A stretch of 64,000 nucleotides of DNA from Mesostigma viride (lineage: Eukaryota > Streptophyta > Mesostigmatophyceae > Mesostigmatales > Mesostigmataceae): the NCBI GenBank assembly GCA_009746045.1, contig RPFO01000436.1:1127627-1191626 (forward strand), in the 5' to 3' direction. A program made the translations under genes and the position numbers. The notes under the pieces are model-generated. The model was not told where the DNA came from and did no database searches. It saw nothing but the letters and a program-made list of their open reading frames with translations. This document shows, piece after piece, positions 1-64,000 of this stretch; the first letter of the stretch is position 1; each line of letters opens with the position of its first letter.

Positions 1-300
1 CGAAACCTAACTAAGCTAACAGTTAAAATAATAGGATTCCGTGGGAAGATCATGTAGCACATTCCCTTTCTTGGTGGATGGAGGTGAGCGAAGCCGCGAA
101 AGCTAACCAAGCTAACTCTGATCTAATGTAGAAAATTCTAACTTCTCTACTCAGCATTGAGGCACCCCTTCCTCCTGGGGGGGGGGGGGGGGGCTTGCAG
201 GGGCTGGCGTGTGGGCCTAAACAATGGTCTGCCACCTCTTCTTGTTCTGCATAGCAGTCCAAGCAAGAGGGAAGGAGGAAATGCGGTGTTCAGACTTTGC
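1..300 (-). mobile_element. Decayed 3' end of a LINE (ORF2 family)
   Basis: On the minus strand this repeats the 3' end of the LINE family seen intact-ish at 33434-34381: the decayed hairpin CTCC-GTTG-GGAG region near 37-50, the GATCATGTAGCACAT block, and then the last ORF2 codons (the GGGGCTGGCGTGTG block near 200-215). A run of about 18 G at 177-194 replaces the short G run of other copies. No open frame survives. No target-site duplication can be read because the window starts inside the copy. Confidence 0.7.
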
Positions 301-520
301 TCTTCATGCAAGCCAGCAATAACTTCTATGAACAAGGCTACACATTTCCATCTCCATTCATGTTCATCATCCTGTACGACTCGAATTCGGAAAAGATAAC
401 GGCAGGCTCAAGCTACCATGGTCCGGATTCTCCCGACTTCTGGCCTGCACTGGTTGTCTCCCTGATCTCAGTGTCACCTGTGCCCCCTTCACATGAAATA
501 CACGAACTGAAGTGAACTAG
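296..520 (+). repeat. Dispersed repeat C, copy 1
   Basis: This segment matches at least three other places in the window (11478-11738, 39170-39460, 43680-43885). Shared blocks are ACACATTTCCATC, GATAACGGCAGGCTC, GGTCCGGATTCTCCCGA and CTGGTTGTCTCC. No protein is encoded. The family is unrecognised; it could be a MITE, a SINE or the end of a larger element. This copy lacks the ACTCCCGGCC block found at the left end of the longer copies. Confidence 0.6.
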
Positions 521-2258
521 TGAAATCAGATGAACCCATTGCTTGGAAGGGTGATGGGGAGGGTCAGCACCCTGATTACAAAATAAATGTTCTCTAAGGT
601 GATGCAGATATGTCACGTGCGATTTACGATTATTATGTACATTGTCCAACATCTGTTGTTGCAAAAATTTGCAGCATTCCACGTTACAAATCAGATGGGA
701 TTATGTTTCGCCCACCGCTAACTCTCCAGTAAACTCTATCCCTCCAGTTCAGTGTCTATGATAAAAGCAGGATTGAACATAAGAGTTGCGATGGTTATCT
801 CCTTGATCAGAGTTGTCTCCAAAAACAAAAAGCAGATACCTCTGAGAGACTGCCAGTTCTTACTTGCGGGTTTCTAAAGCAAAAGAGACACGGCACTTAT
901 GCCAGCTACACACATCAGGATAGAAAAGCGACATCCTTAGACTGCGTGGATTCAACCCGAACTCGCTGTTCTGCGCCTTGCTCAATCCGCGATAGCCTCT
1001 CTGTCGAACAGGCAGTATGACATTAGCCAAACAAAACAACAACAATGCAGGCGTTGTCTTGTAGTCATCCGCACACGCAGACAGTTAGGAAGAGAAAACG
1101 ACCACTAGCACCGGTACCACGCGTTCAGTCTGCTGCGAACCGGGCTTTGCTGTCGATACATAGTAACTGACACCGTGACATTATCATTATTATAATATTT
1201 AATCAATGTGACATTAGCAATATTATCCCACCGTGACAATATTATTATTATATTTATGAAATAGTAGACATTATCGAGGTGAGGTGCGGTGACTAAACGG
1301 CGACGACCATCCGACAAATAAAGGGTGGGGTACCAAATGATACAATAATATAGAATGACCACGCCTGCTTGGGTCCGAAATCGCGTACGTCCCATAAGAG
1401 AGGAGAAGAATGTTGTGTATGTTATATATGGACTGTGTTAAATAGAGGACTGAGAGGCTTCGCGGATATCCGACTAGCTAAGCTGCGACGTGTCCCTAGG
1501 CTGGAATGCCACAGCGCCCACCAGAAACGCCGGCATAACTGAGATGTGCCTGCTGTCATGTACATAATAATGTACCAGGTAGATGGCGTAATGAAGCATC
1601 TCACTAGTACAGGCTCCTTACCCGGGCACAATGGACGTGAGGCTGTATGGCCGTTTCATCCACTTCGTGCATTTAAAAAGTGCATGCTCGTGGGAAAAAT
1701 CTCGTGGCCAACGGTACGGCGAGATCGACCTCTGCCATCGACAATTGCACTTTCTGACTTTATTGATTTCTGGGGCGAGTTGCCAGCCGTGACGTCACGT
1801 GTGCCTACCGGGCGCGTTCCTGAACCGTTATCACTTATCAGATCTAGCTCTACGTGCAGGCCAGCACGCGCGAGCCCGCAATCAGCATCATGCAAGCAAG
1901 CCGATACGAGGTTCCGAAGTATCAGGAGTAGCACTCTGCCAGAGAACCGCCGTACTGGCCCTTGGTCAGTGGCTAGTCCGTCCGAGATCGATTGCCCAGG
2001 CTGGCCATTCGGGAATCTCCCGAAGGTGGCGCGCTTTTTAGACCGGATTGCGCGAGCATGAGATTCTAGACCTGATTGCTTGAGCAATTCTCGGTAGGCA
2101 CCAGCTGTTGCCGGCCAACAGCAGAGCGACGGAGACCTTTTTGCCAGCCGGGCAAACGCAGAACGCTGGCACGGCCAGCAGCATAGCATTTTCCGCACCT
2201 GCACCGAAAGTAAGAGCAGGGCAGAATCACGTTTGAGGAAAACCTCCACGTCGAGCAT
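521..2258. other. Intergenic, upstream of the CCCH-RRM gene
   Basis: No supportable gene was found. Around 1160-1275 the sequence is AT-rich, with two related segments that begin ACCGTGACA and continue into TATTAT-type runs. From about 1640 to 2258 the composition rises to that of host genes, and this part probably holds the promoter and 5' UTR of the gene starting at 2259. A 200-residue minus-strand open frame at 1656-2258 has no recognisable domain and is treated as chance. Confidence 0.5.
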
Positions 2259-5200
2259 ATGCTACGAGAGCCGGGCGTGGAGGCGACGCTGCTTAGAGAG
2301 CATGAGTTAGCTGCCATGAATTCAGAAGGAGAAAGCTGGAGCAAAGGTGTAGGGCCTTTGCTCGGCGGGGAAGACGTGTACAGACAACTTTGCGTGACGT
2401 TGGATAAAGATGGATCTTCGTTGGTGTTGAACCCGGCCGAAGGGCTGGATTTCCACGAAAGTAGGCTAGTGGCTGGGCATCAGGCGCAGCCTTCCGAATC
2501 CCTTCGTGTTGAGGAACAGGTTTTCGGGCAAAGGCATGCATCAGGAGACTCTCCCGCTGCGGCCAATCGTTCCTTTGTTCCTCGAAAGCCTTGCATTTAT
2601 TTCTCCCGTGGTTTCTGCAAACACGGGTCGACATGCCGCTTTCTGCACTCGCTCGAATCTGGGGCGTCCAGCCCAGAGCCATCTGCAAATTCCGCGTCTT
2701 CCATCTCACGCCAGCATCCAGGTAGCACGGAACCCAACCTGCATACCGCATCGGGGAGCTCAAGAGGTGCCAGCCTTCGCACCTCGATCTCCGATGGAAA
2801 TTTGCAGTTATCGGCTATTGATGTGGAGACTTCATTAAACACTTTGAAGGCAGAGCTTCGGGCGCTGTTGTCCGGCAGGCCTCCGATCAGTATCGCGACG
2901 CTACCGCAGGTGAGCCTATCGCCTGTTTCACACATTTTGTTCTCGTTATCGCCCTGCGATCGTAACTTTAATCGAAGGGTTGAAGCGTCATGGCTAACCC
3001 CGATGTGTTTTGGTGTGTGTTTGAGCACCTGCAGTTCATTTTTTCGATGGTTCGAATGTCGTAGTCAGCAGTGTTTCGAACGCTTTTGTACATCGTCTCC
3101 AGCTTTGTCGAGCGAGTCGTTTTTCTTTCCGCTTTTCTTCCCCAGTCGCCTCTAGTTATTTATCTGGATGACCAAGTGTTTCGTGTGTGTTTTGCAAAAA
3201 GGGTTTCCAAAACCACCCGGCTTCAGAACATTATTGGTTTCTGTTAGATTCTACACTTGCTTTCCATGAAACAGCGCGCTGTGATGAGAGTGCCTGCTGG
3301 CTATTGCTGTCATTAAAAGCTTTGCCACTGCTGTGGTGTCCTGCGTTGTAAAACGCAGCTGGTTTGCCCAGTAGTAGTGTCTTGCTCGTTGTTCCTACCA
3401 CGGCCATGGCCATGACAACTGCTTGTCGTCTTAATTATCGCATTTTGCAAGGTTGACCCTATCCCCATTGGGATCTGCTGCCATGGGCATAGTTGTAGAT
3501 CACGCTACTCTTCATCACACATCCCTGTTTCTGACCTTCGCCACCCTGCCCTGCGTGTGCTACGTGGTTCCTGTTCCCGCGGCATCCGCTGCCCTGCCCA
3601 CTCCCTCACCCTGGTACGTGCGCCAGCTCTACTTCAAGTTCTTCAACAAGCCACTGCAGATGGAGGGCTACCTCACCGAGAGCCAGCGGCGCGGCAAGAC
3701 AGCCTTCAACCTCAGCACGCTGTTGGCAAAGCTCACTGACACAGTCAAGCTGGTGGCCAGGTAGGCTCAAGGTTTTCATCTGATCGATAGACGGCCAGGT
3801 GGGCCCAGGCTTTGGATGTGATGTGGTAGACCACCGGTCAGGGGAAGATTTCCTAACAATGCAGTGCTAGGTATGCCTGTGCGGTATGTGCTGGCGTCTG
3901 CGGCACCCAGGGTGTGGCTGCCTCTGGTTGCCCTGGTCACCCCGCGCTTGCCATGGAATGCTTTATGTTTAAGGTAATTGCAGCACGGCCATCGCAGAGC
4001 ATTTGTTTGTCTGTCAGTCTTAGCCACCTGATCTTGTACCCTTCCCTCCTCTCCCTTCAGCACATCCTCTGAAGTGAGCTTCATAAGAGCCTTTCCGGCC
4101 AGATGTTTTGTCCTTGGGTGAGTATTCGGCTTATGATCACTGTGGCATAAGCAAGCTTTAGTCTTGGTAGGAGTCCTCGGAAAAAAGCTTTGAAAGCATC
4201 GGGAGCATTTGGGGAGCCTGTTTGGTGCTTGCCAGCGGTTCGCGGACTGTGCCATGGTGGTGTATTGAGCAGTGCGTGGCTGCTACTGCGACCTGCGTGG
4301 TCATGCCCTTGGTCTCATCATGGGGCACACATGGCTGTTGCGTCATGCTTCACTCTCCCCCTGGGCCTGTGCGACGCCCCAGCATGCCGCCATTTCCTCA
4401 CCCTTTCCCTTCCTGTCGTTTCTCTCTCCTGGCCTTGTGGCTCTGCACCTGGCCTTCCTTGCCTCTTTGCCTGATCCTTTCCTACCCTCCCCCCTCCCTC
4501 TCTTCCCTTGCGCTCCCCCCCCCCCCCTTCCAGGCCCAACGGCCAGCACGAGGTCCAGCTCGTGGCCCAGCTGGTGGAAGGCGATGCGTCGGCACTGGCG
4601 TCCGTGATGGCCTCGCATGCACCGCAGCCACCCTCCCGCATTGCCGCCAGCGACTACGACTTCTCCCTCGCTGCGCGCGCGGGGCTGTCTGACTGCCTGC
4701 CCATGAATGGGCCCTCCTCCGCCACCACCAGCGGCAGCGGTGTGGACAATGCCGCATCCTGCATGGCCATGGTCGGCCCCTTGTCGTCATCGGTGCCGGA
4801 TGGCACCTATGACATGCTCTCCCTGGCGGCTACGCTCAACGGGTTGTCCAGCTCGGGTGCCCGCTTTGCCAGCTCATCCGCGCTGAGTCAACTGTGCGAG
4901 CTGTCCTCCATGGTCGGCCATGGCGGCTCTGGGCTTCCCCTGCACCGGTCACCCTCCACCCCCACATTGTCGATGCTCGCAAACGCGTTTTCCAACAGCA
5001 CCCTCGCCAGCTCGCCAGCACCAATCGGCCGCGGGGTCATGTCGGCGCGCGGTGCGGGGGGTGCTGGCATCCCCATCGACCCCCTGTCCAAGCTCACGCT
5101 GCTCCAAGGTACCCCCCTGGGCGCCCGCGTGGCCGGCACCACCGGGGGTGGCTCGTCGGGGGGCAACGTGGCCACCCCAGCGGCGCCGGGCGAGCTGTGC

Positions 5201-7329
5201 GGCATCTACCTCACATTCGCCAACGCGCCGGACCTGGAAGGGCTCGGTGTGGATGACCTGCGGCGCTACTTTGGCGCATACGGCACTGTGCTGGACGCGC
5301 GCATCCCCAAGCAGCCGCGCTCGAAGATTGGCGGGTTTGCGTTTGTCATATTTGACACGCCGGGCGCCGCCGACGCGGCACTGGCCGAGGAGCGCCATGT
5401 GATCGGCCGCGTGCAGGTGAGCGGATGGGCCTGCCAGGATTGTTTATATTGACCACATGTTGGGGGGGGGAGGGGGGGGAGGGGGGCGGGAGGGGGGGGG
5501 GAGGGGGGGGGGGGCGAAGGAGATACAGAGCAAATATTGTGATCAAGCGTTGAAGGTGGGATGGGAGGGTAATTTTGGGTGGGAAGGGTGGGTTATTTTG
5601 GGTGGGAAGGGCGATTCCTGCGGGCAAGATGAGGGGGATGACTTGCATTGTGTGTCCGCAGCTGTGCGCATCTAAGGCTTGTTATTCACAATTGTGCTTT
5701 GTTGCAAGCACATTTAATATACATGCGGCATTTGGCTCATGTAGCGGTGGGCTTTCTTGGTGGTCGTGGTGGCTGAAGGGGGCGATTGTGGGAGGCATCA
5801 ACCTGGTGGCGGTTGTTGGCAGTGGGTCAGGTTGGGGAGGCCACTTCCCCATTATATGCCTGATGGCCGTGGTGCTCTCTTCTCCCATGCCTGGATGTTC
5901 CTGCCCTCCTTGTCTGGGACACCAGAGCTAACGGCTGTCCTTGTGCCCACCTGTGCCTGCTGCACGGTGCCTAATCACTCCCCAGGTGCTCGTCAAGCCC
6001 TACCGCGAGGGCGGCAAGAAGGCTGGCGTGACGGGCGGGAGCGGCAACGGCGGCGCCACGGGAAGCTCCCCTCCCACGGGGCTGGGCCTGTTTGGCCCCC
6101 ACGGGCGGCCGCTCGGGCCCAACGGCAAGTCGGCCCCCAGCCCCCTGCCGGGCATGTCGCGGGGCATCGACATCCACGGGAGCAGTAACAGCCTGTCGTC
6201 CGCAGGGACCAGTGGGTCGTCGGCGTCGCCCCCCGGGTCCTACAGCCCCACCAATGACAACGCGTTCCTGTCCATGGCCGCGCTCGGCGCCAGCGGGCTG
6301 CCACCTGGCATGAGCATCGCCCACCGGTCAGGCCCGCTGCCCCTCGCAGGTGGAGGGGTTGTCGGGGGTGGCCTCTCGCGGGGCAGTGCGGGGTACGTGG
6401 GCGCACCGGGCATGATGGCGGGGGGTGCAGCCGCGGCTCGGCTGAGGGCAGCTTCGTTTGGGTCAGACCCCTCCTCGGGTTTTCCCCCCATGGTGGTGGA
6501 CGCGGGCGAGTACGAGCTGCTGCTGTCGGGTGTCATGCGCGCGCAGGCAGCCGATCTGCAGTCTCGCAGTGCCGCGCTCCAGCAGCAACAGCAGCTGCAG
6601 CGGCTGCAGAACCAGCAGGCCGCCGCGCAGCAGCTGCACCAGCAGCAGGCGGCGCTGTTGCAGCAGCAGCAGCAGCTCATCCAGCAGCAGCAGCAGCGGG
6701 TACTGCTCGCCGCACAGGAAGAGCAGCGCGTGCTGCACCAGCAGCAGGCGTCGCTGGCCCACCTGCAGCAACAGCAGCAGCAGCAGGCGGCGGCCATGAG
6801 CGGGCTAAACCTGGCGTATGCGCGCGGCGGCCCGCTGCCACCGGCCGCCACGGACCTGCTCTCGTCGGGCCGTTCGTCGTCCTCAGGGTCCCTGAACACG
6901 CTATCGCTCACCATGCCAGGCAGCAGCAGTCATGAAGACGCCGACGCTGACCCCTCGGTGTGGGACAGCGCGCGCAGCGACGGCAACCGGCTGTCCCAGG
7001 CGATTTCGTCAGCCAGCAGTATAGGACCACTGCTGGATGCAGGCAACCGGCTGGGTGGGCCGTTGGCCAAGGGGGTGGGCGAGCGGCTATTGGGGGAGGG
7101 AGCCCCGCGGCCGCCAGCCCCTCAGCGCGCTGTCTCGCAGCGGTGTGCGGACGCTGCACCAGTCGCGCTGGGTGGGGAGATGGACAAGTCCTTCTTTGGC
7201 TGCGGGTTCCCTTGGACACCTGGCACGTCCCTGTGGGGCACGGGCACGCTAGGCCTCACGTCGATGAGCGCGTGGAACCCTGCGGGCCAGACCGACGAAG
7301 CAGCGCGCCGGCTGCAGGCCAACTGGTGA
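2259..7329 (+). CDS. CCCH zinc-finger and RRM RNA-binding protein (plant AtC3H46/53-like)
   Basis: Four exons are inferred: 2259-2909, 3627-3760, 4534-5416 and 5986-7329, giving about 1003 residues with all frames joining. One CCCH finger lies at residues 112-130 (C-x7-C-x5-C-x3-H). The block FFNKPLQMEGYLTESQRRGK, then a PNGQH motif after the second intron, then an RRM (about 485-562, RNP2-like IYLTFA, RNP1-like GGFAFVIF) follow the domain order of the plant CCCH-RRM family. The RRM is split by intron 3, and VLVKPYRE opens exon 4 exactly as in that family. The C-terminal half is low-complexity (Gly/Ser/Ala), with a Gln-rich stretch at about 745-826 encoded by CAG/CAA. The likely role is cytoplasmic mRNA binding; targets are unknown. 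The start is the first ATG in the open frame; an alternative is residue 20. Exon 2 is short and its acceptor (CGCCAG at 3621-3626) was chosen by family alignment. Confidence 0.85.
5459..5516. repeat. G-rich tract in intron 3 of the CCCH-RRM gene
   Basis: Runs of 7 to 10 G separated by single A or C occupy the intron about 45 bases after the donor at 5417. The tract is long enough to form several G-quadruplexes in the nascent RNA. Confidence 0.85.
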
Positions 7330-8600
7330 TCCAGGCGCGGCGTGGGGTTCCACTAGTCACGTATCCGGCCAGCCCACATTTCAGCCGGCGGCATGAGTGG
7401 GCAAACCGGGTGGGCTCTCTTCTACGCATGCGTTGCGTGGCATGGCCATGGTCTGCAATCCTGTAGACTGGGGCGGCACTGATGGGAGTTGTGCGATTAA
7501 GCGGGGGTGGGGTGGTGAGAAGGAAGGGGGAAGGGAGTGTTACTGCCCCTTAGCGCCCCAAAATGCGACCGACCTACCTTGCATTGTTGATGCTGCTGCT
7601 GCTGTACCCACGATTTGTCAGGGTTTAGCCCCCTAGATTTTGACAAGGAAACGGAATAAACAAGGGAGAAACGCGCCCCGGGCTGAGGACAGGTGGCAGC
7701 GTTTTGGAGAAGTTGTGCCAGATATGGCGGCGATGGACACCTGGGAAGTGCTCTTTGCACGTGTAGCGGTATTCTTGACCAGGGATCACAAGAATCCCAT
7801 TAAAGATGACTTTTCCAAGTATGTTGGACTAGGCCTGGATCATACATGGCCTGGCCTACCGTGTTTGTAAAAACTGGAAACTTAAGTCGGGTTCTCTTAT
7901 GAGTGGCGAAAGGGAGCAGCCAGCAACCGATGGCTTGCCCCTGCCTCGTTTTGGATTATGACGGGGATCTCGTTTCTTCCATGGCAGTTTTATCGGGTGC
8001 TGAGTTCTTGCCATGAGTGCAAGTCGTCCAAGGGCGCCAGCGTTGTGCTTCATTGGGTGCAGCGCTGGCTACTTGGTCATGCTGCCAGTTCGCATCGTGC
8101 GCTGCCGAAACGGCGCAATGAAACCAGCCAAGTACCCAGGCTGAACTTGAAACACGATCTACTCCATGATGCGGCTTTCTCTATTAGGGGGCATGGAGTG
8201 GCGAGTGCCTTAGTGGTTGTACATATTATCGTGATGGGTGGTTGGTTTGGTTGCCTCATTAACATTGTAATTGTTCTTGGAGTAAGGTTCCCCAAGATAT
8301 TGTGACTTTTAAGGGCACTGTAGGACAGACTACGTAGCAGTGTGCCCTGGGCCACTTAAATAAAACATATTGCGATTGGGTAACCAGCAGGTGCAAAGCA
8401 AGAAGTGGGATATCAGCAGCCATTTGGGCACGCTGATACCGACTTGTATTGCCATTTACTTCGACAAAACCGTGTGGTTGTATACGTACGTGACACCACC
8501 ATGTACGCGACACCACAGTGTTGTTGATGTGGAGTCGAGTTATAAATGGCTTTGTCGTTGCTTCACCCCAAAGTACACTGCAGTCTGCATGTAAAATTTC
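7330..8600. other. 3' flank of the CCCH-RRM gene, no further gene seen
   Basis: Short open frames exist on both strands but none has a recognisable domain or splice partner. AATAAA-like strings occur near 7653 and 8357. TGTAA, the green-algal poly(A) signal, occurs at 7866-7870 and near 8265. Confidence 0.5.
7866..7870 (+). terminator. Candidate TGTAA polyadenylation signal
   Basis: TGTAA is the usual poly(A) signal of volvocine and other green algae. It lies about 540 bases after the stop at 7329, a normal 3' UTR length for such genes. The five-base match alone is weak. Confidence 0.3.
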
Positions 8601-8610
8601 AATTACAGCA

Positions 8611-8880
8611 ATTAATTAATTAGGAACTCCGTTGGGAGTATATGCAGCACATTTCCCAGAGAAGGGGCATATGGCTTTTAATACATTCTAGGCTACTTCC
8701 TGCAAGGGTGGAAATGTAAACGACACTTGCTCTAGGTGCACCAAGGGCACCGGCACCACCAGTGTCTCAGAGTTCAATTAAGGCCTGTCATGGGGTGGAA
8801 GATCATCATGGCTACTATACAAGCGCTAGGGCATGGCTTCTCAACAGAGAGTGACTCTCTGCATAGGCAGAGCGTGGCTC
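8611..8880 (-). mobile_element. 5'-truncated family B element, 3' UTR only
   Basis: Read on the minus strand this matches the 3' UTR of the full-length family B element (16145-16590): the CACCTAGAGCAAG block, the AGGAAGTAGCCTAGAATG block, and the terminal hairpin ACTCC-CAAC-GGAGT (8626-8639). It is followed by a TTAA-repeat tail to the left (8601-8622). A second AATT-repeat run at 8880-8910 abuts its right side, so no duplication could be assigned. Confidence 0.8.
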
Positions 8881-8940
8881 AATTAATTAATTAATTAATT
8901 AATTAATTAGAAACATAGTCGGGGTAAAATTGGCTCCAGA

Positions 8941-9617
8941 GTTCTCAATTCTCAAATTCTCAGAGGGCGGGGGCCGAGATTAATTAAGAGGTACCTTGAA
9001 ATTAAATAAGAGGCATGGCTCTATCGAGATATATGTTCGGAGGCGAATTTCTATTGGCGTTAATTTGTAGTATTGTACGAAAACATGTCAAGGGTGACGG
9101 AAAGAAGGACTTATGTTCCAATTCAATTCAATGCACGACGGTATTGGACGGAGTTCCCGGTCTGGCAAGCGGATTTTGGATTCACGTTCAGAAAAGGGCT
9201 TGGGTACACGACGCGGCGCGACGTACGTTGTAAAATGGCTCGCAGAAAAGGAACCGTGGCGACTATTTGGCGCCGCGTCGGTCTTGACGTTGTTTGCTCC
9301 GTTGGATCTGCATCTACGGCGTTCGTGGGTTGTTTCGAAACCCGGTCGATGAGATTTTACGGAGAAGTAGGGTATATAATTGATCTTTGTTGTTTCCTTG
9401 ATATAAGTGATCCTTTTTTGACCAAGCGGTGAACTGAATGTAGAAGTCGGAATAAATTATACGGTCTGACACGTTGTCGTACTATAATACAACTTAACGC
9501 CAATAGAAACTCGCCTCCAAAAATATATCTGGATAGAGGCATGCCTCTTATTTAATTTCAAGGTACCTCTTATTTAATCTCGGGCGGCGCCCTCCGAGAA
9601 CTTGAGAATTTGAGAAC
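8941..9617. mobile_element. Inverted-repeat element D, copy 1
   Basis: About 140 bases at the left (from GTTCTCAATT, through GAGGTACCTTGAAATTAAAT, to GGCGTTAA) recur as the reverse complement at about 9468-9617. The core of some 390 bases contains GGGTATATAA-like sequence near 9370. It has no convincing coding capacity. This fits a non-autonomous TIR or foldback transposon. A second copy in opposite orientation lies at 9655-10345. Confidence 0.75.
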
Positions 9618-9654
9618 CGGACTCGTGGGAGTCCGGACTTACAGACTTTTTTTT

Positions 9655-10345
9655 TGCAAACTTATAGCCCGAGGCGGGGCCCGAGATTAATTAAGAGGTA
9701 CCTTGAAATTAAATACGAGACATGCCTCTATCCAGATATATTTTTGGACGCGAGTTTCGATTGGCGTTAACTTGTAGTAGTGGACGACAACATGTCAACT
9801 GTCAAGCCGTTTAATTCATCTCGACTTTTACATTTTCACGAAGTTGTCAAAAAAGGATCACTTATATACCCGACTTCTCCTTTAAATCTCATCGACCGGG
9901 TTTCGAAACAACCCACGAACGCCGTAGATGCAGATCCAACGGAGTAAACAACGTCACGACCGACGCGGCGCCAAATAGTCGCCTAGGTTCCTAGCTTTTC
10001 TGCGAGCCATTTTGCTAGCTGTACAACGTCATGCGGCGTGCCGCGTCGTGTACCCGTGAGATGTACCCGTGAGATGTACCCGTGAGATGCAAAATCCGCT
10101 TGCCAGACCGGGATTCCGGGAACTCCGTCCAATACCGTCGTGCAGTACCACCAATGCACTAGTAACCAATCTATCAATCGTACAATACTACGACTTAACG
10201 CCAACAGAAACTCGCCTCCAAAACTATATATTCATAGATGCACGCCTCTTATTTAATTTCAAGGTACCTCTTATTCAGTTAATCTCAGCCCCCGCAGGCC
10301 GCAGACTTACAAGTCTTCTCCCGGTCAGGGCTAAGTTTTGCAAAA
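9655..10345. mobile_element. Inverted-repeat element D, copy 2 (opposite core orientation)
   Basis: The terminal inverted repeats match copy 1 (GAGGTACCTTGAAATTAAAT at the left, its complement at about 10250-10275). The core is the reverse complement of the copy 1 core: the GACGCGGCGCCAAATAGTCG block at about 9962-9981 corresponds to plus-strand sequence near 9260. A 13-base unit containing TACCCGTGAGATG is repeated three times at about 10050-10090, an insertion absent from copy 1. The TATA-like segment also survives here. Confidence 0.75.
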
Positions 10346-10380
10346 AACCTAAGTCCTAAGTCGAAACCATTTTTTCCTCC

Positions 10381-11175
10381 TGTCCCGGAGAAGGGGCATC
10401 AGGTGCTATCGTGCGGGATGGTTATAATTATATTATCACGAAGGCTGACCTTGTCCATTGGATCTCTTATCTTGTTGATAACACCTTCATCTGTTTTGCG
10501 GGCAATGTATACCAACAAGCTATCGGCATCCCTATGGGCACTAACTGTGCCGGGCTCCTTGCAAACCTCTATCTATACACTTATGAGCTTGCATTCATGG
10601 AGAATCTCATTGCCTCAAACGATGATGTTCTCATCAGGCGTTTTATCCATACATGTCGATACATTGATGATGTCATCGCTTTCGACAACCCTGATTTCGC
10701 AACCCATTTGTATATCACCGCTGGTCTGCCTGGCATCTACCCGCAAGCGTCCCTCACATTAAAGCTCACGTCGGAGGATACTCATTGCAATTACCTCGAT
10801 CTTAACATTACCCATAACAAGAAGGGCTGGCGTACGGCTGTCTATGATAAGCGCAAGGATCCTAAATACCAGCAAATTCCTTTTATTCGTTACCCCGATA
10901 TTCACAGTCTCCTTTCCCACACAGCAAAATATGGTGTTGTTCTTTCTCAGTTACATCGTTTTTTCCGTCTTTGTTCTTATCGTGTTGATTTCATCACGAC
11001 TCTTGTTGAACTCTTGCAGCGTTTATTGGTCAAAGACTATGACCGAGCCATTATGCTCCGACAAGTCCGATGTTTTTTGCAACGTCACCCACATCTGTTC
11101 GGTGCTGCCCCTTGGCACAAGCTCTACAAACAGGTCGTGGACCGGCTGGATCGCATAGTATCTCCGCACATCTGA
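10381..11175 (+). pseudogene. Partial reverse transcriptase, Penelope-like (5'-truncated)
   Basis: An open frame of 254 or more residues with no start of its own carries reverse transcriptase motifs: IGIPMGTNCAGLLANLYLYT (motif 4 region) and RYIDDVIAF, with the catalytic YIDD at 10660-10671. It then has LDLNITH and a YDKRKDPKYQ block. This pattern is typical of a large eukaryotic RT group that I place with Penelope-like elements, possibly the Chlamys/Naiad clade. The N-terminal fingers, and any GIY-YIG endonuclease, are missing; the frame runs straight into element D on its left. The frame itself is unbroken and relatively AT-rich, so the insertion may be recent. Confidence 0.75.
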
Positions 11176-11477
11176 ACCCTGTGATGCCAGATCTCCTTGC
11201 GGCCGTTCCGAGCTTGGCACTGGATTCGTTGTCCACATCGTCGCGTCGCTGCCGCAACACGATGTTTTCTGGCATCCGCGGGCTTTTGGTTCCCGCCGCA
11301 CATTTGAAAGTGCTGTCCTCCGGCTTTCTGCCTTTGCACCGTGTGCAGTTCTTGGACGTTTGGAATCATGGCATGGCTAACGTGATGACTGACTAGCTAG
11401 ACCTTTTCAGTGGTTTTCCATTTGCGGGTATTTCCTCGTAAATGGTGGGAGAGCGATCTCAGCAATGGTGCTCACCA
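11176..11477. other. Downstream remnant of the RT element
   Basis: About 300 bases of moderately GC-rich sequence follow the RT stop. They probably are the element's 3' UTR. No repeat partner elsewhere in the window and no coding potential were seen. Confidence 0.4.
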
Positions 11478-11738
11478 CTAGACACTCCCGGCCAGTTAGG
11501 CTAGAAACACACGCCCTGATCAAGCATGCTGTTTCCGGCCCCACCGTCTAGGTCATCAGTCTAGTCGCTCCACACGTAAGCCAGCCATAATTTCAATGCA
11601 CAAGGATACACATTTCCATCACCATTCATCTTCATCATCCTGAACGACTCGAAAACGCGGAAAAGATAACGGCAGGCTCGAGCTACCATGGTCCGGATTC
11701 TCCCGATTTCTGGCCTGCGCTGGTTGTCTCTTTGATAT
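11478..11738 (+). repeat. Dispersed repeat C, copy 2
   Basis: This is one of the two longest copies. It starts near ACTAGACACTCCCGGCC, passes TGTTTCCGGCCCCACCGTCT, and ends in CTGGTTGTCTCTTTGATA. It parallels 39170-39460 over its whole length. It is noncoding. Confidence 0.7.
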
Positions 11739-11929
11739 GGCTTTTAATACATTCTGGGCTACTTCCTGCAAGAGTGGAATGTAAGCAACACAGCTAGGCG
11801 CCTTGATCAAGGGCACCGACACCACCATGCTGTCTCGGGTTCAACCCAACTAAGGGGGCCAAATAGCGTGGCTCAATGCTTAATGCGGCAACATCAAATA
11901 TGGGGGTCCCATCATAGGCATGGCTTGGC
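11739..11929 (-). mobile_element. Older family B 3' UTR, left half of a split host copy
   Basis: On the minus strand this is family B 3' UTR sequence. It is interrupted after ATAGGCATGGCTTGGC and resumes at 13949 (ATGGCTTGGCTAAATTCT), so the 10 bases ATGGCTTGGC are duplicated around the family A element at 11930-13948. Other intact family B 3' UTRs show the uninterrupted order, which confirms that this is the host copy. Confidence 0.8.
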
Positions 11930-13948
11930 ATACTATGCAGTTCCAACCTTACCAAAGCTGAAAATGGCTGACGGCGGTATGGCTGACGGCGGAGCTCAGA
12001 TCTTTTGCGTCTGAGCCCCAAATTCGGTCAGACCACTCGCATTCGATGCCCTTTATTCACACGTACACGCCAGTATAATCGGTTACGGCTGAAACGCAGT
12101 ATTGCCAAAGTTATCACGTGACAAGCAGCTATGACGACCCCAAAAGCAAAACGGGGTTTGGAAAAGGAGCTTACCGGCTCCCAGTCCAACCCTCTCGCCA
12201 TCGTTCTTGCCCAGCCGCCTGGGCTCGCCAACCCATCGCCAGCAGACCCATCGCCAAGCGCCTCGCCTGAGCCCAAGAAACCATGCCACGACCGCCACAA
12301 ATGGAGCCAATTCTTGCCCGGCAACGAATATTTCAGCCTCCTCACCTGGCAAAAACTGTCGCCGCAGGAAGTCGTCGAGGTCCTCCAGTTCCTCACACAG
12401 GAACGGAAGCTCTTCGTGCAGCAGCAGGGGGGGGCGGCTATCGACTACCGCAACACGTCCTGGCTCTACACTTATGAAGAACCACGCCAACGCCTGTTTA
12501 TCTTGACCAGCTACTACCAGCGCAGCCTCGCCGACATCAGCAGAGCGCTCAAAGCCCCCGCCCCCGCACAGCCGGCAGCCCCTTCGGCTCCCTCCCTCTG
12601 CAAGGATGACATCCGCGCAGTGCTGGAGGAGCACGTGACCTGGCCGCTGGCCGAGAAGCTGACTTCGCTGAACACGACGCTCAACACGGTGGAGGCCCGG
12701 GTCTCCAATGTGGAAACCAAGGTCGTCCACAAGCTCCAGCCCCAGTTCACGACGCTGCACACCGCGGCGCAAGCTTCGGAAACGCATGCTGCACTTGTCT
12801 CTCGCCTTAACCAGGTGGAGGGCAAGTGCGGCATGCTCATGAAGAAGATTGAGGGCATCACCGCCCACACCGAGGCCCTGGCCACACAGGTCCCCAAGAT
12901 AGCGGAGCAGACGGCCACCATTGCATCCCAGCCACCCCGGCAGGATGCTGGTGACCTCCCGCCGCTCTCCTACGCGGACCTGCTGCGGTCAGCGACCGCC
13001 TCCACCACCGACGCCATCGCCACGAAGCTCCAGGAGCTGGAGGACCACCGCCAGGCCCAGCAACGGGAGGTCACCGACCGCGCTCACCGCGAGTGCCGAG
13101 TGGTGCTACGTCGCTTCCCCCAGAAGCCAGGTGAGACGTCAACCTCTCTTGCTGACGAGCTCAAGAACCAGCTTCTTACCCTCAATGATGGGCCTGGTAG
13201 GTGAGGTAGAACTGCGTGGGTGCCACCGCCTTCCCCACTTACGGGACAAGGCGGCTCCCCCACCAGTCCTACTCACCTTCCCCTCCCCTGAGGATAAGCA
13301 GCGGTTCCTCTCTCGTCGCAAGAGGTTGCACGACCTCACCTGGACGCTGGATGACGACCTGACCCCCGCTCAGCAACAGCAGGGACGCGACCTGTGGCCG
13401 GAATACCTCCGCCATAAGCAGGACCCCCAGAAGCCCAAGGTGTACTGGAGGGGCGGGGACCTGATGATCAACCACAAGATGTGGACGCCCCCAGCGGGCT
13501 AGAATAGCAATAGCCCTAGCAATTGTAACCATTGGAGTCACTGCCGCTAAGGCAGCCATGCCTAGAATGTTCGCCTAGCTGTGCCAACATACCTAGTCAC
13601 GTGCCGCCAACGCACGGTACACAACCAGCCATAGCCTTAGCCTAGTCCTAGCACAGCCATGCTACGCCCGTGCTATGGTCAGATTACTTGCCCACGCTAT
13701 ACTTGTTATGCCCCGCTTACATGGGTCTTATTGCACCCACAGTTTGCATGCCGGATCGTTAGCCTGTCTTTTTAGCTAGCGCGCCCGATTGCAGCTGTGG
13801 CATGCCTTTGGCATGTCAAAGGAGACTGGGGGTCTCTGCCCTTTCTCCTGCATGTAGTGCACACACAGGGATTAAAAGCACTTCAGTGCTCCGTGACTCC
13901 CCAATTAACGGGAGCACGTGTTTAATTAATAAATTAATTAATTAATTA
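11930..13948 (+). mobile_element. Full-length family A retroelement (ORF1 only)
   Basis: The unit is 2019 bases long with 10-base direct repeats ATGGCTTGGC at 11920-11929 and 13949-13958. It has a 5' UTR (with ATGGCTGACGGCGGAGCTCA at 11979-11998 and a partial tandem copy just before it), one ORF1-type gene (12131-13502) and a 3' UTR of about 390 bases. It then has the terminal hairpin (13892-13918: stem CTCCC/GGGAG, loop expanded to CAATTAAC) and a TTAA-rich tail. No reverse transcriptase or endonuclease frame is present between the ORF1 stop and the tail. It behaves like an ORF1-only derivative comparable to mammalian HAL1. Confidence 0.85.
12131..13502 (+). pseudogene. Family A ORF1 protein gene, one frameshift
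   Basis: The frame 12131-13204 and the frame ending at 13502 together encode about 457 residues. The N-terminus is Pro/Ser-rich, the middle is a long heptad-patterned coiled coil (about residues 180-330), and the C-terminus has an RRM-like block (VVLRRFPQKPGETSTSLADE then PPPVLLTFPSPEDKQRFL) and a basic tail with TLDDDLTPAQQQ and VYWRGGDLMIN. This coiled coil, RRM and C-terminal domain order recalls L1 ORF1p, an RNA chaperone that forms trimers. An extra AATG at about 13184-13187 breaks the frame; the copy at 40735-42364 lacks these four bases. Confidence 0.8.
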
Positions 13949-13978
13949 ATGGCTTGGCTAAATTCTGAAGGCGTCATC
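13949..13978 (-). mobile_element. Family B 3' UTR, right continuation of the split host
   Basis: This continues the host copy interrupted at 11929, through ATGGCTTGGCTAAATTCT and GCGTCATCCAT. It is then interrupted again by the LINE copy beginning with the AATTAAATTAAATT tail. Confidence 0.65.
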
Positions 13979-14402
13979 CATTACTGAATTAAATTAAATT
14001 AAATTATAACATGCCTCCGTTGGGAGATCATGTAGCACATATTCCAGGATGGATGGGTGGAGTGGAGGAAGCCGCGTAATTGAACTAACCTAACTCGAAG
14101 CTATCTAGTCTAGAGAAGCCTATCTACGCTACTCATCAAAACGGCTCCTCCCGTCTTGGGGGGAGGCGGCTTGCCCACAGGGGCTGGCGTGTGAGCCTTA
14201 ATGACAATCTTCTGCCACCGCTTCTTGTCCTGCATGGCAGTCCAAAGAAGGGAGAGCTAGAGAGGGGATGTGTCATCCATGGGGGCCCGTGATTTGGAAG
14301 AAGATGATGGACAAGGCCAAGTGGGCCCAGGTCGTAGAGGACAACGAGCCCCCCCCCGTGGGGAAGCGCCCGCGTGTGCAAACCCGCGGGAGACACGCCA
14401 GA
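13979..14402 (-). mobile_element. 5'-truncated LINE, ORF2 C-terminus
   Basis: In minus-strand order: the last roughly 85 codons of ORF2, broken by frameshifts, then a 3' UTR, the hairpin CTCC-CAAC-GGAG inside a CATG...CATG outer stem (14010-14032), and a TTTAA-repeat tail (13985-14008). It belongs to the same family as 33434-34381. Confidence 0.75.
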
Positions 14403-14509
14403 CAGCTCCCCTAGGGTAGCGGGATGTTGTTTAGATAGATGTTGTAGTTAGTGATGTTGTTAAATAGATGTTGCAGGTAGCTGATGTAGATAGATTAGAC
14501 CGGTAGGAC
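14403..14509. other. Short unassigned stretch between nested elements
   Basis: An imperfect GATGTTGTTTAGATAGATGTTG duplication (near 14423-14480) is the only structure seen. It may be part of the A-like element that ends at 14575. Confidence 0.4.
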
Positions 14510-14575
14510 TGTTTGCACCCATCCATCCATCCATCGGGGTTAATGCTCCGTGACTCCCCAACGGGAGCACGAGTC
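14510..14575 (+). mobile_element. 3' end of an A-like element (variant A2)
   Basis: CATCCATCCATCGGGGTTAA is followed by the hairpin CTCCC-CAAC-GGGAG with outer CGTG/CACG pairing (14549-14571) and a short AT tail. The same end, inverted, occurs at 21139-21181. Confidence 0.65.
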
Positions 14576-14782
14576 TAATTGATTGGGGGCCATTATGGGC
14601 GCACGAGCCATTATGGGCGCACGAGCCATTATGGGCGCACGAGCCACGAGCCACGAGGTAGCCATGGCTGTCGGAGCTCATAACTTTCACGTTTGAGCAC
14701 CGAATTTAGTCGTGAATATCACTATCGCTTCGTCTTTCTAAGACGCACATGCTGATATAATTTTCCGAATCTACGACGCAAT

Positions 14783-16141
14783 ATGACGAGCAAACGCCCG
14801 TCGACGCAACGCAGTTTGGCGGATGCGCTCGCCTTTGACAATGCGGCAGCTGAGGCTGCCGCTTCGCCAGATCCCGGGCAGGCAGCGGTGACACTAGTCG
14901 TGCACTGGTGGTCGCCCAGCACCCTCCCGGCCTCAATGCCTCGCCATCGGCATCGCCTGACCCAAAACGCGCCCGCCCCGCTGACAAAACTGGAGGGCCA
15001 CGCTTCTTGGAACCGCGCTGTCGGCTCCAACCTTTCCAGGTCGATGATTACGACTGGACCACCATTTCCCCGTACGATGCTCTGCACTGCATCTTCTTCG
15101 GGGACTACGCCTCGCTTTACGACCTGTGCCTCCATCTCCACGCCACTGGACGCCTCCTCGTCACCGACGGCCGACGCTGGCACAACATCAGCCAGATGTT
15201 CGGGTGTCCCCGCCCCCAACTCCAGCACGCCGTCCTCAACTCTCTTCTCCAGAAGTCTGACGGCGAGATTTGGGCTCCATCCATCTCCGCCCCCGCACTC
15301 CGTTCCATCCTCACGGAAGCCTTTCAGCAGCACGTGACCCCCCTTGCTGCCGACATAGCAGCAATCGGCGGCACGCCGCTGACTGCTGAACTTCCTCACA
15401 TTTCCACCGCCGCCGCCTCCACCTCCACAGCTTCTGCCATTTCCGCCTCCACTGCCGACATCAAAGCCCAGCTCCTCGACCTCGACCACCGCCTTCAAGC
15501 CACCGCCAACGCCCTTGAGAGCTTGCATGACACCGCCGGCCTCACCGCCCAGGCGGTGAAGGACATCGCCGCCCAGCCGGCGCCTGCTGGCCCGGCTGGC
15601 GATGCTCCCTCCACCTGGGCGGACCTGCTTAAGCAGCACACCACCTCCACCACCTCCACCATCTCGGCACAACTCAAGCAACAAGCCCTCGACCTTCGCG
15701 AGGCGGCCGACATCGCCCGGCGCAGCCACAATGTCATCGTCAAGCACTTCGACCAGCCGGCAGGTGAGACCTCCACGAGCCTTCTTGAGGCATTTAAGCG
15801 CGCCATTCTTGCCCCCATGTTACTCAATGGTGAGCTGGACATGTCCGACGGCTGTCCGCCTCCCCCGCGCGCGGGGGAAGGCTGGCCCGGCCCCCGTGCT
15901 CCTCACCTTTAAGTACATGGCGGACAAGCTGTCGTTCCTTAAATGCCGCAAGAAGCTCTCGAGGACTCGCTTCACGCTGGACGACGACTTGACCCTGGCC
16001 CAGCAACAGCGGCGACACGAGCTATGGCCGACCTACCTTCAGCTCCAGCAAAGCGCAGGGGGGAAGCCGGTATACTGGAGGGGGGCGGTCATCCACGTTG
16101 ACCACAAGCCCTGGCAGCCCCCTCCTGCCACCTCAGACTAG
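14783..16141 (+). pseudogene. Family B ORF1 protein gene, two frameshifts
   Basis: Three overlapping frames (14783-15337, 14908-15912, 15602-16141) together make one protein of about 450 residues: MTSKRPSTQRSLADA at the start, a DPKRARPADK basic patch, a globular block (DYDWTTISPYDALHCIFFGD), and an Ala/Thr-rich heptad region. These are followed by an RRM-like block (NVIVKHFDQPAGETSTSLLE, then PVLLTFKYMADKLSFLKCRK) and FTLDDDLTLAQQQRR...VYWRGAVIHVDHK. The C-terminal third aligns with family A while the N-terminal half differs, so A and B are diverged relatives. The frameshifts lie near 14905 and 15870. Confidence 0.8.
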
Positions 16142-16539
16142 GGAATTCATACCAGTAGTGTAGATTAGTCAGGCTTAGCCTAGCATGTGGCCCACGCGCA
16201 TGTGCGCCCATAATGGCCCCCATGGTTGTTGCCTACAGAATTTAGCCAAGCCATGCCTATAACGGGACCCCCATGGATGTTGCATTAAGAATTTCGCCAT
16301 GCTATGCCATGCAGAGAGATGCTCTCTGTAGAGAAGCCATGTCCTAGCTCTTGTATAGCCATCATGATCTTCCCCCACATAACATACTCCCCCTTAGCTG
16401 GTCATAGTGTGAAGATTATGAGGGTGCAGGTGCCTTGGTGCACCTAGAGCAAGGGTCGCTTACATTCCCACCCTTGCAGGAAGTAGCCTAGAATGTATTA
16501 AAAGCCATATGCCCCTTCTCAGGGATATGTGCTACATTG

Positions 16540-16553
16540 ACTCCCAACGGAGT
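16540..16553 (+). other. 3'-terminal CAAC hairpin, family B variant
   Basis: ACTCC-CAAC-GGAGT. The first pair is A-T here but G-C at 42940-42953 and 62443-62456, a compensatory difference. It lies directly before the TTAA tail. Confidence 0.8.
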
Positions 16554-16621
16554 GATGTTCCTAATTAATTAATTAATTAATTAATTATGGGCGCACATGC
16601 ACGAAGGCCACATGCTAGGCT

Positions 16622-17374
16622 TAAAAAAATTAAAATTAAAATTAAATTATAACATGCCTCCGTTGGGAGATCATGTAGCACATATTCCTTGATGGATGCC
16701 AGGTGGAGTGGAGGAAGCCGCGTAGTCGAACTAACCTAACTCTAGAAAATCCTAACTACACTACTCATCAAAACCCCCCCGCCTCTCAAGTGGGGGGAGG
16801 TGGCTTGCCCGCCACAGGGGCTGGCGTGTGAGCCTTGACAATCTTCTGCCACCGCATCTTGTTCTGCATGGCGGTCCAAAGAAGGGAGAGAGAGTGGATG
16901 CGGTGTTCAAACTGGGCTGGAACCACTAGGTCGGCCAGCAACATCTGGGTGTAGTTCGTGGCATGTTTCGCTACCCTTTTTGGAATGTCCTTGGGGCCAG
17001 GCCAGGTCAAAATATGCCGCCCTGGCTGGCCAAGCCGCTGGGGGCCGGCCAGACCAAGGGCGGTGTCGACCTGGCTGGTGCGAGCAAGATGTCCTACATA
17101 TGCTATTATCCTACTACGCTGCCTAATCTCGTCCGAAATACGAGGCATACCCTGATACAAAGACTCTAATGACCTACGCTTGGAAAACCCTACGTTCAGG
17201 ACCTGTCGGAGCATCCGGGTTACCGTGCCGTCTAGCTTAGCTGCCAGTGTTTCCGTGAGTGTCCACGCCTCGGCGCCATGCGTGAGGACGAGGACCTTGA
17301 AGAGCATGCGCTTGCAGTGCTCGCCCAGGCCCTTGGAGCGCCAGTAGGTGTTGAGCGAACGGAGCCTGGCCCAG
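16622..17374 (-). mobile_element. 5'-truncated LINE with 11-base duplication
   Basis: The 11 bases CATGCTAGGCT flank the copy (16611-16621 and 17375-17385). On the minus strand it holds about 190 codons of the ORF2 C-terminus (YWRSKGLGEH, GAEAWTLT, the RMLRQVLNVGFSKRRSLESL block, VGHLARTSQVDTALGLAGPQ). The 3' UTR, the hairpin (16658-16669) and a TTTAA-type tail (16622-16650) follow. One small frame break is visible near 17100. Confidence 0.85.
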
Positions 17375-17385
17375 CATGCTAGGCT

Positions 17386-18211
17386 AATTAATTCATTTAC
17401 CAACGCGATGGTGATTGGTGCTACCACTGTCGCCCGCCGCTCCCGCAGCTAGTGCTAGACGGGTCTGAGGTCCCGTTCCGTGATCGCTTCAAACTGCTGG
17501 GGACCATGCTCCCCGACACCGCCGACCATGTGGACACCTGCATTGGCCTGGCATGGGCCAGGCTCCGCTCGCTCAACACCTAATGGCACTCAAATTAGGA
17601 CCTAGGCGAGGACCGCAAGCGCGTGCTCTTCATTAAGTCTTGGTCCTCACGGCGCTCACATATGGCGCCGAGGCATGCATATGGGCGCTCACGGACCAGC
17701 TGGTCACCCGGCTGAATGGCGGCAGTGCAGGATGCTCTGACAGGTCCTGAACATAGCTAGGGTTTTCCAAGCATTATTAGGTCTTTAGAGTCTTTGTATT
17801 AGGGTATGCCTTGAATTTCTAATGAGATAAGGCAGCGTAGAATAGCATTTGTAGGACATCTTGCTCGAACCAGTAAGGTAGACACCGCCCTTGGTCTGGC
17901 CAGCCCCCAGGGGCTTGGCGGCCAGCCAGGGCGGCATATTCTGACGTGGCCTGGCCCCAAGGACAAGCACAGAAGGGCTAGTAGACCTGCCATGAACTGT
18001 ATACAGATCAGCTAGATACAGATCTGCTGGCCGACCTCATGGTCCCAGCTCAGTTTGAACAGCGCATTTCCTCCCTCTCTCTAGCTTGGACTGCCATATG
18101 CAGGACAAGACGAGGTGGCAGACAATTGTCCAGGTCCACACGCCAGCCCCTGCGGGCAAGCCCCCACCCCCCAGGAGGAAGGGGCGCTTTACTGGGTAGA
18201 GCTAGTAATTA
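17386..18211 (+). mobile_element. Decayed LINE copy, left part (head-to-head with 16622-17374)
   Basis: On the plus strand this is the ORF2 C-terminus with several stops and shifts (DGSEVPFRDRFKLLG, then WARLRSLNT, then GHLARTSKVDTALGLASPQG). It ends with the ORF2 stop near 18199. Its 3' UTR continues at 21182 after an insertion. Together with the preceding minus-strand copy it forms an inverted repeat with arms of about 700 bases. Confidence 0.75.
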
Positions 18212-18244
18212 ATTAATTAATTAATTAATTAATTAATTAATTAA

Positions 18245-21123
18245 CCCTTAGTCCGCTGACCCATTTTTGGCACTTCTAGACCCCTGAAAATAAAAAAAAT
18301 CATAACTCACAGACCACAACTCCAAATACCCTCAACCAAGGTGCTAGGAACATTTACACTTCAAGAGCTTTCAGAATATGCAATAATATCTTGAGTCCAT
18401 GAAGTGGTTTGCAAGATATTCACGGTCAAAGTTGGACAAAAGACGAACTTTTTCGCGCAAGAAAAAGTCTACCCCCACCTCAAATCTTTGGGATGGTTCT
18501 GAACCACAAATGCATGGCTGGGTTATTTAGATAGATAGTCCAGGGGTCCCCAACTGGGGGGGGTGCACTCAGAATTGGATTATAATGCTTATATCACGTT
18601 CATATAGGCACATGACTACGAGCAGCCAAAAACAGGGAAAATGGTATGTCAACCCCTTATGGCTTGTATGATGTTCTACACATGTTCTAGTGCCATAAAC
18701 ATGTTGTCATTGTCAAATAAACATGGTGTGCAATAACACAAGCCTCTGGTGGCTCAACCATCACTCTAGGACCGGCAAAAATTGCCCTTGACCATGTTGT
18801 GCCAGTGCGCCCAGCAGCCCGGCTCGGGATGCAGGTGCACCTTGCATCCAACACAAATTCTAGTGATGTTGCTCTTTTGTTTGCATGCAGCACATGTGTT
18901 TTTCATATCACTAAGACCGGGAGCATGTGCGGCAGCCTCAGCGAACACAGCTGCAGGCACTCTCCTGGTAACTGGCTCGCTAACTGGCTGGCGCTTAGCC
19001 TCCAGGTCCAGGGCATCTGCCTTTGCTAACAACTCCCTGGCCAGCTGTGCCCTAAATTCAAGCTGGCTAACGACAGCGTCCTTCCCCCTTACTAGCTGCT
19101 GATACTTGTAGGCTGTCACCACCACGAGGTTCAACAACCAGAAAAATGTACGCTGCCATGGGCGCCTGGTAACGAGTTCCATGTGGTAGTACGAAGCCAC
19201 TTGATCAAATCTGTCTACCCCGCTTTTGTGCGCATCATAGAAGTGCTTGATCTTGGGAATGTGCACGTCCTCGTAAGCACCCGTTGCCTTGTTCCAGCGC
19301 TTCTTCTTGTTGGAGGGGTCCCGGGCAGGGCTGGCGTGTCGTGATGAGTAGAACCGGACGACCTTGCTGTCGATGTACGTAAGGGCAGTCACCACTTTGC
19401 CACCTGGCAATGCTAGCATGCGATGCAAGGTGTTGCCACGCCTCAGCCCCTGTGCCTTTGCCTCCTGTTCAGTAATGTTTATGTCACAAGGGTAGCACGT
19501 CCTGCTCTTCCTCACAGTGCCCACAAAGGTGTAACCCTTCATGCCCAGCCACTCGACTAGCTTCACAGAACTAAAGAGGTTGTCAGCGACAATGGTGGAG
19601 GCAGGCTGCAAGACACCCTTGCAAGCGTGGACTAGGGCAGCCACCCAGCACGACCCGATACCACTAGCAGCAGCGAAGAAATCCAGCTCCTCCTGGGTTG
19701 GGCAGCCTATCGGCCATACGCCACCACCGAGGTACGGGATGAAGTAAACAAGAATGCCAGTGCTGCCACAGGCTAGAGCCCAATGCTTCACCCCCCAGCG
19801 ACTCCGTGATGGCTTATCCCTGCAGTACTGCCTGATCTCGCACTTGGACTTCTGAAACTGCATTGACTCGTCGACTGTGACGACCCCGCTGGGCCGAAAC
19901 ACCACTAGCAGCCGCTTCTGCACGCGCTCAATCATGACCCTTGCATACCACAACGGGTCATAGCCTTCTTCCCCCTTGGCTGGCCTGCTATCCGTGGGGT
20001 CCCTAACTGACAGGTTGCGAAGGATGTCTTGAAATCTGTTCAAAGTCATGATTGCACTGACAGCTGCAAGGCCCACGTAAGGATCAGCACTCCAGTAGGG
20101 TGTGTAGGCTCCATTTTGCCAGTGGATGGACATGGCGATGAGGCATGCAAAAAAGCGAAGGATATCACTTGCATAGGTCTTGGTCCATGCACGTCCAGCC
20201 TTGCCCTGCGCAGCGAGCTTGTCCAGACGCTGCTGAGCCTTGAGGTTGGTCCACTCGGCGATCTTGGTGATGAAAGACAACTCGAGCAGCAAGAAGAAAA
20301 AGCCTGCTACAGAAAGCTTGGCGTAATTCTTCCACATTCTTGCAGCACCGACGCCCTCTGCCTCAGTCGCCTCGATATCTTCCGACTCCCAGGCGAACTC
20401 GGAGGCTTCTTGGTTGCCCCGGCCCTGCGCAGGCCTGCCCCGGCCACGGGAACGCCCCCTACCCCGGCCGCGAGACCCAGCAGGCCAGCCGCGCTTTGGT
20501 CGTGGCTCATCGTCCACGTCCTCGACACCATCATCTCCATCACCACCACTGCTGTGCTCACCACTATCTGCAGCACTCTCATCCGAAAGTTTGTCACTGC
20601 CTGCAGACGAATCTGACTGGCAGGAATCGGAACCATCGCCTGCCCCACGAAAACTTCGGCTGCCCTGATCTGCCCACCACTTTTCGACCTGGGCGAGCGG
20701 ATACCAGACATCCTTGCCATCATCCTCGAAATTGAGGCAGAATTTATACTTAGCATGGCCTCCTGAGTACACGATATCGGTCACACAGCCTGCGTAAGTG
20801 TCCGTAGTGTTAAATTCCTTTCCGTCGACGCGCAAAACTCGCCCTAGCCACGTTTTTTTGAGCGCATCCGCCATATCCGCGCGCGCGCGTTTGGTCGAAA
20901 AATTCCCGCCAAAAGTCACGTGACCCCCTATGATTACAGCCCTATAATTACCAGGCTATGGCGGATTTACCCCCCAAACCTATGCATCACTGTCGTCCCT
21001 AAGTGTTCCCGGACCCACCGGACCACTGACATCCGTCACAAGTGGCGCGGCGCTCTCGGCGCGGCGCGAAATTCGACCGTTAGTCAAACCCCCCGACAGG
21101 TCGGGGGGTTAGCGGACTAAGGG
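18245..21123 (-). mobile_element. Complete piggyBac-type transposon in a TTAA-repeat tail
   Basis: TTAA target duplications lie at 18241-18244 and 21124-21127. Terminal inverted repeats of 18 bases (CCCTTAGTCCGCTGACCC, left; one mismatch at the right, 21106-21123) begin with CCC as in piggyBac. The only gene is the intact transposase at 18766-20919. Next to the right end there is a perfect 9-base-pair palindrome, CCCCCCGAC/GTCGGGGGG with an AG loop (21089-21108). The element sits inside a microsatellite-like TTAA tail, which offers many target sites. With an intact gene and near-identical ends it may still be mobile. Confidence 0.92.
18766..20919 (-). CDS. piggyBac-family DDE transposase
   Basis: An intact 717-residue frame. 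The acidic, Ser-rich N-terminus is followed by an RG-rich basic patch (about 142-169), then the DDE transposase core. The catalytic aspartates are D350 (VVTVDESM), D446 (IVADNLFSS) and D569 (SGVDRFDQ), matching the piggyBac D268/D346/D447 pattern; the nearby fourth aspartate is D572. A C-terminal cysteine-rich domain (CAACKQ...CVGCKVHLHP...CWAHWH, from 675) is expected to bind the terminal repeats. Residues about 25-85 (WLGRVLRVDGKEF, KYKFCLNFEDDGKDVWYPL) look like a small Tudor- or chromo-like fold, an inference from pattern only. Cut-and-paste at TTAA without footprint is the known activity of the family. The alternative start is M16 (MADALKK). Confidence 0.93.
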   Translation of the reverse strand: MTFGGNFSTKRARADMADALKKTWLGRVLRVDGKEFNTTDTYAGCVTDIVYSGGHAKYKFCLNFEDDGKDVWYPLAQVEKWWADQGSRSFRGAGDGSDSCQSDSSAGSDKLSDESAADSGEHSSGGDGDDGVEDVDDEPRPKRGWPAGSRGRGRGRSRGRGRPAQGRGNQEASEFAWESEDIEATEAEGVGAARMWKNYAKLSVAGFFFLLLELSFITKIAEWTNLKAQQRLDKLAAQGKAGRAWTKTYASDILRFFACLIAMSIHWQNGAYTPYWSADPYVGLAAVSAIMTLNRFQDILRNLSVRDPTDSRPAKGEEGYDPLWYARVMIERVQKRLLVVFRPSGVVTVDESMQFQKSKCEIRQYCRDKPSRSRWGVKHWALACGSTGILVYFIPYLGGGVWPIGCPTQEELDFFAAASGIGSCWVAALVHACKGVLQPASTIVADNLFSSVKLVEWLGMKGYTFVGTVRKSRTCYPCDINITEQEAKAQGLRRGNTLHRMLALPGGKVVTALTYIDSKVVRFYSSRHASPARDPSNKKKRWNKATGAYEDVHIPKIKHFYDAHKSGVDRFDQVASYYHMELVTRRPWQRTFFWLLNLVVVTAYKYQQLVRGKDAVVSQLEFRAQLARELLAKADALDLEAKRQPVSEPVTRRVPAAVFAEAAAHAPGLSDMKNTCAACKQKSNITRICVGCKVHLHPEPGCWAHWHNMVKGNFCRS

Positions 21124-21181
21124 TTAATTAATTAGACTCGTGCTCCCGTTGGGGAGTCACGGAGCATTAACCCCGATGGAT

Positions 21182-21345
21182 GCTAGTAATTAGGATTTTG
21201 GTAGACTAGCTAGATAACATTAGAGTTAGCTTAGCTAGTTTTCGCGCCTCCACTCCGGCACCCCCACCCACCAGCAATGGAATACGTGCTACACGATCTC
21301 CCAACGGAGTCTTGCTATTAAATTAATTTAATTTAATTTAATTTT
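21182..21345 (+). mobile_element. LINE 3' UTR and tail (right part of 17386-18211)
   Basis: The LINE 3' UTR resumes after the 11-base duplication, with the ACACGATCTCC-CAAC-GGAG hairpin (core 21298-21309) and a TTTAA-repeat tail (21318-21345). Confidence 0.75.
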
Positions 21346-21576
21346 ACCAACGTGACGCGGTCACGTGCTTCTAATCAATTTAATTATCCCAGGTGCGCAA
21401 ATTCTAGTGTGGGCCTGGGCATGTCAAAACAGTGTGATACTGCACATGTAGCCACCAGACTACCATGTGTACATCACATTTCTGAGGAAGCTGTCTGTGG
21501 CAATCTTGCGGAGCTAATGCAAGTGATGCACGAAAGGCGTTCCAAAAGGGGGGTTTCGTCTGATAAGCTACTCTTA

Positions 21577-24500
21577 TCAGGTACCCTTCTCCAGGTCTGC
21601 AATCTCCTTCTTTAGCGCCCCCATCTTGGACAGCTTGTCCCTCTGCTCGCTGGTTAGTTCCTTGGCGCCCTCCTTCTGTTGCTGCTCCAACAGCTCACAC
21701 TGCCGCAGCTGCCAGCACAAACGGTGGCATCAGGCACCGGTGGCACCCACCACGAATGAGACAACAGAGATGGCGAGACGCCACATAGACGCCACATAGA
21801 ATCAACAACAATTTGCGATCCATGGGAGCCTTTGTGAGCTCCAGCCTGTTACTGCCTGGGACCAAGTACATCGCCAGCAGAAGCGGCATCCGCCGGACAA
21901 CCCCACGATATAGACTGAAGGTTAGGAGCTAACCTGCTAGTGAGAATGCCACACAATGACCCCACCCCACCCCCCATGAAATGGGCCCATGGATGGCACT
22001 ACTAGCTGCCACCCTCTGCCACCTGCGAAAGTAGCCCTGGCGGCATGACCGGCTCACCTAGACAAGCAGAATCGGAGCACTCCTAGGGAATGGCCGTGCC
22101 AACCGCTGGACATACCTTCTTCCTCAGTGCGCGGAGCTTCTTGTCTAGATCGTCCGCCTCCGCTGAGTCAGCAGCACCCTGCGCCACCGTCGCTGCCACT
22201 ACTGCAGGCTTGGGCTCCTGCTTCTGCGCAGGGGTGGCCGCCTTTGGGGCAGGGGCGGCAGCAGCGGGCTTTGGTGATGGGGCTGAGGTGGGTGGTGCTG
22301 CGACCTCAGCCTGCCGTTAGGCAAGGAGAATGATGAGGTAGGGAGGGGGCAGTGGGAGGGAAAAGGGGCAGGAGGCAGGGGGGAGTGAGCAGGTGGGAGG
22401 GAGGGAGGGAGGGAGCGAGGGAGGGAGGGAGGGAGGGAGGGAGAGGGAGGGAGGGAGGGAGGGAGGGAGGGAGGGAGGAGGGAGGGAGGGAGGAGGGAGG
22501 GAGGAGGGAGGAGGGAGGAGGGAGGGAGGGAGGGAGGGAGGGAGGAGGGAGGGAGGGAGGGAGGAGGGAGGGAGGGAGGGAGGGAGGAGGGAGGGAGGGA
22601 GGGAGGGAGGGAGGGAGGGAGGGAGGGAGGGAGGGAGGGAGGGAGGGAGGGAGGGAGGAGGGAGGGAGGGAGGGAGGAGGGAGGGAGGGACGGAGGGAGG
22701 GAGGACGGAGGGAGGGAGGGACGGAGGGAGGGAGGGACGGAGGGAGGGAGGGAGGAGGGAGGGAGGGAGGGAGGGAGGAGGGAGGGAGGGAGGGAGGGAG
22801 GGAGGGAGGAGGGAGGGAGGGAGGAGGGAGGAGGGAGGGAGGGAGGGAGGGAGGGAGGGAGGGAGGGAGGGGAGGGAGGAGGAGGGAGGGAGGGAGGGAG
22901 GGAGGAGGGAGGGAGGGAGGGAGGGAGGGAGGGAGGGAGGGAGGGAGGGAGGGAGGGAGGGAGGGAGGGAGCAGAATTTTATCGAACACAGCATATATCA
23001 TGGTATAAAACATAGCCAATAGTTAGTGCCAAGAGGCGACGAACATTGCCAATCAGTGACAAACAGGGACAACACACAGCCGGCCATGCGCGGGAGCCCA
23101 CCTGTTTCAATCGCAGATTCCAAAACAGAACATCCCTCTCTAACCAGGCCAGCAGGCGCAGCAGAGTGGCGATCAGCCCCCCTGCCGGCCATGCAAGCCT
23201 GTCATACCAGGCTTGCACCCTTCTGTGTGGAGCACGGATGGCGGGAGGCATGCCCGGGCAGCTGCCGTGTAGTGTACGCATCGCATGAATATATCCTCTC
23301 CCTCTACCAACAAAGCAGGTACGTGTATACTATAAGCATATGTATACTATAAGTACATGTATACTGGTGGGTTCGGTATGCCACCCCATGTAACATACTC
23401 AACTATACCCAGAGGTAGACGTGCGTATGTGAACTTGTACCACCCCGGGTGCATTAGTACTTATCCCGCCGGCCCGACCAATGCATACTAGTACAAGAAA
23501 CTACACCACCTCCAGCATACTCATATCTATCAGGTCCTCAACTCACCGCCAGCCACTCTTAAGGGTGGGTCCACCGCCAGCCACTCTGAAGGGGTGGGTC
23601 AACCGCCAGCCACTCTAAAGGGTGGGTCCACCGCCAGCCACTCTAAAGGGTGGGTCCACCGCCAGCCACTCTGAAGGGGTGGGTCCACTGCCAGCCACTC
23701 TAAGGGGTGGGTCCACTGCCAGCCACTCGAAGGGGTGGGTCCACTGCCAGCCACTCGAAGGGGTGGGTCCACAACCAGCCACTCTAAAGGGGTGGGTCCA
23801 CCGCCAGCCACTCTAAAGGGGTGGGTCCACCCAGCTGGGGGTGGCCGCGTCTCCTTGCCTCTCCTCTCCTCTCCTCTCCTCTCCTCTCCTCTCCTCTCCT
23901 CTCCTCTCCTCTCCTCTCCTCTCCTCTCCTCTCCTCTCCTCTCCTCTCCTCTCCTCTCCTCTCCTCCCCTCTCCTCGCGAAGCTGTCACCAGCGCGGCCA
24001 TGAGCCTAGGACATCGTGAGTGCGAACGTACCGCGGGCGCATCACCCTCGCTCCCACCCTGCGCCTTCTTCTCCTTCCGCTTTGCATTCTTGCGCGCTGC
24101 CTTGCTCAGCCCCGCCAGTTTGTCCTTCTCGTCCTCCTCAAATGCGCCGGGGGGGCCCTTGGGCATGCTGTTCCGCCACTGTGCGGCGTGACGGACGGAA
24201 TAAACATGGATCCACCACGGGCAATGACAAGAGCAGGATGGACTGTTACAGACACCAAACATAGCTTTCATTTTCCCCCAACTTGACTGCTCCCTTTTGC
24301 AAAAACTATTGTATTTAGGATCAACTGTAGAACAACCATCATGGATTGACTGGCTGCCTCATTGATCATTGCATGCCAAGCCACCAAAATTGAAGAGCGC
24401 GTGGCATGGGTAACCAGCTGCTCTTGTCCCTTGGTGTGCTGGCCACGGGACCTGCCTAGGCAGCTCTGGGTCGGCCAGCTAGCCCGTGCCCTGTGGGCCT

Positions 24501-25488
24501 ACTTCCACCCATGCCGGGGTAAGCCCCTGCCAGCGTGATGGCAATTGTGTCCGGTGACTAAGCAGGCGTCACTGTCTACTGCATGGTGTCATGGCCATAG
24601 CAAAAAAGGCATTAGTTACAGGCAATCTTGGATGTGGGCGGGCAGGGAAGGAGGTGGACCAGCTGCAAATAATGGACACGGATAGCGGATCGACGACAGC
24701 AGTGGCCCGGGTGGGAGCAGCAGCAGCGCCAATTCGACGAAAGAGGCAATTGCTTTGTATGTTCTTTTGACGGTGCTGAAGGCTGGTTTCACAAACAGCA
24801 ACGCAAACGATAACCCCAAGGTTGCATCTCCTTTACCTAGACCTCACACGCCCCAGACGCTCAACATTTTTGTATAACTTGATCATAATATTAGTGAAGA
24901 GGCATTCAAAAGTCAACGGGTGGCAGGCAGAACGGCAATTGTCGCGTTCGGAGGTCAACCACAGGGCTGCATATCGAGCTCTGCAGCTATACCTAGCTAC
25001 ATACGTGCATCAGAAACCTGGAACTGTACATTTAACGACGCTATCGTTGATCTGCAGTCTGGTAAGCAAACCTATCCCAACGGCTGCTGGGCCCCTTTTG
25101 TGAAGGCTCTGTAGCCTACTAACAAACTTGACCGCTAATTTGGGGTTACGCAACGTATTTCTTCGCACACCTATCTGAGACAAGGACCCGGTGGGGGCTA
25201 GCACGGTTGCTGTTGTGCAGGCAGAGCCAGCGACACCAGACAAGGAGAATCGCCAACCATGTGAGCACATCCCAAGGGGACATCCCGCCCGCCCCCATGG
25301 TTGATCCTGCCTGCATTGCCCATAACAGTATATACCTCTGTTCCCTTGGACGCATACAGCTTCACTTCCTCCTGAGGCGTGTACCCTGCACGGACACGGA
25401 TCTCTTTCCGCATGGTTCCATCGGGTCTCCGGGATCCGGGAATAACGCGCTCGCCCTCTTTCGACGGGCTGGCGCCTGGAGCTGACAT
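21577..25488 (-). CDS. PYM: PYM, partner of Y14-Mago (exon-junction-complex disassembly factor)
   Basis: Four exons on the minus strand: 25488-25336, 24178-24032, 22310-22116 and 21708-21577, giving 208 residues with all junctions in phase 0. Residues 1-51 contain the Mago/Y14-binding block ([15 protein letters not shown], then [15 protein letters not shown]), which is diagnostic for PYM. Exon 2 has [16 protein letters not shown], the conserved basic motif. The C-terminus ([33 protein letters not shown]) is the usual coiled-coil end. PYM binds Mago-Y14 and the small ribosomal subunit and removes exon junction complexes in the cytoplasm. Exon 3 (Ala/Pro-rich) is poorly conserved in the family. 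The alternative ATG is 13 codons upstream at 25527. Intron 2 (22311-24031) carries three tandem arrays. Confidence 0.9.
22395..22972. repeat. (GGGA)n purine tract in PYM intron 2
   Basis: About 580 bases of GGGA units with frequent 3-base slips (GGAGGA) and rare GGAC variants near 22690-22740. The purine strand is the plus strand, so the PYM transcript carries the pyrimidine strand. Apparent open frames across it are low-complexity artefacts. Confidence 0.95.
23546..23831. repeat. 28-29 base minisatellite, 10 copies, in PYM intron 2
   Basis: The unit contains GCCAGCCACTC and GGGGTGGGTCCA, with small variation at the junction (TTAA, TGAA, TAAA, CGAA). The adjacent copies 7 and 8 are identical, which suggests recent slippage or conversion. 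Confidence 0.92.
23861..23968. repeat. (CTCCT)n pentanucleotide tract in PYM intron 2
   Basis: Around 21 uninterrupted CTCCT units, about 65 bases from the exon 2 donor side of the intron (donor at 24031 on the minus strand). Confidence 0.95.
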
Positions 25489-26437
25489 TTTCGTGCCTTG
25501 CCTGCTACCCGTGATGCCAAATTTCAAATTATGAGTTTACCTACATGCATCGAGGAAGCAGAACTAGCGACGGCCTTGGCCAAGGGGTTGGATTACCTAC
25601 CAAAAGGGGGGCATGCCGTTGTGGAGGGCAAGAGGCGGGTGCGTCGCCAGCTGCTAAGCGGCCATGGGGGAAGGTTGCTGGTGGGTCATCGGGTGGTGCC
25701 CGACAAAAAGAACATCACGTGAGGACGTGAGGACTGAGCAAGGGCCAATGCCGGTCTTGCCAGTTGCCATACTCTTGCTGGCGCCAAGCGTTGTGTCTGC
25801 TGCCGGCTGACACAATGACTCGGGGCTCTGGGCCGGCTTTTGGCAGCATCCCGGCCCGAGCCTCGGATCTGGTTTCCGTACCTTTCCCACTCTGCTGCCC
25901 ATGTGCGGCGTGGGATTCAACTAACTAACTAACTAACCTTTCCCATACCGTTTCAGAGTACGTGGCATTCTGTCGATGATTTTTAGCCTCAAACCGCCCG
26001 CGCATGGCAAGCTGGTGACTTTACGACTTGCGACGTAGAAGAGACAATGTGCTTAGGTGTACAAAATTGGAGGGAAGATCGCCGGGCGCACCACAGCGTC
26101 CAGATAGGACGGGGCGCCCTGCGCTGTGTGCTGGCAGATCCCCACCCACGGTTCCGAATCGCGATGAAGTGGATGCCTTTGCCCACACTGTGCACAGTCG
26201 CGGGGCAACGCAGATACCCGAGGCTATACTCCATACCCACTGTCCCAATTTCGACTGTTGTCAAGTGTGAGCTGCGCAATAAGCATCATTATCGGCGCGG
26301 ATTTTAAGAGGCGATTCCTGTTTACTGTTCTATCTGTCACAATCCTCGTGAATCGGGAGGTTATGGCGGTACCTCAGCCTTGTTGAACCGGTTGTGCCTG
26401 GTGCTGAACGTCAGGGTTTCTTCACTCTTCCGTGGCG
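25489..26437. promoter_or_regulatory. Divergent intergenic region between PYM and SPD1-like
   Basis: This 949-base region separates two genes transcribed away from each other and must contain both 5' UTRs and promoters. A short (CTAA)n run lies at 25918-25936. Overlapping small frames at 25989-26307 on both strands have no recognisable domain. No TATA box could be assigned. Confidence 0.5.
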
Positions 26438-29400
26438 ATGGCCATGGCATCCTGCTCCTTCGCATCAAGTGTTATACAGGAGAAATTAATTGCTTTTGGT
26501 TTGCCCCGCAAAGTAAACGTTCTAAGTGCATTCGCCACCAAGCCCAGCTTCCCCAAAATCAGGACTTACCGGTACCACAGACTGCAGCCTGTCTCAGCGA
26601 GCATTCGTGGGAAGACGCGTGCTCAAGCTAAACGGAGGAATTTACCTGCAGTCAAAGGCCCGGTATCGACAAAGAGAAACACAGCGCTTGTCGAGAGTGC
26701 TCCCGGCACTCTGGAAGATGACGATGACGAAGATGAGGAGGCGCCGGAGGAGGTTGACGAGGGAAGCGCAGGGGAAGACTTCAGCAATGGGTTTGAACCC
26801 TTCTCTAACGTGTCTTTGCTTGGAGATGACGGCAAGGACGGCTTGTCGTCGGACAAGAAGAAGAAGTCGAAATTGTCAGAGGACCACTCCAAGGAACTAC
26901 GGAGAATAACCAGGCTCCTCCCGCCCTGGGTGCGCAACAAGCTCGAGTCGCACCCCGAGCTCGAGAATTTGATCGAGGTGGTGCTGGACCTGGGACGGGA
27001 GCCGATTGCTAGGTTCCCGGAGGGTGACCGGGTAAGGAGTGTGGATTGTTTGGCATGAAATTGGCCCTAGGCATGCCTTCATTTCATCACACCAGCCTCT
27101 CAGGAACATCGGCTCCTTCGTTTCTGGATGGCGTGGCAATGTGCACTGACGGATCCATGGCAGTTCTATGGGAGTCCAGGTGTCATTGCCCTGAGCTGCA
27201 CCCTGGAATTTGGGCCTGACCTGGCAGCATGGCGTTTCTCGCTGTGGCCAGGAGTATGGGATGTGGCTGTGCCACCTGTTGCCCCCTGATGGTGTCTGAT
27301 GCGGCTGGTCACTGCTGGTATGTTTGCGCTGCTGGTCTGGGCTCGTCCGCCCCCTTGTCTGTCCTGATCAGGTGCTTCGGCACGCCATCATCACAGCAGA
27401 AGACCTGGAGTTTGCCATTGCAAAGGTGAGGGTGGGTGAGGGAATAATACGTTGCTGCAAAGGTGAGGCGGGAGTGGGGAGCTTTCCCCATGGCAAAGGT
27501 GAGGGGGGAGGGGGTAGAGTTTGCAATGGCAGCCGCAAGTAGGTTCCAAACCATCCCCGTCACGGGCGATGGGGGAGGTGGTCACGCAGGCCCGCGACCG
27601 ACCCTTGGTGGCTGGCTGCCCACCCGCTTGCACAGTGGGTCTCAGCACAATCAGTCTTGTGTGGCAGCGGTGGTAGGCAGGCATCCGGCACCGTGTTGGT
27701 GGGGGCCAAGCTTACTGTTGGGTGTAATTCTAGGAGTAATTCTTCGTGCTCGGATAGCAGATGGGGCGAGCCTCCATCTGCATCCGCGGATCACACGGCT
27801 CGGGCCTCAAGTCCCTGCCCATCTCATGTAAATATTTAAGTAATGAGTCACGCAGTCCTGTTGGGCAGCCGTGGTGCCCAGCTCATGCAAGGCCAGGCGG
27901 CTTGTTTGCAGAGTGCTCTCTTGTTCATTTGCTGGTTTTCTTCCATTGCACATGGATGTATAAACGCTGTACAGTAATACAGCTCTCCATGTGTCAATGG
28001 CATGAGGGATACAGGGTGGCGTGCACCTTGGCATCAGTTTGGCATCACGTTTGGCATCACGTTTGGCATCACGTTTGGCATCACGTTTGGCATCACGTTT
28101 GGCATCACGTTTGGCATCGGATACTCGGCATCACGTTTGGCATCACGTTTGGCATCGGATACTTGGCATCACGTTTGGCATCACGTTTGGCATCGGATAC
28201 TTGGCATCACGTTTGGCATCACGTTTGGCATCACGTTTGGCATCGGATACTTGGCATCACGTTTGGCATCGGATACTTGTTTAATGTCTGCTTTCAACCG
28301 GGCGAAGCTTGGATGGATGGATCTGTTCCTGAAGCAAGCCCCTTGCGGAACAAAACCTACCTGCCTCGCTCGTGGGTAGACGTGTAGATGTGTCCTTTGC
28401 TGCCCAAGTCGTTGGTCGCACATGGCCAATGCGACGGTTCATGTTAGATGTGCCCCGCTCACCTCCACTTGGGGCGCACCACACTCTAGTGCCGTCGGCA
28501 TCCCTGTGTTTGGGTAGAAGGCTCCTTCCGTTTGCTTGTAAGGCATGCTCGCATGTGCTTGCTCCAGTCCAACCCACACGCCCGCCGGCCCGCCCACGCG
28601 CCTGCCCGCCCACCAAAGCTAACACACAAATAAACAAGACCTACTAAATTATATATTAAACAAGGCCTACTTTTCTCTTGCTCTTTGTCGCGTCTGTCCC
28701 CCCCTAGGTTGGAGACTTTGGCGAGGACAACCGCGCGGGCATCGACCGCACGCTGCACCGCGTGTCCGCGATGCGCAACCGGAGGGGGCGCATTGTGGGG
28801 CTGACATGCCGCGTGGGGCGTTCCATCGCAGGCTCCGCGTCGATGGCGCGCGACCTGGTGCAGTCGGGCAACAGCCTGCTTCTGATGGGGCGGCCAGGCG
28901 TGGGCAAGACGACGGCGATTCGGGAGATTGCACGCATCCTGGCGGACGAGTATGGCCGGCGCGTCGTCATTGTGGACACGAGTAATGAGATCGGCGGCGA
29001 CGGAGACATCCCGCACCCAGGGGTGGGCCGCGCACGCCGCATGCAGGTGGGGGGTAGCTGCCTGCGCTTTCTGTGTGCCTTGCTTCTCCTTGGTTGTGAA
29101 TAATTTTCCCATTTTAGCATCCTGGTCTCACTCTTGTCTGCACAGACCCCTCGCTCCACCTAAACACCTAGTACCCCCACAACCCTTTTGGCCTCTTTTG
29201 TACACCACCAGCACTAACACTAGCACATGTGCCGCCACCGCCAGTGCGACCATGCTGGCTCTTGCTGCCCACCACCACCGCCGTCAAAAACGCACACTTG
29301 CCACCCCCGCAAACACCCCTCTGTTGTAGGTGTCCACCCCAAAGCCTCTTTGAGTTTTTCCCGGACCGTCAACACCAGAGCTGGCGCCACCAAGACCACA

Positions 29401-32400
29401 AAGATGATTTCGCTGCCCACCTGTATTGGCCCCCCCCCTTCGCCCCCACCCCCGAGCCGCAGCTATGTCCCTCACCGCCGGGCTGCTTGTAACCATCCCT
29501 TGATGTCACCCGCTCCCCTCAACATTAGCGCACCACCACTGCCCCTGCGCGATCGCCCACCTGTACCCCCCCCCCCCCTGGGTCCACCAGGTGCCCACCC
29601 CCGAGTTGCAGCACCAGGTTATGATCGAGGCAGTGGAAAACCACATGCCACAGGTGATCGTGATCGACGAGATTGGCACGGAGCTCGAGTGCCTGGCCGC
29701 GCGCACCATCGCGCAGAGGGGCGTGCAGCTGGTGGCCACCGCTCACGGCAACACACTTGACAACATCGTCAAGAACCCGAGGTAAGGGATGTGGGGTGCA
29801 GGGGGTAAGGGTAGAGAGGCAGGGTGGTGGGGTATGGTAGAGGGGTAGGGTAGAGGGGTAGGGTAGAGGGGTAAGGTAGAGAGGTAGGGTGGGTGGGTAA
29901 GGTAGATAGGTAGGGTAGAGAGGTAGAGTAGAAGGGGGGGATGGAGTGGTAGGGGGGGGGAGTGGGGAGGTAGGGGAGGGGAGAGTCGTGCAGGGAACGA
30001 CCCGTAGGTTAGGAGCCCAAAGTGATGGAAAGGCCATGAGACATGATATAGCCACGGCTTTAATACCTGGCCTCCAAACATGGCTGCTACACACTGGCCC
30101 TCCGGATCTGGGCCTGAGTGCAGCTGCTGGTGGGATCTGCGGCCCTATTGCTTGCTTTTTGCCACAATGGCTGAGCAAATCCTCCTTCCCCCTTGATGAG
30201 TACCCACATGCGCATGTGTGCCCCATTCATCAAGACCCCATGCTCACTTTTTTCCTTTATGTTATTCTGCCCAACGTGCACACACACGCACATGTGCTTA
30301 CACCTCTACCCTTCCCCCCAGCCTGAGCGACCTGATTGGGGGCATCCAGAGCGTGACACTTGGCGACGAGGAGGCGCGTCGGCGCGGCGTGCAGAAGAGC
30401 GTGCTAGAGCGCAAGTCGCCGCCCACCTTCCAGTGCTGCGTCGAGATGGTGGAGACCAAGACCTGGCGCGTGCACCAGAGCGTCGCGCAGACGGTCGACC
30501 TCATCCTCGCGGGCAAGGTGGGGGGATGCGCGGCATGGCGTGGTGGCATTAGAGTGGTATTCAAATGCTGGTAGACAGCAGATGGCACCAGATGGTGCTG
30601 GAATGGTGCTAGAATACAGATGGCATTGGAGGATGGCATTCATCATGACGACCTTGATCATGGCGTCTGTAGTGAGAAGATGGATTGCATGAAATGATGG
30701 CATATGATGCCCACACACCGTGCATGGTGCTTGCCCACCAATGCCCCAACGTTTGCTTCTTGGGGCAAATTATCCTGACTCACCTGTACCGTTGTCAGGC
30801 AACCACGTGCTACCGTGGTGGAAGCCATGTCGCATAGACTCACCTGCGAGAGCACCCCCCATTCCGTGTGTCCTACCACTGGTGCCTGCGCCCCCTCCCC
30901 CCCCCCCACCTGCAGGTGCCGCGTGTGGAGGTGCGGACGCAAGCGGAAGATGACGCCGTCTCGGTCAGCTCCTGCGAGTGGACGCCCACACTGGAGCCGG
31001 TGGGGGGCCGCGACGCGCCGCCCAAGATCGCCACCGCGCCGCGCGACTATCGTGAGAGCAGCAGCACCAGCACTAGCACCAGCAGCAGCTCCAGCGGTGG
31101 CGTCGGCAGCAGCAGCACAGGTCTGAGTGCAGCGGGGCGCGCCTCGATGGACGCGGCCATGCTGCAGGCGGGCGTCACACCGCCGCCGCTGCTGCTGTTC
31201 ACATACAGCATCAGCGAGGAGGCGCTCGAGCAGGTGAGGGGGGGCCAGGGGTGTCCACAGGAAGCCGTGGGCGCTAGTCACGCACATTTCGCAACATGGG
31301 CACTGCTAGGGCACGTACATGTACGGTGAGATCGCGCTGGAACAGGTGGGCGGGGAGAAGGAAGGGGGCGAGGGAGAGGCTGGTGATGGGGGGGAGGGGA
31401 GGAAGGGGGTTATGCTACAAAACGTGTGTACAGGAGCACGGGAGTAGTGTGGCCCAAACTGACAGTCGTGTTCTGTATATGCTGTTTGTGTTGCCGTGGA
31501 ATCCAAAGGGGAGAGTTTCTTTCTCCCGCCATGCATGTACGACATGTTCTGCCCTGTGCTGACACGCCTATCTTATTGCTGCTGCCATGTCTGTCGTTGC
31601 TTTCATGGATGTCGTCGTCGTTGTTGTCGTGGCCGCTTGGTGCTGCCCTTTCTGCCGCGGCCGTGGGTATGGTCCCTGCCAGGTGGTGGAGGCGCTGGGG
31701 CTGAGCGATGCCGTGCAGATCACCGATGACATCAGCACCGCGGACGCTGTGCTGGCGCTGAGGTCACGCCTGCGCGCCACCACATGGGTGCGGGAAGCCG
31801 TCAAGGTAAGGACTAGGGGAGCTAGCGCTTGGCAAGGCAAATGTTGCAAGGCAAATGTTGGAGCTAGCCGTTAGAGGCAAGGCACATGTCGGAGCTAGGG
31901 GCGCCAAGCACCAGGGCCCTCTCGTGAGCGCCTGGCCCGAAGGCCCGTTGTTTCCTTGACAAAGTGTGGTGCCTGTTTGGGGACTTCACGGACCGCTATC
32001 AATTGCTCCTGGTTACTGCTGGGGCTAGACTAGTACTAAGAAATGACTTAATTAGAAGCATCTTGATCGGAAGCGCATGGTGCCATGGGACGGGCTGTCA
32101 AGCGCGTGCTCAATGTGAGTGAGCCCATCCTTCCCATGCTGATCCCCTGCTCTGTGCTGCCATGCCCTAACCCCCAATCCCCACCTTGAACCCCACCCCA
32201 CCCCCACCCCTTCAATAATCCCTCCCCATCCCCCCTTCTACAACGCCCCAGGAGCACCGCATCCCCATCTACGCGATTAAGGCCAACACAATGGCCCAGA
32301 TGGTGCGCGCTCTGCGGACCATCTTAGGGATCGACCCGTCGGCGGGCGCCGCGTTCGGAGACGGGCCCGCCGCTGGGGCGCTGCGCGGCGGCCTGTCCAA

Positions 32401-33018
32401 CGGCCTGGACCGCGGCAGCCACAACCCATACCTGCGCGGCGAGCTGGGCCAGTTTGGCAGCCGCGCGGAGGACGAGATCGACGGGCTGGAGGAGGCGCGC
32501 CTCGCGATTGAGCAGATCGTGATCCCTAACGGGACGCCCGTGGAGCTGTCCCCACGCAGCCCGCGTGTGCTGTCGATGCAGGCGAAGCTGGCCGAGGGGT
32601 ACCAGGTGAGGGGGGGACACCTGGCTAGCTATGTTTGCGATCCCATGGCACGTGCTGCCGTGGCAGTGCACGCTTGTGCCACCAAGTTGAGCCCTCCTTG
32701 TGGGCCGCGCTGCCATTTTTTGTTCTAGTTTCTGCCCAGTTGCTGGATCCCTCTTTTCTGCCTGGATGTCCTTTTGGGCTGCCTTTGTTTGAGGTCTAGT
32801 AGGTGATACATCTATGTTGGGAGTTGCATATTCTTGCAGACATACGTAACCTCCATGGGTTTTAAACTCCGCTGTTACCACCCCGCTGGTGACATCGTGT
32901 TTTTGCTTGCTGTCGTCTCCTTCATCCCTGCCAGCTCTCGTCGGTGGTGACCGGAAAGGAGCCAGATAAGCGGCTGCGCGTTCTGCCAGCCTACATGTCC
33001 GCGGGCGTGGAAGAATAG
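26438..33018 (+). CDS. SPD1: SPD1/Ycf45-like plastid P-loop ATPase
   Basis: Nine exons: 26438-27031, 27372-27425, 28708-29046, 29591-29781, 30322-30517, 30916-31233, 31683-31805, 32252-32605 and 32935-33018. They give 750 residues and every junction keeps frame. The N-terminus ([11 protein letters not shown]..., Ser/Ala-rich, basic to about residue 75) looks like a plastid transit peptide, followed by an acidic linker. A conserved block ([20 protein letters not shown]) leads into the ATPase with Walker [10 protein letters not shown] (277-285), [17 protein letters not shown], Walker [10 protein letters not shown] (350-358) and VATAHG. The C-terminal part ([44 protein letters not shown]) matches the plant SPD1 and cyanobacterial Ycf45 family. 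That family normally ends in an R3H nucleic-acid-binding domain; here both signature residues appear lost (positions 712 and 716 are L and A). SPD1 is needed for early plastid development in Arabidopsis; the exact reaction is unknown. The first ATG (26438) is used. Confidence 0.92.
28032..28278. repeat. 12-base tandem array in SPD1-like intron 2
   Basis: Units of GGCATCACGTTT are interrupted at intervals by GGCATCGGATACTT, giving a higher-order pattern of two to six short units per long unit. It lies within intron 2 (27426-28707). Confidence 0.92.
29782..29990. repeat. GGTAG/GGTAGAG-type array at the start of SPD1-like intron 4
   Basis: Short irregular units built on GGGTAGA, GGGGTAG and GGTAAGG start within 40 bases of the true donor (29782, GTAAGG). 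Several repeats contain AGGTAAGG or AGGTAGGG and therefore resemble 5' splice sites. Confidence 0.75.
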
Positions 33019-33422
33019 AGGAGTGCTGCCGGTCAGGGATCCCTGTCACCCTTGCATGCACCACTGCTGAAGGGGTGCCACCTTAGGGGACAGTTGCCAG
33101 TAGACGTACTGTGCACATGGCTCCTGCGTACATACATGGTGTCTCACTTACGATACATCGCATTGGGATCTAGCCAAGCTTTTCCCACCGTCCATATCAA
33201 GAGGGCAAGCCATAGTTTGATCAACCACCAGCACAGGTAGCTCGACAAGTTTGCAAGGTGTGTGTTTGAAAGAAAGTGCGCCAGGTTGTTTGTTCCACCA
33301 TGTAAATATGCCAATATGCTAATAGTTGTGATGGTTTCCTTGGAGCCATTCAGGTGTGAATGAATTGAAGATCTCTTCAAATTGGAACTCAACTATTTAT
33401 TGCTTTAATCCAAAGGTACAGT
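33019..33422 (+). other. 3' flank of the SPD1-like gene
   Basis: No gene seen. TGTAA at 33301-33305 could be the poly(A) signal. The LINE insertion at 33434 follows. Confidence 0.5.
33301..33305 (+). terminator. Candidate TGTAA polyadenylation signal
   Basis: The motif lies 283 bases after the SPD1-like stop. It is the usual green-algal signal, but the match is only five bases. Confidence 0.35.
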
Positions 33423-33433
33423 CATACCCGCAT

Positions 33434-34381
33434 TAAAAATTAAAATTAAATTAAATTATAACATGTCTCCGTTGGGAGATCATGTAGCACATATTCCAGG
33501 TTGTATGGGTGGTGTGGAGGAGGCCGCGTAATCGAACTAACCTAACTCTAAGCTATATCTAGTCTAGAAAAGCCTATCTACGCTACTCATCAAAACGGCT
33601 CCTCCGTTTGGGGGGAGGCGGCTTGCCCACAGGGGCTGGCGTGTGCGCCTTGACAATCTTCTTCCACCGCGTCTTGTCCTGCATGGCAGTCCAAAGACGG
33701 GAGAGAGAGTGGATGCGGTACTCAAACTGGGCTGGGACCACTAGGTCGTCCAGCAACATCTGGGTATAGGTCATGGCATGTTTCCCTACCTTTTTAGGAA
33801 TGTTCTTGGGGCCAGGCCAGGTCAAAATGTGCCGCCCCGGTTGGCCGAGCCGCTGGGGACCGGCCAGACCAAGGGCGGTGTCGACCTGGCTGGTGCGAGC
33901 AAGATGTCCTACAAATGCTATCCTACGCTGCCTAATCTCGTCCGAAATACGCGGCATACCGTGATACAAAGACTCTAATGACCTACGCTGAGAAAACCCG
34001 ACATTCAGGACCTGTCGGAGCATCCGGGTTACCGTGCCGTCTAGCTTGGCTGCCAGTGTTGCCGTGAGTGTCCATGCCTCGGCGCCATACGTGAGCACCG
34101 TGAGGACCTTGAAGAGCATGCGCTTGCGGTGCTCGTCCAGGCCCTTGGAGCGCCAGTAGGTGTTGAGCGAACGGAGCTTGGCCCAGGAAAGGCCGATGCG
34201 GGTGTCCACATCGTCGGCAGTGTCAGGAAGCCAACTCCCCAACAGCTTGAAGCGGTCGCGGAGTGGGACCTCCGTCCCGTCGAGCAGGCGCGGCAGCGGT
34301 GGGCGACTGGAGGCCCCAATCACCATCGCCTCAGTTTTGACACTAATCTCCAACCCCACCGCCCTCGCCTCCAGGCCCAGA
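33434..34381 (-). mobile_element. 5'-truncated LINE, best-preserved ORF2 C-terminus
   Basis: Eleven-base direct repeats CATACCCGCAT (33423-33433 and 34382-34392) delimit a 948-base insertion. On the minus strand an unbroken frame of about 265 codons runs from LGLEARAVGLEISVKTEAM through WRSKGLDEHRKRMLFKVL, YGAEAWTLTATLAAKLDGTV, RRIAFVGHLARTSQ and a proline-rich end. This is the thumb and C-terminal region of a non-LTR reverse transcriptase. The 3' UTR, the hairpin TCTCC-CAAC-GGAGA-type (core 33467-33478) and the TTTAA tail (33434-33460) complete the end. The open frame suggests a fairly recent insertion. Confidence 0.9.
33467..33478 (-). other. 3'-terminal CAAC hairpin, LINE variant
   Basis: Minus strand CTCC-CAAC-GGAG, extended by one T-A pair in this copy. 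Most LINE copies place it inside an outer CATG...CATG palindrome (for example 14010-14032). Confidence 0.8.
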
Positions 34382-34392
34382 CATACCCGCAT

Positions 34393-35600
34393 GAAGTTAC
34401 GATTCTTAAGGTTACGTTATGACGCCCAAATTTTGGCGGCGTATATCTCACCGCCCACCTTTAGCAAAATATCTGGCCGGAAAAATGGACTTTGGGCGAC
34501 TTCGATCCTGCAGCTGGATCGGGCTTGACGAGAGCTGTCGATTGCCGTATAGAAGTCTGTCAGAGCTAGGAGGAGGGGGTGGGCTGCTAGCCTAATTCTA
34601 CCGCCAAGGTTACATAAGGTGACTCCCCAACGGGAGCACAAGTTAAATCAATTCATTGAACAAGGCGGCGGGTGCTCCGCCCCCCCGGACCCCCCTGGTT
34701 TTATAAGCGGGTGTCCCGGGGTTGGACCCGGCAGGGAGGCTACTAGAGCACGGTGGTGAAGCTAGCCGAGACCGGCGTACAGTGCACGGCGGCGAGGGAC
34801 GCGAACAGATAGGAAACCATGGCTATGACGCAAAACCAACTCAGGCTTGCGTCCAACTCACGAAACTCGTACTTCCAACACCCGGTTTTTAGTTCCAACA
34901 CATTTTCATTAGTTGTGTACACCTGAAGGGCTATCAGATTTGTGCGCAAATTCGGCCCCCATATTCACCACCCGACACTCGCAAAGCGTCCGTAAGTGCA
35001 CTCGAGCATTACAAAAAAACAAACCAACAAATGGCACGGCACACATGTAACGCTTTAAGGAATCTCTCGGCACAGATAGCACGACTTAAGGAAAAGGACA
35101 CTCGTCAGCACGACGAGGTACGACACGCCATTTCGTAACCGTTTCAACATGAATTTTCGTAACCGCCAAACGCCTGACACTTTTCATATCGTCACTCCTT
35201 TTTTCCCGACAACTTTGGGACCAGCGGGGATTCCAGACGCGAAAGATTTCAGAGGACAGCATCTGACACTAGTCCAACCAAGCAGCACGGACCGCTACGG
35301 CTGTCGCAGGAGATCCCAAAGGTTTGCGAGGACCGGGCTGCAGACCTAATTGCATTTTAGTATGGAATTAACATACGGTCCGCGTTGAGTTACGATGCCC
35401 AGATTTCGGCAGAGATCAGAACTTGACGCGGGTGTGACTGTGGCGGCCATGGTGGCAACGTACTGCACAGGGAATACAAAGAGATGCATTTTTACTCATT
35501 CCTCCATAGTCGTGCATGAATTTAACGGGGGCCGGTCCAACTTTAAGAGGAGAGGACATACCTAAAGGGCACTTTTCTGGAAACCATACCTATGCACGAG
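34393..35600. other. Unassigned repeat-like sequence with one terminal hairpin
   Basis: Hairpin GTG-A-CTCCC-CAAC-GGGAG-CAC at 34619-34639 is followed by a weak AT tail (AAGTTAAATCAATTCATT), so 34402-34660 probably ends an A-like element. Two related segments (TTATGACGCCCAAATTTTGG near 34413, TACGATGCCCAGATTTCGG near 35391) hint at another dispersed repeat. No coding region seen. Confidence 0.45.
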
Positions 35601-37265
35601 CCACGAAGTGCCACGAGCCACGAGGTAGCCATGGCTGACGGCGGAGCTCATAACTTTCACGTTTGGGCACCGAATTCGGCCGTGAATAATATCCCTATCG
35701 CTATTTCGTCTTTCTAAGACGCACACGCTGATATATTTTTCCGAAACTAAAACGCAATATTATATGACGAGCAAACTCTCGACTACGCAACGCAGCCTGG
35801 CGGCTGCGATGAGCCAAGAAAATTCACCTGCAGCTCCGGCTGTAGTTCCGCCCGGCCTGCCAGGCAGTGAGGCCACCACTCAAGCGTTGGTAGTGCACTC
35901 GGCTCCTGCAGCCTCGCCATCGGCATCGCCTGATCCTAAACGCAGTCGCCCAGCAGAATCGCGCCCAACAGAACCGCGCTTTCGGCCCCAACCTTTCAAG
36001 GTCGACAATCACGACTGGACCAACATGTCCCCAGCCAGTGCTCTGCACTGCCTCTTCTTCGGGGACTACGCCTCGCTTTACGACCTGTGCATCCATCTCG
36101 ACAGCATCAACCGCCTCGTCACCCCGGACGGCAAATGGTTTAACCCCGGCGCTCTGTTCGGGTGCTCCCGCCCCTGGAACTCCAGCACACCGTTCTCAAC
36201 TCTCTCCTCATGCACTCTGATGGCGAGATCTGGGCTCCATCCATCTCCGAACCCACACTCCTTTCCATCCTTACTTAGGGAAGCTCTCCAGCAGCACGTG
36301 ACCCCCCTCGCTGCAGATGTGGCAGCAATGGGGGGCACACTGGTTACTGACTGAGCTCCCTCACCTTTCCACCACCGTCGCCTCCACCTCCACCCTCCTC
36401 GCCTCCACCTCCACTGCCACCTCCACCTCGATCCACCGCCGACATCAAGGCCCAGCTCCTCGACATCGACAAGCGCATCCACGACAACGCCATCGCCATT
36501 GAGCATGCCTGCAAAACACCGCAGGCCTCACCGCCCAGGCGGTGCAGGACATCGCTGCCCAGCCGGCATCTGCTAGCCCGGCCAGCGATGCTCTCTCCAC
36601 CTGGGCGGACTTGCTTAAGCTCCACACCACCTTCACCACCTCCACCATCGCGGCACAGCTCATATAAAGCAACAAGCCCTCGACCTCCGCGAGGAGGCCG
36701 ACATCACCCAGTGCAGCCACAATGTCATCGTCAAGCACTTCGACCAGCCGGTAGATGAGACCTCGGAGACGCTTCTCATGGCGTTTAGGCGCGACATTAA
36801 CTTGCCCCCATGCAACTCACTGGTGAGCTGCGGATGTCGCCTGTCCGCCTTCCCCACGCGCGGGGTAAGGCTGGCCCGGCCCCCGTGCTCCTCACCTTTA
36901 AGTACATGGCGGACAAGCTGTCGTTCCTTAAATTCCGCAAGAGGCTCTCGCGGACTCGCTTCACGCTGGACGACGACTTGACCCTGCATCATTGGCCCAG
37001 CAACAGCGGCGACGCGAGCTATGGCCGACCTACCTTCAGCTCCGGCAGAGCGCGCAGGGGGGAAACCGGTATACCGGAGGGGGGCGGTCATCCACGTCGA
37101 CCACAAGCCCTGGCAGGCACCTCCTGCCTCCCCAGCAAACTTAGTCTAGGGAATATATAATTACAGTATAGTGTAGATTAGTCAGGCTTAGCCTAGCACG
37201 TGGCCCACGCGCTTGTGCGCCCATAATGGCCCCCCATGGATGACGCTCTTTAGCCAAGCCATGCC
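35601..37265 (+). pseudogene. Family B element with decayed ORF1, 3' end missing
   Basis: The 5' UTR motif ATGGCTGACGGCGGAGCTCA lies at 35631-35650. ORF1 starts at 35764 (MTSKLSTTQRSLAAAMSQEN) and ends near 37140, with several frameshifts and stops (for example near 36170, 36350, 36500, 36660 and 36990). The globular block (HDWTNMSPASALHCLFFGDY) and C-terminal PVLLTFKYMADKLSFLKFRK are clear. The 3' UTR stops at about 37265, without hairpin or tail. Confidence 0.8.
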
Positions 37266-37410
37266 TATAATTCTCATCATTCACGCATTATTATCATAAT
37301 AGAGTCTTGGCGCAAAACTTCTGACTCTGCGGCTATAGGATGATACGACAAGAACGTACAGGGTTGAAGGAATTCGTGGAAACCGCACGTCAAATTGTAA
37401 CCCTCCATCC

Positions 37411-39148
37411 ATCCATCCACCCGCCCGCCCGCCCGCCCGCCCGCCCCCCGCCGCGCCCGCCCGCCCGCCCGCCCGCCGCCGCCCGCCCGCCCGCCGCCCG
37501 CCCGCCGCTCCGCCCGCCCGCCCGCCCGCCCGCCCGCGCCGCCCGCCCGCCCCGCCGCCCGCCGCCGCCCGCCCCGCCGCCCGCCCGCCCGCCCGCCCGC
37601 CCGCCGCCCGCCCGCGCCGCCCGCGCCCGCCGCCCGCCGCCGCCCGCGCCCGCGCGCCGCCCGCCTCCCCTCCCTCCCTCCCCTCCCTCCCTCCCCTCCC
37701 TCCCTCCCTCCCTCCTCCCTCCTCCTCCCTCCCTCCCTCCTCCCTCCCTCCCTCCTCCTCCCTCCCTCCCTCGATCCTCCTCCCTCCCTCCCTCCTCCCT
37801 CCCTCCCTCCCTCCCCTCCCTCCCCTCCCTCCCTCCCTCCCTCCCTCCCTCCCTCCCTCCCTCCCTCCCCTCCCTCCCTCCCTCCTCCCTCCCTCCCTCC
37901 CCCCTCCTCCCTCCCTCCCTCCCTCCCTCCCTCCTCCTCCCTCCCTCCCTCCTCCTCCTCCCTCCCTCCCTCCTCCCCTCCTCCCTCCCTCCCTCCCTCC
38001 CTCCCTCCCTCCCTCCCTCCCTCCTCCCTTCCTCCTCCCTCCCTCCCTCCCTCCCCTCCTCCTCCCTCCCTCCTCCCTCCCTCCTCCCTCCTCCCTCCTC
38101 CCTCCCTCCCTCCCTCCCTCCCTCCCTCCCTCCTCCTCCCTCCCTCCCTCCCTCCCTCCTCCCTCCCTCCCTCCCTCCTCCCTCCCTCCTCCCTCCCTCC
38201 CCTCCCTCCCTCCTCCTCCCTCCCTCCCTCCCTCCCTCCTCCTCCTCCCTCCTCGATCCCTCCCTCCCTCCCTCCCTCCCTCCCTCCCTCCCTCCCTCCC
38301 TCCTCCCTCGATCCCCTCCCTCCCTCCCTCCCTCCCTCCTCCCTCCCTCGATCCCTCCCTCCCTCCTCCCCTCCTCCCTCCCTCCCTTCCTCCCTCCCTC
38401 CCTTCCTCCCTCCCTCCCTCCCTCCCTCCCTCCCTCCCTCCCTCCTCCCTCCCTTCCTCCCTCCTCCCTCCTCCCTCCCTCCCTCCCTCCCTCCCTCCTC
38501 CCTCCCTCCCTCCCTCCCTCCCTCCCTCCCTCCCCTCCCTCCCTCCCTCCCTCCCTCCCTCCTCCCTCCCTCCCTCCCTCCCTCCCTCCCCCTCCCTCCC
38601 TCCCTCCCTCCCTCCCTCCCTCCCTCCCTCCCTCCTCCTCCTCCCTCCCTCCCTCCCTCCCTCCCTCCCTCCCTCCCTCCCTCCCTCCCTCCCTCCCCCT
38701 CTCCCTCCCTCCTCCTCCCTCCTCCCTCCCCTCCTCTCCTCCCTCCCTCCCTCCCTCCCTCCCTCCCTCCCTCCCTCCCTCCCTCCCTCCCTCCCTCCCT
38801 CCCTCCTCCCTCCCTCCCCTCCCTCCCTCCCTCCCTCCCTCCCTCCCTCCCTCCCTCCCTCCCTCCCTCCCTCCCTCCCTCCCTCCCTCCCTCCCTCCCT
38901 CCCTCCCTCCCTCCCTCCCTCCCTCCCTCCCTCCCTCCCTCCCTCCCTCCCTCCCTCCCTCCCTCCCTCCCTCCCTCCCTCCCTCCCTCCCTCCCTCCCT
39001 CCTCCCTCCCTCCCTCCCTCCCTCCCTCCCTCCCTCCCTCCCTCCTCCTCCCTCGATCCTCCCTCCCTCCCTCCCTCCCTCCCTCCCTCCCTCCCTCCCT
39101 CGATCCCTCCCTCCCTCCCTCCCTCCCTCCCTCCCTCCCTTCCTCCGT
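37411..39148. repeat. 1.7-kb block-structured tetranucleotide tract
   Basis: CCCG/CCGCC-type units (about 37421-37670) switch abruptly to CTCC units (37671-39148), with 3-base slips, occasional TTCC and six or so TCGATCC interruptions. The second block is a nearly pure pyrimidine strand of about 1.48 kb. The three long open frames across it (Ser-Leu-Pro-Pro or Arg-Glu-Gly-Gly repeats) are artefacts of a period divisible into all frames. Confidence 0.95.
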
Positions 39149-39169
39149 CCATCCACCGAAGTCGGGCAT

Positions 39170-39460
39170 ATTTCACTAGACACTCCCGGCCATTTACTCT
39201 CAAAACACACGCCCTGATTACGCAAGATGTTTCCGGCCCCACCGTCTAGGTCATCTAGTCCCTTCTAGTGTTACTGCAAGCCATAATTTCAACGAACAAG
39301 GCTACACATTCCCATCTCCATTCATATCCATCACCATGAAGGACTCAAAAACGCGGATAAGATAACGGCAGGCTCGAGCAACCATAGTCCGGATTCTCGC
39401 CATATTTCCGTCTGGCCTGTGCTGGATGTCCCATTGATAAGGTCATATCGGTCAGTGTCT
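39170..39460 (+). repeat. Dispersed repeat C, copy 3
   Basis: This full-length-looking copy runs from CACTAGACACTCCCGGCC to TGGATGTCCCATTGATAAGG. It parallels 11478-11738. Confidence 0.7.
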
Positions 39461-39649
39461 CCTTGATATCGCAAGCGTCAGGGTGGCCAGCGAAATGTGC
39501 TTGATCCGCCACTGAGGCGAGTTAGCACGCACGTTACTTGATATTATTATAGTATAATCAAAGGCAGAGCTTTGGGATTGCAAGTGTCAGCAAGAAGGTC
39601 CCGAGTCACTGCATGAACGAAGGCTGGTGCAGTGCGTGTGCTCAATTCC
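39461..39649. other. Unassigned sequence between repeat C and a LINE tail
   Basis: No gene or repeat partner recognised, apart from TGTCTCCTTGATAT near 39457, a motif also seen at the ends of repeat C. Confidence 0.4.
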
Positions 39650-40734
39650 ATTAAAAAAAAATAAATTAAATTAAACTATAACATGACTCCGTTGGGAAAT
39701 CATGTAACAAATATTCCTTGCTGGAGGTGGGAGAAGCCGCGCAATCGAACTAACCTAACTCTAATAAGCTATCTAGTCTAGAAAATCCTAACTACACTAC
39801 TCAGCAAAACGCCCCTTCCGCTTCAGGGTGGAGGGGGCTTGCCCACAGGGGCTGGCGTGTGAGCCTGGACAATCTTCTGCCACCGCTTCTTGTTCTGCAT
39901 GGCAGTCCAAAGAAGAGAGAGGGAGTGAATGCGTGTTCAAACTGAGCTGGGACCACTAGGTCGGCCAGCAACATCTGGATGTAGTTCATGGCAGGCTTAC
40001 CGCTAGCTTTCTAGGAATGTCCTTGGGGCCAGGCCATGTCAAAATATGCCGCCCTGGTTGGCCAAGCCGCTGGGGGCCGGCCAGACCAAGGGCGGTGTGG
40101 ACCTGACTGGTGCGAGCAAGATGTCCTACAAATGCTATCCTATACGCTGCCTAATCTCGTCCGAAATGCCAGGCATACCCTGATACAAAGACTCTAATGA
40201 CCTATGCTTGGAAAAGGCCTACATTCAGGACCTGTCGGAGCATCAGGACTGTAAGCCGTGCCGTCTAGCTTAGCCGCCAGTGTGTCCGTGAGTGTCCATG
40301 CCTCGGCGCCATACGTAAGCACCGTCAGAGGACGAGGACCTTGAAGAGCATGCGCTTACGGTGCTCGCCCAGGCCCTTCGAGCGCCAGTAGGTGTTGAGC
40401 GAACGGAGCCGGGCCCAGGCCAGGCCGATGCGGATGTCCACATCGTCGGCGGTGTCGGGGAGCATGCTCCCGAACAGTTTGAAGCGATCACGGAACGGGA
40501 CCTCCGTCCCGTCGAGCAGGCGCGGCAGAGGCGGGCGACTGGAGGCCCCAGTCACCATCGCCTCAGTTTTGACACTAATCTCCAACCCCACCGCCCTCGC
40601 CTCCAAGCCCAGACAGTCCAGCCAGGTCTGAATGTGCTCTCGGGGGCGCGCGATGAGGGTCACGGTGTCATCCGCATAAATCAGGTCGGCCAGGCGGTAG
40701 CTAGTGCCGCCCCCGCCGTGCTCACGCTCGTTAA

Positions 40735-42364
40735 TTAATTAATTAATTAATTAAACTCGTGCTCCCGTTGGGGAGTCACGGAGCACCGAAGTGCTTTTAA
40801 TCCCTGTGTGTGCACAACAGGAGAAAGGGCAGAGACCCCCAGTCTCCTTCATGCCTAAGGCATGCCACAGCTGCATTCGGGCGTGCTAGCTAAACGGACA
40901 CGCTAACGATCCGGCAGCCTGTGCCAGGTGCAATAAGACCCATGTGAGCGTATCATAACAAGGAGCGTGGGCAAGTAATCTGATCGAAGCCAGGACGTAG
41001 CATGGCTGTACAAGGACTAAGCTAAGGCTATGGCTGGTTGTGTACCGTGCGGACATTAGCGGTGCACGTGACTAGGTAAGGTGGCACAACTAGGCAAACA
41101 TTCTAAGCATGGCTGCCATGGCGGCATGCAGTGACTACCATGGAAGTAAAGCTAGGGCTACAGGCTATTCTAGCCCGCTGGGGGCGTCCACATCTTGTGC
41201 ATGGTTGATCATCAGGTCCCCGCCCCTCCAGTACACCTTGGGCTTCTGGGGGTCCTGCTTGTGGCGGAGGTATTCAGGCCACAGGTCACGTCGCTGCTGC
41301 TGCTGCCGCGGGGGTCAGGTCGTCGTCCAGCGTCCAGGTGAGGTCGTGCAACCGCTTGCGACGAGAGAGGAACCGCTGCTTGTCCTCACGGGAGGGGAAG
41401 GTGAGCAGGACTGGTGGGGGAGCCGCCTTGTCCCGTGAGTGGGGAAGGCGGTGGCACCCACGCAGTTCTACCTCACCTACCAGGCCCATGAGGGTAAGGA
41501 GCTGGTCCTTAAGCTGGTCGGCAAGGGAGGTTGACGTCTCACCTGGCTTCTTGGGGAAGCGACGCAGCACCACCCGGCAGTCGCGGCGGGCGCGGTCGGT
41601 GGCCTCCCGTTGTTGAGCCTGGCGAAGGTCTTCAAGCTCCTGGAGCTTCGTAGCGTCGGATGGCGTCGGTGGTGGAGGCGGTCGCTGTCCGCAGCAGGTC
41701 CGCATAGGAGAGGGGCGGGAGGTCACCAGCATCCAGCCGGGGTGGCTGGGATGCGATGGTGGCCGTCTGCTCCGCTATCTTTGGGACCTGTGAGGCAAGG
41801 GCCTCGGTGTGGGCGGTGATGGCTTCAAGCTTCTTCATGAGCACGCCGCACTTGCCCTCCACCTGGTTAAGGCGGGAGACAAGTGCAGCGTGCGTCTCAG
41901 ATGCCTGCGCCGCGGTGTGCAGCGTCGTGAACTGGGGCTGAAGCTTGTGGACGACCTTGGTCTCCACATTGGAGACCCGGGCCTCCACCGTGTTGAGCGT
42001 CGTGTTCAGCTAGCGAGGTCAGCTTCTCGGCCAACGGCCAGGTCACGTGCTCCTCCAGCACTGCTCGGATGTCATCCTTGCAGAGGGAGGAAGCCGAGGT
42101 GGCTGTCGGCCGCGCAGGCTGGGCTGGGGCGCGGATCTTGGCGTCGATTTTGGCCATAGGTAGCTGGAAGTGGCTGCACAGGATGGCGAGGCGGTGGTTG
42201 AGCTCTCCCAGGGTAAAGAACCTCGCCAGGTGCTCGTCGGGGACGGGCCCCATGGCCCCATGGAGCTTGCGTTCCTGTGCCAAGAAACGCACTATTTCGG
42301 CGCATTCTTCTGTGGACAGCTCTAGCCAGCGCTGAAAAGAGAAGCGTTCGTAATCAGGTAGGTA
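40735..42364 (-). mobile_element. Family A element (ORF1 only) inserted in the LINE ORF2
   Basis: Twelve-base duplications CACGCTCGTTAA (40723-40734 and 42365-42376) delimit 1630 bases. In minus-strand order: ORF1 lacking its first codons (from about 42350), frameshifted near 41990 and 41650, ending near 41180; a 3' UTR; the hairpin CTCCC-CAAC-GGGAG with CGTG/CACG (40758-40780); and a TTAA-repeat tail at 40735-40754. ORF1 carries KDDIRAVLEEHVTWPLAEKL and the RRM-like block with TLDDDLTP. No ORF2 sequence belongs to this unit. Confidence 0.9.
40758..40780 (-). other. 3'-terminal CAAC hairpin, family A variant
   Basis: Minus strand: CGTG-A-CTCCC-CAAC-GGGAG-CACG, two stem segments separated by one bulged A. 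The same form occurs at 14549-14571 (+), 21139-21161 (-) and, shorter, at 34619-34639 (+) and 61230-61250 (-). Confidence 0.8.
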
Positions 42365-42633
42365 CACGCTCGTTAAGAATGTCCAAGCCGGGCTCGAACC
42401 CCTTAAGAGCAGTAAAGCGTGCACGTGCCCGGCGCATGACGTGATCCACGACAATAATGAACAGATATGGGGACAGGACACAACCTTGCCACACCCCGTG
42501 GTGAAGGGGGAATGGTGGGGTCGTGCCTTCCGCAGTCCGCACTACTGCCTGAGAGCCCTCATACAGTCAACCAATGGCAGCAATAAATGCTGGCGGTACC
42601 CGATCCAGAGCTAGGATGGCCCAAAGAGCCTCC

Positions 42634-42974
42634 TATTAGTTAGCCATGCTATGCCTATGCAGGGAGTTACTCTCTGCTGAGATGCCATGTGTACACCAGC
42701 TATAGCCGAGCCACATACCTTCCACCCCATATGTCATGCAGGCCTTCTAGGCCCTCTCCTCAAGCCGCCCCCCTGGGTGCCTGTGCTTGTTAAGGAGGCA
42801 TGAACCATCATGGCGGTGCAGGTGCACCTTGTGCACCCAGAGCAGGTGATAGTTGTACATCCTCCACCTGCAGGATGTCGCCCTCAGATTGTATTACAAA
42901 CACATAGATGCCCCTTTCTCAGGGCTATGTGTTACATATGCTCCCAACGGAGCTATGATTTTAATTAATTAATT
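42634..42974 (+). mobile_element. 5'-truncated family B element, 341 bases
   Basis: Eleven-base duplications AAAGAGCCTCC (42623-42633 and 42975-42985) flank a 3' UTR-only copy that ends with the hairpin GCTCC-CAAC-GGAGC (42940-42953) and a TTAA tail. Its sequence is closer to 62050-62480 than to 16145-16590, so these two define a B subfamily. Confidence 0.9.
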
Positions 42975-43013
42975 AAAGAGCCTCCCAGAGGACCGTTTCA
43001 AAGGCTTTGATAT

Positions 43014-43089
43014 TAAATTATAAATTAAATTATAACATGCCTCCGTGGGGAGGTCATGTAGCACATATTCCATGATGGATGGGGTGGAG
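43014..43089 (-). mobile_element. Very short LINE insertion, 76 bases
   Basis: Eleven-base duplications GGCTTTGATAT (43003-43013 and 43090-43100) flank only the tail, the hairpin (CTCC/GGAG, 43041-43052) and about 30 bases of 3' UTR. It shows that the hairpin plus tail end is what gets copied first. Confidence 0.88.
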
Positions 43090-43395
43090 GGCTTTGATAT
43101 AGTCGACAAAAATGAAGACCAGCGGCAAACCATCAGGGCAAAGGCGACGCACCTCCTCCATCAAACGGCGCGCGACAAATACAGCCATGACAGTGTAACG
43201 ACCACGACGGAAACCCATCTGAGACTCACCCAGGTGTGGGTCCAGCGCGCGGCGCGGAGCCTGTGCAGCATCATGCGCATGAAGACCTTCAGTGCGGCGC
43301 TTTGGAGGCAGACACCCCGATAGTTACCGGGGTCAGCAGCAGAGCCCTTCTTGTACAGCATGACTCGGATGGCCGACTGCCACTCAGCAGGCCTA

Positions 43396-43575
43396 ATCTC
43401 GTACCACGCTGCCTAATCTCGTCCGAAATGCGAGGCATACCCTGATACAAAGACTCGATCTAATGACCTATGCTTGGAAAACCCTACATTCAGGACCTGG
43501 CGGAGCATCCTGTAAACCGTGCCGTCTAGCTTGGCCGCCAGTGTGTCCGTGAGTGTCCATGCCTCAGATCCATTG
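43396..43575 (-). mobile_element. Displaced fragment of LINE ORF2 C-terminus
   Basis: Codons for LTDTLAAKLDGTVYRMLRQV and NVGFSKHRSL directly follow the N-terminal RT part of the neighbouring copy, out of order. This marks a rearrangement or a separate truncated copy. Confidence 0.65.
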
Positions 43576-43679
43576 GACTGGCATAATACCTGGTGTGCAT
43601 TCCTGCTTGTTTTTTGCCCAGGGGACTGCATGGAGAGATCTGGACTCTGACTGAGGAACCTAGGTGGTCTGAGATGCAG

Positions 43680-43885
43680 ACGATCTTAAATCGTAAGCCA
43701 GCCATAATTCAATGCACAAGGCTACACATTTCCATCTCCATTCATAGTCTGGTTGTCTCCTTGATAGTACATCATCCTGAACGACTCGAAAACGCGGACG
43801 AGATAACGGCAGGCTTGAGCTCACATGGTCCGGATTCTCCCGATTTCTGGCCTGCGCTGGTTGTCTCCTTGATCTTTGCGTGTGT
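43680..43885 (+). repeat. Dispersed repeat C, copy 4, with an inserted duplication
   Basis: The usual order is disturbed: TCTGGTTGTCTCCTTGATA appears early (43747-43766) and again at the end (43855-43873). A fragment of the left part (ACACCGTCTAGGTC) occurs at about 44301-44314. Confidence 0.6.
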
Positions 43886-45092
43886 TATTATAATACTAGT
43901 GTGAGATTGGATTGCATGCTGCATTGCATGCGCCTCGATCTGCGCATGGCACGCACAAGTACTTACTTACTGGGTGGTTACCATACCGGATTCGAACACA
44001 GGATATCTTGCATGATTTCGCGGCTATAGGGGTCTCCTGATTCGAAGGCATCCCAAGCGGTAGCCCAACTGCGAAAAAGCTCTTTACCGGAGAGCGGTGC
44101 ATGAGTGCGTTCGAAATTGTTCGAAATTCTACAATATGAACCAGTGGATCGAATCTAACTGCTAGCCCCACGGGGGCGGATGTGAGTAGTCCTCTGAGTG
44201 CTACTCACTGGGTCACGCCGGCAGAAGCTGACTAGTTGCTGATTGGCCAATTCTGTGTCGTTTGGACATTGCCTGCAATTGCACATGCTTATTTTTAGCT
44301 ACACCGTCTAGGTCTCATTCTGAACGTTACAGCCAGCCATAATTTGGCAATGCCTTGGTTGTCTCTTCGATACATGCATTGGGGCTCAACTTACAAATGA
44401 GTATGCCCCACGTAGAGTGAGTGTTTTCTTCTCGTAGGTTTCAATAATTCACCCTTTATGAATCAGTTGAATATCTCAATCACTTGTCAATGTTTTTCTG
44501 TATGCAGATTCAGTTCAGATTGCTGTGGTGGCAAGAGCTCACATCCCACATGCGGTTTTGCAGAACACATCGATGGTAATGCCCTGGGCGTGAAGTCCCA
44601 GCTCCGCTGCCCGATGATGGGTTTTGAAAACAACCTGGCTGACAAGTGCGGTCTTTGAGAAACCCATTGGCATGCAGTGCTGTCTTGCCCAGTGCCCTGC
44701 TTGCTCGCTGTAAAAAAATTGTGTCACTGCTCTACACAACCCTCCCGCTGGGGTCCCTCATTCCTAAAGGTGTCAGTGCTCGTGCACCTGGACTCAGGCG
44801 CCCCGTAAGCGTCCCAACCCGCCACGGCGGTCTTCATCAACAATGATAATAAAGACAACCAGAAATAGTACCGATGGCAGAGTGCTCCCTATCAGCCGGA
44901 CCGCAGAGCAACTACAGGGCGCCCGCTCAGCGCTGAGCTAGCATGCATCCACACAAGTCGCCACACGCCTCAACCCACCCTTCCCCAGCATGCGGCGCCC
45001 AACGCTCTACTAGGGTTGGGTGTTGTAAGCCTCCTCATGTGTGAGGCATGGCGGTGGGCCCCTGCTGCATGGCCGCCGCTGCTACCCCCCCC
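43886..45092. other. Intergenic, 3' of CFAP52
   Basis: No gene supportable. A tRNA T-loop-like string (minus strand GTTCGAATCC, 43988-43997) has no surrounding cloverleaf that I can build. CFAP52's 3' UTR must lie at the right end of this segment. Confidence 0.4.
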
Positions 45093-46973
45093 TCAGTGGT
45101 CACCGTCCGCCGCGAACCCCGGACGCTGGTAGTTCCACATGAACACCGCGCCCTCCGCCCCCACCGAGACGATCTTGGCCTGGTCGGGACTGATCTTGAC
45201 CTTGGTGATCGCGCCACTGTGGCCGCGCCCTACGTAGTCGCAGTGGCCCTCGTCGTACGACCACAGCCGCACGTCCTTGTCGCCACCGCCCGAGACAAAC
45301 CCCTCCCCGTCGCTGCTGATGTCGAGCGCGTTCAGCTCGTGCGACATGGAGCCGTCCATGATGCGGATGGCCTGCCCGTCGTACACGTCCCAGTACGTGA
45401 TCTTGCGGTCAGTGCCAGTCGTCAGCAGCTGGCTATCGTCCGGGTGGTACTGCACCGCCTTGAAGAAGGTGGACGCGAACAGGCTGTTGTTGCGCGCGAA
45501 CCGCTTCAGGTCCCAGATGATGCACGAGCCATCGCTGGAGGCCGACACGCACTCGGCGTCGTTCTTGCGCACGGTGATGCTGTTGATGGGCCCCTTGTGC
45601 TCCTTCATGGACGCCAGCATTGGCTGGCTCTGCTTGCCCACCTTCCACACGCGCACCATGCCCTCGCGCCCGCCGCTGATCACGCGCTGGCTGTCCGACG
45701 TCCCCACGATCGAGGTCACCCCCTGTGGGTGCGCGTCGTGGATCGTGTACAGCAGCCGGCCGCTCTGGGGGCCGAACGCGCGGATCTTGCCGTCGCTCCA
45801 CCCGGACAGGATGCTCCCGCCGTCGACGGCAAAGGCGACGCAGATGCACTCCACGTTGGGCACCTGTATGCGCAGCAGCTCGCGGCACTCGTACGCGTTC
45901 CAGATGCGGATCTCACCCGCGGCGGCGGTTGCAAACACCTCGCTGTAGCCATCCGGGAAGACAATGTCGTTGATGACGTCGTGGTGGCACGTCTGGACCA
46001 GCTCGACCGCGATCTCGTTGCTGGCGGCCGAGTAGGACCCGTAGTAGACGTTGCACTGCTTGGTGCCCGCGAAGAAGGTGAACGAGCCATCCTTGGAGAC
46101 CTGGTTGGTGACCACCACCGATGTCACGCCCCCCACGAGTGGCGCGCACTTGGCCACCACCTTGAGAGTGTTGGAGGAGATGATGGTGAGCGAGCCGTCG
46201 CCGCCACCCACGAGGACGTCGCCGCTGGGGGTGCGCGCGGATGAGAGGATGCCGAGCGAGATGCGGTTGGTGGGCCCCAGGTTCTTGAACAGCTTGTTGT
46301 GGAGACTGACCTTCATCACATCGCCTGTGTGAGTGCTAACGTATGCGTACTCGTCCTGCGGGTCAATCACCAGCGACGTATTCTCGCGCTTGAGCTGGCC
46401 CAGCTGGCACGCGGCGGGGCGCACCTTGCGGTTGTTGGCATCAAAGTCCCACACGTGCAGGCTGTTGCTGCCACACGTCACCAGCTGGTCGCTCCGCGTG
46501 TTGCAGAACTTGAGCGCCCACACGTTATCGCTCAGCGTGGGGCTCCCGCACACCGCCTTGCCCGTCTCCACGTCCCACACCACCAGGTTGTTGTCGTCCT
46601 GGCCGCCGAGGGAGGCGAGGAAGCAGTCGTCGAAGCTGAACGAGAGAGCCTGCACTTTCACTTTGTGCAGGCTCATGCGATGCAACATTGTTAGGGACTC
46701 CATGTCCCAGATGATAATGTCCGCCGCGAACCCCATGTAGGTCACCTGACCCGAAGCTAGAAAACGGCCGCTGGTCGACATTGCCAGGCAGGAGATTGTG
46801 TCGGTGTGGCCCTGCAGAAATTCCTGGCGCTTCGGGTTACCCTTCTCCCTGATAACCACCGTTGACCCCAAAGGATACACCATCGTCTCTCCATTGGGAT
46901 GTAACAACAGACCACCCGCCACTGTGCCTCCGAAGCCAATGACGGCGTCCAGTTCCAGTGGCCGTTCCATCAC
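45093..46973 (-). CDS. CFAP52: CFAP52 / WDR16 / FAP52, WD40 ciliary doublet protein
   Basis: A single uninterrupted frame of 626 residues, the normal length for the family. It consists of WD40 repeats throughout: for example HTDTISCLAMSTSGRFLASG, NNLVVWDVETGKAV, SGGREGMVRVWKVG, SDGSCIIWDLKRFARNN, GTDRKITYWDVYDG and GGGDKDVRLWSYDEGHCDYV. CFAP52 forms two beta-propellers and sits inside the B-tubule of ciliary doublet microtubules, stabilising the inner junction with CFAP20 and PACRG (established for Chlamydomonas and human). Its presence implies a motile-cilium stage. The start MMERPLEL fits the family; the second ATG is immediately adjacent. The absence of introns contrasts with the 3 to 11 introns in the other host genes here. 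It is divergent from the poly(A) polymerase gene, with 1071 bases between start codons. Confidence 0.95.
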   Translation of the reverse strand: MMERPLELDAVIGFGGTVAGGLLLHPNGETMVYPLGSTVVIREKGNPKRQEFLQGHTDTISCLAMSTSGRFLASGQVTYMGFAADIIIWDMESLTMLHRMSLHKVKVQALSFSFDDCFLASLGGQDDNNLVVWDVETGKAVCGSPTLSDNVWALKFCNTRSDQLVTCGSNSLHVWDFDANNRKVRPAACQLGQLKRENTSLVIDPQDEYAYVSTHTGDVMKVSLHNKLFKNLGPTNRISLGILSSARTPSGDVLVGGGDGSLTIISSNTLKVVAKCAPLVGGVTSVVVTNQVSKDGSFTFFAGTKQCNVYYGSYSAASNEIAVELVQTCHHDVINDIVFPDGYSEVFATAAAGEIRIWNAYECRELLRIQVPNVECICVAFAVDGGSILSGWSDGKIRAFGPQSGRLLYTIHDAHPQGVTSIVGTSDSQRVISGGREGMVRVWKVGKQSQPMLASMKEHKGPINSITVRKNDAECVSASSDGSCIIWDLKRFARNNSLFASTFFKAVQYHPDDSQLLTTGTDRKITYWDVYDGQAIRIMDGSMSHELNALDISSDGEGFVSGGGDKDVRLWSYDEGHCDYVGRGHSGAITKVKISPDQAKIVSVGAEGAVFMWNYQRPGFAADGDH

Positions 46974-47540
46974 AGCAGCTTCTTGGTGTCAAACAACGCG
47001 CCAACGATGACTACCACGTCTAATGTTCAGCCGTCTATGGTGAAGCCTGCCAAAGATGGCTTGTGTAAAATGCAAGCTCTTTTTAAGGGTGCCAAACCCA
47101 AGGCAGGCATGCTATGTAGACATTTGCGAGGCCGGCAAACAGCGTCCAAAACCAAGCTGTTTGAGCAAATGTCGGTAGTGTGCCTGCTTCTCGCCAGCGT
47201 TAAGGCCTCGGGGTTCGGCGCAGTCTCTTCGGCCGTATAGATAACACCAACTGCGCCTATCTGCGTGTTTTCTCGTGCACGTCGCTTTTTTATGATGATT
47301 GTATGGGTCCTGCTGCCATAGCCATAGGCTTGTGTTGGCGTAACTCTTTTATGGGTCCAACGAGTCCAAGCTCGGGTCTTCTATCTCGGGACGCGAGCTA
47401 ATTTTAGCGGTATCTTTCGGTTCACTGGCATCGGGTAATAATATTAGCTGGCTAGTACTAGTATCTCACACTATCTGTATCTGAGTTTCGTACGTAATGA
47501 TACGGTCACAGAGCGCAAAGGGAAAGAACCAACAACAACC

Positions 47541-47574
<34 letters not shown>

Positions 47575-48044
47575 TCCAGATTCCAGAAACGCCAGCATTG
47601 CTTCACAGATCATGGCGTGAGGGAGTTCTGCTGCCAGACTCAGCCGCTATGGCGGTGCTAATTGTCACAACTAATTGCACTGCAGAATAAGGGAACACCA
47701 GTCACCAACCACGCACCTAATTTCCGACGTATTCGCGCAAGTTTGTGGCGCATATGCGACGCCACTTTGGCAGAGCTACATTGTGGAGTTCTTTTTTTTA
47801 ATTTTGAGACCACCAAAAAAATTGGGCGGCTACCGACAACAGCTTGCGTAATTGCGTGCACATTCCCTGTAATCATCTCGTGGCGGATGTAAAAGGTCAC
47901 TCCCGAATCCCGGCGTTTTCTGTGTGCCAATCTGAATAATACGGCGCTGTCGGCCGTTGGGATGCCCCTGGAGGTCAATAACATTGGCTGGGGATCGTAG
48001 CAATTTAAGTCATTGGTGTGTGTTTTTTTTTCTGTTTATATCTC
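46974..48044. promoter_or_regulatory. Divergent intergenic region, CFAP52 / poly(A) polymerase
   Basis: It holds both promoters. Features are a (CAA)n microsatellite at about 47528-47573 and T-rich sequence just before the polymerase start. A plus-strand frame at 46983-47240 (85 codons, starting 10 bases from the CFAP52 ATG) has no recognised domain and is left unannotated. Confidence 0.5.
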
Positions 48045-60432
<12,388 letters not shown>

Positions 60433-61219
60433 TTGCGGACGCCTGTGCTTGCGCCCGTTGTTGGTTGGAGTGGAACCCTGTTACGTTACTGTGGCTGCCA
60501 TCGACTGTGCCGTATATCTGTTCAAGACCATGGAAACTGGCAGCGGCCCATCCGATCTGCCGCGATGTCGCTGCCTTAGCCGCTGTGTGGCTATCAGATT
60601 ACTTTCCATTTTGTGCTTACCACTGGCCAGGCATTTGCCACGCTGTGTTTACCATGAAGGGACGCACTTTTGTACGTTATTTCCCTGTTGGATGTCTAAA
60701 TTAAATCATGAGTCCCGTTGGCAGGGAAACAGGGCTGTGGCACGAGCATGTGACTTGCGTTCAGGTGACATTGTCAAGTTCTGAACTGACTATTAACGGT
60801 CACCCTGCCAAGTACTGAAGATGAATTTGTACAGCTAGTGCTTACGCTAGTTATGCGGTGCCCACCGCACAGAGCTCAATTGAGGTCTCAATTAGTGGGT
60901 AAATAAATCACGCCAGCTTTTTTCGCAACTTGACATGCACGGTAGAGCAGCATTTAATTTAAATTAGGCACGCGCTCTCTCATCCCGGGCTTGGTCCCCT
61001 AAATTAGCCACGCACTCCCATGCATGATTCCGGCATATTCGTTTTTCTCATTCACAGAGATGGTATTACGTTTCGTCCGTTGTGGAATATATGACCGTAC
61101 GTACGAGGTCGATTCGTCCTGTGCATGTCCCGGCAGATGTAATGAAGTGTTCCCGCGCGATGCGGCAAGCAAAAGTTATGAATATGGGCACCTCCACATC
61201 ATGTGATCAGCCATTAATT
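60433..61219 (+). other. 3' flank of the poly(A) polymerase gene
   Basis: No gene seen. GTAAATAAAT near 60900 and TGTAA near 61138 are the only poly(A)-like strings. The segment 60950-61015 has two similar GCACGCGCTC/GCACGCACTC blocks. Confidence 0.45.
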
Positions 61220-61350
61220 AATGAAACAGGTGCTCCCGTTGGGGAGTCACAGAGACCAGAGTGCATTTATATTCCCTGAGTGTGCACATGCAGCAGGCAG
61301 GGGGGCAGAGACCCCCCCCTTCCCGGCCTCATGCCACAGGGTACCGGCTT
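61220..61350 (-). mobile_element. 5'-truncated A-like element, 3' end
   Basis: The hairpin GTG-CTCCC-GTTG-GGGAG-T-CAC (61230-61250) is preceded by a short TTAATTAA tail at 61214-61222. It is followed by 3' UTR sequence like that of family A (GTGCACA, then GGGGCAGAGACCCCC, then CATGCCAC). It is in minus orientation. Confidence 0.7.
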
Positions 61351-61580
61351 ACGTGTGTGTGTGCATTGAGCTGGCGCAAATCTGTGGCCATTCTCATTCC
61401 TGTCCACTCCCCACAGGCCGGTACCCAGACTTGAACAAATCCAAGCCAAACGGCTACCGCGGAATCAAACCAACGGAACTGAACAGGACGTAGACAAAGC
61501 TTCTAATTGACAAGCAGGTGCCCGGCCTAGTGTATCCTGGTACTGCGTATTTTTGCATGCCTAGGCGTATTTACTGAGAT

Positions 61581-62482
61581 TATATCATATTTACTCACTG
61601 GTGAGCTGGACATGTCGGCTGTACGCCTCCCCCGCGCGCGGGGGAAGGCTGGCCCGGCACCCGTGCTCCTCACCTTTAAGTACATGACGGACAAGCTGGC
61701 GTTCCTTAAATGCCGCAAGAAGCTCTCGGAGACTCGCTTCACGCTGGACGACGACTTGACCTTGGCCCAGCAACAGCGGCGACGCGAGCTATGGCCGACC
61801 TACCTTCAGCTCCGGCAGCGTGCAGGGGGGAAGCCGGTATACTGGAGGGGGGCGGTCATCCACGTTGACCACAAGCCCTGGCAGGCCCCTCCTGCCACTC
61901 CAGACTAGGGAATATACCAGTATTGTAGATTAGATAGGCTTAGCCTTTGCAAGTGGCCCACGCGCATGTGCGCCCATAATGGCCCCCATGGATGATGCTT
62001 TCAGTATCTAGCCGCGCCCAGCCTACAATGGGACCTCCCATGGATGATGCATTAAGAATTTAGCCATGCGATGCCTATGCAGGGAGTTACTCTCTGCTGA
62101 GATGCCATGTGTACACCAGCTATAGCCTAGCCACATACCCTCCACCTCATATGTCATGCAGGCCTTCTAGGCCCTCTCTTCAAGCCCCCCCTGGGTGCCT
62201 GTGCTTGTTAAGGAGGCATGAACCATCATGGCGGTGCACTGTGCACCTTGTGCACCCAGAGCAGGTGACAGTTGTACATCCTCCACCTGCAGGTTGTAGC
62301 CCTGATTGTATTACAAACCCATAGATGCCCCTTTCTCAGGGCTATGTGTTACATATTCTGATCAGACACTCCGCAAAGGTGAAAACCTTTGCGTTCAGTG
62401 CCAGGCCGCGGAAAACGCGGAAAACGCGGAAAAGTTACATATGCTCCCAACGGAGCTATGATTTTAATTAATTAATTAATTA
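61581..62482 (+). mobile_element. 5'-truncated family B element with ORF1 C-terminus
   Basis: Twelve-base duplications ATTTACTGAGAT (61569-61580 and 62483-62494) delimit 902 bases. They hold about 100 intact codons of ORF1 (61612-61908: PVLLTFKYMTDKLAFLKCRK, TLDDDLTLAQQQ, VYWRGAVIHVDHK), the 3' UTR, the hairpin GCTCC-CAAC-GGAGC (62443-62456) and a TTAA tail. A 77-base insertion sits just before the hairpin. Confidence 0.9.
62357..62433. mobile_element. 77-base hairpin insertion with 9-base duplication
   Basis: GTTACATAT is repeated at 62348-62356 and 62434-62442; the paralogue at 42931-42939 has it once. The insert contains a perfect 9-base-pair stem CGCAAAGGT/ACCTTTGCG with a GAAA tetraloop (62372-62393) and then three CGCGGAAAA units. 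The family is unknown; the CGCGGAAAA string also occurs in repeat C. Confidence 0.7.
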
Positions 62483-62619
62483 ATTTACTGAGATACTGTG
62501 GGTGCCCGTACCTGTATTTTCTACATGGTTTCGCCGTAACCTTGCCGTATTTATGCCGTATACACTGCCCAGACGGCATGCCGTACCGTATTTGACCATA
62601 CCCGTACCGGGATACACTA

Positions 62620-63338
62620 TTAGCAGGCCGCACTTGTCCTCCCCCTGATATAGGCGAGAAACTCATTAGGGCGGCATGCGCCTAGCTCAGAAGCCTGCGC
62701 CGTGAGCTGGGGTTGAAGTTTTTGGGCGACCTTGTTTTCCACATGCATCGGAGATCGACCCGGGTCTCCGTCGTGTTGAGCGACATTAGCGGTCAGCGAG
62801 GTCAGGTTCTCGGCCAGCGACCAGGTCACGTGCTCCTCCAACACTGCGCGGATGTCATCCTTGCTGAGGGAGGCCGGATCGAGCCGCGGTGTGGCTGCAC
62901 TGAGGCGCTGGGCGGGACTGGAGGCTGGGTTGCGAAGCGCAGCGACAAGGGCACGTTGATCGTTGTCAGACAGAGCTGAAAGAAGCTGTACATGATAGCG
63001 AGGCGATGGGCATTCCTGACACGCCGGTGAGAAACTTCGCCGCGTCGGCGTCGGCGATGGGCCCGCCCCCCAATTACCGGCAACGAGCTTGCGTTCGCCT
63101 CCTGGGCAAACAACTGGACGATCTCGGCACATTCTTCCTTGGTCAGGCCGGCCAGTAGCCGATTGGAGAGACGGCGAAGTGTTCGTAGCCATGGTAATAA
63201 ATGCATCATTTGTGTTCTTGGCAGGGTTCTTGGGCTCGCCGGCCCAAGGAGCTTGGCGATGGGTGGACGGTTGATCCGGATGGCTGAGAGAGGGCGAGAG
63301 CTGTCAAGTGGGTTGGACTGGGCACCGGAAACTCTCAT
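62620..63338 (-). pseudogene. Decayed family A ORF1, N-terminal two thirds
   Basis: Minus-strand frames show KEECAEIVQLFAQE, then SKDDIRAVLEEHVTWSLAEN, then VENKVAQKLQPQ, matching family A ORF1 with many shifts. The 5' start lies near 63330 and the C-terminal RRM-like part is absent. Confidence 0.75.
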
Positions 63339-63429
63339 TTACCAGACCCCAGCTTTGCTTTAGCTAGTAGGGGTCGTCATAGCCTGAATTATGTCATGCA
63401 CGTGCGAAAATGTTTCATTACTGTGTTTC

Positions 63430-63575
63430 CGGCAGCCGCAACCGATTACATCAAGGAGACAACCAGCGCTTTACATTAACTGGCTGTCTCCTTGATATAT
63501 ATACATTAAAAAATATAAATACTTACATCAGAGTAAAGGCACCCACGTAAAAACTCCTTGATATATATTCATTGA
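63430..63575. repeat. Inverted ends of repeat C
   Basis: ATCAAGGAGACAACCAGCGC (63451-63470) faces CTGGCTGTCTCCTTGATATA (63480-63499) as an inverted pair. CTCCTTGATATATATTCATT recurs at about 63556-63575. This suggests that repeat C ends in CTCCTTGATA and that two ends are abutted here. Confidence 0.55.
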
Positions 63576-63777
63576 GAATGATAGATTACGGAGGTGAGAT
63601 AGGCATGCAACATAAGGAAAAAACCGATGACTGGGAGAATAACCCTGAAGAAATTAATAGTAATCTGACACAGACATCCAAGGATCACGCCAGCGGCACA
63701 AGGTACAACTAACTATACATCACAAAACTACACGCAGCAACAGCGCTGCCGGCCCACCATGCAGGCCTGGAAGGAAT

Positions 63778-64000
63778 CTAGACCGCGTGGGTCGCGACAA
63801 AGTCGGCCCGGGTGCGGCGGAATAACACATCAGCCACGGTGCGAGTGAGGGCGAGTGACAGACGCTGCCGCCAATACGAGGACCACGTGCGGGCCGACCA
63901 CGGGGCGGTCTGACCCTCGAGGTCGAGGCGGTCTTCACGGCGCTGGCAGCACTCGTGGAAAAACTCCGCTGTCTTGGGGCCCATGGCCCCGAACTCCTCA
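63778..64000 (-). pseudogene. Partial open frame running off the right edge
   Basis: At least 73 codons (including TAEFFHECCQRREDRLDLEG and WSSYWRQRLSLALTRTVADV) are open to the window end. The style resembles the linker between endonuclease and reverse transcriptase of a retroelement, but no motif proves it. The frame ends at the stop near 63780. Confidence 0.35.

Follow-up and report, generated by a model that had tools for sequence, protein, structure and literature searches.

Hairpin-bearing 3' ends matched between LINE families and ORF1-only elements in the green alga Mesostigma viride

The window, a 64-kb stretch of the Mesostigma viride genome analysed at its full length, holds copies of the ORF2-bearing LINEs A and D together with those of families B and C, whose near-full-length copies encode ORF1 and no ORF2 (Table 1). 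A preliminary description had listed small hairpins at 17 positions (37-50, 8626, 13892, 14010, 14549, 16540, 16658, 21139, 21298, 33467, 34619, 39687, 40758, 42940, 43041, 61230 and 62443), and upon printing and rescanning all 17 were found to hold one, two being degraded and one carrying a loop insert, where chance predicts under one. Ten of them match CTCCCAACGGAG with at most one mismatch (chance mean 0.40; 0/100 shuffles reach ten) and five match CTCCCCAACGGGAG (chance mean 0.06; 0/100 reach five), which leaves outside both motifs only 13892, with TTAA inside the loop, and the decayed 37-50. One hairpin 19-mer occurs in 7782 exact copies genome-wide, its reversed control in none. These figures and the fixed position ahead of the tails contradict the view that the hairpin is a chance motif or a DNA-level feature, which has nothing in its favour beyond the self-complementary sequence and to which we attach practically no credence. 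A search of the window against Rfam gave no match.

Table 1. Retroelement features of the window, with hairpins, tails and target site duplications (TSD).
Feature	Position	Strand	Remarks
LINE A (ORF2), 3' fragment	1..296	-	decayed hairpin 37-50
ORF1-only family C, 3' part	8610..8884	-	hairpin 8621-8645, 3' outer arm lost
ORF1-only family B, near full length	11970..13950	+	one frameshift; 5' end approximate; hairpin 13891-13919
LINE A, 5'-truncated	13987..14270	-	hairpin 14009-14033; TSD GTCATCCAT
LINE D	14273..14590	+	ORF2 C-terminus 14289-14402; B/D-type hairpin 14548-14572
ORF1-only family C, near full length	14604..16590	+	hairpin 16534-16558; tail (TTAA)n; TSD ATTATGGGCGCAC by eye, script flank too short
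LINE A, 5'-truncated	16622..17374	-	hairpin 16652-16676; TSD CATGCTAGGCT
LINE A, older copy, ORF2 part	17405..18199	+	resumes at 21186 past nested insertions
(TTAA)n tail of truncated D copy	18206..18244	-	split from hairpin by piggyBac-type transposon
piggyBac-type transposon	18246-21121		between D-copy tail and D-copy hairpin
LINE D, extreme 5' truncation	21122..21185	-	hairpin 21138-21162; possible TSD only 8 nt, GCTAGTAA
LINE A, older copy, 3' end	21186..21345	+	hairpin 21291-21315
3' end with class II (E/F-type) hairpin	21343..21385	+	ORF lost
LINE A, 5'-truncated	33431..34383	-	longest open ORF2 C-terminus; hairpin 33461-33485; TSD CATACCCGCAT
B/D-type hairpin, no family tied to it	34610..34660	+	hairpin 34617-34641
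ORF1-only family C copy	35610..37270	+	without visible 3' end
LINE A	39650..43580	-	reverse-transcriptase motifs by eye; mutated hairpin 39681-39705; broken by B, C and A insertions
ORF1-only family B, inside LINE A	40731..42365	-	hairpin 40757-40781; TSD CACGCTCGTTAA
ORF1-only family C, 3' fragment, inside LINE A	42637..42974	+	hairpin 42934-42958; TSD AAAGAGCCTCC
LINE A 3' end, ~90 bp, inside LINE A	43000..43091	-	hairpin 43035-43059; TSD GGCTTTGATAT
ORF1-only family B, 3' end	61213..61330	-	hairpin 61228-61252; ORF1 remnant 62618-62871, past nested C copy
ORF1-only family C	61584..62486	+	hairpin 62437-62461; 77-nt insert directly ahead of hairpin; TSD ATTTACTGAGAT

In its full form the hairpin consists of a CAAC loop, a 5-bp inner stem, a single-base bulge on the 5' side and an outer stem of 4-5 bp, and unconstrained folding returned this bulged form for 13/17 hairpins (exceptions 37, 21298, 39687 and 8626). 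The stem-loop is conserved with changes that preserve pairing, as had been proposed, both in a set of 22 distinct class I (CAAC) copies compared with 500 shuffles and in the A/C type alone (14 distinct hairpins). Within the larger set 89.5% of cells are paired, cells changed on both sides yet paired number 36 (13.4 shuffled), and the covariation score is 0.505 (0.255 shuffled), the latter two exceeding all 500 shuffles, and the score falls to 0.20 or less once the partner is slid. Two of the five measures do not stand above the shuffles: pairs with two-sided change (6/10, reached by 195/500) and the number of pair types (reached by 26/500). For the A/C type alone the changed cells amount to 11 against 4.3 and the score to 0.259 against 0.127, while the two-sided pair number and the pair-type number are reached by 398 and 43 shuffles, respectively. 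As the copies were collected with a motif fixing most of the inner stem, only the outer pairs and the one adjacent to the bulge carry signal free of this selection.

The placement just before the tails was likewise borne out, the copies being located at 3' ends of insertions with the traits of target-primed reverse transcription, namely 5' truncation and site duplications. Duplications of 9-12 nt flank 7/13 tested insertions and none of at least 9 nt was detected in the other six; random flank pairs gave such duplications in 65/20000 cases. Two other readings of these ends were discarded. Outward-facing pairs of 3' ends (14015|14554, 33467|34619, 21143|21298, 39687|42940, 61230|62443) had suggested twin priming with two RNAs, which was dropped because their flanks are nested or neighbouring insertions, most with site duplications of their own. 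A (TAAT)10 tract at 18206, considered as a hairpin-free tail, is read instead as belonging to the truncated D copy, whose tail it forms beyond the piggyBac-type insertion.

The preliminary description had counted three groups with the CAAC loop, one ORF2 LINE and two ORF1-only families, sharing a 3' end read by one enzyme. The first count is too low, since the hairpin at 14549 is preceded by a second ORF2 C-terminus and that at 21139 shares its 3' end with the same ORF2 family and keeps no ORF; neither comes from an ORF1-only family, so that at least four groups with this loop are present in the window. The sharing itself was upheld in three pairs when a sample of about 270 kb from the same 440-Mb genome was added. 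ORFs, assigned to hairpins by hand, fell into ORF2 families A (8, class I-ac), D (5, class I-b), E (4, class II) and G (1, class III) and ORF1 families C (5, class I-ac), B (4, class I-b) and F (3, class II), hence the pairs A/C, D/B and E/F with matching hairpins. LINE D terminates in the B-type hairpin in all five copies that extend to the 3' end, and LINE A has a hairpin similar to the C type. A 3' end common to a LINE and a non-autonomous element is strict for B/D and E/F and looser for A/C, where about 35 nt are shared, with changes, and tail units differ (AATTT vs TTAA). For four ORF2 fragments (L018 7767+, L018 8441-, L023 7915-, L026 2198+) the next same-strand hairpin is of another class, and these are read as interrupted fragments. 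Pair phylogeny gave no resolution on the ORF1 side (B-F 63%, B-C 50%, C-F 42%) nor on the ORF2 side (A-D 61%, D-E 59%, A-E 57%). A class II hairpin was also observed in the window, at 21350.

Recent insertions lacking the CAAC hairpin, named beforehand as evidence against its general role, do exist in families E, F and G, although other hairpins precede their tails. The class II hairpin of E and F is without CAAC, and pairing thus follows families, which together with the ORF2 of LINE D, a separate enzyme at hand for the hairpin D shares with B, counts against the single enzyme as originally worded. We consider it rather unlikely that a single ORF2 enzyme recognises all CAAC-loop hairpins (A, B, C, D) irrespective of the stem, even though loop and 5'-side bulge are common to all four families and in zebrafish L2 the loop was reported as essential and stems as exchangeable (excerpts of PMC4176376). 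Family-matched pairs fit better, with cross-use between CAAC families possible.

Sharing is confined to hairpin and tail in the copies compared: over the 110 nt upstream, the similarity between partners does not exceed that of shuffles (one copy per family; observed score reached by 185/300 for D/B, 291/300 for E/F and 151/300 for A/C). This bears on whether ORF1-only elements are ORF2-deleted LINE derivatives, comparable to the mammalian HAL1 (half-L1), in which case the hairpin would be held by descent and need not be a recognition site. HAL1 elements are likewise ORF1-only non-autonomous LINE relatives, described as L1 derivatives, and such derivatives are known from several origins (excerpts of PMC5753468). 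Deletion, however, predicts LINE-like 3' UTRs, whereas in all three pairs what connects the partners is one particular structured 3' end, and covariation argues for a function of the hairpin; we regard this origin as unlikely. A role in RNA 3'-end formation, stability or export, rather than in reverse transcriptase recognition, would agree with the location at the RNA 3' end, where structure alone names no reader. Yet LINE families in one cell differ in hairpin (classes I, II, III) and the ORF1-only partner matches the class in three cases; such family specificity speaks against a host processing signal, expected to be common to all, and makes this role quite improbable.

The ORF1 proteins are under constraint, dN/dS being below 1 in 18/18 comparisons (0.11-0.67). 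In family F, where ORF1 runs through to the hairpin without ORF2, at least 71 identical ORF1 copies were found among the 132 matches listed. In the model of an ORF1 piece a coiled-coil-like helix leads into an RRM-like fold (pLDDT 65; C-terminal region 40), and the first four Foldseek matches were human L1 ORF1p chains (best E 1.1e-3, modest score). The predicted model is closest in fold to LINE-1 ORF1p; sequence searches with ORF1 returned no useful match and none to LINE-1 ORF1p, and the algal gene resides on a separate element. Viral and genome contigs scanned at the protein level contained no relatives, and pattern matching in viral contigs produced three stretches, estimated as no more than chance. 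LINE copies recovered are less than full length; the reverse transcriptase of LINE E matched RVT_1 (30.4 bits, cut-off 29.6), a candidate APE-type endonuclease in an L017 copy not tied to a family fell just below the cut-off (PF03372, 24.4 against 24.5 bits), and the C-terminal pieces of LINE A in the window had no Pfam match. The reverse transcriptases may be RTE-like. An apparent ORF1 followed by ORF2 in cis at L017 proved to be E inserted into C, with the site duplication ATGTGTGCCTA.

We therefore favour, at odds of roughly three to one, the explanation that each LINE shares a hairpin of the stringent type with its own ORF1-only partner and copies that partner. The hairpin would serve stringent-type LINEs of a green alga as the structure recognised at the 3' terminus: the ORF2 protein, with endonuclease and reverse transcriptase, probably reads it on its own RNA and would then nick the target, copying beginning in the short-unit tail right behind. 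ORF1-only elements, putatively encoding an RNA-binding protein of LINE-1 ORF1p type that may act in trans, would be copied by the LINE family in whose hairpin they end, C by A, B by D and F by E, the pairs then representing enzyme and substrate.

In eel UnaL2 and zebrafish ZfL2-1/ZfL2-2, too, a 3' stem-loop precedes a tail of short units and recurs in a non-autonomous partner. UnaL2 retrotransposes efficiently only with a single bulged base in its stem (Nomura 2006, cited from excerpts of PMC4176376), and the algal hairpins keep such a bulge on the 5' side. They differ in loop (CAAC or another class), in their green algal host and in partners that encode ORF1, whereas those of UnaL2 and ZfL2 are short untranslated SINEs. 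Cases of a common 3' end among green plants and algae are described, in excerpts of PMC3747384, for LINE1-1_ZM, for SINEX-3_CR with L1-1_CR and for SINEX-1_CR with RandI, the maize/sorghum end forming a hairpin with compensatory changes; partners there are SINEs or SINE-like, and the hairpins described in those excerpts differ from ours. Searches of the open literature turned up no protein-coding ORF1 element as partner of stringent LINEs.

A bolder and doubtful proposal is a two-part system, in which ORF2 LINEs are without ORF1 and would obtain it solely in trans from dedicated ORF1-only elements, each bearing one LINE's hairpin as its fare, with mutual dependence and with A/C, D/B and E/F diverged or re-matched. 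Protein-coding ORF1 elements would constitute a partner class for stringent LINEs, and three LINE/ORF1-only pairs with differing hairpins in one genome amount to a natural swap experiment on the RNA choice of reverse transcriptases, which family F, with its identical copies, opens to testing in a living system. Should the LINEs indeed lack ORF1, each partner would depend on the other, a departure from the model of SINEs as parasites.

All 17 places at which the preliminary description had put a small hairpin, from 37-50 to 62443, hold a copy when printed and rescanned. Two of them fit neither motif given below: the copy at 13892 carries a TTAA insertion in the hairpin loop, and at 37-50 the hairpin has decayed. 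CTCCCAACGGAG was matched at ten of the 17 places with at most one mismatch (0.40 in shuffled windows) and CTCCCCAACGGGAG at five (0.06). Unconstrained folding gave 13 of the 17 one common shape, in which a CAAC (or inserted) loop tops a 5-bp stem that is separated by a single unpaired 5'-side base from an outer stem of 3-5 bp; those at 37, 21298, 39687 and 8626 lack that shape. Folding also displayed a second small hairpin directly 5' of the terminal one in families B and D (table).

The hairpins are the ends of insertions. Exact site duplications of 9-12 nt were found in seven of 13 tested insertions, with 8 nt in one more, and reached 9 nt in 65 of 20,000 random flank pairs. Family A codes for the C-terminal part of ORF2 (its longest copy shows reverse-transcriptase motifs on inspection by eye), and D is a second ORF2 family with the same 3' hairpin as B. 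Families B and C possess ORF1 as their sole coding part; both start with the same kind of 5' end, and each runs through to its own 3' end. A third ORF2 family, E, with RVT_1 above the cut-off, was detected in other stretches of the genome (numbered L0xx); its 3' ends are 97% alike in three copies and carry a different hairpin, CACGTGAC-GCA-GTCACGTG, followed by a TTAA tail. When ORF1-only family F was checked after E, its 3' end proved to bear the same hairpin, which recurs in a second (L028) and third (L023) F copy. The fourth ORF2 family, G, displays another hairpin again, with one pair in C-G and U-A forms, and then an ACTT tail.

Features of the window and of other stretches (L0xx) of the genome
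Feature	Position	Remarks
LINE	39650-43580	nested B, C and A insertions inside
~90-bp copy	43000-43091	little beyond hairpin end; 11-nt duplication
ORF2 copies running into 3' end		A 8, D 5, E 4, G 1; hand assignment
ORF1 copies running into 3' end		C 5, B 4, F 3; hand assignment
D copies ending in the B-type hairpin	14273-14590; L010, L011	
Second hairpin, B	40757-40800	GCAC-TTCG-GTGC
Second hairpin, D	14530-14572	
Three consecutive D 3' ends	L011 7534-9693	spacing 723 bp
PiggyBac-type transposon	18246-21121	DDE_Tnp_1_7, 164 bits; inside TTAA tail of D copy
Another TTAA-CCCCTAAATGG end	L013 8676; L023 6416	follows the tails of these copies
77-nt insert	62356-62433	starts TCTGATCAGA; GTTACATAT on flanks; directly before C hairpin
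Shorter TCTGATCAGAG insert	L007 ~1870-1897	matching place in another C copy
Further interspersed repeat	299-466; 11476-11740; 39276-39438; 43692-43875	often adjoins A or C copies
Frame with weak RVT_1 match	10360-11175	E 0.074, below cut-off; adjoins long inverted repeat, inverted copies at 8967-10295
CFAP52/FAP52 gene	45093-46988	single open frame, 631 residues
ORF1 frames	L004 7083-8698	N-terminal part C-like, C-terminal part B-like

Among the hand-assigned copies reaching a 3' end, each family has one hairpin class. Nested insertions interrupt four of these copies, which were read through: the ORF1 copies at W61233 (W, window position), L017 4663 and L010 683, plus the older copy of A at W21298. 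L026 1016 was entered as a weak A. For four ORF2 fragments (L018 7767+, L018 8441-, L023 7915-, L026 2198+) the next same-strand hairpin is of another class, and for several further ORF pieces no hairpin lies within reach (e.g., L004 7083-, L007 2051-, L013, W36432+, L010 537-).

With one copy per family compared, the 110 nt 5' of the shared part were no more alike between partners than shuffles in every pair (observed score reached by 185 of 300 shuffles in D/B, 291 in E/F and 151 in A/C); therefore partners have the hairpin and tail in common, not their 3' UTRs. In A/C a longer part is common (ATATGTGCTACAT onwards), imperfectly so, and the tail units are unlike.

Concerning the proposal that stem changes keep pairing, the CAAC-loop class (I) was assembled from the window plus 250 kb of further stretches. 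The motif gave 40 matches; less two stray two-mismatch ones and one cut by a stretch end, 37 copies remained, 22 of them distinct. This set leaves out the hairpins at 13892 and 37 in the window, which the motif did not fit. In the 22 distinct hairpins 89.5% of cells were paired in the named structure versus 75.7% in shuffles, 36 cells versus 13.4 differed on both sides with pairing kept, and covariation was 0.505 versus 0.255 (at most 0.20 with slid partners), the last two measures lying beyond all 500 shuffles. However, two-sided change occurred at six pairs, a number reached in 195 of 500 shuffles, and the count of pair types was reached in 26. For the A/C type alone (14 distinct), changed cells and covariation score again exceeded all 500 shuffles, whereas the two counting measures were equalled in 398 and 43. 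Cells and covariation score support the proposal, the counting measures being weak. As most of the inner stem is fixed by the search motif, the information comes from the bulge-adjacent pair, which occurs as A-U, U-G, C-G, G-C and U-A, and from the outer pairs. Across the genome there are 7782 occurrences of one B/D-type 19-mer, and 8812 and 10,210 of degenerate A/C patterns; the reversed 19-mer and the pattern controls each gave 0.

TTAA-specific transposons seem to land in the TTAA tails. The frame with the weak RVT_1 match has what we take to be a Penelope-like look. The best solved relative of the window's CFAP52 is FAP52 of the Chlamydomonas structure 6u42, and by this gene the host is a green alga.

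Modelled from a single sequence (pLDDT 65.5), the B ORF1 piece from the window forms a long helix and then beta-alpha-beta-beta-alpha-beta. Its top four Foldseek matches in the PDB were human LINE-1 ORF1p chains (E 1.1e-3 to 3.0e-3), with no match at E ≤0.001; sequence searches with ORF1 did not find ORF1p. ORF1 dN/dS was 0.11-0.67 in 18 of 18 pairwise comparisons, given as point values; several of the comparisons are short or near saturation. Of 132 F candidates scored (from 18,201), at least 71 match the query ORF1 without a difference across 293-296 residues, many of them with open frames 487 or 494 residues long. Judged by sequence, the L004 ORF1 frames may be a chimera of two ORF1-only elements. 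An endonuclease search gave 153 matches from 150 of 1970 candidates scored; among the matches listed, none was seen by eye within 10 kb of a listed same-strand F ORF1. This is only suggestive, since both lists cover part of the candidates and the matches may not include the endonuclease of LINE E. The LINEs A, D and E are known here from copies short of full length and may or may not carry an ORF1 in cis.

The hairpin-ended elements have the anatomy of stringent-type LINEs, and by analogy with known families the ORF2 protein would recognise the 3' stem-loop here. According to passages of PMC4176376, the loop is essential and stems are exchangeable in zebrafish L2, and a bulged base in the stem is required in eel UnaL2. 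For plants and green algae, 3' ends shared with SINEs were already known (excerpts of PMC3747384), and HAL1 are ORF1-only elements derived from L1 (excerpts of PMC5753468; PMC4161310). No comparable system appears among the openly licensed papers listed by literature searches or in excerpts of a Chlamydomonas genome paper (PMC8226300). What seems new is that, in three pairs within one genome, a structured 3' end links ORF1-coding partners to their own LINE.
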